Positions 1 through 64,000 of a DNA stretch of 64,000 bases are shown here, in pieces. A model generated the notes under the pieces. That model did no database searches. It was not told the DNA's origin and saw only the letters and a program-made list of their open reading frames with translations. Within the stretch, counting starts at the first letter, position 1. Each line of letters starts with the position of its first letter. The position numbers and the translations under genes were made by a program. The stretch comes from Mesorhizobium sp. NZP2077 (lineage in GTDB: Bacteria; Pseudomonadota; Alphaproteobacteria; Rhizobiales; Rhizobiaceae), in NCBI RefSeq assembly GCF_013170805.1, contig NZ_CP051293.1, positions 7,012,001 through 7,076,000 on the forward strand. The letters run 5' to 3'.

Positions 1-752
1 CTGAGGCATCCAGGGAAGCGTTTGCGGTCGAGTTCGCCCGTTTTCTCGACCAGACCGATGGTACCGGAAAACCCGAGCAGTTGTTCAACTTGTTATCTGC
101 CTTTGCTCTGAATTTTGATTGTCCGTGGGTCGCCTATAGCTCCCTTGCACCAGACCAAAAAGGCTTAAAGCCGGCGCGAGGCGATCCGGCGGTCATGCTG
201 AACTATCCTGATGAATGGCAGGAGCGCTATTTCGAAATGGGTTATGACAGGATGGACCCCACCATCAAGAGAAGTCGGAGGCGAGCAGAAGCCATTCGGT
301 GGAGCGAGGTGTACAATGACGAAAGCACGACTGAAGACGAACGGCGCGTTTTCGACGAGGCTGCCAAGTTTGGCTTAAGATCAGGCATTAGCGTCCCGTT
401 GCACGGCCCCGAAGGCAGCTTTGCGATCATGAACTTTGCTCACCCCTGGGACGGTGAATTCCAAAAGACAACGATCACGTACTTGCAACTTGCGGCGTTA
501 CATTTCCATCTGAGAGTTGCGGTGTTCGCTAATTCGAGCCACATTGAGGAGAAATCTAACCTTTCTCCAAGAGAAAAAGAGTGCATCCTATGGACGGCGA
601 GAGGGAAATCCTCGTGGGAGATAGGAAAGATTATAGGGATATCTGTAAATACCGTTAATTTCCATATAAAAAACGTAATGAAAAAAATGGACACTAACAG
701 CAGAACAACCGCGGCAATAAAAGCTCTAAAGTTACAGATAATCAAATTGTAA
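1..752 (+). CDS. LuxR-family quorum-sensing regulator, 5' end outside window
   Basis: Transcriptional regulator of the acyl-homoserine-lactone-responsive LuxR/TraR type. The frame is open from the left edge (first whole codon at base 3), so the true start lies outside the window; the TTG at 81 is an internal codon. The visible N-terminal part resembles the autoinducer-binding domain, with the W, Y and D expected in the ligand pocket inside EWQERYFEMGYDRMDP and a further W in AIRWSEVY. The last ~65 residues are a GerE-type helix-turn-helix (LSPREKECILW, then SVNTVNFHIKNVMKKM). No AHL synthase gene lies in the window. The 3' third is richer in A+T than the following DNA. Target genes are unknown; the nearest metabolic gene (ATP-grasp) is 2.5 kb away across transposon debris. 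Confidence 0.85.
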   Translation, partial: EASREAFAVEFARFLDQTDGTGKPEQLFNLLSAFALNFDCPWVAYSSLAPDQKGLKPARGDPAVMLNYPDEWQERYFEMGYDRMDPTIKRSRRRAEAIRWSEVYNDESTTEDERRVFDEAAKFGLRSGISVPLHGPEGSFAIMNFAHPWDGEFQKTTITYLQLAALHFHLRVAVFANSSHIEEKSNLSPREKECILWTARGKSSWEIGKIIGISVNTVNFHIKNVMKKMDTNSRTTAAIKALKLQIIKL

Positions 753-801
753 ACTTGACAAGGAAACTGTCACTTGAAGCACTTTGACGCCGAAGTGACA
801 A

Positions 802-1394
802 TTAGTCTGTTGCATGGCCCGAATAGGTCGCGACGCGCTCGCGCGGCAGGTGCTCGAGAAACGGCTTCCTTGAGGGGCGCTTGCGTTCAAAGGCCCGGAC
901 GGTCGATGACCGCACAGCCAGATCCGCTGCCAGTTCGTCTTCGCTGGCAGCCTCACGGCGGGCCGCACGCTCGGCGAGGATCATCGCGTGCGCACTGGCA
1001 AGGTCACCGGTCTTCACCGGATGGGTACCCCTCCCCGCCTTCAACCACTTCTGGATGAGGCGGATGATGCGTTTGTCGCCGATCCGATGTTCCAGGAAGC
1101 GGACCAGCCATGTCTGGCTGACAGCCCCAAAGAAGTTTTGGATGTCGGCGTCGATGATCCAGTTCACCTGCCGCTTGTCGATCGCTGTAAACAGCGCATC
1201 CAACGCATCGTGCGGGCCATCATCCTCCGGCTCCTCGAGCTGCAGCTCCATCTGTTCGAGAAGCCGGCTTTCCGCTCCGAGCGGCTGCCATGGATCTCGC
1301 GCTTCAGCTTCTCGATCTCCAGCCTGAGCCGCGCAATCAGCGCATCCGAGTGCGAGTTCACGGCCTGCGCGCGGGCGGCGAGCGCTTGCGCCAT
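802..1394 (-). pseudogene. IS66 transposase fragments joined to a group II intron RT fragment
   Basis: A composite of broken mobile genes. Reading the minus strand from 1394, an IS66 TnpC N-terminal segment (LIARLRLEIEKLKREIHG, then after a frame change RLLEQMELQLEE) runs into a reverse-transcriptase piece (VNWIIDADIQNFF ... EHRIGDKRIIRLIQKWLKAG). It then returns to IS66 TnpC sequence (ASAHAMILAERAARREA fused to EDELAADLA ... ERKRPSRKPFLEHLPRERV) and stops at about 815. In intact IS66 TnpC proteins the LAERAAR segment precedes the LRLEIEKL segment, so the order is rearranged and an internal part is deleted. There is no catalytic DDE region. It cannot make a working transposase. Confidence 0.7.
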
Positions 1395-2046
1395 TTCGCA
1401 CGGCGTTCTTCGCGCTCAGGCGCAAGGCCGCCCCCGGGGTGGATGGCATGATGTGGCAGGACTACGAGGCAGACCTCGAGCCTCGCTCGTAGATTTGCAC
1501 AAACGAGTTCATCGGGGAGCGTATCGCCTGCAACCGTCGCGCCGGACATATGCATCGACAGTGAGGTGGTGGAAGAGCGCGGTGAACCGATCCTTCTTCC
1601 TCAGCCTTGCGCCGCCACCGGTTGCCCGGCTTTGTTCGTCGGCTTCCCAGCTACTATGCCAGAGTCAGACTTCTCCGTGTCGTGCATCAGCGGCTACGGC
1701 TCCTCGCCTTCCCGCTGCGGACCATGTCCTCCAAAAAGGCCATGGTCGACCCGGAGATCTCCCGGTTCCCGTACAAAGAGCGTCCATGCGGTCTAAAAAA
1801 AGACCGCGCCGGATTGGTGAGGCACTCGCATAGCGCACCTCCCATATTGCCTTCCGCTATGAGGACAGCGTCGGCATCCGAGATAAGATCCCTTTCGCGG
1901 CTCAATGGCTGGCCTGCATGCTCCCCTACCGACGCTTCGCCGACATCCTCGCGGATGCCTGCGCACGGCTCGGGGCCGACGTGGATCGCCACTCCTTCAT
2001 CGTAATGGACTTTCACCATCTACTCCTTGCCGGTCTCCCGGCGCAC
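1000..2046 (-). mobile_element. Degenerate group II intron inserted in an IS1380 transposase gene
   Basis: The minus strand at 2046 begins GTGCGCCGGGAGACCGGC, matching the GUGCG start typical of bacterial group II introns, and the IS1380 transposase frame stops making sense exactly there. The next ~350 bases carry the 5' intron region that is often mis-annotated as a peptide starting MVKVHYDEG. Reverse-transcriptase pieces follow: RKKDRFTALFHHLTVD on the minus strand (about 1560-1690), a piece containing AAPGVDGMMWQDYE on the plus strand (about 1395-1560, inverted), and the DADIQNFF domain on the minus strand (about 1010-1200). IS66 DNA interrupts it. The maturase and the 3' end are missing, so it is probably immobile. 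Confidence 0.65.
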
Positions 2047-3006
2047 CCCCATAGGATCTTGATGCGGTTCTCCATGTCGCCGCGCGCGCAATAGAGATCC
2101 TCGTAAAGCGCCCGTGCCGCCCAGCGCTCCGGCTTGAGGGACGTCACGATAAAGCGCGGATTGGCACCCAATGTCGTCCAGTCGGCCTTGGCCACGACCC
2201 GCCTGCGGCGGGACCAGCTGTCTTTCGTCGACCACATGAAGTCGCTAAAGACGCGTGCGGCCTGACCACTTGCCTTGGACGCCCGGCAGGCTTCCGCCAA
2301 GGCTGGGGCGATCTTCGTTTCCAGCCGCTCGTTGCGGGCGACCCCGAAGACATAGTCGACGCGGTTTTGCTCGCACCAGGCCATCAGCGCCTCGCGGGCA
2401 AAGCCGGAATCGGCGCGCACGACTTGCGGATTTGCCTCACAATCCGCGCAACCTCCTCGACCGCTCCCTTGCGCGTGGAAGAAGCGGCCTTCCTGCTGGC
2501 TGTGCAGCGGATCATCGGTGGCGTCGAGATCGAGCACGATCTCGCCTGGCGGCTTATCATGGGCTTCCAGGAACAGATCCACGAACAGGGCTTCCATCGC
2601 CTCCTTGTCGTAACGGATCTTGTGATAGCGCGTCGGCTCCCCGGCGCGGCCGTGCTCCAGCCGGTTCAGCGTCGACTTGCCGGCAAGGACGCCGCAATCG
2701 GAGCGCTTCGGCGTCAGACTTTCCGACAAGAGCGCCAGCACCGGGTCGTGGCGAGGCGTATCGTGATCGTCGACGTCCTCGTAACCGAGCGCGATTGCTG
2801 AGATGCGCTGTCTGACCAGCGTCTGGACACTGTGCACCGTGCAATCCGGATCGCGGTGGTCGATGAAGCAAGCGGCCACCCGGTCGAAAAGGCCGATAGC
2901 CCCGTCGGCGTGGCGAAGCAGCAAGGCGCCGGCATCCGAGGAGATCGCCCCACCGTCGAAACCGGCGACAACTTTGTGGTCGTCGAAGCCCAGTGTGTTT
3001 GCATCG
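2047..3006 (-). pseudogene. IS1380-family transposase, internally deleted and cut by an intron
   Basis: Cut-and-paste transposase remnant of the IS1380 family. The minus strand reads GFDDHKVVAGFDGGAISSDA, then a long conserved stretch (LLRHADGAIGLFDRVAACF, KSTLNRLEHG, IVLDLDATDDPLHSQQEGRF) up to about 2510. About 40 residues are then missing and the frame resumes at VVRADSGFAREALMAWCEQN. It continues to GDMENRIK and is cut by the group II intron at 2046, so the C-terminus is absent. The start is unclear: no ATG precedes the conserved N-terminus in frame. Two catalytic aspartates (LDLDATDDP and RADSGF) are visible, but the deletion and truncation make activity very unlikely. Confidence 0.75.
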
Positions 3007-3212
3007 GACCCCGTCCTTGGATCTGATAACTCTTTGTTGCAAAAGCAGTTTCTCAGATTCTCGGGGCCGATGCACCCCTCACTTTGAGATATTCAGGCTA
3101 GGAGAGCGACATCTACGAGCGCTATCGCACCGCGCAGAACACTTGGTACGAGCTTCCTCGTGCGGGTGCAGACGAACACGCTGGCCAGCCTGCCTTCGCA
3201 AACCACCTCCCG

Positions 3213-4481
3213 TCATCTCGGGAAATCAGAGGCCGCAAATTGTTCCCGTTCGCCTGGAGTCGCAAAGGGCGTGATCGGCCAATCGATTAAGTCGACGGCA
3301 CGCTGGAGTGTCGCTTTGGTCCGGGCACGACTCGGTGAAGCGGCGATGACATATCCGATGCAGTCTCGAGAATCGCCTTTTGTGATGATCGGCGTCTCGG
3401 GCTGGACATAGAATCTAACCTCGGCGACACCTGGAATAGCAGCCGCCCGATCGTGGCCATTGATCCGTTCAAGGATCCCATCGCGATCAGCGATCAGCTT
3501 TCGGGCACTCGCAGTTTGCGAATGGCTCTTGACCAAATCCCATTTGTCGCCGATGGCAAGCTTGACGTGCTCGGTGATAAGATCGACGCCGCAAGCGAGG
3601 TGGACCAGTTGTGGGTCGGGAGCACCGCCGAGACGCGGATTGACCTCAATCATGGCTGGGCCGCGCTTCGTCCACCGGAATTCAATGTTTGTTGGCCCCC
3701 ACCCCAGGCCTAGAGCTTGCAAGCAAGTTAGCGAAATATCAGAAATACGTTCACGTTCCTGATCAGGTAGGAGGATCGGAAAGGTCAACTCCCTAGAGAC
3801 GAAGTGCGGCGGGGGACCGAACTCACTCTCGGAAATTCCAATAATCTCACTGCCCATTATCTGAGCATTATAAAGGGGGCCTTGTGCGAATTCTTCGATT
3901 AATATCCTTGGCGACGACCGCCATATGTACTTGCCCTTCAGCAGATAGGTCGTGTGTTCGATCAACTCATCGACGCTACGGCACAATCGGACACCCTTGC
4001 TTCCGCTCCCTTCGGCAGGCTTGAGAATTACCGGCAAGCCAATCTCAGCGGCAAAAGTTTCTATCTCCGTCGCATTTGCTGCCAAGCGATAAGCAGGCAT
4101 TGGAACGTCGGCCTCCGTTAAGATCTGACGTTGAACGAACTTGTCGCAGCACAGTTCAATCGACGCGGGGTTCGGCCCCGGTAGATCGAAATGTCGGCAG
4201 AGCTTGGCAACTGCCACATAGACCGACTCGTCGTCGCCCGAGAAGCCAGTAATGCCGGCAATGTCATACCCGGTGCGTAACTGCAAACATTCGTGGATCA
4301 TTGCGTCAAGATTGTCTGTTTCGACACGGATTGCCTGAACACTTTCCGTCGCAACGTAGTCGTACTGAGCTGGATCAGCGGACAGAGTAATTGGATGAAG
4401 GCCGAGACGCCGGGCTGCTTGGACGTATGCTAGACCATTACCCTTATGGCCTTCAATCAGGATAACAGCTCTTCTTGCCAT
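3213..4481 (-). CDS. ATP-grasp carboxylate-amine ligase-like protein
   Basis: A 422-residue ATP-grasp enzyme; members activate a carboxylate as acyl-phosphate and join it to an amine, often to make dipeptides or modified amino acids. The start at 4481 (MARRAVILIEGHKGNG) fits the N-terminal Rossmann-like pre-grasp domain better than an upstream ATG at 4535. The grasp fold is visible: DKFVQRQIL, then GLPVILKPAEGSGSKGVRLC (nucleotide-binding lysine and glycine-rich loop), ILIEEFAQGP, and the metal-binding MIEVNPRLGGAPDP. Substrates cannot be read from sequence. The 180 bases upstream are AT-rich and show no -24/-12 promoter. The gene stands alone between mobile debris, but its class suits the other amino-acid enzymes at 9-25 kb. 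Confidence 0.85.
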   Translation of the reverse strand: MARRAVILIEGHKGNGLAYVQAARRLGLHPITLSADPAQYDYVATESVQAIRVETDNLDAMIHECLQLRTGYDIAGITGFSGDDESVYVAVAKLCRHFDLPGPNPASIELCCDKFVQRQILTEADVPMPAYRLAANATEIETFAAEIGLPVILKPAEGSGSKGVRLCRSVDELIEHTTYLLKGKYIWRSSPRILIEEFAQGPLYNAQIMGSEIIGISESEFGPPPHFVSRELTFPILLPDQERERISDISLTCLQALGLGWGPTNIEFRWTKRGPAMIEVNPRLGGAPDPQLVHLACGVDLITEHVKLAIGDKWDLVKSHSQTASARKLIADRDGILERINGHDRAAAIPGVAEVRFYVQPETPIITKGDSRDCIGYVIAASPSRARTKATLQRAVDLIDWPITPFATPGEREQFAASDFPR

Positions 4482-4870
4482 TGGTCTGTTGACTCCGACG
4501 TTGCCTGCTGGACGACAGCCGAGACAAATCGGCATCAGCTTTGTCGGCCGACCGCGGTCTCAGATCTTGTGATGAATGTATCATCGTCGGCAATTTGTGG
4601 TCACAAAGGTTCTGTAAATTCTTTTTGGCGTCTCTGTTGCAATATTAGATGATCGTGTCTCGGGAAGTGGTATAACTGCCGGCGTTGGTCGCCGCGCTCT
4701 CCGGCAGGAAGCCGTACTGGGAAGGCTCACTCGTTAACCTTTGACCTTGCCCCTCTGAACTAATCCGGTTTGAAGTTCGTTCTGGCCCACCGCGAGGATT
4801 CAGGACATGAAACATAGCCGCTTCTCTGAAGAGATGGGGTATTCGGTTCAGCTCGCTGAACGTCTGACGT
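4482..4870. other. Intergenic stretch, no gene recognised
   Basis: AT-rich promoter-side region of the ATP-grasp gene, followed from about 4770 by transposon debris. A short segment at 4807 on the plus strand starting MKHSRFSEE resembles the first residues of an IS3-family orfA and is broken at once. No complete gene is seen. Confidence 0.4.
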
Positions 4871-5107
4871 TTGTCTGATGCTCAGAGCCGACCTGCCAAG
4901 AGGAGATTGGCATGGGCGTTTATGTTCGAGGCGGCCAACGTCATCCTGCGCCCGACGACCCGATGGTCAAGCATGAAGGCTTGGGCCATGAAGATTGCCA
5001 ATCGACAGGGTGCCCGACGTGCAAAGGTCGCGCTCGCCAGACGAATGGCAGTCACCCTTCACCGCATGTGGGTTGACGAACAGGATTTCCGTTGGTCGGC
5101 AGCTTAG
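4871..5107 (+). pseudogene. IS110-family transposase C-terminal fragment
   Basis: Remnant of an IS110-type (DEDD) transposase. From about 4914 the plus strand encodes FEAANVILRPTTRWS ... RRAKVALARRMAVTLHRMWV and ends with a stop at 5105-5107. This matches the conserved C-terminal tail of IS110 transposases, in which the sequence AANV is followed by K-A-W and HRMW motifs. Everything upstream of that tail is missing or out of frame. The 450 bases after the stop hold no recognisable gene. Confidence 0.6.
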
Positions 5108-5549
5108 GTTGAGCCGTCCACGGAATAGCGCGCTCGATGCAGGGCGCGGTCCGGACGAGTTCGCATGATCTGTCGTTGCCGGTTGCAGAGCCGTATGCAC
5201 CCGAACAAGGCCGTTGTCGCACTTGCCGCCAAGATGGCGCGCCCTTGTCTGGGTTGTCCTGACCAAGCCGGGAGCGCTCTACGAACGCAGGGACCTTGCT
5301 TTCGCCTGACCCTCCGGCTCGATTGCAAGGCTCGGGAATAGCGATGACGAAACAGTGGATCAGCATGCCGTAAGCCCTGTGCAAAAAACGGGGTTCCTGC
5401 CCGAACCATTTATTGGGAACGGCGTGCTGCGGATGTCATCATGGCCTGGCTGCAACAGCAGCTCACTCGCGAGGCCGAATACATTTACGCAACTGGAATC
5501 GTCGTCGGCGATGTCGCGAACCCTTGCACGGACGGGGCGGACCATACAT

Positions 5550-5812
5550 TTTTGACAGAAGCTCGCGCAGTGCCGACGCTTCGAGCATCTGGTCGGCGAG
5601 CAGCTTCTTCAGCTTCGCCTTCACGTCTTAAGGCTTTCAGCCGTTTGGCATCGGAGACGTCCACCCCCCATACCTCGCCTTCCAGTTATACAGCGTCGCC
5701 TCGGAGATCCCGTGCTTGCGCCCAAGATCGCCCGCCTTTGCACGCGCTTCATGCTCGCGCAAAACCGCGATGATCTGCTTCTGTATTCGGTGTCCTCCAG
5801 CCAAGGCGTGAC
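5550..5812 (-). pseudogene. IS3-family orfA fragment
   Basis: The minus strand encodes the N-terminal helix-turn-helix of an IS3-type OrfA (KQIIAVLREHEARAKAGDL, then HGISEATLYNWKARYGG). After a frame change it continues with KLKKLLADQMLEASALRELL, the leucine-zipper part. It is fused at its 5' side, without its own start, to the IS110 remnant. No orfB follows. It is a dead fragment. Confidence 0.6.
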
Positions 5813-5929
5813 GTTCGATGCAGGTTCTTTGCTTCTGTTCGCGGTCGGCACGCAGCCGCCGGCATGATGGTGTCCATGGTTCCGATCGGTTCAAAGCTCT
5901 TCGGCGTGCTCGGGAACCCATCAAGCCGG

Positions 5930-6506
5930 CCGAACGGTCATCGCGTCGAATGGCACTACATCGCGCCGGGCAAGCCGATGCCAACGGAGCGCGCTCATCG
6001 GCAGGCATTATTTGCCTCGTCAGCCATTTGCGCCCGCTGACCCCGACGAGGTTCCCATGTGGACACGGCGGGATCAGGTGGGCGTGGAGGATTGACTGGA
6101 TCAGGTTCTTCAGCCGCGAACACTGGCGAACCAGTTGTGTGCGCCTGGCAAGGGTCCCCGGATCCGGAACCCAGACCTCCGGTAGAAAGCCCGAGGCATA
6201 TAGCTTCGCAAGGACAGCGGCGTCGACCGCGTCAGTCTTCGCCTTCGCGTGCGCGATCATATGCACCTGCTTGGGATTGGCGATCACGATCCGATCCACG
6301 TAGGGCGATAGCACTTCAGCGACCGCCGCAGCATTGCCGGTCGCCTCGATCACCACATGGTCATCGTGGGTGAGTTCGAATTCCTCGAGCTTATTGCGTA
6401 GCATTTGAACGCGGCAGAGCTTGACGATCTCTCCATCAAGCAACGACACAACCTCGGCGGCTACGCGATGTATGTCCATGCCGATAATACGCACGGTTCC
6501 CTCCAT
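5930..6506 (-). pseudogene. IS110-family transposase N-terminal fragment
   Basis: N-terminal part of an IS110-family DEDD transposase, starting at 6506 (MEGTVRIIGMDIHR). Conserved features are the first catalytic Asp (GMDIH), VVIEATGNAAAVAEVL with the catalytic Glu, and AHAKAKTDAVDAAVLAKLYASG with the paired Asp residues. After about residue 150 the frame is lost near PADER and the C-terminal domain is absent. A second, shorter copy of this fragment lies at about 20450-20640, and the C-terminal piece at 4871-5107 may come from the same type of element. Confidence 0.7.
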
Positions 6507-7213
6507 CGTTAGTCACGAACAGGGAGCCTGCGGGCAACACGACAAATACGGATCCGCGCTCGCAGCGCATCCGGGCGAGTCGTTGGGGCGACCAGATAAT
6601 GTGCTCGAACTCGCAGTTCATCTGCATACGACGGCCTGCCCGCACTTGCCTGCTCCCGGTGCCCCGTGGCCCGGATCCACCAAGCTTAGCCAAACCTGAC
6701 GACCGAACAAACGATGGCACCGAGAACAACATGCCGGATAATGGCTTCATCGAGGGCTCCGCTGGCTCAGGCGCGCGCGCGTAGCCATCGCCCTGTCGCG
6801 CGCCGACTAAAATCCTGTTTCATAACACCCATCTGTCTATGTCGTTGAAGTGAATAGGTTTTGCTGATCTGGATGCGATCCCATGGGGTATTTTGGGTTT
6901 TGCCGCGCGCGATGAACGATGCGCTGAGCTGCGGGTTCGCTAAGCGTTGATCGGCTGAAGACCCATGGACCATCTGGCAGAGGATGAACGCCTCCGATCT
7001 CACCCGCCTCGGCGGCGAGCCTGAGGGTCTTCCGTGCAACGCCGAGAAGGCGCGTCGCCTTGTTCAGGTTAAGCCATGGCCCTTTGCATCCGCCGCTGGC
7101 CGGAAGACAGGGATCTTATGATGCGACCTGTGCGCGGTGACCCGTTCGCGTGTCCATCGATTGGCGTGGCCGGTCACCAGTGCATTGCGGTTGAGGATCC
7201 GGCAATCAGATCA
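6507..7213. other. Stretch without a recognisable gene
   Basis: About 700 bases between the IS110 remnant and the serine recombinase pseudogene. Several frames are open for 60-100 codons on both strands, but none has recognisable motifs or an evident ribosome-binding site. I see no RNA gene and no repeat. Confidence 0.4.
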
Positions 7214-8906
7214 TCATTGTCGATGAGCACCTTTTGGCGAACGGCCGAGATGATCGCCGGACGTGCTGTCGCGCTGTCCGCGGCGCCGCTTCGGCAGGCG
7301 CAGTTCAGTATGGACGCCGCCAACCCAATGGATCAGGAGAACGATCTCTGACGCTTCGTCATCGACATCGGCGACCACCTCTCGAATGACGGTGCGAACG
7401 ATGCGCTTCTTGAGCCTTGCATCCGTCGTCGGCGCCGCCCACACAGCCTTGAGATCGGCGGCGAGCGCGGTGACGTGTATTGGCGACAGAAGTGAGGGCT
7501 CCGATGTCGAGGCATCATGCGCGGCAATCCTGCTCTCGATCTCGCCGACACGCGTAAGCGCCCGGTTCCATCGCAACTCCAGTTCCGCCGCGACCAGCCG
7601 GGTTCTGCGGATCGATGGCGTCGTATTGCCTGAACGCCCGATCGGCGCCGTAGCGTGCCGCCTCGCGATCGCGCATCAGAGCATCGCGGACCTGATCGCG
7701 GCGACTGGCCGCTTGTGCTTCGACCTCGACGGCCGCCGCTATCGCTCCCGGCTCGACAACCCGCAGAAGCTTCCTCGATGACGTCGTCGACGCGTAGTCC
7801 ACCGAAGGCGATGCAACGCGGCTCGCCATTGTCAAGCAGACCACGCCAGCAGGAATAGCGCGGAATGTTGTGCTTGGTTCCCGTGTAGCGGACCGTCAGC
7901 TTGCGGCCGCAGCGCCGGCAGCGGACAAGGCCGGCGAGCAGAGCGTCGCCATGCTTGGGCGCCCATGATGCCGGCTCGTGGGCACGTTGTCGCGCACCAT
8001 CTTGCGGATGGCTTCCGCCCTTTCCCAGCCGACGTAGCCTTCGTGTGCACCCGGGATCAGCGCCAGCCATTCATCACGCGCCTTACGGCGGCTGCGCGAG
8101 CGAATGGCTGCTGCATCATATCCCGACGCAGCACGAGTCATACCGTAGGCGTAGGCGCCGCCGTAGATCGGGTTCTCGATCATTCGGTGGATGGTCGCAT
8201 AGCTTGGCCTGCGCCAGACCACATCGCCCGTTGTTGCGCTTGGCAGGCAAATCCAGCCCATGTTCGAGGAACCGGAGCAAGGCCTGACGGGCACTGCCGA
8301 GTTCCGCCACCTTGTCAAACACAAGGGTGATGGCCTCTTGCATGCGACGATCGGGATCCTTCTCCAGCCGGTCGCCGACCTTCATGAAGCCGACCGGGGC
8401 CAGCGACGACGAGTTCACCGCGCCGAGCCTTCTCATAGCGGCCCGACAGGGAGCGCTGACGCAGAAGATCGAGCTCATACTCGTTGAGACTGCCCTTCAA
8501 TCCCAGCAGCAGCCGGTTATTACCCTGGCGCGGTGCGTAGACCGTCTCCTGGTCGATCAGCACGGTATCGACGACGCGGCACATCTCGATGAGCTGCTGC
8601 CAGTCGCGGCTGTTGCGGGCGAAGCGCGATACCTCCCGCCGCCGCAACCGCCCCAACCTTGCCGAGACAGACTGCGGCGACCATCCGATCGAAGCCCGCT
8701 CGCGCGACACCGCCAGCAGCAGAGCGGCCGAGATCGTCATCGACCGTCTCGATGCAAGACCAGCCGAGTGCCACCAGGCGATCGCGCATCGCATACTGCA
8801 GGGCGCGGCTCTCACGATTGTGTAGAACCTGATGGGCCGAGGACTGCCGCACATAAAGGATCGCCTTGCGCTCCAGATGGTGGGGCCGGATCTTCTCATG
8901 CATCAT
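7214..8906 (-). pseudogene. Large serine recombinase, several frameshifts
   Basis: Remnant of a large serine recombinase (resolvase/invertase superfamily) of the kind carried by integrative elements. From the start at 8906 (MMHEKIRPHHLERKAILYVR) the catalytic-domain motif YVRQSSAHQVLHNRESRAL with its nucleophilic Ser is visible, then SRFARNSRDWQQLIEMCRV and [20 protein letters not shown]. The recombinase domain ([20 protein letters not shown]) and a zinc-ribbon segment (VRCRRCGRKLTVRY ... IPRYSCWRG) follow, then a long helical C-terminus ending about 7214. These pieces sit in three different frames, so at least three frameshifts have broken the gene. Part of its upstream neighbour and its first codons recur at 20.7-21.2 kb. 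Confidence 0.75.
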
Positions 8907-9257
8907 TGCGCGCCTCCTCGCGTGGAGCGACGCGCTCGCCGTCGACGTGGTCGAGGATCAGGCGCACCATCAGCTTTGTCAGCGTCACGCGCGTCTCTTG
9001 CGGCAGCGCCTGCCATGGTTGCACTGCGCGTCGTGCGGGTTGGAGAACAGATCGAACTGATATGTTGTGGGCTGGCGCGGCACATGGGGGGCAGCGGCAA
9101 TGCGCCACGCGGTGCAGACCACGCGATCAAACATCCAGGCCGGAACCTCCAGCCACCGATCGGAGGCGTGGCCAGAGAGACTGCAGCGGAAACCCTCCCG
9201 GTCTGCCTTCTCGATCACCTCATGAACATGAACCCAACGCCGGCCCAAGGATGCCAT
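8896..9257 (-). pseudogene. Recombinase-associated small gene, internally deleted
   Basis: Small gene immediately upstream of, and overlapping, the serine recombinase start. It begins MASLGRRWVHVHEVIEKADR at 9257 and ends in another frame with TKLMVRLILDHVDGERVAPR, whose stop overlaps the recombinase start. Compared with the copy at 20.7-21.2 kb it lacks about 125 internal bases after the segment encoding AWRIAAAPHV, which shifts the frame. Function unknown; I only infer that it travels with the recombinase. Confidence 0.45.
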
Positions 9258-9607
9258 GGATAAAGAAACTTGCGTTCCTTGGTCCCGTGGGATGCGAGAC
9301 CGAACTCAGCCTGATGTCTCTTCTTCCGTATTAAGCCGGAAGGGAGGCGCCCCGCCTCGATAGTCTTCGCGTCGATAGTGCACGTGCCGGCTCATTCCCG
9401 TTGCGCGGTGCGCGATGTCGATCGCTAGCGCCACCGTATCCGTCGGTTATCGGGACCAACGCAACGAGCAGGTCAGGTCAAAGCGACGTCAGCCCGAAAT
9501 CCACTCGCCAGCGATATAGGCGCGTTCGATCAGCCGTCAGCCCGATGGATACACTCGTACCTAGAACTCCAAACTTTCACGTCTTGTAGTTTCAGCGGCT
9601 AGGCGGA

Positions 9608-10393
9608 TCAGATCATGAACGAGCCGCCGTTAACATCTAGCGTCACACCAGTGAGGAAGGCAGCGTCTTCAGATGCCAAGTAGGCGACCGCGGCGGCGAT
9701 GTCTTCGCCGGTGCCAAGTCGGCCGACAGGAATGCGGGCGACATAAGCCTGGTTAAGCTCGGCACCAGCTGCGGTAGCCATTGGTGTTTCAATGCGGCCC
9801 GGCGCAATGGAATTCACCGTGATGTTCGCTGAGCCTACTTCAACCGCAAGGGTGCGGGCAAGGGCCATCATGCCGGCCTTGGACGCGGCATAGTGGGCTC
9901 CTGCAATCTCGGTTTTCGTTCGGCCGGCTACCGATGCAATGTTGATGATCCGGCCCCATTTCGCCGCCCGCATGTGGGGAAGGCAGGCCCGGCAGCAAAG
10001 GAAGGCGCCTGTCAGGTTAACTTCCAGAACCTGACGCCACTCCGCAGCGAGCATATCTTCCACCCTTGCCTTCCGTCCGCCGTGTTTCGGAGAGATTCCA
10101 GCGTTGTTGACCAAGATGTCGACCCGCCCGAATCGGGCCGATGCGGCCTCGACCATTCGCGTGATATCAGCATCTTTGGACACATTCGCACCCACCGCCA
10201 AGGCCCGGCCAGTATAGTCCGAAGACAGGGTCGAAATGCTGGCGTTCAGGTCGCTCTCGGAGAGGTCCGCCAGCACCACATCTGCGCCGGCGTTGATAAA
10301 TCGCGTGGCAATCGCAAATCCAATGCCCCGCGCCGCGCCTGTCACCAGAGCCACCTTGCCGGCGAATGTGGTTGCCTGTGAAATTTGGTCCAC
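9608..10393 (-). CDS. Short-chain dehydrogenase/reductase (FabG-like)
   Basis: A 261-residue classical SDR, a NAD(P)H-dependent oxidoreductase acting on a carbonyl or hydroxyl. The cofactor motif TGAARGIG is at residues ~19-26, NNAG at ~95, and the catalytic Ser (NIASVAG) and YxxxK (YAASK) are all present. The tail LTGVTLDVNGGSFMI is typical of FabG-like reductases. The length is normal, so the gene looks intact. It is divergent from nothing and isolated, with about 400 bases of AT-rich DNA upstream that holds no clear -24/-12 promoter. Substrate unknown. In this neighbourhood it could reduce the ketone made by the alpha-oxoamine synthase at 14.7-15.9 kb, which is only inference. Confidence 0.88.
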   Translation of the reverse strand: MDQISQATTFAGKVALVTGAARGIGFAIATRFINAGADVVLADLSESDLNASISTLSSDYTGRALAVGANVSKDADITRMVEAASARFGRVDILVNNAGISPKHGGRKARVEDMLAAEWRQVLEVNLTGAFLCCRACLPHMRAAKWGRIINIASVAGRTKTEIAGAHYAASKAGMMALARTLAVEVGSANITVNSIAPGRIETPMATAAGAELNQAYVARIPVGRLGTGEDIAAAVAYLASEDAAFLTGVTLDVNGGSFMI

Positions 10394-10815
10394 GATCTAC
10401 TTCCTCTTACACTGTGGAGACGGGTACAGCGACGAGCCGAACGACCTGGCACACGCACGGGTGTCCTTCACAAGTAAGCTTATAAGACTGGGCTAGTTGC
10501 GCTATAAGAAGTTGTTGCTGCCCGAGATTTACTCAAAAATAGCACCACATGCAGTAATCGTATGTGAATTATGATTAATATTTCACCGTCCAGAATTTAA
10601 TAAACATGGCAGTATTGTCATAATTCCTGTGTTAAAAAACAGAGGCGGGCTGTCCGGTGTGGACGTGACGAAGCCGCTCGCGGAGAAGGCGAAATAGATC
10701 AGAGCGCGGCGGAGTTCGCAGCGTGGCCAGCTGCAAATTCCATGATGACGCAATCACTGGAAGAAATTCGGCCATTCAACAAGGGGTCTCGTCCTTGGCC
10801 GGGCCCCCATTAGGG
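10394..10815. other. AT-rich intergenic region
   Basis: Upstream region of the SDR gene, unusually AT-rich from 10500 to 10640 compared with the rest of the window. No gene, no TGT-N10-ACA site and no well-spaced -24/-12 element was found (TGGCACACGCACGGG near 10450 lacks the -12 GC). Probably promoter DNA plus old insertion scars. Confidence 0.4.
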
Positions 10816-10819
10816 TCCG

Positions 10820-11060
10820 GATTCATAATCAGAAGCTGACGGTAGCGGCGATCCAGATGCGATTGGACTTGGGCGGGATGTTGGCGAAGGCTCCCCGTCA
10901 ACTGATCTGGCGGCGGATGGCGTTGCTATCGTAGCCGTCGGTCAGCATTGACGAGACCGGTTTCTGGCATCTGTCCGGGGAGCACTTTACCCGCCTTGCA
11001 GTCCGCGACCGGGCCGCCGGTCAGCATGAACGACCCTGTGTTGCTCGTGACGCCATCGGG
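10820..11060 (-). pseudogene. IS5-family transposase C-terminal remnant
   Basis: The minus strand encodes LTGGPVADCKAGKVLPGQMP, then in shifted frames the segment normally reading ADxGYDSxAIR, and ends RIWIAATVSF, the usual tail of one IS5-family transposase group. Internal sequence between the third catalytic region and the tail is missing. The bases after the stop (GGGTCCGGATTC on the minus strand) may be the old element end. From 11061 to 11578 I see no gene. Confidence 0.5.
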
Positions 11061-11608
11061 CAATCAATGGAGGGACGTTTTGGATCAGTTTGGGGCGGGC
11101 AAGGAGTACAGGACCTTCACATATGCGCTTGAAACCGGCCTAATGCAGATCTGTCAATTGTGAAGTCGTAGAAGGCGGGCACCTCCAGCAATCTTATCTT
11201 TCGCATGACGGCGCGCACCTTCAACTCGCCGGCCGCAAACCTGTACGATCTGCATCGCCGAGCTCGAGGCTTTCGATTGGAGGCCTCGATCCTGACCGGG
11301 TAGCGCGATGGACTCGTTGCTGGTGTAAGGAAGTGGCCGTGTCATGGACCACACCAACAAGGTCGGGAATCCAAGGTGCTGAAGGCCTGCACACGGGCCA
11401 GCGAGTTGTCGATCGAATCATTGTCAATCGTGCTGTTCTCGATGTTGTCGAGGGGCGGACTGAAGGTAGTGGAGCTCGCTGACGGCGACACCAACGGCGA
11501 GCTCCACAGCGCGACGGAAGCGACGATTGTCAACTGAGGATCGACACGTCTTAGGAAGCGCCGACTGATTGGTCGAACTGAACCGCGCCGGGTTGATCGG
11601 AGGCTCCA

Positions 11609-11938
11609 ATGACAAGCAAGACGACCAACAAGTTCTCTCCCGAGGTCCGAGCCCGTGCGGTGCGGCTGGTTCTGGATCACGAAGGCGAGCATGCCTCGCG
11701 GTGGGCGGCGGTGTCGTCGATCGCCGCCAAGATCGGCTGCACGGCGCAGACGCTGCATGAGTGGGTGAAGAAGGCCGAGCGCGACAGTGGCGTGCGAGCC
11801 GGTGTGCCTACGGATGTGGCGACGAAACTCAAGGCTTTGGAACGCGAGAACCGCGAGCTTCGCCAGGCCAACGAAATCCTTCGCAAGGCTTCCGCGTATT
11901 TTGCCCAGGCGGAGCTCGACCGCCGGTTCAAGCCATGA
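11609..11938 (+). CDS. IS3-family transposase OrfA
   Basis: 109-residue OrfA with an N-terminal helix-turn-helix ([17 protein letters not shown] ... [20 protein letters not shown]) and a C-terminal leucine-zipper ([20 protein letters not shown]). It provides sequence-specific binding to the element ends and, in most members, a fused OrfAB by -1 frameshifting. Its stop overlaps the orfB start as ATGA (11935-11938). Intact. Confidence 0.9.
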
Positions 11939-12839
11939 TCGCATTCATTGACGATCACCGCGAGGCGCATGGGGTCGAGCCGATCTGCAAGGCGCTGCCG
12001 ATCGCCCCGTCGACCTACCACGACCATGTCGCCAAGCGCATCGCTCCCTCCCGGCTGTCGGCTCGGGCAAAGCGGGATGAGGCTTTGAAGGATGAGGTCC
12101 GACGCGTGTTCGAGGCGAATTTCCGCGTCTACGGCGTTCGCAAGGTCTGGCGGCAGTTGCAGCGCGAGGGCTTCGATGTCGCCCGCTGCACGGTTGCCCG
12201 CCTGATGAAGGCCATGGGCCTCGAAGGCATCATCCGTGGCAAGCCGATCCGCACCACGGTGAGCGACAAGGCGGCACCATGCCCTCTCGATCACGTCAAT
12301 CGCCAGTTCCATGCCCCGGCGCCGAACATGCTGTGGGTCTCCGACTTCACCTACGTCGCGACCTGGACGGGCTTCGTCTATGTCGCCTTTGTCATCGACA
12401 CCTATGCTCGCCGGATCGTCGGCTGGCGGGTGAGCCGGACGGCGCATGCCAGCTTCGTTCTGGACGCTCTGGAACAGGCTCTCCATGATCGGCGGCCCGT
12501 GCAGGGAAGCGGGCTCATCCATCACAGCGATAGAGGCAGCCAATACGTCAGCATTCGATACACCGAGCGCTTGGCGGAGGCCGGCGTCGAGCCTTCGGTG
12601 GGCAGTGTCGGCGATAGCTACGACAATGCTCTCGCCGAAACGATCAACGGCCTCTACAAGGCCGAGGTGATTCATCGACGCGGACCATGGCGCTCGTTCG
12701 AGGCCGTCGAGTTCGCGACGTAGAATGGGTCGACTGGTTCAACAATCGCCGGCTGCTGGAGCCCATCGGCAACATCCCGCCGGCCGAAGCCGAGGAACGC
12801 TACTATGCCATGCTGGAAGAACCAGCCGTGGCCGCGTGA
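11935..12839 (+). pseudogene. IS3-family transposase OrfB, frameshifted near the 3' end
   Basis: Catalytic subunit with an rve integrase core: [20 protein letters not shown] (first Asp), [12 protein letters not shown] (second Asp) and [20 protein letters not shown] (Glu). At about 12719 the frame meets TAG right after FEAVEFAT. The normal continuation [16 protein letters not shown] ... RYYAMLEEPAVAA is read one frame away to a stop at 12837-12839, so one base appears to be missing. The catalytic triad lies before the break, so partial activity cannot be excluded, but the element is probably not autonomous. Confidence 0.8.
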
Positions 12840-12881
12840 CTCAAACGAAACGGCCTCCGGAAAACCCGGCGCGGTTCAAAC

Positions 12882-13491
12882 TGACGGCCCTGGAACATCG
12901 TAACCGTCCGAAAATTAATCGAAGGTGTCTTTCTACAATTGGAGTAATGAAGTACGTTGATGCCCCGGTGTTGGTCGACACCACTCCGACGATCTGTGCG
13001 CTGCCCTCAGCTGCAAGTCTGATGGAAAAAGTCGCGCGGCCTCGCGTCCGGCCGCTGTGTGTTCTTGAGGATGACACCAGCCTCAACTATAAGCACATTG
13101 TCCAAGGCGTCGTGTTGCCGGCTTGAGGTACGATCCTGCCGCCCTAGGGTGGTGCGATCACGCGTTCTGCATTTGCCACGGCGGGCTCGAGGACGCACGC
13201 TGCCCTTCCCCGATATCGCTCGAGGCAGTCGCCAACATAGGGCGCCAGTATTCTTGGGCACGGGATTTGACCGCGGCTTCCCCGACCAGCCCGCAATCAT
13301 CGATCAAGCTCTGGTCTGCCACGATGGAAAATCCTCCCTCAGGCGAAATGCGCCGGGGCTTGCTGCGACAAGCGGGTCGCAGATGCTGCCTTGGAATGGC
13401 GGCGAGGGCCAATGATCCGACAGTGCCAGCTGGGGGCCCGCGAGCCGGAGATCATCCGCGACAGGCGACGACCATGGCCAATGGATGGCCT
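12882..13491. other. Stretch without a recognisable gene
   Basis: Between the IS3 element and the decarboxylase gene. Open frames on both strands (for example minus 13158-13412) show no motif I recognise. It may hold degraded coding sequence. Confidence 0.35.
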
Positions 13492-14685
13492 TTAATAGCT
13501 GTGTTCGTCGTAAGCGACCGGCGCGCTAGCGTTCCGACGTACAAACTCGATAGCTTCCCGCACCGCCGATAGATACTCTTCGACGGTGGCCAGATGAGCT
13601 GGGTTGACACCCTGTTGGATCGCCTGGGGCTCGCGCATACGCCCGCGCAGCCAACCGCGCTCTTCCAGGCGATCGGCGACTGCATAGATGTCAAGCGCGG
13701 AGTCCAGCGACACAAAGGAGATCAGGTTACTCTCGCCGTAGGGCGCCAGGCACTCGATGTCGGGAATGCTGTTCAGGCCAGCGATAAGCCGCGTGGTGGC
13801 CTCCATCGTGAGCCTCGCCGCGCGCAGATAGCCCTCCATGCCAAGGTAGTGCATTACCGCCCATGCGGACGCGATTGCGCCGCCGGCCCGGGTCCCGAGG
13901 AATGTAGGGGTGGAGTATGTTCCCCGAGGCCACCCGCTGAATGAGAACGCTTCATGATCCTGGTCATCGGCTGACCGATACAATACCAGGCTGGCGCCCT
14001 TGGCTGCGTACCCGAACTTGTGGATATCGGCCGACAAACTGGATACGCCTAGAACCCGGAAGTCCCACGGGGGCACCGGATAGCCGAGCCGCTCGGTAAA
14101 TGGTGAGAGAAAGCCGCCCCAGCAGCCGTCAACGTGAAGCCGAAGACCCGAATGCTGTGCCAGCTTGCCGATCTCTGCGATCGGATCAAAGGTGCCGAAG
14201 GGATAGTTGGGCGCAGATGCAAACAGCATTATGGTCTTGTCGTTGATGGCGGAGCGCATCAACGAGGGGTCGGCCCTGAACTCCTTGGTGTGCGGGGTTC
14301 GAATGATATCCACGCCGAGAAGCTCTCCAGCCTTGTTAAGACAAGGATGAGCGGTGACACATGCAACAATGTTGTAGCGTTCAGGCGGCTCGCCTCGTTT
14401 GTGTCGCGCAAGGTCCCGGGCCGTCTTTACCGCCATGAAGACGCTTTCAGTGCCGCCAGAGGTGAAGGAGACGCCGGCATCGTCGGGCGCATTGAAAAGT
14501 GACTTTGCCATCGCCTTGATGTCGTTGGTCATCACCTCCAGGCTCTTGAACGCCCGCCCTGCTCCCAGGCCATTCTCAGCAATAAACTCGCCATAGGCCT
14601 CGCGCTGGACGTCTAAGGTCTCGTCATCTAGGAAGTAGGTGTAAGATGGTACCCGGCCAACTTCCTCGCCATGGTCCAGCTCGCC
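13492..14685 (-). CDS. PLP-dependent decarboxylase/lyase (sphingosine-phosphate-lyase-like), unusual start
   Basis: Group II PLP decarboxylase family protein related to bacterial tyrosine/aspartate decarboxylases and sphingosine-1-phosphate lyase. Motifs: SFTSGGTESVFMAVKTARD (cofactor phosphate site), LHVDGCWGGF, and SADIHKFGYAAKGAS with the PLP lysine. Conserved family sequence extends upstream of the first ATG (14535): VPSYTYFLDDETLDVQREAY and FIAENGLGAGRAFKSL. That stretch is open in frame right back to the TGA stop of the preceding alpha-oxoamine synthase (14686-14688), with no ATG. The usual ~30-residue N-terminus is missing. Translation may begin at CTG/GTG, follow readthrough of the TGA, or the gene may be truncated. 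The C-terminus looks complete. It forms an operon with the synthase; substrate unknown. Confidence 0.8.
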   Translation of the reverse strand, partial: GELDHGEEVGRVPSYTYFLDDETLDVQREAYGEFIAENGLGAGRAFKSLEVMTNDIKAMAKSLFNAPDDAGVSFTSGGTESVFMAVKTARDLARHKRGEPPERYNIVACVTAHPCLNKAGELLGVDIIRTPHTKEFRADPSLMRSAINDKTIMLFASAPNYPFGTFDPIAEIGKLAQHSGLRLHVDGCWGGFLSPFTERLGYPVPPWDFRVLGVSSLSADIHKFGYAAKGASLVLYRSADDQDHEAFSFSGWPRGTYSTPTFLGTRAGGAIASAWAVMHYLGMEGYLRAARLTMEATTRLIAGLNSIPDIECLAPYGESNLISFVSLDSALDIYAVADRLEERGWLRGRMREPQAIQQGVNPAHLATVEEYLSAVREAIEFVRRNASAPVAYDEHSY

Positions 14686-15933
14686 TCAATCCGGCTTTGG
14701 CTGCGCGCTAATGAGTCTCCGGCCCAGACTAGCTACGTCTCGGATTGACTCACAAAGTTGGGTGACCTCTTCCAGACTATGGTCTGCGGTCAGGCATACG
14801 CGCAGAGCAGCCTTGTCGCGGGGCACCGTCGGATAAAATGCTGCGGCCACATAAAAGCCACGCCGCAATAGCTCTGCCGCCGTATCCACCGCTGCCCGAG
14901 ACGCACCAATCGGGACCATCCGGATTGGCATTCCGTCACCTGACGATTGCGTCGGCATTTTCTCGTCAAAACGTTGAACGACCCTACTCAGGCGGGCCTG
15001 GCGCTCACCCAGCTCCGCAGACCGATGAATCTCTGCTGATGCTAAGGCACCTGCAATTCCGGCCAAGTCTGGCCCCATTGAGAATGCATGCGGGACGGCG
15101 TAACGTCTAAGCAGTTTCTCCTGCTCTTCCGTCCCAAGCATGAGAACACCGCCAGTTACTCCGAAGCCTTTGCTCAAAGAAGCCGCGATGATTGTGTTTT
15201 CGCCTAGATCTGTCATTTGCGATTTGGCATATCCTTGGCCATTCCTTCCCCGGATTGAGATACCATGCGCATCATCGATGTAGATGAATAGCCCATAACG
15301 TTCTTGGAGACGCAAAAGCTCACGAATTGGGGCATTTCCGCCCATTGAATACACACCATCGCATATATAGGCGACGCGTGTGTGTTTCCGACAAATACCC
15401 TCCAGTTCCTCAATGTCGTTGTGCCCAATTTGCAGAACCTCTGCATCTTCGGCCATAACAGCCTTGTGGTATGCCAAAGTGGCATGGGCAAATCGGTCGA
15501 ACACAAGTACCGGCTTGCGTCCTCTGGTAAAAGCCCCGCATGCGAGTAACGGGAGCGCGCTCATGTTCGCTGTCAGAACCAAGGAGTATACGACAACCCG
15601 TGCATCGAAAAGTTCAGATAAGCTGTATTCGAGATCTCGGGTTAGCGAGAAATTCAATCTCGTGCGTGCACCGGACCACTGTATCGAGCGATATGACGCT
15701 AATGCTGCTATTGCAGCGTCCACGATCATCGGATGGTTATCAAGCCCGAGATAACTGCCTCTCGCGAATTCTATCACCGATCGTCCCGGCTCGAGCTCCA
15801 CGTGTCGCCGCTCAAGCGAGCGGGCATACAGTGTCATTATTCCTTTGGAGTACGCATAGTCGAAATCTGGTCTGGACTTCTCAATTATGCTGGCAAGATC
15901 ACGAAATCTCTGCTTGTCCACATGACTCTCCAT
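14686..15933 (-). CDS. Alpha-oxoamine synthase (AONS/CqsA-like)
   Basis: A ~415-residue fold-type I PLP enzyme of the alpha-oxoamine synthase family (8-amino-7-oxononanoate synthase, ALA synthase, serine palmitoyltransferase, CqsA). Members condense an acyl thioester with an amino acid and release CO2. Visible motifs: FARGSYLGLDNHP, SGARTRLNFS, ICDGVYSMGGNAP, IYIDDAHGIS (PLP Asp and His), AASLSKGFGVTGG (PLP Lys). The start at 15933 (MESHVDKQRF) fits a -24/-12 promoter at 15992-16007, whose predicted transcript begins near 15981, downstream of the ATG at 16008. The 3' stop is directly continuous with the decarboxylase frame. BioF is unlikely because no biotin genes are nearby. Confidence 0.87.
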   Translation of the reverse strand: MESHVDKQRFRDLASIIEKSRPDFDYAYSKGIMTLYARSLERRHVELEPGRSVIEFARGSYLGLDNHPMIVDAAIAALASYRSIQWSGARTRLNFSLTRDLEYSLSELFDARVVVYSLVLTANMSALPLLACGAFTRGRKPVLVFDRFAHATLAYHKAVMAEDAEVLQIGHNDIEELEGICRKHTRVAYICDGVYSMGGNAPIRELLRLQERYGLFIYIDDAHGISIRGRNGQGYAKSQMTDLGENTIIAASLSKGFGVTGGVLMLGTEEQEKLLRRYAVPHAFSMGPDLAGIAGALASAEIHRSAELGERQARLSRVVQRFDEKMPTQSSGDGMPIRMVPIGASRAAVDTAAELLRRGFYVAAAFYPTVPRDKAALRVCLTADHSLEEVTQLCESIRDVASLGRRLISAQPKPD

Positions 15934-15991
15934 CAAAGATAATTTACGCTTGTCATCATCGGCAACCCCGCCCACGTAGCCAATGTGTCCC

Positions 15992-16007
15992 ATCAAAAGT
16001 CGTGCCA
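15992..16007 (-). promoter_or_regulatory. Sigma-54 (-24/-12) promoter of the alpha-oxoamine synthase operon
   Basis: TGGCACGACTTTTGAT on the minus strand, almost identical to the nifH promoter in this window (TGGCACGAGTTTTGAA), including the same GA in place of GC at -12. It lies ~60 bases before the preferred ATG at 15933. Confidence 0.65.
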
Positions 16008-16095
16008 ACTTTACAGAAGGGAGGCCGAACTAAATTTTCTTCTTGTCTGTCAACGACTTGATCAGGATGCAGCGTCAATCAGGCAGGTCCCGCTA

Positions 16096-16111
16096 CGTCG
16101 TGGGCTCGACA
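16096..16111 (-). promoter_or_regulatory. Possible NifA upstream activator site (one mismatch)
   Basis: TGTCGAGCCCACGACG on the minus strand matches TGT-N10-ACA except for the last base. It is about 90 bases upstream of the -24/-12 element, the same distance as the nifH pair in this window. Confidence 0.4.
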
Positions 16112-16129
16112 AATCTGACAAACGTATCA

Positions 16130-16700
16130 GTTGCGGTTTCAGAGGCTATGCGAGAAACCGCCGGTTCTGTTCTTCTTGGGCGGGATGTTGGTCCATGCCC
16201 GTTTCTGTGCGGCAAGGCTGTGAATGGCGATCGTCCGAACGTCGCCCTTAGAGAGGCTCATACCCAAAAAATGGCTCGACCACGCGCTCGCCGGCCCTCG
16301 TGGGCGGCCCCCAGACCCTGATGATGGCGACTATGATCGGACAGCAGACGACGGTGCTCCTCGACTGGCCATTCACAGAGCCTCCGGCGCCCAGGCAAAG
16401 GATTGGTTCTGCGCCACGGTGCTCCAGACCCAACCGCCGGCGCGATGCCGCCATCTATGAATCATAATAAAGAACCGAAATGGTGCGACCCACGACCCAG
16501 CTCGGGCTCGCCAGCTGCTCGCTCACGCCAACTCCGGACCAGGCGGTGACCACGATTGCCGACTGAGGCGATGGCGATGATCCGCAAGAGACAGACTGTC
16601 AGCGCACCAGCGAATGACATGGGCGCTCAGCGCACTTCATTGCTACCCTATTCGGCGAAGTCGTGTAACCTGCGTCCCTGTTGGCCTTTGCTCGACCTAT
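16130..16700. other. Stretch without a recognisable gene
   Basis: No complete gene is seen. A minus-strand frame ending RAGERVVEPFFGYEPL (16248-16454) could be a transposase scrap. The region leads into an IS256-type fragment. Confidence 0.35.
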
Positions 16701-16774
16701 GTCAGGTGTAGCGCGACAATCTGGGAGAGAAGCCGTCAAATATTGATTGTCGCCGCCGACTCGCTCGGTCGGCG

Positions 16775-17029
16775 ATGGGCGCGAGCGGCGTCTCCAAGAG
16801 CCAGGCGAGCCGGCTCTGCGAGGAGCTTGACGGCAAGGTTAAGGCCTTCCTTGAGCGGCCGATCGAGGGTGACTGGCCGTATTTGTGGATCGATGCGACC
16901 TACCTGAAGGCGCGCTGCGGCGGCCGCATCTTGTCGGTCGCCATCATCATTGCCGTCGCGTCAACAGTGACGGCCGGCGCGAGAATTCTGGGCATGGAGA
17001 TCGGCACCTCGGAGACCGAACCTATCTGA
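16775..17029 (+). pseudogene. IS256-family transposase fragment
   Basis: Plus-strand frame MGASGVSKSQASRLCEELD, then PIEGDWPYLWIDATYLKARC, the core of IS256/Mutator transposases around the first catalytic Asp. It continues ILSVAIIIAVASTV ... ILGMEIGTSETEP and stops. The C-terminal catalytic half is absent. A degraded upstream part may extend to about 16700. Confidence 0.7.
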
Positions 17030-17162
17030 TTGAGTATGCAACTTAACCATCAAGACGATTCGGGAAAGGTGCCTCGACGCAATCGCTTATCCTCGAGGCG
17101 CACTCTTTGCACGAGCAAGATATCCTCCTGACCCGCAAGCGTTTCGACTTCGGCGCCGTCCG

Positions 17163-17183
17163 GTGTCCGACAACGTCGGACAC
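17163..17183. promoter_or_regulatory. Inverted repeat upstream of asnB-like gene
   Basis: Arms GTGTCCGAC and GTCGGACAC separated by AAC, a perfect 9-bp inverted repeat. It resembles the NifA sites at 25765 and 36244, but the TGT and ACA ends are 13 bases apart rather than 10, so a different regulator is also possible. It lies 50 bases before a weak -24/-12 motif. Confidence 0.4.
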
Positions 17184-17234
17184 GCAACGTAGCTGAGCCA
17201 AATCTATCCCTTTGCCTCGAAACGGTTTCTCATT

Positions 17235-17250
17235 TGGCATGGCGCATGCG
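17235..17250 (+). promoter_or_regulatory. Weak sigma-54-like promoter before asnB-like gene
   Basis: TGGCATGGCGCATGCG has GG and GC at the correct 10-base spacing, but departs from the TGGCAC-N5-TTGC consensus at three positions. It is 58 bases upstream of the asnB-like ATG at 17308. Confidence 0.35.
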
Positions 17251-17307
17251 TGCTCATCGGTAAACCACGTCATGGACTCGACATTTACCCAGGCAAGGAA
17301 TCAAAAT

Positions 17308-19140
17308 ATGTGCGGCATCTGTGGATGGATTGATTTCGATCGTGACCTAGGAAGTCCCGACGCGCGAAGGGAGCTTGCCGATATGACGGCCACCATGGCC
17401 TATCGTGGTCCGGACGACGAGGGGACTTGGATCGACGGGCCTGCGGCACTGGGACACCGCCGCCTGGCGATCATCGATTTCCAGGGCGGCCGTCAGCCGA
17501 TAACGCACCAGGAGGATGGCCGACCGGCTTTGGTGCTCGTCTACACCGGCGAGACTTACAACCACCGCGAACTGCGTCAACGGCTTGCCTCCCAGGGCCA
17601 TCGGTTCGACACGAGCAGTGACACCGAGGTGGTGCTGCGCGCCCACCGCGAGTGGGGCCAGCGTGACCCCCGCAGAGCCGTGAGCGAACTCAACGGGATG
17701 TTTGCCTATGCACTGTGGGACTCCAGCAAGCGCGAACTGCTTCTCATACGCGACCGGCTGGGCATCAAGCCGCTTTACTACTATCCCACCCAGCATGGAG
17801 TGTTGTTCGGCTCCGAGCCAAAGGCGATCCTCGCCAATAGTCTCGCCGAGCGGGCCATGGACGCCGACGGGCTTCGGCGAACACTATCTCTCGTCGCCGA
17901 CCCGCATAACACCGTGTTCCGTGGCATGCGTGAGGTACGGCCCGGCCACATCGTCCGCGTGACCCGCGAAAGCATCAAGGAGGTGAGCTACTGGCAGCTC
18001 ACCGACAGCGGGCACACCGACGACGTGCCTACGACGGTTCGGCGCGTCCGAGAGTTGCTCGAGGACACGATCCAGCGGCAGCTCATCGCCGACGTGCCGC
18101 TGTGCACACTCTTGTCGGGCGGGCTTGATTCCTCGGCTATGACCGCCCTGGCCGCGCGCTTCAGCGACGAACGGATCCGATCCTTCGCCCTCGACTTCGT
18201 CGGCTACACTGACAACTTCATTCCTGGCCCGGCGCACCCCACACCCGACGGGCCATACGTGCAGGATGTCGCGAAGTTCGTCGGTACCGACCACACGGAC
18301 ATTACGTTGTCGGCGAACGAACTCATGGACTCGAACGTGCGGGCCGCCACCCTCCACGCCCGCGACCTGCCGTTGACCTACGGGAACCAAGATAGCTCCG
18401 TTTACCTGCTGTTCCGGGCCATCCGGCAACACTCGACGGTGGCCCTCTCTGGGGAGGGTGCCGACGAGCTTTTCGGCGGCTACCGGTTTTTCCACGATCC
18501 CTCGTACATTCAGGCCGACACGTTTCCCTGGATCGATGACAGCGACGATATCGTGCGGCGGTGCTTAGACCCTGGCCTTGTCGAGAAACTCGACCTCCCC
18601 GGGTACCTCGACGAGCAGTACCGCAGGGCACTTGCGGAAGTACCGGCCCTGACCGGGCCGGCCTCGGCCGATCCGCACGAGCGTCGCATGCGCGAGATCT
18701 CCTACCTCTTCCTGACGCGTTACCTGCCGATGGAGCTCGACCACAAGGACCGGATGAGCATGGCTTTGGGTCTTGAGGTGCGGGTCCCTTACTGCGATCA
18801 CCGTCTGGTTGAGTACGTGTTCGGCACCCAATGGGCCCAGAAGGCCTTCGACGGGCGCGAGAAGAGTCTGCTGCGAGCCGCCACGATGGACCTGCTCCCG
18901 CAGTCGGTGGTCCAACGTGTGAAGAGCGCGTATCCGATTATCCAGGATGCCACCTATGACAGAATGCTGCGCACGCGGTTCACCGCGCTGCTGAATGACC
19001 GCAATGCGGCAGTGGCCCCGCTGTTGTCTCTCGACCAGTGCCGGGCATTGCTCGATGCGACCGACAACTTCAGGCGGGTTGAGAAAATCCTGACCCTGCA
19101 GGATTTCCTGACGGATTACAACGTGAGTCTCACGATCTGA
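17308..19140 (+). CDS. asnB: Asparagine synthetase (glutamine-hydrolysing) family protein
   Basis: A 610-residue class II amidotransferase. The start at 17308 places Cys as residue 2 (MCGICGWIDFD), the glutaminase nucleophile; upstream in-frame ATGs would bury it. The N-terminal glutaminase domain has MAYRGPDDEGTW and ALGHRRLAIID. The synthetase domain has the ATP pyrophosphatase loop LLSGGLDSSAM at about residue 270 and ALSGEGADELFGGYRFF, then MELDHKDRMSMALGLEVRVP. All catalytic elements of AsnB look intact. Members outside primary metabolism amidate or cyclise pathway intermediates (beta-lactam synthetases belong here), but this protein keeps the Cys and looks like a true glutamine-dependent enzyme. 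It is isolated between IS fragments and very GC-rich, as in an acquired gene. Confidence 0.88.
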   Translation: MCGICGWIDFDRDLGSPDARRELADMTATMAYRGPDDEGTWIDGPAALGHRRLAIIDFQGGRQPITHQEDGRPALVLVYTGETYNHRELRQRLASQGHRFDTSSDTEVVLRAHREWGQRDPRRAVSELNGMFAYALWDSSKRELLLIRDRLGIKPLYYYPTQHGVLFGSEPKAILANSLAERAMDADGLRRTLSLVADPHNTVFRGMREVRPGHIVRVTRESIKEVSYWQLTDSGHTDDVPTTVRRVRELLEDTIQRQLIADVPLCTLLSGGLDSSAMTALAARFSDERIRSFALDFVGYTDNFIPGPAHPTPDGPYVQDVAKFVGTDHTDITLSANELMDSNVRAATLHARDLPLTYGNQDSSVYLLFRAIRQHSTVALSGEGADELFGGYRFFHDPSYIQADTFPWIDDSDDIVRRCLDPGLVEKLDLPGYLDEQYRRALAEVPALTGPASADPHERRMREISYLFLTRYLPMELDHKDRMSMALGLEVRVPYCDHRLVEYVFGTQWAQKAFDGREKSLLRAATMDLLPQSVVQRVKSAYPIIQDATYDRMLRTRFTALLNDRNAAVAPLLSLDQCRALLDATDNFRRVEKILTLQDFLTDYNVSLTI

Positions 19141-19279
19141 GACTACAGAAGACGCAAAATGATAGCAAAGGGGCGTTGGTGCACGGATCGTTTATTGGTG
19201 TGGGTTCAGGCAAGCGGCAACGGCAGCAGCGGAGCTGATGCCTTTCAAAACGCAGCCGCGGGCCAAACGCAAGGCCCAG

Positions 19280-19470
19280 CGTCAGGTGATCTGACGTCGG
19301 GGCCTTGGTCGCGCTCACCTATCGCTCGGCGGTGGACGACCCGATGCTGTTTGGAAAATCCAGTACGTTCGGAGCATACTTCGGGCTTACGCCAAAAAAA
19401 TAAAAGCCGGTGAGACCGATCGAGAGGTGGTGTCAGCAAGGTCGGCGACGCCATGGTACGAACCGTGCGC
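19280..19470 (+). pseudogene. IS110-family transposase fragment
   Basis: Plus-strand sequence encodes ALVALTYRSAVDDPMLFGKS, then TFGAYFGLTPKK and a stop, with the following bases reading GRRRHGTNRAL in another frame where KVGDAMVRTVL would be expected. This is the Transposase_20 part of an IS110 transposase. Neither end of the element is seen. Confidence 0.5.
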
Positions 19471-19477
19471 TGCGACA

Positions 19478-19500
19478 AACAAGGTGAGTCTCACCTTGTT
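19478..19500. repeat. Perfect 11-bp inverted repeat
   Basis: Arms AACAAGGTGAG and CTCACCTTGTT around a single T. The symmetry suits a dimeric repressor site, but no intact gene starts nearby. It sits between an IS110 fragment and integrase remnants. No T-run follows, so it is not an obvious terminator. Confidence 0.5.
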
Positions 19501-19789
19501 TTCGCCGGGCACCGATCGGTTGATCCTGAAATGCCGGATTCCACTGCAGGTAAGTGGTCGAACCTCAACAATCTCTCCGACTGCGAGGAGTATTTGTATC
19601 CCCAATTCCGCATCCGCGCGACGTGCTCAGCCATGACTTCTTCCCGCACGCTGCCGAAGGGCTATGGTCGACGCAATTGAGCAAAAGCCTTTTCCTGGAT
19701 TGCGCGACGCCAGAGCGCGCCAGACCGGCATGGACTGCTGATCAGATGGGGTGGCGGTCAATCGCCCCGACTTTCAGAAGATGATCGAG

Positions 19790-20000
19790 GAGCGGTCAAT
19801 AATGCGGGTACGGTCTAGCAGCGTCGTCGCTGCCCCAGCATTTCGGCCGATACACGCAGCCACACGATCAGCACGTCCTGATCGAGTTTGCCGTGGTCCT
19901 GGAAGCCGTGCAAGACTTGGCGGTAGCAGATTTGGCTTTTGATGCTGCACAGATCAAAAATCGCGAGATAGCGGGTCAATGGTCGTGCGATTGGGATCGG
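19790..20000 (-). pseudogene. Tyrosine recombinase N-terminal fragment
   Basis: Minus-strand frame LTRYLAIFDLCSIKSQICYR, then QVLHGFQDHGKLDQDVLIVW and LRVSAEM, resembles the core-binding domain of a phage-type integrase as found in tandem integrase arrays of rhizobial plasmids. It is frameshifted and lacks the catalytic domain. Confidence 0.4.
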
Positions 20001-20012
20001 GCCAACGAGCGG

Positions 20013-20450
20013 TCATGCCAGCACCTCCGCGCCCGGCACATCAAGCGCGATGTCCCTGAGATCCTCGGAGACAAGCTCGAGGTAGGGAACTGTCGACGCG
20101 GTTGAGCGATGCCCCAACAAGTCGCCGATGACCTTTTGCGGAATTGACGCGCGCAGCATCTCGACCGCACTCGCATGACGGAAGATGTGTGGTCCACATT
20201 GCCTGGCGGCTTGATGCCGGCATCGCGGAGCCGCTGTCGGAACAGACTGTATAGCTTCTCGAGCTTGCGATAGGGCGCGCGGGCCTGCGGATGAAGATTC
20301 CCTGGCATCGGTCGCAGGCCGTCCCGAACGCAGATAAGCGAGCACGGCCTCGCCCACCGGATCCTTCAGGGGCAGGAGCGAGCAGGCTTGCGTCTTGCTG
20401 TGAGGAACACGGATGACTTCCGTCCGCCGGTCGATGTCCTCGATCCGCAA
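20013..20450 (-). pseudogene. Tyrosine recombinase (integrase) C-terminal fragment
   Basis: The minus strand encodes LRIEDIDRRTEVIRVPHSKT ... LLPLKDPVGEAVLAYLRS, and later HIFRHASAVEMLRASIPQKV, IGDLLGHRSTASTVPYLELV. These are the HxxR box, the LGH box and the nucleophilic Tyr region of phage-type integrases. The middle is read in other frames, so at least two frameshifts break the gene, and the N-terminus is replaced by IS110 sequence. The next downstream fragment may be from a second integrase of a tandem set. Confidence 0.65.
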
Positions 20451-20640
20451 CGCCGGATCCAGAACCCAGACCTCCGGTAGAAAGCCCGAGGCACATAGCT
20501 TCGCAAGGACAGTGGCGTCGGTCTCGTCAGTCTTACCTGCTTGGGATCGGCGATCACGATCCGATCCACGTAGGGCGAAAGCACTTCAGCGACCGCCGCG
20601 GCATTGCCGGTCGCCTTGGTCACCACATGATCATCGTGGG
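20450..20640 (-). pseudogene. Second copy of an IS110 N-terminal fragment
   Basis: Minus-strand segment encoding ATGNAAAVAEVLSPYVDRIV, then IADPKQVR, with downstream pieces of KLYASGFLPEVWVPDPGT read in a shifted frame. It is a near copy of part of the IS110 remnant at 6150-6400, carrying its own deletion. Flanks differ, so this is a separate insertion or a recombination product. Confidence 0.55.
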
Positions 20641-20676
20641 TGAGTTCCCTTCTGGCGAACTCCTCGAGATCGCCTT

Positions 20677-21230
20677 GCGCTCGAGATGGTGGGGCCGGAT
20701 CTTCTCATGCATCATTGCGCTCCTCCTCGCGTGGAGCGACGCGCTCGCCGTCGACGTGGTCGAGGATCAGGCGCACCATCAGCTTTGTCGCGTCAGGCGC
20801 GTCTCTTGCGGCAGCGCCTGCCATGGTTGCACTGCGCGTCGTGCGGGTTGGAGAACAGATCGAACTGATATGTTGTGGGCTGGCGCGGCATGGACCCCCG
20901 ATTCGCGTCGTGAGGACCCGATGCTGCGCCCGAATCCTCCAATTGCGATGGGGTGTGGGAATTGGCCGTCGCGGATGCAGCAGTGTCACCAAGACGCCAA
21001 GCGTTCTGAGATCGACATGGGGGGCAGCGGCAATGCGCCACGCGGTGCAGACCACGCGATCAAACATCCAGGCCGGAACCTCCAGCCACCGATCGGAGGC
21101 GTGGCCAGAGAGACTGCAGCGGAAACCCTCCCGGTCTGCCTTCTCGATCACCTCATGAACATGAACCCAACGCCGGCCCAAGGATGCCATGGATAAAGAA
21201 ACTTGCGTTCCTCGGTCCCGTAGGCGTTCT
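20677..21230 (-). repeat. Duplicate of the serine-recombinase leader region (8.87-9.29 kb)
   Basis: This segment repeats, with few differences, the DNA at about 8870-9290: the small recombinase-associated gene (MASLGRRWVHVHEVIEKADR) and the first 14 codons of the recombinase (MMHEKIRPHHLERK). This copy keeps about 125 bases that are missing from the other. The recombinase is cut off at about 20678. The frame differences leave it unclear whether the small gene is intact here (minus 20705-21198). Confidence 0.65.
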
Positions 21231-21234
21231 TTCG

Positions 21235-21412
21235 TCGTGTTGTTCAACACCGCGAGGCCGCATTCCTCGCTCGGCTACGAGACCCCGGCGGCCTTCGCCG
21301 GAACCGACTTCGACGCTGCGCACAATTAAGGCTTGGCGTCTCCGCCGGTTTCTCAAACCGCGCCATACGGCGTAACAGGAACAGCCGAGGCCCTGATCGC
21401 CACTGGATGAAA
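21235..21412 (+). pseudogene. IS3-family OrfB C-terminal fragment
   Basis: Plus-strand FNTARPHSSLGYETPAAFAG is the conserved end of IS3-type OrfB (the R-P-H-S-S-L-G motif), with a stop soon after at AAHN and a degraded tail (EALIATG). The rest of the transposase is absent. From 21413 to 21670 no gene is seen; this is the flank of the next IS110 element. Confidence 0.6.
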
Positions 21413-21670
21413 GCTCAGTGGCATGTATGGACGGCCCCCGCGTGGCAAGTGCTTTTCGGCGTTTCTGACGATTGGTCGGGTGCAGGCATGTATACGGCCT
21501 TTGATTGCGGCGCGTTTATGCCGCTGGCCCTGATGTAGTCCGCGGATCGGATCCCAGACAGGTCAACGCGCTTTCAAGCGGCACCCACTGATCGGGTTTG
21601 TCCGATCCCGGCTCGACCGTTCGCCATCACACCATCAGCACCTCACCAATTTCTGCATCCTCGCGATCTT

Positions 21671-22696
21671 TCAAAGGGCGACGGTAGACTCAAAGCGCCT
21701 GCCCGTCGTCATTAGCGCCCAGACGATCCGTGCCATCTTGTTCGCCAAGCGAACAGCGACGACGTTGTACGGCTTCTTCACCAGAAGCTCGGCGGCCCAT
21801 CGCGTAGGTGCAACTTCGGCCTTGCGGCTGAAACGAAGCACTGCGTGTGCTCCGACAACGAGAAGCCGGCGGAGATAGGGATCGCCTTGTTTGCTGATCC
21901 TTCCGAGGCGGTCCTTGCCACCCGATGAGTTCTGCCGCGGCACCAGGCCTATCCACGCCGCCAGTTGTCGGCCGGATTTGAAGAGCGATGCGTCTGTCAC
22001 TGTCGCGGTGAGTGCGCTGGCAGTGATCGGGCCTATTCCGGGGATCGTCTCAAGGCGTCGGCTCAACTCATTCGAGCGATGCCACGCATGAATCTGGCGG
22101 TCCATCTCACGGACCTTCTCGTGCACCTCCCGCAACTGCTGGATCAGCGGAAGAAGTGCGGACCGCGCAAGCGGCGGGACGGGATCGGGATCACCGTCTT
22201 CGATCAACGCGATCAGCATACCGACCCCGGCAATCCCCTGTCGCGTTACGATGCCGAACCCGGCCAAGTGGCCGCGCAAGGCGTTCACCAGCATCGTCCG
22301 CTGCCGGATCAAAAGCTCGCGGACCCCATGTAGCATCAGCACACTCTGTTGCTCCTCGCTCTTCACCGGAACGAAGCGCATCGTCGGCCGCGTCACCGCC
22401 TCGCAAATCGCCTCTGCATCAGTGGCGTCATTCTTCTGCCGCTTCACATATGGCTTGACGTAAGACGCCGGCATCAGCCGAACCTCGTGGCCCAGTGCAA
22501 TTAGAACCCGAGCCCAGGGGTGTCCTGTCGCACAAGCCTCGATACCGATCAGGCACGGCGGCAAAGCCTCGAAGAATCCAACGACATCGTCGCGGCGCAG
22601 CTTACGGCGGGTCACGGTTGCGCCAGCAGCATTGATCCCGTGGACCTGGAACAGGTGCTTGGCGTTATCCACCCCAATTGTGGTAATCTTCTCCAT
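21671..22696 (-). CDS. IS110-family transposase, intact
   Basis: A 341-residue DEDD transposase (DEDD_Tnp_IS110 then Transposase_20). The start at 22696 (MEKITTIGVDNAKHLFQVHG) gives the normal N-terminus and the first catalytic Asp. IGIEACATGHPWARVL carries the Glu and RQKNDATDAEAICEAVTRP the paired Asp residues. The second domain has ETIPGIGPITASALTATV and LAAWIGLVPRQNSSGGKDRL with the catalytic Ser region. No frameshift is visible, so this is the only plainly complete IS110 transposase gene in the window and could mobilise related fragments. It lies directly downstream of the oxygenase gene. Confidence 0.92.
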   Translation of the reverse strand: MEKITTIGVDNAKHLFQVHGINAAGATVTRRKLRRDDVVGFFEALPPCLIGIEACATGHPWARVLIALGHEVRLMPASYVKPYVKRQKNDATDAEAICEAVTRPTMRFVPVKSEEQQSVLMLHGVRELLIRQRTMLVNALRGHLAGFGIVTRQGIAGVGMLIALIEDGDPDPVPPLARSALLPLIQQLREVHEKVREMDRQIHAWHRSNELSRRLETIPGIGPITASALTATVTDASLFKSGRQLAAWIGLVPRQNSSGGKDRLGRISKQGDPYLRRLLVVGAHAVLRFSRKAEVAPTRWAAELLVKKPYNVVAVRLANKMARIVWALMTTGRRFESTVAL

Positions 22697-22807
22697 GGAC
22701 GGCTCTCCCTCATGTGACTTTCGACAGCCACACTTTGGCACATTGCGATGCCGGGAGCGGAGGCCGTCCACCACATCAGGTCACGCTCAGCGGCTGCGAC
22801 ATTCACG

Positions 22808-23650
22808 TCAGGTCCACCAGAGAACAAGATCTGGCCGCGCAAATCCGAAAAAGCAATTCAGCAGCACGCGACGCTTTCCGTTGCCTGATTGACCGGTAAC
22901 CCCATGAACGAAACCGCCGTCAAGTAGCGCGATATCCCCGGCCTTGAGCTGGATTTCGCGACTAGGCACGGCCTCGAGATAAGCTGCGGAGTAGGGATAT
23001 CCCGTGGTCTCCACACCCTGCGACTTTCGATCTGCCACTGTCGGCTTGTGGCTCCAGAGCCGCAGATTGCCACCTTCCTCAGGCATGCTGGGATAAAAGT
23101 TGAGTGCTGCGACGGTGTTGTGCGCCACCGCAGAAAGCTCGTAATCGTTCCCGGCACGTAACACTTGAGCGACATCGTCGTGGGGGTCCAAGGAAAATGT
23201 GCCGCTTCCGGTCCAACTGAGAGCCCGACAAACGTTCGCCTGACCGTGTTCTGAGCGCGCCAGCCGCAATTCAATGCCTTGGTTGTGAAGCTCGCGCTTC
23301 AACGCGTCGAATAAGGCTCGGACCGGGTCAACTAAAAAGCCAAAAAGAGCGTCAACGTGTGGCCGCGCAGTTTCTGCCTCCGCGAAATAGGTGGCTGCAT
23401 CCTTCCTGTAGTGGGATGCGCCCACATATTGTCCGGGGACGCCATCTTTGCGCTCCCTGAGACCGGGACTGCCAAAAAACTTCGCGGTGATCTCCTCGGC
23501 TATTTCGGCGCTGAAAGCTTGGCTGATATGCAGAGCCGTGATCTCACCTTTTAGGACCGAGATGATCTCCGCGGTGCTGATCGAGCCGGTTCGTTCCTCG
23601 ATCGTAAGAGGCGAGATGGCCGGCGTTTGAAGTGCTTGGTTAGTCGCCAT
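22808..23650 (-). CDS. 2-oxoglutarate/Fe(II)-dependent oxygenase
   Basis: A 280-residue non-haem iron oxygenase. The start at 23650 (MATNQALQTPAIS) overlaps the end of the upstream aminotransferase gene by 11 bases, so the two are translationally coupled. The double-stranded beta-helix core shows the facial triad: HxD in LDPHDDVAQV (residue ~160), a distal His in GGFVHGVTG, and the 2-oxoglutarate-binding Arg in KRRVLLNCFFG. The Asp of HxD is present, which points to a hydroxylase rather than a halogenase. Similar small oxygenases act on free amino acids, but the substrate cannot be assigned. Partnered with an EctB-type aminotransferase, a diamino acid is a reasonable guess. Confidence 0.85.
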   Translation of the reverse strand: MATNQALQTPAISPLTIEERTGSISTAEIISVLKGEITALHISQAFSAEIAEEITAKFFGSPGLRERKDGVPGQYVGASHYRKDAATYFAEAETARPHVDALFGFLVDPVRALFDALKRELHNQGIELRLARSEHGQANVCRALSWTGSGTFSLDPHDDVAQVLRAGNDYELSAVAHNTVAALNFYPSMPEEGGNLRLWSHKPTVADRKSQGVETTGYPYSAAYLEAVPSREIQLKAGDIALLDGGFVHGVTGQSGNGKRRVLLNCFFGFARPDLVLWWT

Positions 23651-24899
23651 TTGTTTTCTCCTGTAGTGCCTGATCGAGGATGGCAATGCCGTGATCAAGT
23701 TCGTCATCTGAGATTGTTATCGGCGGAAGGACTTTGATGACGTCGCGATTTGGCCCCGACGATTCGATCAGCAGGCCGTTTTCGAACGCGACATCGTGCA
23801 CACGGCCAACAACGGCCTGTGAACGGCACTTGAGGCCGGCCATCAGACCCCGGCCGCGCTTTTGTTCGATGCACTTCGGGAATTTCGCAACGAGGCGATC
23901 AAGGTGTTCTTGCAATTTTACGGCCGTCCCCTCGACGGCTTTAGTAAACTGCCTATCGGACCACATTTTGCACATGGCCGCGGAAGTCACAAAGGCGAGA
24001 TTATTCCCTCTAAAGGTCCCGCTATGTTCTCCCGGATTCCATATGTCCATCTCGGGGCGAATCAGAACTATGGACAACGGATTACCTGAACCGCTTAGCG
24101 ATTTCGAAAGACAAACGATGTCGGGCTCGATTTTCGCGAACTCGAATGAGAAGAAATCGCCCGTTCGTCCCGAACCTGCCTGAATGTCATCGACGATGAA
24201 AACAACGTCGTGCTTACGGCAAATGCGCTGAATTTCTGCAAGCCATGGTGCGGATGCGGTGTTCATGCCGCCTTCTGCCTGGATGGGCTCCAGGATGATT
24301 GCGGCCGGCTTTTCTATCCCGCTGCCTGGGTCGCCCAAGACGTGATCAATGTAACTCGCGGAATCGAAAGTTTGGTTCGGATAATTCTCGTAAGGGACAC
24401 GGATCACATCGTGGCGAGCAACGCCGCCAAGCTGTCTGGTTGACGCTGAACCCGAAACCGCCAAGGAGCCGAGCGACATGCCATGGTACGAATTTGTGAA
24501 GGCCATGACACTTGAGCGGCCGGTATATTTTCGCGCCAGCGCCAACGCCGCTTCGTTAGCGTTCGTCCCGGTCGGCCCAGGAAACTGTATTTTGTATGAA
24601 AGGCCCCGGGGCTTCAGGATCGACTCGACAAACACTTCGATGAAATCACGCTTTACAGCTGTATACATATCAAGCGACAAGACGATATTTTGATCGGTGA
24701 GATATTGAATTGCCGGTTCAATAATATCCGGGTTGTTATGACCGTAGTTGAGCGCGCCGGACCCTACAATGAAATCAATATAAGCCTTTCCGGACTCGTC
24801 CCAGATTGTCGCCCCAAGTGACTTTTTAAAGACTGTTGGAAACGAGCGTCCATAACGACGAACGTTAGACTCATAAGCTTCGAAAATGTCGATATCCAT
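23640..24899 (-). CDS. EctB-type diaminobutyrate-2-oxoglutarate aminotransferase
   Basis: A 419-residue class III PLP aminotransferase close to EctB/Dat, which turns aspartate semialdehyde into 2,4-diaminobutyrate. The start at 24899 (MDIDIFEAYESNVRRYGRSF) matches the family N-terminus. Motifs: GPTGTNANEAALALARKYTG, FTNSYHGMSLGSLA, IVDDIQAGSGRTGDFFSFE, CLSKSLSGSGNPLS with the PLP Lys, and GEHSGTFRGNNLAFVT. No ectA or ectC is present, so ectoine is not the product. The frame continues upstream of 24899 for 47 codons (from 25040) with a stretch resembling the first helix of an acyl carrier protein; this may be a remnant. The gene overlaps the oxygenase gene downstream. Confidence 0.88.
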   Translation of the reverse strand: MDIDIFEAYESNVRRYGRSFPTVFKKSLGATIWDESGKAYIDFIVGSGALNYGHNNPDIIEPAIQYLTDQNIVLSLDMYTAVKRDFIEVFVESILKPRGLSYKIQFPGPTGTNANEAALALARKYTGRSSVMAFTNSYHGMSLGSLAVSGSASTRQLGGVARHDVIRVPYENYPNQTFDSASYIDHVLGDPGSGIEKPAAIILEPIQAEGGMNTASAPWLAEIQRICRKHDVVFIVDDIQAGSGRTGDFFSFEFAKIEPDIVCLSKSLSGSGNPLSIVLIRPEMDIWNPGEHSGTFRGNNLAFVTSAAMCKMWSDRQFTKAVEGTAVKLQEHLDRLVAKFPKCIEQKRGRGLMAGLKCRSQAVVGRVHDVAFENGLLIESSGPNRDVIKVLPPITISDDELDHGIAILDQALQEKTNGD

Positions 24900-25040
24900 T
24901 AAAGGGCCTCTCTGTATGCGTCTTGCGATCAACGCTGCAGGTTCTATGTTCACGCATTCCAAACCACTGATTTCGACGATTAGCTCGGCCAATCTCTGCT
25001 TTAAAGCGAACGTATCACGATCAGCGAGTTGCATTCGCAA

Positions 25041-25764
25041 AGAGTCTGTAAACTTGTTTGACGAATCTGTTGCAGCGCTTCGGATGACGATAGCGTGACA
25101 GTCAGTACCCGCCTTGCGGCAACGCTATCGGCGACGTTGTTGGCGGGCGCCACTGACATAGCCGCACCGGTTTTTCCAAGCATGACTGCAACAACGATGC
25201 TTGGGTACTTCCCTATGTCGGCCGTGACGGGATCCTTGCCGACGAGTAGCTGTGACAGATAGCGATTTCTCTCCTTCGATGTGACGGCGAGACCGGTGCT
25301 CGCTCGAGTTTCGTTTTGGAACGCGGACGAGCCAGACCGCGATTTGCGATAGCAACTGGAACTGACCACGGCTTCTAATCGAGGCCGTGGCCGCCGTGTC
25401 GGTGATTGGGCTGTTCTCTGGGCGGCGCGTTGGCCCACCTGGCTTGACGGCATTTACAATGCCACAGTCGGCCCTTGCGAGGTGACGGCCGCACTGCAGG
25501 CCACGGGGCGTGCACGCGAGTGGTGTTCGGCACCCACGAGCTGACGCAGACGGCGCCTGCTTCGAGAAGGCGCGATCGATGCGGCTATCGACCACCCGGT
25601 GTTCGCCACCGCACTGCGTGGTCACGATGGCGCCTTGTGGAGCGCAGCACGACTTAAGAGTTCCCACCCTTACACTGGTCAACATTTCATATGATCGAAA
25701 ACGCTAGCTCAGGCGACGCACTAGCGATGTGTCCAACGCCGCTTCTGTACGCAAGGTTTCACTT
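25041..25764. other. Stretch without a recognisable gene
   Basis: Between the aminotransferase and the iscA-like promoter. A minus-strand frame (25001-25453) contains KYPSIVVAVMLGKTGAAMSV and may be a real but unrecognised or truncated gene. No start or motif supports a call. On the plus strand nothing is seen. Confidence 0.35.
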
Positions 25765-25798
25765 TGTCCGACATCCGACAATTGTTGGATGTGAGACA
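25765..25798 (+). promoter_or_regulatory. Two tandem NifA activator sites
   Basis: TGTCCGACATCCGACA (25765-25780) and TGTTGGATGTGAGACA (25783-25798) both match TGT-N10-ACA exactly. They lie 46-79 bases upstream of the -24/-12 element at 25844. Confidence 0.8.
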
Positions 25799-25843
25799 GG
25801 GCGCCAAATCCGCTAATCAGTGGCTTCTATTGAATTTCCTCTC

Positions 25844-25859
25844 TGGCACGTTCTGTGCA
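25844..25859 (+). promoter_or_regulatory. Sigma-54 promoter of the iscA-like/queEDC group
   Basis: TGGCACGTTCTGTGCA: TGGCACG block with GC at the correct 10-base spacing. The ATG of the iscA-like gene follows 38 bases later. Confidence 0.85.
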
Positions 25860-25896
25860 GCGGCGCTTGCGAATGCATCAGCAAGAAAATAGTCTC

Positions 25897-26217
25897 ATGA
25901 TCACACTCACTGAAAACGCCGTCGCTGCCGTCAAGACCGCGCTTTCCCGCGCCGACGAACCGGCGGAAGGCTTTCGCATCATGGTCGAGGCGGGCGGCTG
26001 CGCCGGCCTCAAATACCTGATGGGTCTGGAAAGCGTCTCGCGCGAGGGCGATGCCATCATGGAGACGGACGGGTTCAAGGTGTTCGTCGACGCAAACTCC
26101 CAGCCCCATCTCGCCGGCGTGACCGTTGACTTCGTCACGGACCTGGAGTCCTCGGGCTTTGTCTTCGACAATCCCAATGCGCGGGACAAATGTGCCTGCG
26201 GCAAGTCCTTCGGCTAG
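25897..26217 (+). CDS. iscN: IscA/HesB-like iron-sulphur carrier protein (IscN)
   Basis: A 106-residue A-type Fe-S carrier that accepts and delivers Fe-S clusters during nitrogenase maturation. The start at 25897 gives MITLTENAVAAVKTALSRAD, the usual HesB/IscA N-terminus. The three ligand cysteines are present: GGCAGLKYLM and the C-terminal CACGK. In rhizobia such a gene typically leads a nifA-dependent iscN-nifU-nifS unit. Here two NifA sites and a sigma-54 promoter precede it, but the following nifU is degenerate and no nifS is present. The gene itself looks intact. Confidence 0.9.
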   Translation: MITLTENAVAAVKTALSRADEPAEGFRIMVEAGGCAGLKYLMGLESVSREGDAIMETDGFKVFVDANSQPHLAGVTVDFVTDLESSGFVFDNPNARDKCACGKSFG

Positions 26218-26244
26218 CGGCCATCACGACAAGGATCGGCGCCC

Positions 26245-26706
26245 ATGCGGGACGACACCGACAACTTTTACCTCTTCAGCGACAAGCTCTATTTCATCAA
26301 CCCGCACAATGTCGGCGCTTTGGAAACCCCCGATGCGGCCGGCGAGGTCGGCGCCGTCGCCTGCGGCGATGGGCTTAAATTGACGATGGGTTTCGACCGT
26401 ACGACGCAGACGATCACCGCCGCAACGTGCCAGACCTTCGGCCGCGGCTCGGCCATAGCCACTTCCTCGGCGTTTACCGAATTCATTGTCGGCAGGACCA
26501 TCGATGAAGCCCTTCAGATCACCGATCAGGACATGGCGGATTTTCTCCGCGCCCTGCCGCCGCACACGACCTACTCATCGCTCGACCGCCTCATCCTGGA
26601 GCGCGGCTTGCGTCTGATGAGCGAGTTCTTCCGTGCTATAAGGAAGGCTTTCGAGGAGACCCCAGGATTCTCACGCCTCGTCCTCGTCAAGGCACCATCG
26701 CCATGA
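26245..26706 (+). pseudogene. nifU: Degenerate NifU N-terminal (IscU) domain
   Basis: Reads like the IscU scaffold domain of NifU: YFINPHNVGALETPDAAGEV, GAVACGDGLKLTM with the first cluster-binding Cys, and SAIATSSAFTEFIVGRTIDE. The second ligand is lost (QTFGRGSAIA where QTFGCGSAIA is expected). The segment that should carry the third ligand after the K-x-H-C motif is replaced (PPHTTYSSLDRL). The ferredoxin-like and C-terminal Nfu domains are absent; the frame ends after 153 residues with unrelated sequence. It can hardly assemble a cluster. It lies 27 bases behind the iscA-like gene. The region 26707-26942 holds only a doubtful 78-codon frame (26703-26939). Confidence 0.8.
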
Positions 26707-26942
26707 GCGACGTGATCGAAGCGTTTCTCGTGGTGACTGGCTTCAAAGAGCGAGAGGCCCTTCCCCAAAGCCTCCGCTCGCTGAAACCTAATTCTGCCCG
26801 GAGTTCGGGAGAGTGGGTTTTCGGCAACAACCCTCGACTGTGGAACGAGCTGCAAAACGTGCCGCATGGCATTCCTCACCCTTTGCCGCGTCTCGTAAGC
26901 CTGCAGAGATGTTCCTTTGCTCGGTCGAAGGCCGCTTAAGCA

Positions 26943-27578
26943 ATGTCATATGCGGTCAAGGAAATTTTCTACACCCTTCAAGGTGAAGGACGAAATGCCG
27001 GGCGGGCCGCCGTATTTTGTCGTTTCGCCGGCTGCAACCTTTGGTCGGGACGTGAGGGCGACCGAACGCGAGCATTCTGCGGATTCTGCGACACCGATTT
27101 CGTTGGGGTAGATGGCCCCGGCGGCGGACATTTTGACACCCCACGGGAGCTTGCTTTGGCGGTCGAGCAAGCTTGGCGCGGGTCGGGAACTGGGCAGCGC
27201 CTTGTCGTGCTCACCGGAGGGGAACCCCTCCTCCAGATCGACGAAGAACTCCTGGAAGCGCTGCATTCCTTGGCGTTTGAAATTGCCGTAGAGACCAACG
27301 GGACCATCCCCACACCCGCCGGCATCGACTGGCTGTGCGTCAGTCCGAAATGCAATGCACGCCTCGTGGTCATGGCAGGGGACGAGCTAAAGCTCGTATA
27401 TCCTCAGATCGGCGCGGAGCCCGAACATTTCGAAGTTCTCGCGTTTGACCACCTTTTGCTTCAGCCGATGGATGGACCCGAGCGCGAGGCGAATACAGCC
27501 GCCGCAGTGGCCTATTGTCTTGCCAACCCACGTTGGCGCTTGAGCCTTCAAACCCACAAGTCTCTCGGGATCCCATGA
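26943..27578 (+). CDS. queE: 7-carboxy-7-deazaguanine synthase QueE
   Basis: Radical-SAM enzyme that converts 6-carboxytetrahydropterin to 7-carboxy-7-deazaguanine in preQ0/queuosine synthesis. 211 residues, normal length. The N-terminus MSYAVKEIFYTLQGEGRNAG is diagnostic, and the cluster-binding cysteines lie in FAGCNLW and AFCGFCDTDFVG, with the long spacing typical of proteobacterial QueE. LTGGEPLLQ is the SAM-binding glycine motif. Its stop overlaps the queD start (ATGA, 27575-27578). It follows the iscA-like gene and nifU remnant on the same strand with no evident promoter of its own. Confidence 0.93.
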   Translation: MSYAVKEIFYTLQGEGRNAGRAAVFCRFAGCNLWSGREGDRTRAFCGFCDTDFVGVDGPGGGHFDTPRELALAVEQAWRGSGTGQRLVVLTGGEPLLQIDEELLEALHSLAFEIAVETNGTIPTPAGIDWLCVSPKCNARLVVMAGDELKLVYPQIGAEPEHFEVLAFDHLLLQPMDGPEREANTAAAVAYCLANPRWRLSLQTHKSLGIP

Positions 27579-27928
27579 AAATTACGCAAGCTTTCACCTT
27601 CGAGGCAGCGCACTGTCTTCCGCGCGTGCCTAAGACCCATCGCTGTCACCGCATGCATGGCCACTCATACCGTGTGGAACTGCGTCTGGAAGGGCCCGTC
27701 GATCCAGACACGGGCTTTGTCATCGATTTCTTCGATGTCGAGGCTGTGTTCGGACCGCTTCTGCAACGGCTCGACCATCAGCATCTGAATGAGGTTGAGG
27801 GTCTCGACAATCCGACCGCGGAAAACATTGCGATCTGGATCTGGAACCAAACCAAGCCGCTTCTTGGCCAAATGTGCTCGGTAACAGTCTATGAGACACC
27901 GCTGTGCTGGGCTGAATACGGGGGTTGA
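27575..27928 (+). CDS. queD: 6-carboxytetrahydropterin synthase QueD
   Basis: 117-residue member of the PTPS/QueD family that makes 6-carboxytetrahydropterin from dihydroneopterin triphosphate, the step before QueE. The start at 27575 ([16 protein letters not shown]) follows from the ATGA overlap with queE. Zinc-binding histidines: EAAHCLP and HGHSYRVEL; catalytic Cys region HRCHRMHGH; the partner His and Glu lie in LDHQHLNEV and TAENIA. Intact. QueC begins four bases after the stop. Confidence 0.93.
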
Positions 27929-27932
27929 CCCG

Positions 27933-28670
27933 ATGCAACGAGATCCGGGAACCGCACTCGTCCTTTTCTCCGGCGGCCAGGATTCGACAACCTGCCTGGC
28001 CTGGGCGCTGGAGAACTTCGAGCGCGTCGAGACAATCGGCTTCGACTATGGGCAGCGGCATCGGATCGAGCTCGATGTGCGGCCCTACCTGCTCGGGCGC
28101 ATTCGAACAGACTTTCCGGCCTGGCGTGGGCGACTAGGCGAGGACCACATGATTGACATGGCCGTGCTCGGCCAAATCAGCGATACCGCGCTCACGCGTG
28201 ACGTCGAGGTCGCACTGAACGCGAACGGTCTAACAAATACCTTCGTGCCTGGCCGCAACCTTCTGTTCCTCGGCTTTGCGGCCGCGACAGCTTACCGGAT
28301 GGGCGCGAAACACCTCGTGATCGGCGTGTCCGAGACGGATCGTTTCAGCTACCCGGATTGTCGAGATGACGCAGTTAAAGCGATGCAACTTGCCCTGAAC
28401 CTTGGAATGGAGACGCGTTTCGTCATTCACACACCTCTCATGCGGCGCGACAAGGCGCAGACCTGGGCGCTGGCGGATTGGCTGGGCGGCGAGGCGCTGG
28501 TGAAGCTCATCTGCGAGGGAAGCCACACTTGCTATAGCGGAGACCGAGAGCATAGACATAGCTGGGGTTTCGGTTGCGGGACCTGCGTCGAGTGCAATCT
28601 TCGCGCAGTAGGATGGGAGCAATTCCGATCCCGCAAAGAGGCACCGGTGGCCGCTCATGAAATGACGTGA
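27933..28670 (+). CDS. queC: 7-cyano-7-deazaguanine synthase QueC
   Basis: 245-residue ATP-dependent enzyme that converts 7-carboxy-7-deazaguanine to preQ0. The start at 27933 ([20 protein letters not shown]) is the usual N-terminus. [10 protein letters not shown] is the ATP pyrophosphatase loop. The zinc site is visible near the C-terminus as [20 protein letters not shown] and TCVECN. With queE and queD it completes preQ0 formation from the GTP cyclohydrolase product; folE is not in the window. The end of the gene abuts an IS110 fragment ([15 protein letters not shown] on the minus strand, 28664-28712). Confidence 0.93.
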
Positions 28671-29706
28671 GCGCCCAGATCCAGGCCGACGGTGGCAATC
28701 TGTTCCATAGATCGTTTCCCTCTCTTTGTGGTGTTCAGCACGACGAGGGTAGGCGCCTTCGATGCCGTTTCGAAGGGCTGTTCCATACCATCGACCTTGA
28801 TGATCTTTGCCGTTCGCGTGGTGCTGTTTGGTAGGGGAGTTCAGCACCATGGCGAGCAGGCCGCGGTTATTATCCTTAATCCCAGTCGGATCGTGGAGCG
28901 TACCGCCAAGAAAAAGGGAGGTTGTGGTTTCGACGAGAGGCGGTGATGCCCGAGCCTGCCCTTATCCTGGAGGATCGTCCATGCAGGTCCATAACCAGCA
29001 TGGACGCACCATTGGCATCATTGAGGCGACGAATGACGACCTCATCGGCAATCGATGCCGGCGCCTGCGTAAAGCCGGCACGGGCGCAGGCGCCTGCGGC
29101 GACGCGATGTTGCGGATATCCCTCCCCTGGCCTACCTCGGCCCAATCATAGGATTCCTGATAAGCGCCTTCGATCTGGCAATGCTCCTGCGTCCAGTGAA
29201 TGCGCGTGCCGTCTTGATGGCGATCGTCACAGCCTCAGTGTCGATGTTTGACGAAATGGATCCGCTCGACCGCCGGAAGGCAATCGAGCAGGTAGTTCAG
29301 CAAGGTCGATCTCATGTACCGTCGAATTGAAAAGGCCGCTGCCGTCATGAAGGATGCGCGCGACCGCATCAAGCGCCGGGGCAAGGCCATCCCTATGCAT
29401 CAGAATGGCGAAAGTGTTGTCGAGGTCCAGAAAGCACTGTCCGTTGACGTCAGCCAGATTGGCGCCTTCGCGTTGCAGCGCGCCGCGCGGCTTCGGATCG
29501 CACAGCCGTAGCGCGCGTGGTGCTATCGGGAAAAACGGACGGCCGCGGGCGAACAATCTTGCCGATTGGCGTCAGGCGGCGCGGAGATTTCTTGCAACAT
29601 GTCAGGCCTCTCCTCGAAGGATCCGGAGAGCTACGCGTCTTTCGCCGCTGACATGGCCTTTGCACTTGAACGAAGTCATTCACGAATTGCATATGAGAGG
29701 CGACTG
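28671..29706. other. Degraded region with possible oxidoreductase remnant
   Basis: No intact gene. On the minus strand about 29230-29520 the frames read DVNGQCFLDLDNTFAILMHR, HDGSGLFNSTVHEIDL and, shifted, LLNYLLDCLPAVERIHFV, which look like the middle of a Gfo/Idh/MocA-type sugar oxidoreductase. A short IS110 N-terminus lies at 28664-28712. The remainder is unassigned. Confidence 0.35.
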
Positions 29707-30742
29707 ATGAACAGGCCAACGATCGCCGATCTGGCGAAAGCCGCGGGCGTAAGTGTTTCCACGGCAATAGGCTCTTGCACGGAACTGGCACACTGCGACC
29801 GCAGACGGCCGACCTCATCTTGAGCGCAGCGCAGCAGATCGGCTTCCGCAGTTCGGGGCCACTGCACGAACGCAGGCGGGACAATCTCCCGCATCGGCAC
29901 TTGAGCTTTCTCACGCAGCGATCGCACCGGCCGCTCTGCCGGATCTGGGCCGAGGCGCTTCTCGGTGCCTGCGCGCGACGCACAGATGCGGTTATTGAGC
30001 CAGACGTGCTCTTCGAGGACGACCCTTCCCCCGAAGCGGTTGCTGCCAATCTGCTCAAGATAGGCGGAAGCACCGATGCAATCGCAGTGATCTCGGCCGA
30101 TCACCCGCTCGTCGGCCAGGCGATTGATGAGTTGCGCGTCAAGGGCGTTCCAGTGATCGCCTACGTCACTGACCTGTCCGCCGGCAGCCGGGCCGGCTTT
30201 GTGGGAACCGACAACAGGAAGGCCGGCCGCACCGCCGCATGGTTTATCAGCCAGACGTCCGGTCGGCCCGGCAAGGTCTTTCCTCTCATCGGCAGCAATC
30301 GTTATCAGTTCCAAGATATCTCGGATGCGAGCTTTCGCTCCTACATGCGCGAGCACGCGCCCGAGTTCCATGTCAGCGAAACCCTCCTGACCCATGAGAC
30401 GCCGAAGAACGCCTATGCAGTCGTTCGCAGGCTGATAGCGGAGGAGCCGGAGCTCAGGGGCATCTTCGTCAATGGCGGCGGCATTTCCGGCGTTCTCCGT
30501 GCTATGCGCGAGCTCGCTGCGGAGCAGCAGTGCAAAATCCGGGTCGTCTGCCGCGACATCGGGCCCGAGACACGCAAGGGATTGAGCGAAGGCTTGATTA
30601 CTGCTTCCTTGTGCCATCCCGTCGACAGGATGCCTGAAGAACTCATCGACGTAATGCTGCGAATGATCGAACGCACGGACACGGGTAATCGAACAGCGGA
30701 TTGTTCCGTTCGAGATTCTCACGCCAGAGAGCATTTGGACTT
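29707..30742 (+). pseudogene. LacI-family transcriptional regulator, two frameshifts
   Basis: Sugar-responsive repressor remnant. The helix-turn-helix begins at 29707 (MNRPTIADLAKAAGVSVSTA). A base change then shifts the frame, and the hinge continues as NRLLHGTGTLRPQTADLILS. The periplasmic-binding-protein-like domain is well preserved (DAIAVISADHPLVGQAIDEL, GRTAAWFISQ, FVNGGGISGVLRAM). Near 30690 a second shift occurs: the normal tail RIVPFEILTPESIWT is read in another frame to a stop at about 30742. No intact transport or catabolic genes accompany it, so it is probably a relict of a lost sugar locus. Confidence 0.8.
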
Positions 30743-30947
30743 AAGAATCGGAAGAGCCATCGTCGTCCGGATAAGGTCATCCGTGCCGCTGCGAAGCGAG
30801 CCGCTTCGTGGAGTAAAACTGGGGCGCAAAGGGCAGCTCGGCACTCATGATCCTCGTAGCAACCGAAATAGGCCAGGAGGACGAGGAGATGGAAATCCCG
30901 AGGAAGACGATCTTGTCGAGAGCTGGACCCCACGCTTGCGCCAACGA

Positions 30948-31247
30948 TTAGGCTGCTTGTGCGGCCATTCGTGCCGATTTGCGCGGCTTGTGGCGCGCCA
31001 CAACGTCCACCTTATTATCGCGTCGATCGAGGCAGCGCACCGGGCGATCTATAGAGAACTTGTCTGTTCGCCCCGTGACTATCGCAGATATGTCGAGCTG
31101 TTTCATAACAAGCAATTGAGCTGATTTCGCTTGAGTGAGGCGCCGACGCACAATGATGGCGCGGATCTCACGGGCGAGCTTGGCTTTCGGCAATTCCTCT
31201 TCGGAATTATCAAAGCCCAAATCCGCAAACACGTTGCCGCTGGTCAT
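30948..31247 (-). CDS. XRE-type antitoxin (HigA-like)
   Basis: A 99-residue helix-turn-helix protein of the antitoxin type found beside HigB/RelE-like toxins. It reads MTSGNVFADLGFDNSEEELP, then AREIRAIIVRRRLTQAKSAQ for the first helices and a divergent recognition helix (MKQLDISAIVTGRTDKFS). The usual A-x-x-L-G-V-x-Q sequence is changed to AQLLVMKQLD, so DNA binding may be impaired. Its toxin partner upstream (31310-31530) is broken. The C-terminal end is longer than usual. Confidence 0.6.
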   Translation of the reverse strand: MTSGNVFADLGFDNSEEELPKAKLAREIRAIIVRRRLTQAKSAQLLVMKQLDISAIVTGRTDKFSIDRPVRCLDRRDNKVDVVARHKPRKSARMAAQAA

Positions 31248-31309
31248 TTCGCCGGTGATTCTTCAGTCATGACTGTGTTCCTTTGCCATAGTTTTCGCGA
31301 TCGTGCGTC

Positions 31310-31530
31310 TCAGCCACCTTCAATCGCCGTAACGAGATCGACTTCGCACTTGGGCGTGTCCCTGCCTTTCTTCTGGAAGCAACGATGCAGATCACACCAG
31401 CGAAGCGACGGCCTGGACGGGCGATAAGTATCCCTGTCTAAGTCGTCGACCACCGCAAGGATTCGGCCGCCAAATCCCTTGAGGGCATTGACCGCCAGAT
31501 GCTGCTCGCCATTTTTGGGCATCGTTGATT
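31310..31530 (-). pseudogene. HigB/RelE-like toxin remnant
   Basis: The minus strand shows NALKGFGGRILAVVDDLDRD, TYR and then, in a shifted frame, CFQKKGRDTPKCEVDLV, which are the conserved middle and end of a Gp49-like (HigB) mRNA interferase. The N-terminal third is unrecognisable. It lies just upstream of the XRE antitoxin gene in the order toxin-antitoxin normal for this family. Confidence 0.6.
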
Positions 31531-31653
31531 GCAACAACCATCACGATGCAGACATCGACCAATCTGACTCCGCTCAGCCACTGAAAGAAAGATTCGGGTC
31601 AAACAGCCGTTTTCGCCAAGTGATCCTATTTTCCTAGGGTCAGGACTCATTGA

Positions 31654-32417
31654 TCAGAGCCAGAAGATGACGGTTGCAGCGACGCAGATGGCGGACATGA
31701 AAGTGTGGGCACAACGATCGTAACGGGTGTGGATGCGCCGCCAGTCTTTGAGCCTACCGAACATGTTCTCGATCTTGTGCCGCCGACGATAGAGTGTCCC
31801 GTCGTGCGGCATTTGCACCTTTCGATTGGCCTTTGAAGGAATGCAGGCGAAGATGTTGCGTTCGGCCAAGGCATTGCGAAACCAGTCGGCATCATAACCT
31901 CGGTCGGCGAGCAGGGTTTTGGCCTTGGGGAAGGCGTCGATCATGAGCGCAGCGCCTTTGTAATCACTCATCTGCCCTTCGCTTAGCAGCATGATGAGGG
32001 GCCTACCCTTGCCGTCGCAAACTGCATGGAGTTTTGAGTTCAATCCCCCTTTGGTGCGTCCGATACGTCGAGGAACATCCCCTTTTTAAGCAGACTTGCA
32101 GCCGTGCGATGTGCCTTCAGGTGGGTCGCATCGATCATCAACTGGTCGGGCTTGCCGCCGGTTGCCGCCAAGCCTGCAAAGATGCGGTTGAACACACCGA
32201 GCCGGCTCCAGCGCATGAAGCGGTTGTAGAGCGTTTTATGCGGCCCATAGACCTCAGGCGCATCGCGCCATCTCAAGCCATTGCGAATGACGTGGGTGAT
32301 TCCGCTGATTACGCGCCGATCATCGACACGCGGCCTCCCGTGAGAACGCGGCAAGTATGGTTTGATGCGCTCGAGTTGGGCTTCGGTAATCCAGTAATGA
32401 TCAGGCATGGGTGGCAC
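31654..32417 (-). mobile_element. IS5-family element, transposase in two overlapping frames
   Basis: The upstream frame (32417-32040) encodes the DDE N-terminal part: MPDHYWITEAQLERIKPYLP, GLRWRDAPEVYGPHKTLYNR, LMIDATHLKAHRTA (first Asp). It ends after KKGMFLDVSDAPKGD. The downstream frame (32043-31654) begins within GRTKGGLNSKLHAVCDGKG and carries TLLADRGYDADWF (second Asp) and RRRHKIENMFGRLKDWRRI (Glu). The AAAAAGGGG run before the switch suits a programmed -1 frameshift, as in the IS427 group, so the element may be functional. Exact ends were not resolved; the left end is probably near 31637 and the right near 32440. Confidence 0.8.
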
Positions 32418-32558
32418 CTCCTACCCCTTTGAATCATGGCTTACGCGAGTGTGAAATCCTCAAATTGATGAATGACCGGAATGGGGACTGCCGGTCATTG
32501 CAAAGAGCCGTGGCGACAGGCAGCATCGGCGCGATATCGACGAAACGGAGAAGCATAG

Positions 32559-33008
32559 ATGCCCGACATTGCGATGGGCGCCCTAGCCCAGAACGGAGCC
32601 GTGCTGCTTGCGCGACGAAGTTCGAAGCGCAAGGTGCATCCAGATCGTTGGAGCCTCCCAGGTGGCCACATTGAGGATGGCGAAGACGCTGAGACAGCGA
32701 TGCGCCGAGAACTGATGGAAGAAATAGGCGTAACGCCAGAGCATTGGCAGTTTGTCGGGAGATTCGTATCAGAAGCCCCGCCCGAGGCATCCGCCACGTT
32801 CCACGTCTATCGCGTCGATAAGTGGCGCGGCCGTCCGCGCCTTATCGATGATGAACATACCGAGCTAAGATGGTTCGCCGCTACCGCTATAGCATGCGAA
32901 GGCGAGTTGGCGCTGCCCCAGCTTGGTGAAATGCTCGGGAATCTAGACATACCCCGAGGAGCGGAGTCCGCTTATATCTCAAAGCAACCATGGCGTCCGC
33001 CGGATTAA
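32559..33008 (+). CDS. Nudix hydrolase
   Basis: 149-residue Nudix-fold pyrophosphohydrolase acting on a nucleoside diphosphate linked to another group. The start at 32559 (MPDIAMGALAQNGAVLLARR) fits the fold. The Nudix box GX5EX7REUXEEXGU is complete (GGHIEDGEDAETAMRRELME followed by EIGV) at residues ~37-60, preceded by DRWSLPG. The substrate is unknown; MutT-like sanitation or repair of the pool is possible. The gene stands alone beside an IS5 element whose right end is about 120 bases upstream. Confidence 0.88.
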   Translation: MPDIAMGALAQNGAVLLARRSSKRKVHPDRWSLPGGHIEDGEDAETAMRRELMEEIGVTPEHWQFVGRFVSEAPPEASATFHVYRVDKWRGRPRLIDDEHTELRWFAATAIACEGELALPQLGEMLGNLDIPRGAESAYISKQPWRPPD

Positions 33009-33309
33009 TGGGTCCTGAGCCTAGAACGCATTTTGGACTGCATGAACCATCCAGCTCGGCGCAAAACCCTCCCAGATACCCGTCAATCGCGCTCTGCAAA
33101 TGCACCCAGTAGAGCACTTTGGCGGTGCTACATCGATAATGGGCCCAGTTTTGCTTTTTTTTGAGAAGATGTCCCTCTTGCTTGGCCGCAGCGAATATCC
33201 CGGTAAAAATTGGCGGCAGCGCATCGCGTTTAGCGCTGGCCGGGCGGAGCTGGTCCGGGTTGCGAAGCCCGGCGAGCGCGGATCGTCTTGGGCGATGTGG
33301 TGATCAGGT

Positions 33310-33500
33310 ACGGTTCTTGGAGCGCCAGGATTCATGTCCGATTTCGATGTGATGCGTGGGAGGATCGAGCAGTGCGGTCGTTGTTCCGTCGAAGTAGCCG
33401 CGCCCGCTGTCGCGGATAAGCGCCCGGGCGATGGCAATGGCCAGATGCGACTTCCCGTTCCGGGCCACCAATCAACACGCCATTGGACAAATGCCATCAA
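33310..33500 (-). pseudogene. IS21-family IstB ATPase fragment
   Basis: Minus-strand remnants of the IstB helper ATPase: NGVLIGGP leading into the Walker A motif (GTGKSHLAIAIARALIRD) with one frameshift, then SGRGYFDGTTTALLDPPTHH and a stop after a short tail. The N-terminus and the Walker B half are absent. Confidence 0.55.
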
Positions 33501-33546
33501 GGGCATCTCACCGCCGGGCGGCGGCGAACAAGAAGGAGAGGAAGTG

Positions 33547-33870
33547 ATGGAACGCAGGCTTGATGACGTGATCGCAGCCCTCCCTGAGGAGCGTCGGGAG
33601 CGTGTCGACGCACGTTTCGAGGAGTTAAAGGACGGAGGTCGAACGGCGAGCTGCGCCGTGCCGCTGGGAAGGCCCACGCGGAGATTGCCTTGTCCCTCAA
33701 GATCAACCAGCCCTCTGTCTCGAAGATCGAGCAACAGGCCGATATGTATCTGTCGACACCTAGAGCTACCAAGAGGCGACCGGGGGACAACTCGACCTCA
33801 TCGTCGCCTCGCCTCGCGCGCGCCCCTCCGTATAGAGCGGCTCAGCTACGTCGTAGCCCCCAGCCCCTCC
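33547..33870 (+). pseudogene. XRE-family antitoxin remnant
   Basis: Begins MERRLDDVIAALPEERRERV, DARFEELKDGG, typical of small HigA-like antitoxins. The frame then shifts, and the helix-turn-helix continues at 33690 as SLKINQPSVSKIEQQADMYL. A further shift affects the tail (RIERLSYV). No toxin gene precedes it; IS21 debris is directly upstream. From 33871 to 34454 no gene is recognised. Confidence 0.55.
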
Positions 33871-34454
33871 GCACGTAGTGCTAAAAGAGCGCCAGGTGGA
33901 GGAACCCGCCCGAAGGCAACGCGCCGGCTGAACGCGCCGTTTCGGTCAAAATTGCCGAAGGGACGACAGTCTCGTCGACGCTCGCAATAGGTATGAGCAA
34001 GCCCTGGTTAAGCCGGATACCGACTGCCCGCTGTCACGTCGCGGTGGGCGCCTCTTCCCTCCCCCATGCTGGCCCAGTTCACCGCCGCGCTGGGGGTGTC
34101 CGGCTGTGCTCGCCGACGACGACCCGCTCGAGCACGATTGGTCACAGCTTCCATACCTGCTCAAGTAGATACCACGCGCCTGCGGATATCTTCGGTGGCT
34201 TACAATTTATGAAATTTACGGCGATTATCGCCGCATCGCAAAATGACAAAAAAGCCAAACGGCCATGTCTTCTCCCTTCTTATGCGGCTTCAGGTCACAT
34301 TGAGCACAGGCAAATGCTGCCAAGCATGCCAGCACCACGACCCCACGTCGTGGCGGCAGTTAACAGCTGCCCGCTGAAGTTTGCCAACGGGCCTTCGGTC
34401 AAACTTGGCGCAGCGCTGTTACGGCAGGTACAGCACGTGGAGATCTGTCGAGCA

Positions 34455-35468
34455 TCAGCCATTGCGAAAGGTGTAACCATAACCGTTGATGGCCGGCGCG
34501 CCGCCGAGATGCGCGTAAAGTATCCTCGAGCCCTCTGGAAAAAAGCCTTTTTGGACGAGGTCGATTAGCCCTTGCATCGATTTGCCCTCATAGACGGGAT
34601 CGGTAATCATACCCTCGAGCCGCGCACACAGACGGATCGCCTCCTTGGTTTCCTCGGATGGAATGCCGTAACGCGGGTACGCGTAGTCTTCGAGCAGCAC
34701 CACGTCATCCTCGACAGGGTCCGTTCCTAGCTCAACGAGGGTCGCTGTATGTCGGGCAATGCTAAGCACCTGCGCCTTGGTCTTGGCCGGGATAGCAGAG
34801 GCATCGATACCGATCACGTTGCGCTGCCGACCGTCCTTGGCGAATCCGACGAGCATGCCGGCATGCGTTGAACCGGTGACCGTGCAAACGACCATGTAGT
34901 CGAAGCGAAACCCTAGCTGTTCCTCCTGGGCGCGCACTTCCTCCGCGAACCCCACATAGCCGAGGCCTCCATTCGGATGAACCGACGCCCCGGCCGGTAT
35001 CGCGTAGGGTCTGCCGCCCCTTGCCTTGACCTCATAGAGCGCTTTTTCCCAGCTGCGGCGGATACCGATGTCAAAGCCATCGTCGACCAGACGCACCTCT
35101 GCGCCCAAGATGCGGCTCAAGAGAATGTTGCCGACCCGGTCGTAGACGACATCCTCATGTGGAACCCAGCTCTCCTGGACCAGGAGACATTTCATGCCGA
35201 TCTTGGCGGCAATGGCGGCGACCATGCGCGTGTGGTTGGACTGCACGCCGCCGACGGTGACAAGGGTATCGGCATCTGACGCGATCGCGTCGGGGATGAT
35301 GTATTCGAGCTTGCGCAGCTTGTTGCCGCCGAACGCCAGACCGGAGTTGCAGTCCTCGCGTTTGGCGTAGATTTCGACCTTGCCACCCAGATGCTTGCCG
35401 AGCCGGTCGAGCTTCTCGATGGGTGTGGGTCCAAAGGTGAGCGGGTAACGCTCGAATTTTTCCAGCAT
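34455..35468 (-). CDS. acdS: 1-aminocyclopropane-1-carboxylate deaminase
   Basis: 337-residue PLP enzyme that cleaves the plant ethylene precursor ACC to ammonia and 2-oxobutyrate, lowering ethylene and favouring nodulation. The start at 35468 ([20 protein letters not shown]) gives the normal length; the ATG at 35489 is close to the predicted transcript start. Motifs: [17 protein letters not shown] with the PLP Lys, [15 protein letters not shown], and the active-site Tyr and Glu/Leu region in YEGKSMQGL and [14 protein letters not shown] -24/-12 promoter is 38 bases upstream. In Mesorhizobium loti acdS is known to be controlled by NifA2, which fits. Intact and alone. Confidence 0.95.
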
Positions 35469-35505
35469 ATTCTCTCCGGCGATGATCATTCAGCTGAAAT
35501 AGCCA

Positions 35506-35521
35506 CGCAAAACTCGTTCCA
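35506..35521 (-). promoter_or_regulatory. Sigma-54 promoter of acdS
   Basis: TGGAACGAGTTTTGCG on the minus strand: GG and GC at 10-base spacing and TTGC conserved, one mismatch in the TGGCAC block. The ATG follows at 35468. No exact TGT-N10-ACA site was found within 200 bases upstream. Confidence 0.75.
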
Positions 35522-35827
35522 TAAGCGCTGCTTGGATTGGTCGGCCGCGCTCTCTGATCACCCATCAGAGCTTTGGGGATTTCCAGCGCTCTCCTTGCGA
35601 TTGAGACGAAGCGATCCACATGTCGCCATGCTGCGATGACGCGACCATCGCCTAGGAAACCTACGACGCCTCGCGGTCGGCATCTGCGTTTTTGCCAGCT
35701 TCGCAAGTGCAGCCAGACCGCCAAACCAACAGACTTCGATAAAAACGCAGTGGCACTTGTTTGCGATTGGACCGGCAGGAACTGCACGGTTGCCGAGCCG
35801 AATTCCGCGAGGCGATTTTTGTGGCGC

Positions 35828-36139
35828 TCAACGCCTCACAGAGGTTCCAGCTGCTCGATCGAAGTGCTCGTCTACCTGATCGAAACGGGGTGCCAATGCC
35901 CTCGAAAGGCTGGTCTCGCCGCGGCCGTAAGTCGTCGGATTGTAGTTGACGAGCATGTCGGTCCTAGCGGTATCCAGCAACTGATTAGTAATCTGTGTCG
36001 GTGTTGCTGACGTGAACTTGCTGCTGTTCTGAACGCGAGTCGTCTCAAAGGCATGCCCGGCAGAGACGGAGCTCCCTGCCGGGCCGGGTTCGCCTTGGGA
36101 GGTGGCGTAAGCTAGCGACTTTCGTGGCGGCGGGACCAC
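35828..36139 (-). CDS. Small hypothetical protein behind a NifA/sigma-54 promoter
   Basis: A 103-codon frame with a GTG start (MVPPPRKSLAYATSQGEPGP) about 15 bases after the predicted transcript start. The protein is hydrophilic and contains TPTQITNQLLDTARTDMLVN and ALAPRFDQVDEHFDRAAG; no family is recognised, and there is no signal peptide or membrane segment. The mRNA can form an 8-bp stem (CCCGGCAG/CTGCCGGG) early in the frame. The strong promoter context supports expression during nitrogen fixation, but a regulatory RNA rather than a protein is also possible. Confidence 0.45.
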   Translation of the reverse strand: MVPPPRKSLAYATSQGEPGPAGSSVSAGHAFETTRVQNSSKFTSATPTQITNQLLDTARTDMLVNYNPTTYGRGETSLSRALAPRFDQVDEHFDRAAGTSVRR

Positions 36140-36166
36140 TCAATCCGTGCGTTTTGCGCAATAACG

Positions 36167-36182
36167 AGCATGTACCGTGCCA
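36167..36182 (-). promoter_or_regulatory. Sigma-54 promoter of a small unknown gene
   Basis: TGGCACGGTACATGCT on the minus strand; TGGCACG block and GC correctly spaced. A perfect NifA site lies 62-77 bases upstream. No known nif gene follows. Confidence 0.8.
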
Positions 36183-36243
36183 AGCCAAAAAGCATTTAAA
36201 AAACACCCAAGAGTCAGCTTCCTCTACGTTGCATAGCCGACAT

Positions 36244-36259
36244 TGTCGGTTATCGGACA
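36244..36259 (-). promoter_or_regulatory. NifA upstream activator site
   Basis: TGTCGGTTATCGGACA matches TGT-N10-ACA exactly and is itself partly palindromic. It pairs with the -24/-12 element at 36167-36182. Confidence 0.8.
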
Positions 36260-36567
36260 ATGCCGAACGTGCCTCTCGGCATCGACCTACGCCTGAACCT
36301 GAGCGCCCCCGCAAGGTCGTTCGCTCCATTTCGACCTGGCGAACTGGTGGTGACCGGGTTTTAGCTCCGACTGTTCTCCGGCTGACGGACAGGGCGGATG
36401 TCGCTTTTAAAAGAGGAAACTGTCTGTACCTTCAATTCAAGAGGGCGCGGCCACGAGAGACGGCGCGGCGAATGCGGTCGCGCAGATGATCGCGAGGATC
36501 AACACATCTGGCAGACGGGCAAAACCGCAGCCTGATCAGTGTCCACCCCTAGGGCGCTCTCCAACCG

Positions 36568-38255
36568 GGGGTCAAAATTGGGCTCTGACGCACTTTTGGT
36601 GGTGATGGAGCCTACCCAGCGCCGATGACGCGCGCCTGGAGTAGGTCGAGTTTTCCTCGGCCGTACATTTGGCGTTTCACGAGCTTGAGTTTGGTGATCT
36701 GCCCCTCGGTTTGGCCATTGGACCAGGGAGATGTGATCGCCGCGCTCACAGCCGCTCGGTCCTTGACGATGCCGTTGGCGAAGGGGGCAACAAGGCCCGA
36801 TCGAGCTTGCTCCAGCCATGGCTCAAGATCGACGAGAGACTTCTTGCGGATCATGGCCTGGAAGGCGGCGATGATTCCTCGGGCATCGACCAGCTGGGGC
36901 ACACCGCCCTCAATCGCGGCGACAAGGACGGTTTCGGACTTGGAGAGGTTGTCGCGACCGACGGTCATCAGCCGCGCTATGGTCCGCGCCGAGGGCGCCC
37001 GGCTCAAGGCGCCACCATCGACCTTTTCCGCCTTCCGACGGCGCGTAGCCCACTCGGTGACAACCCGAAGACTACCACGGAACCCTTGGCCTTTGAGCCG
37101 TCGCCATAGCTCGGCGCCGTTCCGCCGTCCGGCCGACCACTGGGCGTCGAGCCATGGCAGGTGCAGTTCGAGCGAGTTCTCGCGGACGCGGAAGATATCC
37201 GAGCGTTGACCGCGCATGACGCGACGGACAAGGCCGCGGCTGTACCCGGTCCGGCGAACGATCTCCTTGATCGTCACCCCGGTCTTGGCCAGGCCGAGAA
37301 TGGCGGCGTTGGTGTCTTCCCGGCGAAGATATCCCTCATATTGGATCCGCTCGGCGGCAGTGAGCAGGTCGGGATTGATCGTGACTGCGCCGATCGCGGA
37401 CCGAATCTGGCGCATGGATTTGCGCACGGCGTCGAGGAAGGCGCGGCTGGCGTTCTCCATCAAGTGCCAACGGTCGGCCACCTGGATCGCCTTCGGCAGA
37501 GCCTTGGCTGCAGCCATTGCGTAGCCACCGCCACGGTCGCGGGCGACGATGCCGATCTGAGGCTGGTCAGAGAGCCAGGCCTGAGCCGTCGCTGGTTCCC
37601 GGTCAGGCAGCAATGCGATGGTCTTGCGCCGCTCCAGATCGCAGATGAGGGTTCCATAGCGCTGGTTGCGTCGCCACGCCCAGTCGTCGATCCCGATCAC
37701 GGCTGGCGGAACGAAGCGCGGGCTGCCGCGCCGCCGCACGACGCGCAGCAGGGTGTCGTTGCTCACTGGCAGCATCAGTCTCCGGGCGAAGCCCGCTGCC
37801 GGGCGCCCGCCCAGAACAAGCCCAAGATGATGAACGATATCGTCGAGGCGAGCGGTTCGCCGCGCCCATGGCGCCAGGACGCCCTCGTCAAAGCGCTCGG
37901 CGAAGATTCGCCGGCCGCACAGAACCGCGTCGCAGTGGAACCGGCGCACCAGGACGACCAGCCGAACAGGCTTTCCAGCCAACGGCAGATCCGCCAAGCG
38001 CCGCTGATACCGGCTGTGGATCCGCTCCGATCTCGTTCCGCAGCCCGGACAGGCACTCGCCATGCTCAAAGGTCGGATCGTGATGAGCGTCGCGTCGACC
38101 GCACTGGCGGCATCTTCAACAACAAAGCCGCGAGGGACGAGAGTCGATGGTCGGAGGGCCTGGCCCATGGCATTGATTCCTTTTGTGAAACCAGTGCCAG
38201 CCGACGTCACAATGTCATCAAAACTGAGTCAGAGCCAAAATTGGACGCCGATTCC
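36568..38255 (-). mobile_element. ISL3-family insertion sequence
   Basis: Element with related ends: GGTCAAAATTGGGCTCTGA near 36570-36588 and the inverted GGCGTCCAATTTTGGCTCTGA near 38226-38246. It contains one full-length transposase gene. A further half-similar sequence, GTGTCAAAATCGCACGCC, lies just outside at 38266. The target duplication was not resolved. Confidence 0.75.
36612..38168 (-). CDS. ISL3-family transposase
   Basis: About 518 residues. The start at 38168 (MGQALRPSTLVPRGFVVEDA) is preferred; an ATG at 38210 adds 14 residues. The zinc finger ACPGCGTRSERIHSRYQRRL and CDAVLCGRRIF precede the DDE_Tnp_ISL3 domain: AVIGIDDWAWRRNQRYGTLI (first Asp), GIVARDRGGGYAMAAAKALP (second Asp), QVADRWHLMENASRAF, and the distal Glu in SNGQTEGQITKLKLVKRQMYGR. 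No frameshift is visible, so the transposase is probably functional. It separates acdS and the small NifA-driven ORF from the exoX-like/fdxB end of the nif block. Confidence 0.92.
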   Translation of the reverse strand: MGQALRPSTLVPRGFVVEDAASAVDATLITIRPLSMASACPGCGTRSERIHSRYQRRLADLPLAGKPVRLVVLVRRFHCDAVLCGRRIFAERFDEGVLAPWARRTARLDDIVHHLGLVLGGRPAAGFARRLMLPVSNDTLLRVVRRRGSPRFVPPAVIGIDDWAWRRNQRYGTLICDLERRKTIALLPDREPATAQAWLSDQPQIGIVARDRGGGYAMAAAKALPKAIQVADRWHLMENASRAFLDAVRKSMRQIRSAIGAVTINPDLLTAAERIQYEGYLRREDTNAAILGLAKTGVTIKEIVRRTGYSRGLVRRVMRGQRSDIFRVRENSLELHLPWLDAQWSAGRRNGAELWRRLKGQGFRGSLRVVTEWATRRRKAEKVDGGALSRAPSARTIARLMTVGRDNLSKSETVLVAAIEGGVPQLVDARGIIAAFQAMIRKKSLVDLEPWLEQARSGLVAPFANGIVKDRAAVSAAITSPWSNGQTEGQITKLKLVKRQMYGRGKLDLLQARVIGAG

Positions 38256-38450
38256 CCGCCTCAGGTGTCAAAATCGCACGCCGAAACACAGGACCGTCAT
38301 CAGCGAATCCGCCCGGAGAATCGAAACTGCATTCCCCTGGCGTTAGAACGATGAGAATGCCGTCGCCTTCGATCATACCAGGGGACAATGACCTCAATAA
38401 TCAAACTTGAACAAAGCGATGAATCTGAGCTCAGATCTTGTTACGGCGCC

Positions 38451-38771
38451 TCAAGGGAGTAGCAGCGATATGCCGAGCGTTTGACTGCGCTGGGCCCGAT
38501 CTTGAGTTTCATTCCTATGCTCATCGTCGCGCGACTGGTACCGAACTTCCTGGGACCCATCGAAAAGCTCGGGCCCTTGCCCGGCTTTGCCAGCGCAGCT
38601 CGATCGCCAAATCAGAAAGAGGACACTTGCGAAATAGCCCAGCTGAAGAAGTAGCGAACAGCCCAGCGTCATGACGACTGCTAGACGGAAAGAGTGCGAG
38701 GCGAAGTAAACCGTCACAGCGTTGCCGCACAGGACCAGCCCGAGGAGCCGACAAAAGATGATGAAGCGCAT
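38451..38771 (-). CDS. ExoX/Psi-like small membrane protein (exopolysaccharide repressor type)
   Basis: A 106-residue protein starting at 38771 (MRFIIFCRLLGLVLCGNAVT). Two transmembrane helices follow each other (about residues 5-24 and 31-55: AVVMTLGCSLLLQLGYFASV, LFLIWRSS) and the tail is polar. This two-helix layout with G-Y-F-x-x-V-L-F-x-x-W-R is characteristic of rhizobial exopolysaccharide production repressors (ExoX, Psi), which dampen succinoglycan-type synthesis. It lies 37 bases behind fdxB on the same strand, so it probably shares the nif transcript. Assignment rests on topology and a short motif. Confidence 0.65.
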   Translation of the reverse strand: MRFIIFCRLLGLVLCGNAVTVYFASHSFRLAVVMTLGCSLLLQLGYFASVLFLIWRSSCAGKAGQGPELFDGSQEVRYQSRDDEHRNETQDRAQRSQTLGISLLLP

Positions 38772-38808
38772 GCCGTTCTCCTGATTTTGTCTCGTCAAAT
38801 CATGCAGC

Positions 38809-39126
38809 TCATGCTGCGATCTGGTCGGCCGCGACATGGGTCTGGCAGTTCTTTGGGCAGACGCGGCCGCAGGCTCCGCAGCCAATGCAGCGGCCGGCAT
38901 GGTCGACAACCATGATCATACGATTGAGCTCACCATCGAAATCGTCGTCATCGGCGTCGCAGGCGCCGAGGATTTCACCCGCGTCATCGACGCCGTAAAG
39001 ATGCATGACCTCGCGCGAGCAGACTTTGAAGCAGCGGCCGCAGCCGATACAGATCTTGCCATCGATAGCGATCAGATATTCCGGCACCCATATGGAGCCG
39101 TCGCGGCTGATGAATTTGCTCCTCAT
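38809..39126 (-). CDS. fdxB: Nif-specific ferredoxin III (FdxB)
   Basis: 105-residue 2[4Fe-4S] ferredoxin. The N-terminus MRSKFISRDGSIWVPEYLIA is typical of FdxB, and the clusters are held by CIGCGRCFKVC (with the fourth Cys in the same motif) and CIGCGACGRVC. An acidic insert (CDADDDDFDGE) lies between them. It is an electron donor in nitrogen fixation or cofactor assembly. Its ATG overlaps the DUF683 stop (39123-39126), so the two are translationally coupled. Intact. Confidence 0.93.
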   Translation of the reverse strand: MRSKFISRDGSIWVPEYLIAIDGKICIGCGRCFKVCSREVMHLYGVDDAGEILGACDADDDDFDGELNRMIMVVDHAGRCIGCGACGRVCPKNCQTHVAADQIAA

Positions 39127-39326
39127 CGCAAAGTCTTCATTTTGGCAAGCTCTCTCCTGGCACCATCCAACTCGGCATAAACGGCATGCGTTTTCTCGGC
39201 GACTTCCTCTATCTCAATCCATTTGACCGGGAGACCCTCGGCAAGGTCGCGCAAGTTCGTCTTGGCAATTGCCGCGCGCAGTTGAAGCTTTCGGACTTTC
39301 TTCGCCATCTCATCCAGGTTTGACAT
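39123..39326 (-). CDS. DUF683/CCE_0567-type nif-associated metalloprotein
   Basis: 67-residue helical protein, start at 39326 (MSNLDEMAKKVRKLQLRAAI). The two-helix pattern with AKTNLRDLAEGLPVKW and the closing HAVYAELDGARRELAKM matches the DUF683 family, a small metal-binding helical hairpin encoded beside nifX in many diazotrophs. Its exact role in nitrogenase maturation is unknown. It overlaps fdxB downstream and is preceded by a broken DUF269 gene. Confidence 0.88.
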   Translation of the reverse strand: MSNLDEMAKKVRKLQLRAAIAKTNLRDLAEGLPVKWIEIEEVAEKTHAVYAELDGARRELAKMKTLR

Positions 39327-39355
39327 GATCCTTCCTCGAAAATGGGTTTCTTCAC

Positions 39356-39771
39356 GCCCGCGCCACGTCGGGACAGGCAATAGCTGCAGTCACATCGCCG
39401 ACCAGTTTCGCGCCGGTATCCGCGAGTTTCCGGAGAGTCTCGAAGCCGAACCGGTAGACGTCTCGACAGACGTTTGATTTCTGTTGTTGACAATGTCATC
39501 ACGCCTGAGCGCTCCTCGATCGCCAGCTCCGCTACGGTCTAAAACCTGTCGAGCCTCCACAGTACGCCCGGATCCGGATTGCCAATGAGTGGATATTCCG
39601 GCGCAGTTCCTCGGTGATAATGAAATCGGCCAGCAGCCCGGTGTCCGATTTCCGTTGGCATGAGCCGTGGAAGTCCTGAGCACGGATCAGCCGCAGCAGG
39701 CATTTGACGAACGGGCGGGCAAGGGCCTCGCCATCCTTGTTGACGGCAGGGCCAAGCGCTGCGTGAGACAT
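39356..39771 (-). pseudogene. Second, frameshifted copy of the NifX-associated DUF269 gene
   Basis: Starts MSHAALGPAVNKDGEALARP, FVKCLLRLIRAQDFHGS, ADFIITEELRRNI, closely similar to the intact gene at 45208-45687 ([17 protein letters not shown]). The frame is lost after AYCGGSTGF. A middle part near 39480-39540 is damaged, and the end VYRFGFETLRKLADTGAKLV ... CPDVARA is read in another frame to a stop near 39360. At least two frameshifts and a deletion have killed it. It stands in the normal place directly before the DUF683 gene. Confidence 0.8.
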
Positions 39772-39784
39772 TTCGTTTCCTCAA

Positions 39785-39870
39785 TTTCAGATCTCGTCCT
39801 CAACGGAGAATTTCTGCTTTCGGTTACGCCGACTTCGGGCTCGCTTACGCAGCCGACGTCCGGCCTCGCC
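39785..39870 (-). pseudogene. Possible nifX 3' remnant
   Basis: Minus-strand codons ending KQKFSVEDEI just before the DUF269 pseudogene resemble the acidic end of NifX (KKPSFEDED at 45705). Only ~15 residues are alignable. Between 39900 and 40540 no gene is recognised. Confidence 0.4.
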
Positions 39871-40933
39871 AGGCCGATTCCACGTAAATGCTGCCCCTGT
39901 GGCCGACCTTGAACAGGTCCTGGACTGTGACGTCTTCAACGACGGGCCAAATTCGCGTCGAATATCGCCGCCGCGGCTATTCGATTGGAAGTCTAAGGTC
40001 CGAGCCTTGACCTGTAGCAAACGGTCGACCCTGTGCTCCATGGACATAGTTACTGCGGGCGCGCTGCAGAAAATGGGCGAATTGACCAGGGTTCCATTCC
40101 ACTTGTCATCCCGACACCTTGCCGGGCTGAAAGTTCGTGAGAGGTTAGCCACGCAGCCAGTCGTCCACTTTGATCAGAGGAGCCGGGGACTCTCTACGCA
40201 ACATGTTGTTCTCCATTCCCACACCTTTCCTGACGTTTATGCGCGAGCTAGTTCTCTCAGAACGGAACACACCGCTTAGGAGACCATCAAAGTCTTGCGT
40301 GTTCTCATGCGATCAGCCCTCACTCAGTATTGCCGATCTCAACCAGCAAACGTCATGCCAGCGCGTTGCCCGCAGTAAATGCATCATTCTGCCTCATGAC
40401 CTTACAAGCCCAAGACGGCCGGTTGTTTTGAACCCGACATGTTTTCTGCTGCTGTCAGCTTTTGGACACGCATCATGCGTCAGACGCTTGAGGGCGAGAG
40501 CGGCTTGGCTGTCTGCCCTGCGGTAATGTTGGCGTCGGCTCATCTAGCATCATTCGCCGCCGGCGAAGCGCGGGCGCGCACAGCTAGGCCGACCCACGGA
40601 GACGATAGTCCACGGCATGTGGGCGGCGACGCTAAGTGCATTCCGCTCCGGCTGGATTTCAAGGCTGTGTTGTCCCTCCTCAATGGAGCGATTGTCCGGG
40701 CTCGTAAAGATTTGTCGATCCGATACGTGTTTGTAGGAGTCACGGCCGAGCATGCTGTTGATGGTGCGACTGCCCATAAGGCGACCTTTCGTGCAGCCTG
40801 ACGCAACGCAAGCCGTGGGCCACGCGAATGTTTACGACAAGTTCCCGTTCCGGTCGGCCGATCAGGGAGGGCACGTCGGCGGCATGAGTCCATCGATCTC
40901 CAAGAACGGATACTATCCGCGGAGAGTTCAGCG

Positions 40934-41273
40934 CTAGACTGGCCATCCCAGGCAAGCCGGGCCCAGGACTTCCCTAGGCTCGTCCCGATCATTCACCTCA
41001 CCCGGTCCAGCCACCACACGCATCGCTGCGAGCCGGAAGCCTCCGCTGACGGCCGACGCAGCCATGGCCGCTACGCACTTTCGAGTGAGCGACCTGGTAC
41101 GGTTTCGACGACCGTGGGGCAAATGGACGCCCGCAGAATAAAGCGATGCGCCCATAGGTCCAAGGGCATGTTCAGTCACGATGAGTTCGGAGCGGGCTCC
41201 GGCCGTCGCTCCAGCGGAGGCGGACATCATTTCTTGGATGCCACCGCCGACGATCAGCAGTCGACGTGTCATA
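40934..41273 (-). pseudogene. FAD-dependent oxidoreductase remnant
   Basis: Begins at 41273 with MTRRLLIVGGGIQEMMSASA, a Rossmann motif of FAD oxidoreductases, then VTEHALGPMGASLYSAGVHL and RSLTRKCVAAM. Afterwards the sequence becomes unrecognisable and the frame ends at 40934. The start overlaps the N-monooxygenase stop (ATGA), indicating an operon. Remnants of the rest may extend to about 40550 (frames with NSMLGRDSYKHVSDRQIF), but I could not identify them. Confidence 0.5.
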
Positions 41274-42759
41274 TCCCGCTGCCCATTTCTTCGGCTACTG
41301 GGTCGGGCCAGGTCTCGACGGAAGTACGGCTGATAAAGCCGCGATGCTCGGAGTTCGCGCACGGCGCGCGCTGTAGAAGGCTGTCAAGAATGCGGCGAGC
41401 TCGCCAGGCCAGCAGGCTTAGGTTCGGATCGGCCAGCCCGCGCTGCCCGGGATTGGCGTTCTGTACGAAGATGCGTCTGTCGCGCGGTCCGTCCCAGCAC
41501 ACCGAAAAATCCTCGTTGATGACCAACTCATTGTCGGTCTGTTGCAGTCGATCCGCCATCGGTTCCAAAAAGCTTGGCACGGCGTTCTCGTAACCGGTGG
41601 CCAGGATGACGATGTCGGCCGTGACTTCTTCGACGTCGGCCAAGCCGCGCTGCAGCGTCAAGCTATGACCTGCGCCGGCGTTGATGCAGCGCGAAACGTT
41701 GCGACCCGGCCGCAGTGCGATGTCACACAGGTCTGGCTCAAGGAATTCGTGGCGATACAGCGCCTGGTAGACGGCGCGCAAAGTGCGATCCGAAATACCA
41801 TCCGAGGCAAGCACGAAACGCCGCAGGAATAACTTGCGCTGCGGCTCGCTCATGGCCGCGAAACGATCCGAAAAACAGGGCATGAACAACTCGTTTGTGA
41901 ACGGGCTGTTGTCGAGAGGCAGGTAGTTTTCGCGCTGCGAGACCCAGGTGATCGAGGAAGGCCGCCGTTCTCTTGGCCCACCGACCAAATGCAACAGCAC
42001 CTCGGCTCCCGACTGGCCTCCACCTACGATGCAAACATGTTTATGGCGCACCTCAGGATGGATGTGCAGCAAATCGGATGAATGGAACAGGTTGCGTCCG
42101 ATCCAGCCCTGAAATTGAGGTGGAATCCGCGCTTGCTTGCCTATGCCGACCACCAGGTCTCTTGCACCGAGAACTGCATCGTCCGTTCGCACCCGAAACT
42201 CGCCATCATAGCGTATTTCGCGCACGGTCTCGCCGCCGCGCACAAGCGGGTTTCTGCGGAACGCCCAGTTCAGATATTGCTCGAACTCAGCCCTGAGCAC
42301 AGCATCGAACTGTGCATTCAGGAAGTGATACAGACGCCCGTTCTCGTGCAGGTAGTTTATGAAAGTGTAGGCGGATCGCGGATTCACCAGCGTGACCAGA
42401 TCCTTGATGTGGCTGACCTGGAGTTCTGAGGAATCGAATGCGCTGCCTGGATGCCAGCGGAAGTCGACTTGCCGATCCAAGAACAGTGCCCCGTGCCCGA
42501 TTTGCTCGTGTATCTGACACGCAAGGCTCAAATTGGATGGGCCAGCACCGATCCCAATGCAAGAGAGATCCAGTTGTCTTGCTTCTACTGACCTTTCCCA
42601 AACAGACGCTGTGCGCAGCGAATGTCGGCCATGGCCGTTGGGCTTGCCCTCCCCGCAGGCATCGTCGACACTGCCGGACTTGTCACAGCTTGTCCGCGCG
42701 TTCGTAGTATCGGGTGTGACGCCCGCGGATCCCGGCTCCGTGATGAGATCGGCACTCAT
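41269..42759 (-). CDS. Lysine/ornithine N-monooxygenase (IucD/SidA/PvdA family)
   Basis: 496-residue flavin monooxygenase that N-hydroxylates a free diamino acid, normally the first step of hydroxamate siderophores. The conserved protein begins near residue 62 (LDLSCIGIGAGPSNLSLACQ, FAD site), followed by DFRWHPGSAFDSSELQVSHI, KDLVTLVNPRSAYTFINYL, the NADPH site CIVGGGQSGAEVLLHL and VILATGYENAVPSFLEPM. The first ~60 residues are unlike the family, so the real start could be a non-ATG codon further in. No NIS or NRPS synthetase, transporter or receptor gene is near. A NifA site and sigma-54 promoter stand upstream, so expression in nodules is likely. Confidence 0.87.
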   Translation of the reverse strand: MSADLITEPGSAGVTPDTTNARTSCDKSGSVDDACGEGKPNGHGRHSLRTASVWERSVEARQLDLSCIGIGAGPSNLSLACQIHEQIGHGALFLDRQVDFRWHPGSAFDSSELQVSHIKDLVTLVNPRSAYTFINYLHENGRLYHFLNAQFDAVLRAEFEQYLNWAFRRNPLVRGGETVREIRYDGEFRVRTDDAVLGARDLVVGIGKQARIPPQFQGWIGRNLFHSSDLLHIHPEVRHKHVCIVGGGQSGAEVLLHLVGGPRERRPSSITWVSQRENYLPLDNSPFTNELFMPCFSDRFAAMSEPQRKLFLRRFVLASDGISDRTLRAVYQALYRHEFLEPDLCDIALRPGRNVSRCINAGAGHSLTLQRGLADVEEVTADIVILATGYENAVPSFLEPMADRLQQTDNELVINEDFSVCWDGPRDRRIFVQNANPGQRGLADPNLSLLAWRARRILDSLLQRAPCANSEHRGFISRTSVETWPDPVAEEMGSGI

Positions 42760-42993
42760 GCCGGCGATATGTCTGGCATCGAGACTCCCGCCTCGATGAC
42801 CCCCGCGTGGTCAGTGACATGCTTTCGCAACCTATCCCTCATCGCAATTGGGCTCAGTTGCCCGCCCCGACCGCGATGAGCTGACCTTCGGCCTGCTTGG
42901 CGACCAGCAAGGGCACGGTCATCAGTGCGGCGACAGCATTTTTCCGTAGGTTTGATCATAGAAGACATCCGCTGCTGAATTCGGGAAGTCCCC

Positions 42994-43009
42994 TGCATCG
43001 AACGTGCCA
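42994..43009 (-). promoter_or_regulatory. Sigma-54 promoter of the N-monooxygenase gene
   Basis: TGGCACGTTCGATGCA on the minus strand fits the TGGCACG-N4-TTGCA consensus except for ATGC at -12. The N-monooxygenase ATG is ~220 bases downstream; a 22-codon frame (42922-42854, MTVPLLVAKQAEGQ) lies in the leader. Confidence 0.8.
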
Positions 43010-43053
43010 GAGCAAAACATCGGCAAAGCAACGACAGGCATGGTTTGCGATCC

Positions 43054-43069
43054 TGTCGAGTATCCGACA
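43054..43069 (-). promoter_or_regulatory. NifA upstream activator site
   Basis: TGTCGGATACTCGACA on the minus strand matches TGT-N10-ACA exactly, 45-60 bases upstream of the -24/-12 element at 42994. Confidence 0.8.
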
Positions 43070-43409
43070 TTGAGGCCGAAACCTTGCACCGTCACCGATT
43101 TTGCACGTAGTCGTACTTCTCGGCTTCGTAACGTTGCAGGCGGTCTTGGCACTTCCACACGGTCGTCATCGAGGAATCGCCTCGGCGCCGAGTGTCGATC
43201 CCTTGAAAAGGAATTTCCGTTGCGCAGCTGACTATCAGGCCTCGCGCATGATCGGGCCAGCCGCGTGGGCGCTCGGCGAACGTCTTGAGCTCGGCTCGGC
43301 CTCGCGACGAAGGCCAATGAGAACGCAAGGTGGGAGGACATCCATTGCACGCCAGCAACCGCATCTAGGTTGGAATCGATCGGTCCGAGATAGGGACTTC
43401 CGAAACCAT
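43070..43409. other. Intergenic stretch, no gene recognised
   Basis: Between the NifA site and the universal stress protein gene. A 25-codon minus frame (MTTVWKCQDRLQRYEAEKYD, ending near 43092) and other scraps are present. None could be identified. Confidence 0.35.
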
Positions 43410-44297
43410 TCAGCGAGCCAAAAACAGCGGCAATGGCGGCTTTTCGACTATCCATCTGGTCACACTGCCAAAGAGCCGCTCACGCAGCCGACGGCTGCCA
43501 TAGGCGCCCATGACTATCATGTCGGCAGACGTGTCGATTGCGTGCTGCGCAAGCACCGTGGCCGCCGATTTGCCGGCACTTGGCAGGAGGTCAACCGACA
43601 CCCGAGCACCGTGCCGAGTGAGATAGGCAGCGATGTCGGCTCCGGGCTCCGCCCCGTTCCAGTTGTAGTTGGCCTTCGGATCGACCAGGGCGACGCGAAC
43701 TTCCTCAGCAGCGCATAGGAGACCCAGCGCTTCTCGAGCCGCACGGGACGCCTCGACTCGGGAATCCCAACCGACCACGACGCGCCGTGGCCACAGCGTC
43801 GCCTCAGCCCCCTTCGGCACAACGAGCACCGGCTTTCCCGTATCGAACAAGCAGCCGTTGACCACAGGAGGTCCGAGATTCTCGTCGTCGAGTAGCCCTG
43901 GTCCGACAATCGTGAGGTCGGCGCAGAGCGCCCGCTGTCGTGCCACTTCACCGAGGCTGGCCGGATCGTAATAGTCGGTGTCAACGTCATAGGCGAGCGA
44001 CATAGATTCCAGCAGTTTGTGGATATCTCGGGAGCGTTTTTCCAGTCTGACCGCGTCCTGTGTTACTCGATCGATTTGCCGAAACCGATCGTTCAATCTG
44101 GCAATTGCCTGTCCACGTCCTACCGGCCACTCGGGGACACCATCTCCGATCCGCCGATGCGACATAAGGAGCGTCGGAGGGGGTATGATCAGTAGGGAAA
44201 GGTGCGCGCCGATTTCCGCACACAAGCCGGCAGCAGTTCTGACGTCCTGATCGGAATGGTCAGCGCCGGTCGAACAGACTACGGTTTTAAAGCCCAT
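43410..44297 (-). CDS. Universal stress protein, tandem UspA domains
   Basis: 295 residues. The start at 44297 (MGFKTVVCSTGADHSDQDVR) gives two UspA-like halves: residues ~1-145 (degenerate; LTIVGPGLLDDENLGPPVVN) and ~155-290, where VVVGWDSRVEASRAAREALG and the ATP-binding-type GAYGSRRLRERLFGSVTRWI are well conserved. UspA proteins bind ATP or metabolites under stress or low oxygen; the precise role is unknown. It follows the OmpR-type regulator on the same strand after a 100-base gap. Confidence 0.88.
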   Translation of the reverse strand: MGFKTVVCSTGADHSDQDVRTAAGLCAEIGAHLSLLIIPPPTLLMSHRRIGDGVPEWPVGRGQAIARLNDRFRQIDRVTQDAVRLEKRSRDIHKLLESMSLAYDVDTDYYDPASLGEVARQRALCADLTIVGPGLLDDENLGPPVVNGCLFDTGKPVLVVPKGAEATLWPRRVVVGWDSRVEASRAAREALGLLCAAEEVRVALVDPKANYNWNGAEPGADIAAYLTRHGARVSVDLLPSAGKSAATVLAQHAIDTSADMIVMGAYGSRRLRERLFGSVTRWIVEKPPLPLFLAR

Positions 44298-44397
44298 TTT
44301 CCTGCTTTCTTCCTGAGTGTTCGATGAGGGCGTTTCAGGCCGCAAGACCGGATCACAGCGCGAGGAAAAGGGAGTGGCACCAGACCCGGCACTCGAT

Positions 44398-45102
44398 TCA
44401 GCCGTCCAGCTTCTCGAGCGAGTAGCCGGCCGACCTGACGGTACGGATGACGATACCGGTCGAGGCCGTCTCCAGAGCCTTTCTGAGCCGACTGATATGG
44501 ACATCGACTGTGCGTAGACCGACATGGATATTGGCCGGCCAGGCCCCGCCGATCAGCTCGTCCCGGCTGAAGACCTTGCCGGGAGCCTCCAGCAAATGCC
44601 GCAGCACGTTGAACTCGATCGGTCCGAGATGGATGTCATGGCCATTGCCGCAAACCCGGTGGGCATCGAGCTTCATCTCAAGGCTGCCATAGGAAAGCCA
44701 GCTGTCGTTTTCAATCCCGTTTGAACCCGGCTTCGGCAGCGCCAGCCTCGTCCGCAGATAATCGAGCAGCTTGGCCGGCGCCATTGGCCGCACAAAGCTC
44801 TCGTCAATGCCGGCCTTCAACAGATCAAGGTGCTGGTTCTCGGCGCCGGGCGCGATCAGGGCAATGATGGGCAGGCCGCCGGTCCGGGGTTCCCGCTTGA
44901 GCCGGGCGCAGATTGCGGACCCGGTAAGGCTCGTTGGACCGCAGTCCAGCACCACGGCCTGGAATTCCCGCTCGTCGGCCTTTGCAAGTGCTTCCTTGGC
45001 GCCGCCTGCCGGCTCACTGACGAAGCCGTCCACCTCCAGTATGTGGCTGAGGAACAGATAGAACTCCGCATCTTGCGAACAGATCAGGACGAGTGGCTTC
45101 AT
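44398..45102 (-). CDS. OmpR/PhoB-type response regulator with atypical receiver
   Basis: 234 residues, start at 45102 (MKPLVLICSQDAEFYLFLSH). The N-terminal receiver keeps the phosphoacceptor-like Asp (QAVVLDCGPTSLTG). It lacks the acidic pair at the end of the first strand (SQD instead of an acidic doublet) and has Arg in place of the conserved Lys (SFVRPMAPAKLL). The C-terminal winged helix is normal: HLGPIEFNVLRHLLEAPGKV, FSRDELIGGAW, RTVDVHISRLRKALE, VRTVRSAGYSLE. It may work without phosphorylation. No histidine kinase is nearby. It lies between nif genes and follows the DUF269 gene. Confidence 0.88.
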   Translation of the reverse strand: MKPLVLICSQDAEFYLFLSHILEVDGFVSEPAGGAKEALAKADEREFQAVVLDCGPTSLTGSAICARLKREPRTGGLPIIALIAPGAENQHLDLLKAGIDESFVRPMAPAKLLDYLRTRLALPKPGSNGIENDSWLSYGSLEMKLDAHRVCGNGHDIHLGPIEFNVLRHLLEAPGKVFSRDELIGGAWPANIHVGLRTVDVHISRLRKALETASTGIVIRTVRSAGYSLEKLDG

Positions 45103-45207
45103 CAGCGCTACCCCGAGAACCACATTGGCCTCGACCGCGTCGGCCGCGTGGGCTGGCCATCGCGGCTCCTCAAGGCCTGACATGATCCTCTTGCTCGAAA
45201 ATTGGTT

Positions 45208-45687
45208 TCATGCCCGTGCCACCTCGGGATAGGCGTCGATGGCTGCGATGGCATCGTCGACCAGTTTCGTACCGGCGATGGCGAGTTTGCAGAACGTCTC
45301 GAAGCCGAACCGATGGACGTCGCGCACGGTCTTGGACAAAACGACCAGCCGCCCGGCGGTGAAAAGCACGCGCCCGAACCCCTCATGGCTCATTTCGATC
45401 ATCGGCGATGCCATCAGGCCGGAGCGCTCCTCGATCGCAAGGGCGACGGCAGTGTAAAACTTGTCGAGCCTCCACAGCACGTCCGGATCGGGATCGCCGA
45501 TGATTGGGATCGTACGACGCCGTTCCTTGCTGACGATGAAGTCGGCCAGCAACTCGGCGTCCGCTTTGCCGTCCCACGACCCGTGGGAATCTTGAGCAAG
45601 GATCAGCCGCACGAGGCACTTGACGAACGGGCTGGCAAGGGCCGCCTCGTCATCGTTGACAGCAGGGCTGATCGCGACTTCAAACAT
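45208..45687 (-). CDS. NifX-associated nitrogen fixation protein (DUF269)
   Basis: 159-residue protein of the NifX-associated (DUF269) family, encoded beside nifX in most proteobacterial diazotrophs; exact function unknown. The start at 45687 ([20 protein letters not shown]) is 18 bases behind the nifX stop. Conserved: [98 protein letters not shown]. Intact, in contrast to the copy at 39356. The DNA just after its stop resembles that before the DUF683 gene. Confidence 0.93.
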
Positions 45688-45704
45688 TTTGCTCTTTCCT
45701 TGTT

Positions 45705-46202
45705 TCAGTCCTCATCCTCGAAGGAGGGTTTCTTTTCGGCGACACCAGCTTCGGCCAGCACCTTGCGCAGCCAGGGCGGAGGACACGTTCTCAGCATCAT
45801 CTGCGTGCGCAACAGCACCTCTTGGATGGTTTGTGGCTGCGGCACCTTGATTGGATGGATTTTTGCCGAAATAACCTTGGCTGCCGAAGGCCCGCCGATG
45901 GCCAGACAAAACAGCAGATGGCAGCCCTTCAGCGCCTCCACCTTCGGCGTGACGCGGTCATCGCCCTCGGTCCGACGCTTCCCGCTCTCATCGGAAACGT
46001 CATCGAAGGCCACGGCTTCCACGAGATGCCACTCCTCGCGCGTCACATCGTAGACAGCAAAGCGCTTGGCCGACCCGAAATGGGCATTGAGATTCGTCAT
46101 GTCTTGCGTGGCGATGGCTACGCGCAATGCGCCTGCCCGTCGGTCCGTCATCGGTGCGTGAACCTCGTCAGTGACGAGTGAGAGGCGACGAACGGAGCTC
46201 AT
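45705..46202 (-). CDS. nifX: Nitrogen fixation protein NifX
   Basis: 165-residue NifX, which binds and transfers FeMo-cofactor precursors. The start at 46202 ([20 protein letters not shown]) overlaps the nifN 3' end by 35 bases; the shorter form from the ATG at 46151 is also possible. The core [47 protein letters not shown] and [19 protein letters not shown] is the Fe-Mo cofactor-binding (NafY/NifX) domain, and the C-terminus is acidic (FEDED). Confidence 0.95.
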
Positions 46203-47550
46203 CTGGCATTTCTCGTTTCCGGAATAGATCAAGCGCCTCAGGCGTCGGCGCGTGCTGGTTGGCCTGAAAGATATTGGCAACATCGAAGATCAGGTCGCGG
46301 GTCCCCCGATAGAGGATTGTGAGCTTGTGCTGGCTGCCGAGCCGGTCGAAGATCGGGAAGCCGACGCGCATGAGCGGAATGCCAAGGCGTCGCGACGCCT
46401 GGCGACCGTGGGAATGTGTTACGAGAAGATCCGCGCCCGCTGCAAGAGCTTCCAAATCGCCGAGATCGCCGATCTGAACCCACTCCGCCGGTACTTTTTG
46501 CAGAATCTTCGACATATCGGTCGTCGTGACCGCCGCCGCGATGTCACAGCCCATGCCTGTGAAGAAGGTTGCGAGTTGATAGAGTTGGTCTGGTTCAGCA
46601 GCGATCGCAATTTTCTTGCCTCCGAAATGGAAATGTCCGTCGAGCAATGCATCCTCCAATTGCGCCCGGTGACGGCGAACCCGGTCCGGCACCGCCGCGC
46701 CCGAAACCGCCGATAGCAGCGAGACGAACCGGTCGACGGCCATTAATCCGGTCAGCGACTGGAACACCGCGTAAGGCACGCCGGTCAACCCGTGCAGCGT
46801 TTTCGCCGGGTGGCGCATGTGCTCGCCGATGACGATGCATTGCGCGGCCGTGCCAAGCTCGCGGATTTCCTCGACGCTGGTGCCGCCATAGGTAGTGGTT
46901 ACCCAGCGGTCAGGAACCGTGCCGTCGAGTGAGCCGGAGACGTCCGGCAGGATAACCGGCTTGAGCCCAAAACTTTCAACCATGTCACGCAAATGCTCGA
47001 CGTCAGCGACAGTGAGGTTGCATCCGGGCAGGATCGCGATCTTCTTCGGCTGCCGGGTCCGTGCGCCCGACCGTGTAATCCCTTCGATCATCGCCGCGAC
47101 AGCCTTGGCCCAGCCTTCTTCGATAGCGCCGCCGAAATCAGGCGTGTTGGCCAGCACAACCTCCGTACCCGCGAGCTCTTCCCCATGCTTCAGCTTGACG
47201 TTGGCGATATCACTCGCGCAGTCTTCGCCCCGGGTCTCCACCAGCGCGGTCGTGCACACCCCTATCAGCTTTGGCTTAGTGCGGGTTTTGAGGTTGAGGA
47301 TCGCCTCTTCCAGATGGTCCGCTCCGCCGAGTATGGTTGCCACCTCATCCATCGCCGTTGTCTGCAAGGGGATCGCTTCCTTGAAATGCCGCACGAAGAG
47401 CACGAGCGCGAAGCTGGTGCAGCCTTGGCTGCCGTGGAACAGGGGCATCGCACCCTCGACTCCAAGAAAAGCGAAGGCGGCACCCAGCGGCTGCGACGAC
47501 TTCAGCGGGTTGACCGCCGCTGATTTGGTATTGCGAAGGATGCGGACCAT
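46168..47550 (-). CDS. nifN: Nitrogenase cofactor scaffold subunit NifN
   Basis: 460 residues, beta-like subunit of the NifEN scaffold on which NifB-co is matured to FeMo-co. Conserved start MVRILRNTKSAAVNPLKSSQ, PLGAAFAFLGVEGAMPLFHG, SQGCTSFALVLFVRHFKEAI with the cluster Cys, and ETRGED after CTTALV. Its ATG is nine bases after the nifE stop. The C-terminus ends [15 protein letters not shown]. Intact. Confidence 0.96.
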   Translation of the reverse strand: MVRILRNTKSAAVNPLKSSQPLGAAFAFLGVEGAMPLFHGSQGCTSFALVLFVRHFKEAIPLQTTAMDEVATILGGADHLEEAILNLKTRTKPKLIGVCTTALVETRGEDCASDIANVKLKHGEELAGTEVVLANTPDFGGAIEEGWAKAVAAMIEGITRSGARTRQPKKIAILPGCNLTVADVEHLRDMVESFGLKPVILPDVSGSLDGTVPDRWVTTTYGGTSVEEIRELGTAAQCIVIGEHMRHPAKTLHGLTGVPYAVFQSLTGLMAVDRFVSLLSAVSGAAVPDRVRRHRAQLEDALLDGHFHFGGKKIAIAAEPDQLYQLATFFTGMGCDIAAAVTTTDMSKILQKVPAEWVQIGDLGDLEALAAGADLLVTHSHGRQASRRLGIPLMRVGFPIFDRLGSQHKLTILYRGTRDLIFDVANIFQANQHAPTPEALDLFRKREMPDELRSSPLTRH

Positions 47551-47559
47551 CGGATTTCC

Positions 47560-49050
47560 TCATCGGTCGCCGAAGCGGTGAGCCGTCGCGCCGGCGAATT
47601 CATTGAAAGCGTTCACAGTCGCGGTCCCGTTCTTCGTGCTCGCCAGATCGTCCTCCCCGGCAGGCTGGCAATCCCATGGCGCCGGCTCCCGCACCTGGCC
47701 CCAGATCGGGTTATGAATGGCGAGGTCGATCTGCCGTACAAGTTCCACCATGCCGTCATAGCCGGCATAAGGATGTTGGCGCTCCTGGTTGATATCGAGC
47801 CAGGGTGTCTTGGCCTTCAGGGCGACGAATTGCGTACGCCCGCCCGACAGCATGATGTCGGCCTTGTGTTTTGAGAGCATGGCGTAGAGATCGCGCGCTG
47901 CCATCTGCTCGAACATGTGGTTTTCGTCCTTGAGGATGCGTTTGATCCGTTCCTTGTCTTCGACTGTGGATTTCTTGACCGAGGTGCCGACGATCTCCAT
48001 GCCGATCTCCATCAGGGCGTGGACGACTGACCAGGACTTCACGCCGCCCGTATTGAGCAGCACGCGCTTGCCTTGAAGCCGCCGGCGGTAGGCCTCGAGC
48101 TTCTTCCACGCAATCGCCTCCTGCTCAGCAATCAGCGTGTCTGTGCGATCGAGGATCTCCGCATCGGCGCCCTTTCTCACCAGCAGCTCAGCAATGTTGC
48201 GAAGTGCTTCGGAGGTATCTGTTATGCCGTAGAAGGAGCCCTCGAAGAACGGGATGTCCCAGCGCTCCTCCATCTTGCGGGCAAGATTGATGAGTGCGCT
48301 CGAGCACACCATCATAGCCGCCCGGGCGCGGTGCGCGGATGCAACGTCGATGTAACGCGCATCGCCCGGAATGCAGGCGCGCACCCGGATGCCGAGCCGA
48401 TCAAGCAGCGGCTTCACCAGCCAGAATTCGCCGGAGAGGTTGAATTCGCCAAGGATGTTGATGTCGTAGGGTCCGGCGTCGTCGGGTTCCACCGTGCCGA
48501 TGACATGATCGAGCAACGCTTCGGCGGCCAGTTTGTTGCCGAGGTTCTTGGAGCCGGCCAAGCCCGGCGCATTGATCGGCACCACGGCCAAGCCGAATTT
48601 TTCGGCCGCGCGTTTGCACACGGCCTCGATGTCGTCGCCGATCAGCGCCGTCACGCAGGTCGAATAGACGAAGACTGCCGGCGGCGCATATGTTTCCTTG
48701 ATCTCGCGGATCGCCCTGAACAGCTTCCGCTCGCCCTGCCCCATCACGACGTCGAGTTCGGTGAGGTCGGTTGTAAAGCTTGTCCGCCACAGGGTTGGCC
48801 CGGACGAAGCTGCGCCTCTGTTGTCCCAGGAATTGCCCTCGCAGGCGAGCGGCGCATGGACCAGGTGCGCAACGTCGGTAATCGGCTGCAGGACGATCTT
48901 GGCGCCGTCAAAGGCGCAGCCGCCGGCTGCCGCCCCGGGGGTCAGCGGCTTCGAGCAGCCCTCCTTGCGCGCTTTGGCATCCTTGCCGCGGTTGTTATCG
49001 CAGGCGGGCTCGTCGAAAACGTCCTGGATCTTGGCACTGAGCGAGGTCAT
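47560..49050 (-). CDS. nifE: Nitrogenase cofactor scaffold subunit NifE
   Basis: 496 residues, alpha-like subunit of NifEN. The N-terminal segment MTSLSAKIQDVFDEPACDNN is followed by GGCAFDGAKIVLQPITDVAH, LVHAPLACEGNSWDNRG and [20 protein letters not shown], which hold the P-cluster-like cysteines. Later motifs: NILGEFNLSGEFWLVKPLLD and GVKSWSVVHALMEIGMEIVG. Spacing to nifK is 60 bases and to nifN nine bases, so it belongs to the nifHDKENX transcript. Intact. Confidence 0.96.
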   Translation of the reverse strand: MTSLSAKIQDVFDEPACDNNRGKDAKARKEGCSKPLTPGAAAGGCAFDGAKIVLQPITDVAHLVHAPLACEGNSWDNRGAASSGPTLWRTSFTTDLTELDVVMGQGERKLFRAIREIKETYAPPAVFVYSTCVTALIGDDIEAVCKRAAEKFGLAVVPINAPGLAGSKNLGNKLAAEALLDHVIGTVEPDDAGPYDINILGEFNLSGEFWLVKPLLDRLGIRVRACIPGDARYIDVASAHRARAAMMVCSSALINLARKMEERWDIPFFEGSFYGITDTSEALRNIAELLVRKGADAEILDRTDTLIAEQEAIAWKKLEAYRRRLQGKRVLLNTGGVKSWSVVHALMEIGMEIVGTSVKKSTVEDKERIKRILKDENHMFEQMAARDLYAMLSKHKADIMLSGGRTQFVALKAKTPWLDINQERQHPYAGYDGMVELVRQIDLAIHNPIWGQVREPAPWDCQPAGEDDLASTKNGTATVNAFNEFAGATAHRFGDR

Positions 49051-49110
49051 TGCGTCAGTCTCCGAAGTCCATTGGGCAATGGACGGCCTCGACGAAAAGC
49101 CGGCACGGGC

Positions 49111-50652
49111 TTAGCGGGTGAGGTCATAGGAATAGTCCGTCACGCCCGTTTCGCTCGTCTCGCGATCGAGCTTGTCGAATATCTTGTCGAGGATCGTCGT
49201 CAGCACGCGTAGTCCACCCTGGTAGCCCATGAGGGGAAAGCGATGGTGATGGTGCCGGTCGAAGATTGGAAACATCAACCGGATCAGCGGTGTGCCGGTG
49301 TCGCGCTCCAGATACTTGCCATAGGAATTGCCGATCAGCAGGTCCACCGGCTCTGTAAACAGCAGCGAACGCATCGCCCAGAGATCCTTGCCCGCCCAGA
49401 TCTGGGCATCCTGGCCAAAGGACGAGGATGCAAGCAATTCCTTCATCTGGGCCTCCCAGGCCGATGTGCCGTTGGTCGCGAGGCAATGTGTCGGCTCGCC
49501 GCCGGTCTCCATGACGAAGCGGGCCATGCCGTAGACGAAGTCCGGATCCCCATAGATTGCGTACTTCTTGCCGTGCAGCCATGACTGGCTGTCCGCCATC
49601 GCATCAACCAGTCGGCCGCGCTCCATCCGGATTGTCTCGGGGATCTCCTGGCCGGAAATCGCCGAGATCTTCATCAGGAATTCGTCGGTCGCCTGGACAC
49701 CCAGCGGATAGTGGAAGGATGCCGTCGCCTGCCCGACCTCGTTGCAATATTCCAGCGTCTTGCGGGTGTTGTAATGCTGCAGCGACAGTGTCGCCTCCGC
49801 GTTGAGTGCCCCTTTCACGTCTTCGATCTTGGTGCCACCGTCATACATGCGGTATTCGCCGTCCGACGGCGTATCGAACTGGTCTGAGGCGTCCTGAATG
49901 ACGGTATAGGTGACACCCATCAGGTCGAGGAGGCGCTTAAGTTCCCGGTTGTTTCCGACGCAGAATCCGTCGAAGCCTGGAATGATGTTGATGGTCCCAG
50001 CGGCTTGCGAGCGCTCGCTGCCCTTCCAGAAATGCTCCAGCACGCCCTTCACCATGCCGTCATAGCCATCGATATGGCTGCCGACGAAGGCAGGCGTATG
50101 AGCGAAAGGCACGTCGAAGTCGCACGGGACCGAGCCTTCGTTCTTGGCGTTCTCGATGAAGCTCCGCAGGTCGTCGCCAATGACCTCGGCCATGCAGGTG
50201 GTCGAGACGGCGATCATCTTGGGGTCGTAGAGCTTGTAGGTATTGGCGAGCCCGTCGACCATGTTCTTCAGGCCGCCAAACACTGCCGCGTCCTCGGTCA
50301 TCGAGGAGGAAACCGCTGACGAAGGCTCCTTGAAATGTCGCGACAGATGCGAGCGGTAGTAGGCAACGCAGCCCTGGCTACCGTGAACGAAAGACATGGT
50401 GCGCTCGAAGCCCGCGGCCGCGAACACCGCGCCGAGCGGCTGGCAGGCCTTGGCGGGATTTATGACAAGCGCCTCGCGAGCGAGGTTCTTTTCGCGGTAT
50501 TCCCAAGTCTTGGTCAATTCGCGTTGGTCGGTGACGATCTGATCAGGGTGCGGACATTCGAAATTCAGTTTCTTCTCGGCAAGCATTTGTCTGTATTCCG
50601 GCTCGCGGAACAGGGGAGCATGGTCGAGAATTTTTTCGGCCGATTGCGGCAT
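49111..50652 (-). CDS. nifK: Nitrogenase MoFe protein beta subunit NifK
   Basis: 513 residues. The start at 50652 ([20 protein letters not shown]) is the rhizobial NifK N-terminus. P-cluster cysteines are in [40 protein letters not shown] and [14 protein letters not shown]. The C-terminal half ([20 protein letters not shown]) is complete and ends TDYSYDLTR. It pairs with NifD to form the alpha2beta2 dinitrogenase. A stable hairpin lies between nifD and nifK. Confidence 0.97.
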
Positions 50653-50753
50653 GGTGGTCACCTTTTCCATCTGGCTGCGGCAAGCGGCAGCACAGGGACA
50701 TCAAAGCGTTAAAGGGCATCCAGCGTGGATCGAGCACGCCCCAAGCATTTATC

Positions 50754-50778
50754 GGCCTCCCTGCCAGGGAGGGAGGCC
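50754..50778 (-). promoter_or_regulatory. Intercistronic hairpin between nifD and nifK
   Basis: Minus-strand arms GGCCTCCCT and AGGGAGGCC (9 bp) with a 7-base loop. No T-run follows, so it is more likely an mRNA stability or processing element than a terminator. Confidence 0.6.
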
Positions 50779-50783
50779 AGTCC

Positions 50784-52289
50784 TCATTCGGCGGCGACCG
50801 CCGTCGGCGGCGCGTCCTTCATCTTTTTCCACGGCGCGCGGTAGAGACCCCAGACCGGGTTGTTGATGGCCAGATCCATGTCGCGGGCGAAAATGGCGAA
50901 GCCGTCATAACCGTGATACGGGCCGGAATAGTCCCAGGAGTGCATCTGGCGGAACGGGATGCCCATCTTCTGTACCGGGTACTTCTCCTTGATACCGGAG
51001 CCAACGAGATCCGGGCGGATGCCTTCGATGAACTTCTCCAGCTCATAACCGGTGACGTCGTCATAGAGGAGCGTGCCATTCTTCACGTAATGGCCGGTGC
51101 GCTGATAGTCGTCGTTGTGGGCGAATTCGTAGCCGGTGCCAACGATCACCATAGCGAGGTCCTCGTAGGCAGTGATGACGTGACGGGGGCGCAGGCCGCC
51201 GACATAGAGCATCACCGTCCTGCCTTCGAGGCGCGGTTGGTACTTGGCGATGACGGCATCGACCAAGGGCCGGTACTTGGCGATGACCTTTTCGGTCTTC
51301 TCCTCGATTTCCGGGCCGAAGTGTTTGGCGATGTTGCGCAAGGAGGCCTCGATCTGGGAGGGGCCGAAGAAATTGTATTCCATCCAGGCGATGCCGTACT
51401 TTTCCTCCATGTGCCGGCAGATGTAGTTCATCGACCGGTAGCAGTGGATCAGGTTGAGCTTGGCCTTGGGAGCGCGCTCTATTTCGGCGAGTGTGGCGTC
51501 GCCCGACCAGTTGCCGACCACCCGAAGCCCAATCTCTTCGAGCAGGATTCGCGAGGCCCAGGCATCGCCGCCAATGTTGTAGTCGCCGACGACGTTGACG
51601 TCGTATGGGCCGGACTCGAACGCGACATCGTCCTTGTCGAAGACCCAATCGCGGATCGCATCATTGGCAATGTGGTGGCCGAGCGATTGTGAAACGCCGC
51701 GGAAACCTTCGCAGCGCACCGGTACAATCGTCTTTTTGTGCTCCTTGGCTTTCTTGCGCGACACGGCCTCGATATCGTCCCCGATCAGGCCGATCGGGCA
51801 TTCGGACTGCACCGAGATGCCGCCACTGAGCGGAAATAGGTCCTCGATCTCGTCGATGATCTTTTCCAGCTTCTTGTCGCCGCCGAAAACGATGTCCTTC
51901 TCCTGGAAGTCGGAGGTGAACTGCATTGTCACGAACGTGTCGATACCCGTCGTGCCGACGTAATAGTTGCGGCGTTGCGACCAGGAATATTGCCCACAGC
52001 CGACTGGCCCGTGCGAGATGTGGACCATATCCTTGACCGGACCCCACACCACGCCCTTGGAGCCGGCATAGGCACAGCCGCGGATAGTCATCACGCCCGG
52101 AATGGATTTGATGTTCGATTTGACGTCGCATTCGGAAAGGCCCTTGTCCTCACCTCCAGCCTCGTCCTTGCTCGTTGCGACACTGAGGTGCTTCTTGCGA
52201 CGCTTCGCCGCCTTGTCTGGATATTGGGACAGCACGTCTTCGATAAGCTTCGCATGCAAAGCGCCGTCATTCTCATAGTCGAGGCCCAT
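50784..52289 (-). CDS. nifD: Nitrogenase MoFe protein alpha subunit NifD
   Basis: 501 residues. The start at 52289 ([20 protein letters not shown]) is the known rhizobial NifD start; an upstream in-frame ATG at 52349 lies in the nifH-nifD hairpin region. P-cluster cysteines are in [34 protein letters not shown] and [20 protein letters not shown]. The FeMo-co Cys is in [20 protein letters not shown] and the His in [20 protein letters not shown]. Intact, ending TAVAAE. Confidence 0.97.
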
Positions 52290-52350
52290 GGGACCTGCCC
52301 CTTTCAAGGTTCGGGTAACGCCTCGCCAACGAGGCCTTGTTTCGTACAAA

Positions 52351-52376
52351 GGGGCGCCAGGTCAGGTCGGCGCCCC
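52351..52376 (-). promoter_or_regulatory. Intercistronic hairpin between nifH and nifD
   Basis: Arms GGGGCGCC and GGCGCCCC (8 bp, all G-C) around a 10-base loop, 17 bases after the nifH stop. In other diazotrophs such a stem-loop stabilises nifH mRNA over nifDK; the same role is inferred here. Confidence 0.65.
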
Positions 52377-52392
52377 CTGTCGGTAGCGGCGG

Positions 52393-53415
<1,023 letters not shown>

Positions 53416-53477
53416 TTATGATTGCTTTTCAGCTGTTTAACATTTGGCAAAAATATTAAATTGGCTAAATAAACTTG

Positions 53478-53493
53478 TGTCGCGGCCCTGACA
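53478..53493 (-). promoter_or_regulatory. NifA activator site of nifH
   Basis: TGTCAGGGCCGCGACA on the minus strand matches TGT-N10-ACA exactly, about 92 bases upstream of the -24/-12 element; the intervening DNA is AT-rich. Confidence 0.88.
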
Positions 53494-53655
53494 AAGGCGA
53501 CAGGAAATGTCGGATGGCGTTGAGTGAGACGTCGGCCGCGGAGCCCGGAAAGAAGCTAGTTGTCAAAATCTGATGGAGTAGATGCCCCCTCCCGACGCCA
53601 TCGCAATGTGCCAGTTTGGTGATTGCCAGAATCGACCAAGACAGAGACAGCATCC

Positions 53656-54232
53656 ATGGAAGTTACCATCATTGGAATCGATCTCGCAAAGCGGGTCTTC
53701 CAGGTTCACGGCGCGGCGAGTGACGGGAAGGTTGTCTTTCGCAAGAAGCTGTCGCGCGCAGTTGCTGCCGTTTCTCGCCGGACAGCCCCGGTGCACGGTG
53801 GCGATGGAAGCGCGACCGCCCACGACTGGGGGCGTACGATCGGCGGGCTCGGGCATGCCGTCCGGCTCCTGCCGCCGGTCTATGTGAAGTCCTTTGTAAA
53901 GCGGCACGCGGAAGCGGCCCTCAGGCCGACAATGCGCTTCGTGGCTGTCAAAACCGAGGAGCAAGAGGCGCGGTCGATGATCTTCCGCACGCGCGAACTC
54001 TTGGTGCGCCAGCGCACGCAGCAGATAAACGCCCTGCGCGGCCACCTCGCCGAAGCACGGGGTCGTCGCCCCACACGGCCCGGCCCACGTGAAGCGCCTT
54101 GCTGATGCAATCGAAGACGAGGAAGGCCTCATCCAGCCGATCGTCCGCGACGTTGGTCGTCTCTACCTCCAGCAGATCGCCATCTACAGCGAGAAGATCG
54201 CCGAGCTCGAGAAGACCCTCCCTTGGCTGTAG
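53656..54232 (+). pseudogene. IS110-family transposase remnant
   Basis: Starts at 53656 (MEVTIIGIDLAKRVFQVHGA) with the first catalytic Asp region, then loses part of the EACG segment. It continues PPVYVKSFVKRHAEAALRPT, MRFVAVKTEEQEARSMIFRT, RELLVRQRTQQINALRGHLA and shifts frame into VVAPHGPAHVKRLADAIEDE and a stop at 54230-54232. The N-D-A-x-D-A part and the entire Transposase_20 domain are missing. It lies just upstream of the nifH promoter region. Confidence 0.75.
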
Positions 54233-54379
54233 ATCATCTGGGAGCTCGTCCCGCTGGATTTGGCGCGCTGAAGGAGCGGGGATCAGCCAAATCCGCGAGC
54301 GTTCCAAGTGGATTCTGTCCACTCTATCTGAGTTTCAGCCATCTTGCCCTCCCGAGCATTCCTTAACCCCGCCGCCGCA

Positions 54380-54811
54380 TCAGACCGCTCCGCGTATCGG
54401 ATTGACGACCTTGAGCCCGGCAAAGTCTTTTTCGTTATCCGTTACCAGCACGCACTCGTTCGCACCGGCGACAGCGGCGATGATCATGTCGAGCCCGCTG
54501 CGCGGCTTGCCGGCCAGTTTTCCTCCTGCCATCAGCCGCGCCCAGATCAGCCCTGCCTTGTCGTCGAACGAGAGGATGCGGCCCGCAAACAGCGCCTGCG
54601 GCCCCTCAGGCCCAGAGACCCAGTTGTCGAGTGCGTCGCGTTTTTTCCCGCGCGGCTTCTCCAGAACCCTGCGAAGAATTTCCGCAACGGTCAGCGAAGC
54701 GATGAACAAATCCTCGTCACGCTGTCTCGACATCCATGCCAGGAGCGATTCCGAAGGCTGCGATTTGACGACATCGCTGATGATGTTGGTATCGAGGAGG
54801 TAGCGTGTCAC
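54380..54811 (-). CDS. vapC: VapC-type PIN-domain toxin
   Basis: 143-residue PIN endoribonuclease. Catalytic acidic residues are visible: MTRYLLDTNIISDVVKSQPS (first Asp), SLTVAEILRRVLEK (Glu), SGLDMIIAAVAGANECVLVT (Asp) and DNEKDFAGLKVVNP. Its ATG overlaps the antitoxin stop by four bases (ATGA at 54808-54811), the usual VapBC arrangement. The length is normal and the gene appears intact, so this is a functional-looking addiction module beside nifH. Confidence 0.92.
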   Translation of the reverse strand: MTRYLLDTNIISDVVKSQPSESLLAWMSRQRDEDLFIASLTVAEILRRVLEKPRGKKRDALDNWVSGPEGPQALFAGRILSFDDKAGLIWARLMAGGKLAGKPRSGLDMIIAAVAGANECVLVTDNEKDFAGLKVVNPIRGAV

Positions 54812-55107
54812 AGGTCGATCTTCCGCCCCTCTTCATGGGGGCGGGAAAGATCGAGGTCAGCTCCCACGAGCGGCGAACGACGCAATGCGGCGAGAATCCC
54901 GCCAAGCTTGGGTGGCTCGCCGGCGATGGTCTGGCTGACAGCAGCGCGCAGGCTAGAGGCATCCGGTCCATCTTCGGCCAGGCGGCGAGCCAAAGATCGA
55001 ATGAGGTCGCGATCGGCATCGCGGCCAAGCACCTCGAAGCGCGCCAAGCCGCGCTCGCTGAGGCGAGATCGATAGTTTTGAATGGCGCGTTTTTGCGAGC
55101 TGCTCAT
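54808..55107 (-). CDS. vapB: VapB-type antitoxin
   Basis: 99-residue antitoxin, start at 55107 (MSSSQKRAIQNYRSRLSERG). Residues ~5-45 form a basic DNA-binding region (ARFEVLGRDADRDLIRSLAR), and the acidic C-terminus (GADLDLSRPHEEGRKIDL) resembles toxin-neutralising tails of this group. Stop overlaps the vapC start. Upstream is AT-rich DNA with several TAC/ATACA repeats (55108-55200), a likely autoregulated promoter. From 55200 to 55530 no gene is seen. Confidence 0.88.
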   Translation of the reverse strand: MSSSQKRAIQNYRSRLSERGLARFEVLGRDADRDLIRSLARRLAEDGPDASSLRAAVSQTIAGEPPKLGGILAALRRSPLVGADLDLSRPHEEGRKIDL

Positions 55108-55530
55108 AGTTGCCTCCGACTACAACACACATACGTAATACATTCGACATACATCATAACTACAACAAGAAGGAACATACAGATCTAAATAAAAAGACAG
55201 TCTTCATTTCTCATTTCCAGTAATATAACCAGAATACTGGGTTTGATCAAGGTGCAGGCAGTCCGAGCAGTGCTCTCTTTCTGTTGAATGGCATCGGTGG
55301 GGACGCGCGATATATGTTACGCGACGGTGCTTTTTGACCAGCGTCGAGTTCTTGCGCTGACAAGAGAAATATCTCGGCGCCGACCAGAGGGCCTCGGCCC
55401 CAGGACGGGCGAGGCTCGTTCGGAGAACGGCGCGAAACAGGGATTGGTCGATTCGCGCGGCGATGATTGACCACAAGGCCTGCTGGACGGGTTCCGCGTG
55501 CAGGTGCCCGTCGCTGCCCGCCTTGAAAAA

Positions 55531-55560
55531 CTGTCAGAAAATCGCATACATTTCTGACAG
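55531..55560 (+). promoter_or_regulatory. Inverted-repeat operator before the AbiEi-like gene
   Basis: Arms CTGTCAGAAA and TTTCTGACAG, perfect 10-bp inverted repeat around 10 bases, touching the ribosome-binding site AGGAG of the antitoxin gene at 55571. AbiEi antitoxins repress their own promoter by binding inverted repeats, so this is a likely autoregulatory site. Confidence 0.65.
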
Positions 55561-55570
55561 GAGCATGGCC

Positions 55571-56164
55571 ATGCAACGGTTGACCGAACAGATTCTTGCG
55601 CACGCGAAAGGGCTGCCAGAGGGCACGCCGGTCGCAGCTAAAAGCTTGCTTCACCTCGGGAATCGCGCCGCGGTGGATCAGGCATTGTCGCGTCTAGCCG
55701 AGCGGACGCAGTTGATCCGGGCGGGTCGCGGCGTCTATCTCCTTCCGGTCACGAGCAGGTTCGGCACCCGGGCTCCCTCCGTGGAGCAAGCGGTCGAGGC
55801 GCTTGCCAGCCAGCGCGGGGAGATCATCGTCACGAGTGGGGCCGTTGCCGCCAACACCCTCGGTCTCACGACACAGGTGCCGGTCCGGTCGGTCTATCTG
55901 ACTTCCGGCCGCACCCGGAAGATGAGCCTCGGCAAGCAGGTCGTCGAGCTTCGCCACGCGCCTCGTTGGCAGCTCGCCATGGCGCATCGGCCCGCTGGCG
56001 AGGCGGTGCGAGCGTTGGCTTGGCTTGGGCCGGAGAAGGCTGAGGCCGCCCTCCAGACACTGAAGCGGAAACTCCCGCCGGGCGCCTTCAGCGAGTTGGT
56101 CGCGGTAGCGCCGCAGCTTCCGACCTGGATGGCGCGCAGCGTGGGCAAGGCCGCACATGGCTGA
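55571..56164 (+). CDS. AbiEi-like type IV antitoxin (DUF6088)
   Basis: 197-residue protein with a winged helix at the N-terminus and a C-terminal antitoxin domain. The start at 55571 (MQRLTEQILAHAKGLPEGTP) is favoured because AGGAG is 8 bases upstream; the ATG at 55565 is too close. The winged-helix signature is ALSRLAERTQLIRAGRGVYL. The C-terminal region (LTSGRTRKMSLGKQVVELRH, ALAWLGPEKAEAALQTLKRK) matches DUF6088. Its 3' end overlaps the toxin gene by 8 bases. Intact, though the toxin it should counteract is broken. Confidence 0.87.
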   Translation: MQRLTEQILAHAKGLPEGTPVAAKSLLHLGNRAAVDQALSRLAERTQLIRAGRGVYLLPVTSRFGTRAPSVEQAVEALASQRGEIIVTSGAVAANTLGLTTQVPVRSVYLTSGRTRKMSLGKQVVELRHAPRWQLAMAHRPAGEAVRALAWLGPEKAEAALQTLKRKLPPGAFSELVAVAPQLPTWMARSVGKAAHG

Positions 56165-57161
56165 TCCCTTTCTCCACCTCCCGATCGAGGATCGGCGGGA
56201 GGCGCTCGGCGTCGCGGCCGATCGGTCCGGCAGGCCGGCGCATCTCCTCGAGAAGGACGTGTGGGTGGTCTGGGCGCTCGCCACCTTTACGGCTCGGCGC
56301 TCGGCGAACATCTGGTGTTCAAGGGCGGCACGTCGCTGTCCAAAGCCTATCAGGTTATCCAGCGGTTTTCCGAGGACGTCCACGCCTAACATACGACATC
56401 CGGGCGATTGCACCCGACTTGGTGGGCGACGACGGCGAAGCGTTGCCGGAGACCCGTAGCGAGGAAAAACGCTGGTCCAGCGAGGTGCGCAAGCGCCTGC
56501 CCAATTGGGTTGAAGGAAGCGTTCAGCCGATCATCGCAGATGCGCTCGCGGCTGAAGCTTTGGCGGCCGCCACGAGAAGCTGTTCATCGATTACGAAGCC
56601 GCGACGGCTGGCTCCGGCTATGTGGCGCCGAGCGTGATGCTCGAATTCGGAGCACGATCGACGGGCGAGCCCGCGAGCTTGCGCGACATCGCCTGCGACG
56701 CGTCTGGCCTGATCGAGGGCGTGACCTTTCCCACGGCTCGTCCACGCGTGATGCATGCGGAGCGAACCTTCTGGGAGAAGGCGACGGCCATCCATGTCTT
56801 CTGCCTGCAGGAGCGCCGGCGCGGCGATCGCTTTGCTCGTCACTGGCACGATGTCGCGCGGTTGGACGAAACCGGTTTTACCGCGTCCGCCTTTGCTGAT
56901 CGCGATCTGGCGAACGCAGTGGCGCGCCACAAGACCATGTTCTTCGCCGAGAAAGCGCCCGATCGAACGCCCATCGATTACGCGGCGGCTGTCAACGGCG
57001 GTCTGCGGCTTGTGCCCGCAGGCGATGGTCTGAAGGCGCTTGAAGAGGACTACGCCCGCATGGTCGACGACGGGCTTCTTCTGGAAGACGCGGAGCCTTT
57101 CGAAGCGCTGATGGCGCGATGTGCCGATATCGCCGAGCGAGCCAATTACATCCGCGAATAG
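56157..57161 (+). pseudogene. AbiEii-type nucleotidyltransferase toxin, frameshifted
   Basis: Begins MADPFLHLPIEDRREALGVA, HLLEKDVWVVWALAT. The frame shifts at about 56284 into YGSALGEHLVFKGGTSLSKA, the nucleotidyltransferase motif. Further shifts occur near 56390 (SEDV, then TAG/TAA) and 56560. The remaining part from 56622 is well preserved (VMHAERTFWEKATAIHVFCL, RHWHDVARL, RCADIAERANYIRE) and ends at 57161. Three or more frameshifts indicate a dead toxin. The order antitoxin-toxin with an 8-base overlap is that of AbiE. Confidence 0.8.
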
Positions 57162-57169
57162 AAAAAACT

Positions 57170-57628
57170 GGGGGGACGGCGCCGTGCGAATTTCGCGGAT
57201 CAAAATTACAAACTTCGCCAATCGGCGCGCTGCGGGCGGGAATGCTCGATGCGCTGATGGCGGCAGAGCCAAGCCTCGCCGATCAGCGCGAACAGGTGGT
57301 GCGCATGTCGGCGGCGCTCGCTGTCGGCGGGCCGCTCGCCGACCTGGATCTGGCGAGCCTCGGTGGACGCGACGCGTCGCCTCTCCATCTTAATCTGTTG
57401 ACGCCGCACTCGGCAAAGGGCTGCGAAGATGATGTCGTGATCATGGTGGGACTCGATCTGGGCGGTTTGCCCTGGCGCAACGAGCAGCCGGCGGCGCGAC
57501 GCGAAAGCCGACGGCTGTTCTATGTTGGCCTGACGCGGGCCCGCGACGAGATCCATATGCTGTATTCCGGTTACGTCGATACCGGCCGCGGGCGAAGGTT
57601 CGGCACCCCGTCCCGTGCAAGAGCGTAG
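57170..57628 (+). pseudogene. UvrD-type helicase C-terminal fragment
   Basis: Frame with LTPHSAKGCEDDVVIMVGLD, LGGLPW and SRRLFYVGLTRARDEIHMLY, the motif V and VI region of UvrD/Rep-type (superfamily 1) helicases. The N-terminal ATPase domain is missing, and the first ~35 codons are unrelated. Truncated, not functional. Confidence 0.65.
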
Positions 57629-57672
57629 CCGTCGACAAGTGTGGAGATCAGCTCCTTTGCATTGGGAAACCG

Positions 57673-58533
57673 TTATTTGAGGGTCGGGTCGAGCTTATCG
57701 CGCAACCAGTCGCCGAGGACGCTAACGGCAACGGCCGTGATGACAATGACGAGGCTTGGAGCGAGCAGCATCCAGGAGGCGCGGGTGATATACTCGCGGC
57801 CGGCCGCGACCATGACACCCAGACTGGTCATCGGCGGTTGAACGCCGAGGCCGAGGAAGGACAGTCCGCTTTCCACCAGGACGATTTCCGGAAAGGTCAC
57901 CGTCGCCGCCACGAGAAGCGTCGCCGCACTGTTGGGCAGGATATGCCGCAGATAGACACGCAGCGGATGGGCGCCGAGCTGGCGCGTTGCGCTCGCATAG
58001 CCCTGCGCGCTGGCGGTGATTGCCAGTCCTCGTGCCAACCGCGCATTCCGCTCCCAGCCATAAAGTCCCATCAGGGCGACGAACAGCGTCAGCGAATTAC
58101 CGAAACAGGCGAGCATTGCCAGCGCCACGATTAGAAATGGTAGCGAAGCCTGTACGTCGATCATTAGCAGCAGCGCATGCTCGACGAGCCCGCGGAAATA
58201 CGCGGCGATGAAGCCGATCCCGGTACCGACCAACACACTGATCGCAGTGGCGCCGAAGGCGACCAGCAAGCTGGTGCGGATCGAGTAGAAAAGACGCGAG
58301 GCCACATCACGGCCCAGATCGTCGGTTCCCAGGGCATGTAGCATCGTTCCGCCAAAGCCGACGGGCGGCGTCAGGCGATGGCGCAGGTCGATAGAAGTGA
58401 TCTCATAAGGAGCGATTAGCGGCGCGGCGAGCGCCGTGAAGAGCATGAGGAGAACCCAGCCCACAGCAAGGAGTGTCGGCAGGTCCACCGTGCGAGGCGA
58501 CGGACGGTTGGTTTCTACAGTGGCCGTTTTCAT
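57673..58533 (-). CDS. ABC transporter permease (DppC/OppC type)
   Basis: 286-residue inner-membrane permease of a peptide/nickel-type ABC importer. Start at 58533 (MKTATVETNRPSPRTVDLPT). An N-terminal helix (LLAVGWVLLMLFTALAAPLI) is followed by the conserved HALGTDDLGRDVASRLFYSI motif and five further helices. The coupling EAA loop is GYASATRQLGAHPLRVYLRH and the C-terminus ends LGDWLRDKLDPTLK. The start overlaps the stop of the partner permease (58530-58533). Last gene of a five-gene importer operon; substrate unknown. Confidence 0.92.
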   Translation of the reverse strand: MKTATVETNRPSPRTVDLPTLLAVGWVLLMLFTALAAPLIAPYEITSIDLRHRLTPPVGFGGTMLHALGTDDLGRDVASRLFYSIRTSLLVAFGATAISVLVGTGIGFIAAYFRGLVEHALLLMIDVQASLPFLIVALAMLACFGNSLTLFVALMGLYGWERNARLARGLAITASAQGYASATRQLGAHPLRVYLRHILPNSAATLLVAATVTFPEIVLVESGLSFLGLGVQPPMTSLGVMVAAGREYITRASWMLLAPSLVIVITAVAVSVLGDWLRDKLDPTLK

Positions 58534-59471
58534 TGCGATCCTGAGTTTGTTCCACGCAAGCGCGGATCGAACACGCCATAAAGCAGGTCCATCAGCAGGT
58601 TGGCCGACGTCATGGTCAGCGCCACGAGAAGGAGGATGACCTGCACCACGGCGAGATCACGGTTCGCAACCGAAACCACCAGCAATTGGCCGATGCCGGG
58701 CCAGCCGAAGACGCTTTCCACCAGTACGGCGCCCGCGACCTGGCCGCCGAGCATCAGGCCGAACAGCGTCAGCACAGGAATGATCGCATTCGGAAAGGCA
58801 TGGTGGCGAACCACCTGCCGCCACGTCACGCCCTTGGCGCTGGCCGCCACGATGTAGAGCTGCGACAGAACTTCGATCATGGCGCTACGCGTGAAGCGCG
58901 CGATAATGGCCGCCCCGCCCAGACCAAGCGTGAGCACCGGCAGTACGAAGCTTTCCGGCCGATCCGCGCCGCCGGACGGGAACAGGCCGAGCGCCACGGA
59001 AAAGATCAGGATCAGCAATAGCCCGAGCACGAAGCTTGGCACGGTGAAGCCGAACACGGTCAGCATCATCACCGATCGGTCGACCCAGGTGTCGCGATGC
59101 ATGGCGGCGTAGGCGCCGACCGGAATGCCGATTAGCATCGTGAGCGCCAGCGCCGGCAGCATCAGCGCCAATGTCAGGGGCGCGCGCTCGAACACAAGCT
59201 GCAGGGCCGGTTTTCCAGCCAGCATGGAATTCCCGAAATCGCAGTGAAGTGCCGCCAGGACATAGCGGACATATTGCACATACAGAGGCTGATCGAGCCC
59301 CCAATGCCGGCGAAACGCCTCAAGATCCGGGGCGCGGGCGCTGGGACCGAGTATCTGCAGCGCCGGGTCTCCAGAGGCCCGCAGCACCACGAATGTAAAG
59401 GTCACTACGATCAGGATCGACAGGCCCGCACGCAGGAGCTTGGGGCCGGCGAAACGAAACACCGCACTCAT
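58530..59471 (-). CDS. ABC transporter permease (DppB/OppB type)
   Basis: 313 residues, start at 59471 (MSAVFRFAGPKLLRAGLSIL), which overlaps the TGA of the upstream ATPase gene. Typical DppB sequence: GDPALQILGPSARAPDLEAF, RHWGLDQPLYVQYVRYV, and the EAA loop VASAKGVTWRQVV-like stretch (AASAKGVTWRQVVRHHAFPN). Six predicted helices. Ends FDPRLRGTNSGSQ. With DppC-like permease it forms the channel; specificity is not evident. Confidence 0.93.
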   Translation of the reverse strand: MSAVFRFAGPKLLRAGLSILIVVTFTFVVLRASGDPALQILGPSARAPDLEAFRRHWGLDQPLYVQYVRYVLAALHCDFGNSMLAGKPALQLVFERAPLTLALMLPALALTMLIGIPVGAYAAMHRDTWVDRSVMMLTVFGFTVPSFVLGLLLILIFSVALGLFPSGGADRPESFVLPVLTLGLGGAAIIARFTRSAMIEVLSQLYIVAASAKGVTWRQVVRHHAFPNAIIPVLTLFGLMLGGQVAGAVLVESVFGWPGIGQLLVVSVANRDLAVVQVILLLVALTMTSANLLMDLLYGVFDPRLRGTNSGSQ

Positions 59472-60430
59472 CAATGCCTCACCACATGGCAGGCGACCTG
59501 CCGTTCCGGTCCTAGCGGCAGGAGTTCGGGCAGGCTCTGGCGGCAGACATCGCGCGCAAGTGGACAGCGTGGATGAAACGGGCATCCGCAGGGCCGATCG
59601 GTGGGGCTCGGCGGCTCGCCTGGCAACGCCACATAATGATCGAAGCCGCCCGGAAGCCTCGGCATGGCCGAGACGAGCGCCTGCGTATAGGGATGGGCGG
59701 GTTGATCGATAATGGCGTCGGCGCGCCCCTGCTCGACAACGCGGCCAAGGTACATGACGACGATCCGGTCGCTGACATGGCGAACGACCCGCAAGTCATG
59801 GCTGATGAACAAGAGGCCGATCCCGAGCTCCTGCTGAAGATCCATGAGCAGATTGACGATTTGCGCCTGGACGGACAGGTCGAGCGCCGAGACCGGCTCA
59901 TCGCAAACCAGAAGCGAGGGTTTTGGCGCGAGCGCCCGGGCAAGCACGACGCGTTGGCGCTGGCCGCCGGAAAGCTGATGCGGATAGAGCCTGCCATGGT
60001 CTTCGCCGAGGCCGACGCCGTGGAGAAGCTCGGCCACACGTTGCTCGCGGCTTGCCGGATCGCCAATCCCGTGAATCGCCAGCGGCTCGGCGATGAGAGC
60101 GCTGACAGTCATTCGGCGGTCAAGCGCTGCCAAGGTGTCCTGAAAGACCAGCTGCATCTGGCGCCGCTGCGCGCGCCACTTTTTGCTGTCGATGCGCGGC
60201 AGCGGAAAACCCTGAAACAGCACACCTCCGCTGTCCGGCGGCTCCAGACCGAGCGCAATACGGCCGGTGGTGGACTTGCCGCATCCGGATTCGCCGACAA
60301 TGCCGGTCGTCCGGCCCATCTCGACATCCAGCGACACGCCATCGACTGCTACAAGATATTTCCGCGGTCCGTAGAGTGGCGAGCCGAGCGGAAAGCGACG
60401 GGTGATGTTGTTGAGACGCAGCAGGGTCAT
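59471..60430 (-). CDS. ABC transporter ATPase (DppF/OppF type)
   Basis: 319 residues, start at 60430 ([20 protein letters not shown]) overlapping the previous gene's TGA as ATGA. Walker [14 protein letters not shown]-loop QLVFQDTLAALDRRMTV, signature LSGGQRQRVVLARAL, Walker B LLVCDEPVSALD. The C-terminal oligopeptide-type extension has the cysteines GCPFHPRCPLARDVC. Drives ATP-dependent import together with the DppD-like subunit. Confidence 0.94.
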   Translation of the reverse strand: MTLLRLNNITRRFPLGSPLYGPRKYLVAVDGVSLDVEMGRTTGIVGESGCGKSTTGRIALGLEPPDSGGVLFQGFPLPRIDSKKWRAQRRQMQLVFQDTLAALDRRMTVSALIAEPLAIHGIGDPASREQRVAELLHGVGLGEDHGRLYPHQLSGGQRQRVVLARALAPKPSLLVCDEPVSALDLSVQAQIVNLLMDLQQELGIGLLFISHDLRVVRHVSDRIVVMYLGRVVEQGRADAIIDQPAHPYTQALVSAMPRLPGGFDHYVALPGEPPSPTDRPCGCPFHPRCPLARDVCRQSLPELLPLGPERQVACHVVRH

Positions 60431-61458
60431 TGATACGTGCCGGCGTCCAAACGAAGGCAACGCACCGAATGCCGCGCGGCGACCTGCCGCGGTTCCGGTC
60501 GGCTCGTGCGACATACCGCGATCGCGTGCCGGCAGCGTGGCGCATAGGCGCATCCCGGCGGCAGATTGCGTTGTGGCGGCGCGCCGGCAATGGCGGTCAA
60601 CCGCATGCGCGGACCGTGCGAGGGCGGAATGGCACCGATCAGGTCGCGTGTATAGGGGTGCTCCGGCGCGGTCAGAAGCGTGTGTTTCGGCGCCGTTTCG
60701 ACGATCTGGCCCGCATACATGACGCATGCCCGGTCACAGACGGCCGCCACCGCGGCGAGATCATGGCTGATCATGACCAGCGCCATGCCTGTGTCGCGTT
60801 GAATATCTTTGAGCAGCAGCAGGATCTGCGCCTGCACGGTAGCGTCGAGCGCGGTCGTTGGCTCATCGGCGATCAGCAGTTCGGGCCGGCCGGCGAGCGC
60901 GATGGCAATCATCACCCGCTGGTTCTGGCCGCCCGACAGTTCGTGGGGGTAGGTGTTGAGCCTGCTTGCCGCAGCGGCTATCCCGACCTGGTCGAGCAGG
61001 CGGCAGGCCTGGGCACGGGCGGCGGCACCGCTGAGGCCACGGTGCAGGCGAAGCGCTTCGGTGATCTGCGCGCCGATGCGATGCACCGGGTTCAGCGCGC
61101 TGGCCGGATCCTGGAAGATCATGGCAATGCGTCCGCCGCGCACCCGATCCAAAACGGATTGTCGTGCGCCCACAAGATCGAGATCACCAATCCTGGCCTC
61201 GCCCCCGATCTCGGCGGATTTCGGCAGCAGGCCAAGAACCGCCCGCCAAGTCACGGACTTGCCGCAGCCGGATTCGCCAACGATACCCAAGGCCTCGCCT
61301 TTGTTCACAGCGAGATCGACACCGTGCAGCACAGGCACATCGCCGAACGCCACCCTCAAGCCAGCAATGCTGATGGCAGGTTTGGTGGCGGAAGCCCCGA
61401 TGCCATGAGCCGGCAACAGCGCGGCGCCCGCGCTGTTCTGGAAAGACTTATGCAGCAT
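60427..61458 (-). CDS. ABC transporter ATPase (DppD/OppD type)
   Basis: 343 residues, start at 61458 ([20 protein letters not shown]), five bases after the stop of the binding-protein gene. Walker [14 protein letters not shown]-loop [14 protein letters not shown], signature [15 protein letters not shown], Walker [16 protein letters not shown], and the C-terminal [14 protein letters not shown] segment typical of oligopeptide ATPases. The first ~28 residues are longer than usual. Overlaps the DppF-like gene. Confidence 0.94.
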
Positions 61459-61463
61459 GGAAC

Positions 61464-63026
61464 TCAGGCCACCGGCTCAGGCGGCATCTTCGGACCGAGA
61501 TACATTTGCGGCAACGGGTTGGGCTGCCAGCTGACATCCGCCTTCTGCCCATAGATAAAGGGCATGGAGTGCAGCGGCGTGATGCAAGGGTCCTCGATCT
61601 CGACAATGTCCTGCATCCGTTTGAAGGCCGCCTGGCGCTTGGCGAGATCGGTCGTCGTTTCAAGCTCGTGACCGCGCGCGTTAAACTCGGCATTGGTCCA
61701 GCCACCTGTTGACTGGAGGTCATTGGTCGGACCGATAATCTGCCACAGCATGGAAACGGGATCGGCGTAGAAGGCGCCGCCGGACGTGTCATTGATGCCG
61801 CCAATGTCGCCGACCTGCGTCCAGTTTTCACACATGATCAGCTTGACGTTGATTCCGGCAGCCTTCCACATCTCGACAAGCGCCTGGTTCTCGGCGAGCT
61901 GCATCGGATAATAGGTGCCGACGGAAGGGTATGGGATTTCCTCACCTCTGTAGGATGACTTGGCGAGCAGTTCCTTGACCTGCGCCGGATCATAGGACAC
62001 CCCCTTGCGGTTGGGGTCGTTGATCTCGCCGAAGATCGGTAGCTGCCAGCTGGTCAGCGCTTTCGCCCGGCCGTCCCAGAGGCCGTCCGCCAGCGCACCG
62101 CGATCGATAGCGAGAGCGAGCGCGCGACGCAGATCGACATCTTTCAGGATGGGAGTCCTGAGCGGAGCAAATGTGAGAAAGCGGAACCACATGGCTTCGC
62201 CACCAAGGATCGAGAGGCCGTTGACACCCTCAATTTCGGCAATGTGGTCCGGAGTAATGTCTGTGACGATATCGTAATCGCCCGACTTCAGTCCGGCGAT
62301 GCGCGCGGCGATTTCCGGCAGCCGCTTGAAGCGGATCGAGGCAAATGGCGGCTGGCCTCCCCAATATTCGTCGTGCGCCACCAGTGTGATCTCGTCCCCA
62401 TTGCGGACCTCGCCGATCTTGTAAGGGCCGGTCCCGATCGGCTTCGCCGCCCAGGCGTCATAGCTGCTGGCGCCAGCCCGTGCTCTGGCGCTGATGATCT
62501 GCGTGCCCCACGCGCCGAGCCGCTGGGCAAAGACCGGATCCTCTGTCCTGGTGATCAAACGGACAGTGCGATCATTGATCTTCTGCACATCGGCAAGCGA
62601 GGAGAGGAAGTTGGCAAACACGGCCGCGCCCGGCGCATTTTCGCCGCGCAGTCGATCCGGCCCGAGCGAGAAGACAGCGTCATCCGCCGTCATTGTGGAA
62701 CCGTCATGAAACTTCACATTGTCGCGCAACCTGATCTCATGGATCGTGGCGTCAATTTGCTTCAATGATGTCGCGAGCGCGAAATTCAGGCGAAAATTGT
62801 CGTTGTAGTCGGTCCGTAAAAGCTGATCGAAAATGCTGTATTGCACCCGCCAGGAAACGTTGGCGATGGAGGAGCCGTCCACCGGTTCCAGAATTGTGCG
62901 CAGGTCCTGAACGGCAATATTGAGGTTCGGCCGCCGGCCGGTTGCCGCCATGATCGTGTTCGGCAATGCTATTGCGCCAGCCGCCATGGCGGTCATACCG
63001 AGAAATCTGCGACGTGTCGTTTGCAT
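61464..63026 (-). CDS. Periplasmic substrate-binding protein (SBP family 5)
   Basis: 520-residue solute-binding protein for peptides, nickel or opine-like compounds. The N-terminus MQTTRRRFLGMTAMAAGAIA is a twin-arginine-type export signal (RRRFLG), cleaved near TIMAATG. Family-5 motifs: LRDNVKFHDGSTMTADDAVF, AWAAKPIGTGPYKIGEV, RRALALAIDRGALADGLWDG. First gene of the operon. Together with two permeases and two ATPases it makes a complete importer; the ligand cannot be read from sequence. Promoter DNA lies in 63027-63160. Confidence 0.93.
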   Translation of the reverse strand: MQTTRRRFLGMTAMAAGAIALPNTIMAATGRRPNLNIAVQDLRTILEPVDGSSIANVSWRVQYSIFDQLLRTDYNDNFRLNFALATSLKQIDATIHEIRLRDNVKFHDGSTMTADDAVFSLGPDRLRGENAPGAAVFANFLSSLADVQKINDRTVRLITRTEDPVFAQRLGAWGTQIISARARAGASSYDAWAAKPIGTGPYKIGEVRNGDEITLVAHDEYWGGQPPFASIRFKRLPEIAARIAGLKSGDYDIVTDITPDHIAEIEGVNGLSILGGEAMWFRFLTFAPLRTPILKDVDLRRALALAIDRGALADGLWDGRAKALTSWQLPIFGEINDPNRKGVSYDPAQVKELLAKSSYRGEEIPYPSVGTYYPMQLAENQALVEMWKAAGINVKLIMCENWTQVGDIGGINDTSGGAFYADPVSMLWQIIGPTNDLQSTGGWTNAEFNARGHELETTTDLAKRQAAFKRMQDIVEIEDPCITPLHSMPFIYGQKADVSWQPNPLPQMYLGPKMPPEPVA

Positions 63027-63164
63027 ATCAAAATCCCCTCTCTTTCAGTCGGGATGACAATCGGAGCGAATGAAATCCGCTCCCGAGACGGGCTGAGACA
63101 TAGCGCGGTTATGTGACGGTTTTTTGCAGGTTTGAGACGGATTGTGTTGGTTATTGAAATCAAA

Positions 63165-63199
63165 AGGAAAAAAATGTTTCACGGTTGGGGCAGCCGTGA
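63165..63199 (-). terminator. Rho-independent terminator of the DeoR-type gene
   Basis: On the minus strand TCACGG and CCGTGA pair around 9 bases, followed by AAACATTTTTTT. It lies 18 bases after the regulator's stop codon. Confidence 0.65.
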
Positions 63200-63216
63200 G
63201 GGCTGAAAGAAGAGGA

Positions 63217-64000
63217 TCAAGTAGAGACCAGTGCGGGGTTGTGACGGTTTTGCGGATATAGAACTTCAACACCGGCGGCTTCGATCTTGTCCAGCATGTC
63301 CGATGCAGGCCTCCGGTCGGTGATGATCGCGGTAATCGCCGAATGGGGCAGGATGCGGTAACGCGCCGACAAGCCGAATTTGCTGTGATCGGCGAGAATG
63401 ACAATTTTCCATGCTTGCTCGCAGAGCGTCGCAGCAAGCTCCTGTCCGACCTGTTCATGGTCGAAGACGCCATTCGGATGCACCGCATTGACGCCGATAA
63501 ATGCGACGTCGATCTGCTGTTCGCGGAGTGTACGCAAGGCGGTGAATCCGGTTACGGTCCGGAAATCGACATTGAAATCGCCCCCCAGCATGACAACGCG
63601 ATGCCGATAGCCTTCGGCCGCGGCGATGGCAGTATCGACCATGTTGGTGACGACGCGCATTTCCGGGAGGGCCGATATGCGGCTGGCCAACGACAGAATG
63701 GTGCTGCCGCCCCCGAAGAAGAGATTCTGACCGGGCTTCAGAAGACCCAGGGCGATCTCAGCGATGGTGCTTTTTTCCGCGCGCTCGGAAACAGCTCGCG
63801 ATGAGATGGCCAGTAGCTTTGGCTGTTGCGTTGCGACCGCGCCACCATGGACCCGTGCGACCAAGCCATCCTGCTCGAGCCGTTTGATATCCCGCCGCGC
63901 AGTCTCTTCTGAAATATTGAACCGCTGCATCAAATCTCGGATGCGCACTTCGCCATTCGCCTGGATGATTTCAACGAGCCTTTTATGACGATTGTAACTA
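63217..64000 (-). CDS. DeoR-family transcriptional regulator, 5' end outside window
   Basis: Sugar-phosphate-type repressor; the frame remains open to the right edge (SYNRHKRLVEIIQANGEVRI reads upstream of the internal GTG at 63948), so the start is beyond 64000. The helix-turn-helix is ISEETARRDIKRLEQDGLVA followed by RVHGGAVAT. The C-terminal sensor domain has LGLLKPGQNLFFGGGSTILS, VVTNMVDTAIAAAE, VDVAFIG-like VAFIGVNAVHPNGVF, and LADHSKFG, all normal for DeoR/GlpR. It is transcribed toward the ABC operon on the same strand and probably controls it. Confidence 0.9.
   Translation of the reverse strand, partial: SYNRHKRLVEIIQANGEVRIRDLMQRFNISEETARRDIKRLEQDGLVARVHGGAVATQQPKLLAISSRAVSERAEKSTIAEIALGLLKPGQNLFFGGGSTILSLASRISALPEMRVVTNMVDTAIAAAEGYRHRVVMLGGDFNVDFRTVTGFTALRTLREQQIDVAFIGVNAVHPNGVFDHEQVGQELAATLCEQAWKIVILADHSKFGLSARYRILPHSAITAIITDRRPASDMLDKIEAAGVEVLYPQNRHNPALVST

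Follow-up and report, generated by a model that had tools for sequence, protein, structure and literature searches.

A conserved ectB-oxygenase operon of rhizobial symbiosis islands, predicted to form and hydroxylate L-2,4-diaminobutyrate in nodules

Do seven enzyme genes scattered over IS-rich DNA of Mesorhizobium sp. NZP2077 build a single metabolite, or do they belong to different gene groups? A sequence-only reading of the locus had proposed the former, with the genes placed on a nif island and a LuxR-type regulator at the edge. The window analysed here, the whole stretch of 64,000 nucleotides, contains all seven enzyme ORFs where that reading had put them, and profile searches match each of the seven to a family. 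The setting is likewise as described. Specifically, the LuxR-type regulator (81..752, plus strand, its start possibly beyond the window) has autoinducer-binding and GerE domains; of ten further ORFs scanned, eight fall into transposase, resolvase or integrase families, including those of an IS3-type element with two ORFs and an ALIL pseudoknot at 11893-12009 (11609..12723, plus strand) and, by family match, an IS110-type transposase gene just 3' of the oxygenase gene (21671..22774, minus strand); and nifH lies at 52.4-53.3 kb, with nifDKENX, recognised from the ORF reading, adjoining it. A sigma-54 -24/-12 site recognised in the sequence before the divergent iscN-iscU genes (25844..25858, plus strand) is letter for letter that of the msi262 promoter in Table 1 of the work on M. 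loti R7A (PMC3538637). An N-monooxygenase-like gene with a NifA promoter is found at 41.3-42.8 kb. Within this setting the seven enzyme genes are not one equal set: ectB and the oxygenase gene are the solid core, a unit of two genes conserved among root-nodule bacteria that fix nitrogen, whereas the other five more likely derive from other gene groups. The non-chance association is very strong for ectB and the oxygenase, and the other five show only few, closely related or partial recurrences.

The ectB gene, encoding an L-2,4-diaminobutyrate:2-oxoglutarate aminotransferase, scores 644.9 bits against TIGR02407 (cutoff 552.2) and belongs to that family. Its earlier placement holds for the gene itself and is corrected at the start, which is position 24899 (23640..24899, minus strand), and at the other end, where its frame overlaps that of the oxygenase by 11 nt (23640..23650, minus strand; AGGAG stands 7 nt before the second start). 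Such an overlap of the two frames is seen at all 65 loci of relatives, and in R. jaguaris they are fused into a single continuous ORF. EctB stands immediately 5' of the oxygenase in all 60 genome loci (at L025 as a match in two pieces) and directly upstream of it in five of five rhizobial plasmid loci; in the plasmid collection, the five records with an EctB of at least 80% identity are the five with an oxygenase of at least 60%. Among 146 Mesorhizobium genomes, 75 have a gene of this ectB clade (E<=1e-150), and all 75 genes adjoin an oxygenase. The oxygenase occurs in 77 of the 146, and 76 of these 77 also have nifH (Fisher p 8e-19, kinship ignored); the two genes share a contig in 54 of the 76 and lie no more than 45 kb apart in 50 of those 54. 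The pair is spread over Mesorhizobium, Bradyrhizobium, Sinorhizobium, Rhizobium and Aminobacter, and dN/dS is 0.10-0.21 for both genes (six comparisons) and 0.10-0.13 for ectB (three comparisons). Mesorhizobium symbiosis islands commonly carry the ectB-oxygenase operon. From other rhizobial EctBs this clade differs both in sequence (50-53% identity among the rows listed) and in its oxygenase, always adjacent in the genomes searched. The que genes are possible members of the pathway, given queEDC next to the pair in Lotus-type islands and one distant Streptomyces homologue.

The second gene (22808..23650, minus strand) encodes a 2OG/Fe(II) oxygenase that matches PF22814, the WelO5 family, at 42.7 bits (cutoff 27). 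A phmmer search against the PDB gave no match at E<=1, and profile matches to WelO5 were weak (E 0.11-1.2). A structure model from 34 close homologues reached a pLDDT of 41.3, which rose to 91.4 after distant actinobacterial homologues were added; the enzyme has the WelO5 fold, and the fold match spans its whole length. It shares the fold, the 2OG-binding Arg and the facial triad positions with WelO5-family oxygenases and with the N-substituted amino-acid dioxygenase 3w20, and it differs from WelO5 in sequence (13-17% identity), in having Asp where halogenases have Gly, and in its partner, EctB. Of these fold relatives, WelO5 acts on indole alkaloids and 3w20 on N-substituted amino acids. In halogenases, Gly replaces Asp to give an HxG iron site. 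Here, the triad H157, D159 and H249 and the 2OG-binding R261 are invariant, and H157-x-D159 is kept in 44 of 44 sequences. Because of this HxD...H...R site, the enzyme is predicted to be a hydroxylase and not a halogenase; a halogenase reading was considered and rejected on the same residue. Databases label the oxygenase a WelO5 halogenase, and if the hydroxylation prediction is true, that label is misleading for the family. The title of PDB entry 5iqu names G166D.

Published work on M. loti R7A gives the operon a place in the nodule. By its layout, the window ectB is msi260 of R7A, with which it shares the neighbours iscN, acdS and fdxB and their NifA promoters, and from CJ3Sym (L016), recipient of the R7A island, we infer that the oxygenase adjoins msi260 in R7A as well. 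An msi260::lacZ fusion gave 1339 Miller units in nodules versus 5.1 in a nifA2 mutant, and its nodule activity exceeded that of a nifH fusion (PMC3538637). No direct NifA/sigma-54 promoter was detected within 700 nt upstream of the window ectB, in agreement with the main text of that paper, which describes msi260 as having no NifA/RpoN promoter, while its Table 4 lists msi260 among the genes that have one (PMC3538637). Upstream of ectB, TGT-N10-ACA occurs in 19 of 65 relatives, in one of them (L029) along with a loose -24/-12 match; these are not taken as promoters. Two observations speak against the model set out next: the msi260 mutant is Fix+ on Lotus corniculatus (PMC3538637), and 24 of 100 nifH genomes have no oxygenase.

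The data are compatible with a model, which we consider probable, in which the operon is a functional unit that would make L-2,4-diaminobutyrate (DABA) and then hydroxylate DABA or a derivative of it in nodules. By family equivalence, EctB would convert L-aspartate-4-semialdehyde and glutamate into DABA; coupling, fold and active site suggest that the oxygenase would subsequently hydroxylate DABA or a DABA derivative with Fe(II), O2 and 2-oxoglutarate. In using glutamate, EctB would return 2-oxoglutarate, which the oxygenase in turn needs as co-substrate. Judging by others' msi260 work, the operon would depend on NifA2 for its expression in working nodules (PMC3538637). The product would probably be finished or exported by strain-specific neighbours, such as ATP-grasp ligases, sets of alpha-oxoamine synthase (AONS), aminomutase, TPP enzyme and SDR, or MATE or ABC exporters. 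Possible parallels for DABA come from P. phymatum, in which nifA-mutant nodules contain less DABA and an ectB is strongly down (PMC8305402), and from R. leguminosarum (Rlv), where DABA in pea nodules is a product of Dat, whose DABA-forming activity was shown (PMC10228743).

The same Dat work favours a different use of EctB, as a supply route that takes aspartate semialdehyde, derived from homoserine, through DABA to beta-alanine and pantothenate, the oxygenase then modifying an unrelated compound. Such a route was proposed for Dat; in pea nodules its mutants are devoid of DABA, and on homoserine their growth is poor (PMC10228743). For the window it appears unlikely, as it leaves the strict EctB-oxygenase pairing and the frame overlap unexplained and leans on Dat, a putative member of this clade. 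DABA might also be a precursor of a citrate-type (NIS) siderophore, the monooxygenase at 41.3-42.8 kb performing the N-hydroxylation. In six of the 60 oxygenase loci, the oxygenase is indeed closely followed by another EctB and an IucA/IucC synthetase, but the siderophore genes there come with an EctB of their own, no IucA/IucC appears in the flank read of the remaining 54, and with the L045 protein as query the window has no IucA/IucC match, which makes siderophore supply very improbable. Hardly any weight falls on ectoine, hydroxyectoine or a halogenated amino acid as the product. EctB is an ectoine-pathway equivalog, but an EctC model (PF06339) that does match in NZ_CP104160 finds nothing in the genome of NZP2077, in which the clade thus differs from an ectoine pathway; a halogenated product has the database label in its favour and the HxD, not HxG, motif of all 44 sequences against it.

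The remaining five enzymes tell a less uniform story. The window AONS, a PLP acyltransferase of the PRK07505 clade by profile match (14686..16008, minus strand; 480.9 bits, cutoff 342), is found at E<=1e-150 in only two of 146 Mesorhizobium genomes, its own and G048, and is 91.3% identical to that of Rhizobium CB3060 and 89.6% to that of R. acidisoli. The FabG-like SDR (9608..10393, minus strand, by family match) is found at E<=1e-90 in seven of 146 genomes, its own included, and adjoins a TPP enzyme in five of them, all except its own and G048. By sequence, these two accessory enzymes resemble a portion of a different locus that recurs in rhizobia, composed of AONS, aminomutase, TPP enzyme and SDR and seen in S. 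meliloti pEmeLPU88b, R. leguminosarum pSK04, Shinella WSC3-e and Mesorhizobium B2-1-8. They are of the same enzyme types, whereas the window AONS is 53-56% identical to its counterparts there, and the window SDR 41% identical to that of the L034 set. The ATP-grasp ligase (3213..4535, minus strand, with a further possible start at 4481; LAL_C2) appears from its sequence to be a member of a multi-copy ligase family of symbiotic replicons. In a tree of 26 rows it groups only with two near-identical copies and S. americanum; the aminomutase operon's ATP-grasp falls outside this group. It shares its domain architecture with L-amino acid ligases of the BL00235 type (weak PDB match to 3vot, 36.9 bits) and differs from them in its best PDB match, another ATP-grasp (4dim, 61.6 bits), and in its rhizobial multi-copy family. 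BesD-type amino-acid halogenase pathways combine a 2OG enzyme acting on a free amino acid with ATP-grasp ligase logic; the likeness to the window is one of pathway logic only, and the HxG site is absent here. The AsnB-type glutamine amidotransferase (17308..19140, plus strand, starting MCGICG), also accessory, scores 463.6 bits against TIGR01536 (cutoff 267.1) and has orthologues of 81-83% in four other neighbourhoods. A sigma-54-like site at 17235-17249, 58 nt before the asnB start, is not taken as a promoter because no TGT-N10-ACA lies within 300 nt. Finally, the supposed PLP decarboxylase (13492..14679, minus strand) does match Pfam Pyridoxal_deC (69.3 bits), but among solved structures it is closest to sphingosine-1-phosphate lyases (3mad, 262 bits; MfnA, 91), and its best NCBIfam model, MfnA, stays under the cutoff (189.8 versus 299.4 bits). 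Sequence similarity places it with the lyases; the gene is incomplete. Compared with a 418-aa ORF of G048, it is missing the first 23 codons, and translation could begin no earlier than a GTG at codon 71; it is likely a remnant. AONS, SDR, ATP-grasp and AsnB look constrained (dN/dS 0.13-0.28); for the PLP enzyme dS is saturated.

Could all of these enzymes nevertheless serve one pathway, in which EctB, oxygenase, AONS, SDR, ATP-grasp and AsnB build one amino-acid-derived metabolite under LuxR? In favour of this, Aminobacter anthyllidis is the one place where six of the seven enzymes and the LuxR recur in order (EctB, oxygenase, AsnB, AONS, SDR, ATP-grasp, LuxR), and a gap of 476 nt separates its SDR from its ATP-grasp; the PLP enzyme is the exception, a 63% relative lying about 20 kb further on. 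This copy is 92-97% identical to the window in nucleotides, and the two sets may therefore be one shared island passed around. The order is also partly kept in G048 (SDR, ATP-grasp, oxygenase, EctB), where SDR and ATP-grasp stand beside a more distant EctB/oxygenase pair (83-86%). All seven SDR genomes have the oxygenase, five at 6-34 kb and two on different contigs; related AONS genes (at least 80% to that of L034) lie within 10 kb of the oxygenase in six of nine genomes holding both; four of the enzymes look constrained, as noted; and the putative R7A counterpart of asnB, msi323, is NifA2-dependent in nodules (PMC3538637). Against this, when 60 oxygenase loci were read with flanks of up to 10 kb, AONS and AsnB orthologues occurred in one, the Aminobacter island, orthologues of SDR or the PLP enzyme in none, and all seven together in none. 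A LuxR of the window's family is present in 37 of the 60, a window-family ATP-grasp in 13 and a piece of one in seven more, mostly cut by the locus end. Moreover, four of four plasmid loci opened, out of 167 matched records, hold a related AONS with aminomutase, TPP enzyme and SDR and without EctB or oxygenase; the window has neither TPP enzyme nor full aminomutase, the best aminomutase match in its genome being 47%; and a 19.4-kb stretch of the R7A island (L016) has none of the accessory enzymes. A single pathway is thus doubtful. What survives of the proposed metabolite is the making of a diamino acid and its hydroxylation, which fit the nif-tied ectB-oxygenase pair; the other five are weakly linked to it, and the scatter of AONS, SDR and AsnB and the truncated PLP enzyme go some way towards the view that they belong to separate loci. 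Around the favoured two-gene unit, the window neighbours give the picture of an accessory set, incomplete and broken up by ISs, that would have been acquired separately.

These results turn msi260, a gene strongly expressed in nodules and given no named product in PMC3538637, the paper found on it, into one half of a concrete two-step prediction, its partner being the oxygenase described here. In the titles and abstracts of the matches listed, drawn from CC-licensed PMC text, no description of the oxygenase or its product was found. A broader, speculative proposal, which we consider unlikely, is that symbiotic islands share a nodule-only hydroxylated diaminobutyrate from the operon, conjugated by lineage-specific ATP-grasp enzymes, optionally with AONS/TPP/SDR or NIS sets, as a modular chemical signature of effective bacteroids. 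If the two-step prediction is true, nitrogen-fixing nodules would hold a hydroxylated diamino acid absent from the literature found, which might serve nutrition, competition or signalling.

The ectB-oxy pair of the window, an EctB gene (23640-24899, minus strand) followed by a WelO5-fold 2OG/Fe(II) oxygenase (Oxy; 22808-23650, minus strand), is a conserved, overlapping, nif-linked unit under purifying selection, with an oxygenase of hydroxylase type. A scan of genome collections with the oxygenase as query gave 60 loci (51 titled Mesorhizobium, seven Bradyrhizobium, one Aminobacter and one 'Bacterium'), and a plasmid search gave seven records, five of them rhizobial (two Mesorhizobium, two Sinorhizobium, one Rhizobium) and two from Streptomyces with homologues of 29-32% identity. 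EctB lies directly upstream of the oxygenase in 60/60 genome loci and 5/5 rhizobial plasmid loci, and the two frames overlap or are fused in all 65: by 8 nt in 36, by 11 nt in 20, by 4-128 nt in eight, and as one 696-aa ORF in R. jaguaris. Among 146 Mesorhizobium genomes, the oxygenase is present in 77 and the EctB clade of the window in 75, always adjacent to the oxygenase (75/75); the two genomes with the oxygenase and without this clade are G045, whose oxygenase carries two stops, and G142. Six comparisons gave dN/dS of 0.10-0.21 for ectB and the oxygenase. One Mesorhizobium camelthorni locus (L026) has two oxygenase copies, at 2436 and 5374.

The oxygenase tends to occur together with nifH, which is present in 100 of the 146 genomes and in 76 of the 77 with the oxygenase (Fisher p 8e-19, relatedness ignored). 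Both genes share a contig in 54 of these 76 genomes and lie on different contigs in 22; the shared-contig distance is at most 45 kb in 50/54, with a median of 29 kb. Since 24 of the 100 nifH genomes lack the oxygenase, it is common rather than universal. Judging from promoters and gene order, the window looks colinear with the R7A symbiosis island, so that its ectB corresponds by position to msi260. Specifically, four -24/-12 promoters described for that island (msi262, acdS, msi276 and msi280; PMC3538637) are found at 25844+, 36182-, 40360- and 43009-, each within 100 nt of a TGT-N10-ACA site, and iscN/iscU, queEDC, a LacI-like ORF and acdS follow in order. An N-monooxygenase-like gene (41269-42759), which scores 204 bits with TIGR04439, a model whose cutoff is 700, stands behind the msi280-type NifA promoter.

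The sequence-only reading had proposed seven enzymes as one amino-acid-derived metabolite pathway in IS-rich DNA. In family model searches all seven ORFs fit their families, and the setting was described correctly: mobile-element ORFs separate the seven genes, eight of ten further ORFs scanned match transposase, resolvase or integrase models, and Rfam marks a group II intron (1794-2013) and an ALIL pseudoknot (11893-12009). Recurrence of the set in relatives is borne out in part. Aminobacter anthyllidis (L024, L085, L086) keeps the order EctB, Oxy, AsnB (reversed), AONS, SDR, ATP-grasp, LuxR (reversed), at 92-97% nucleotide identity over aligned pieces and 88% for the Oxy protein, but this copy too contains mobile DNA, since ORFs judged IS-like by inspection separate its AONS from its SDR. 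In Mesorhizobium genome G048, an ectB-oxy of lower identity (83-86%) neighbours SDR and ATP-grasp (96-97%), an IS110-like ORF lying in between. The window SDR (9608-10393) occurs in seven of the 146 genomes, all with Oxy, at 6-34 kb in five (its own, G048, G075, G076 and G087) and on separate contigs in two. The Aminobacter order, the G048 neighbours and this SDR count are the best evidence that the accessory genes may be linked to the pair more widely; this linkage could also stem from local recombination or from descent of a shared island. The CJ3Sym stretch (19.4 kb), which carries the R7A island (PMC4572658), has ectB at 97% and Oxy at 95% identity to the window, and AONS, SDR, ATP-grasp and AsnB were all without a match in it.

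The AONS (14686-16008) occurs in two of the 146 genomes (its own and G048), in Aminobacter, and at 90-91% in two Rhizobium plasmids with ATP-grasp at most 3 kb away. Four loci were inspected among the 167 plasmid records matched, and in 4/4 a related AONS stands together with an SDR, a TPP enzyme and an aminotransferase of the aminomutase type. Among five further genome stretches viewed, L113 and L116 hold the same set, L112 and L115 only AONS with an aminomutase-type gene (L112 also an SDR piece), and L114, judging by its length, repeats the Mesorhizobium B2-1-8 plasmid. Several copies of this recurrent Rhizobiales locus (L113, L116, L119-L122) have ABC transporter genes or response regulators alongside. 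AONS at least 80% identical to that of stretch L034 is found in 13 genomes, nine of which have Oxy, within 10 kb in six; in eight more genomes the relatives reach only 61-64%, none on the Oxy contig. SDR adjoins a TPP enzyme in five of its seven genomes, all except its own and G048. In G087, ATP-grasp, aminomutase, TPP enzyme and SDR are consecutive on one strand about 11 kb from ectB-oxy, with gaps of 3 nt or 4-nt overlaps among the last three. The TPP enzyme has no match in the window, the aminomutase only a weak fragment (28975-29568), and its best match in the whole genome is 47%.

The ATP-grasp gene (3213-4535) belongs to a family with a star-like tree (26 copies aligned), found in 115 plasmid records at 243 places (E<=1e-30), with 78 records at 60-80%. 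On plasmids of Rhizobium and Sinorhizobium it is multi-copy, with up to six places per record among the 30 matches listed. AsnB (17308-19140) has four orthologues (81-83%) in four neighbourhoods, of which the one in S. chiapasense has acdS and the nif-specific fdxB at a distance of 9 kb; a sigma-54-like site (17235-17249) lies 58 nt before its start, and TGT-N10-ACA is absent within 300 nt. The PLP enzyme (13492-14679) matches residues 24-418 of a G048 ORF at 97%, ungapped, its start gone; the G048 copy is separated from AONS by 4.8 kb that include IS ORFs.

Other neighbours of ectB-oxy vary. Upstream stand an MsbA-like ABC exporter in 26/60 loci (L029, L031-L033, L035-L039, L042-L050, L054, L057, L059, L062, L063, L067, L072, L073), a LuxR regulator in many Mesorhizobium loci, and a radical SAM/SPASM protein in 29/60, which include L028, L030 and L034. 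In 6/60 loci (L042, L043, L045, L046, L047, L063) the oxygenase is succeeded by a second EctB (47% to that of the window) and a siderophore synthetase of the IucA/IucC type, with a GNAT gene thereafter in L045. The queEDC set of the window adjoins ectB-oxy, and a Streptomyces angustmyceticus plasmid (L087) has its 29% oxygenase homologue with QueE, QueD, FolE and a QueC-like synthase as well as an ATP-grasp gene. The 7.69-Mb genome that contains the window (7012001-7076000 of contig C1) shows two QueC matches of nearly full length, one within this island set (26943-28670) and the other at C1:7160628.

Published data describe expression of ectB genes in nodules. An R7A msi260::lacZ fusion reached 1339 Miller units in nodules and 5.1 in a nifA2 mutant, ranking second among the tabulated fusions, after aatA (2456) and above nifH (855), and symbiosis of the msi260 mutant is reported as fully effective (PMC3538637). 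In P. phymatum nodules, nifA mutation lowered an ectB transcript (log2FC -7.58) and 2,4-diaminobutanoate (PMC8305402), and L-2,4-diaminobutyrate (DABA) in pea nodules is described as a product of R. leguminosarum Dat (PMC10228743); these two enzymes may belong to another EctB clade than that of the window. For ectB-oxy we infer DABA formation, followed by hydroxylation of DABA or a DABA derivative.
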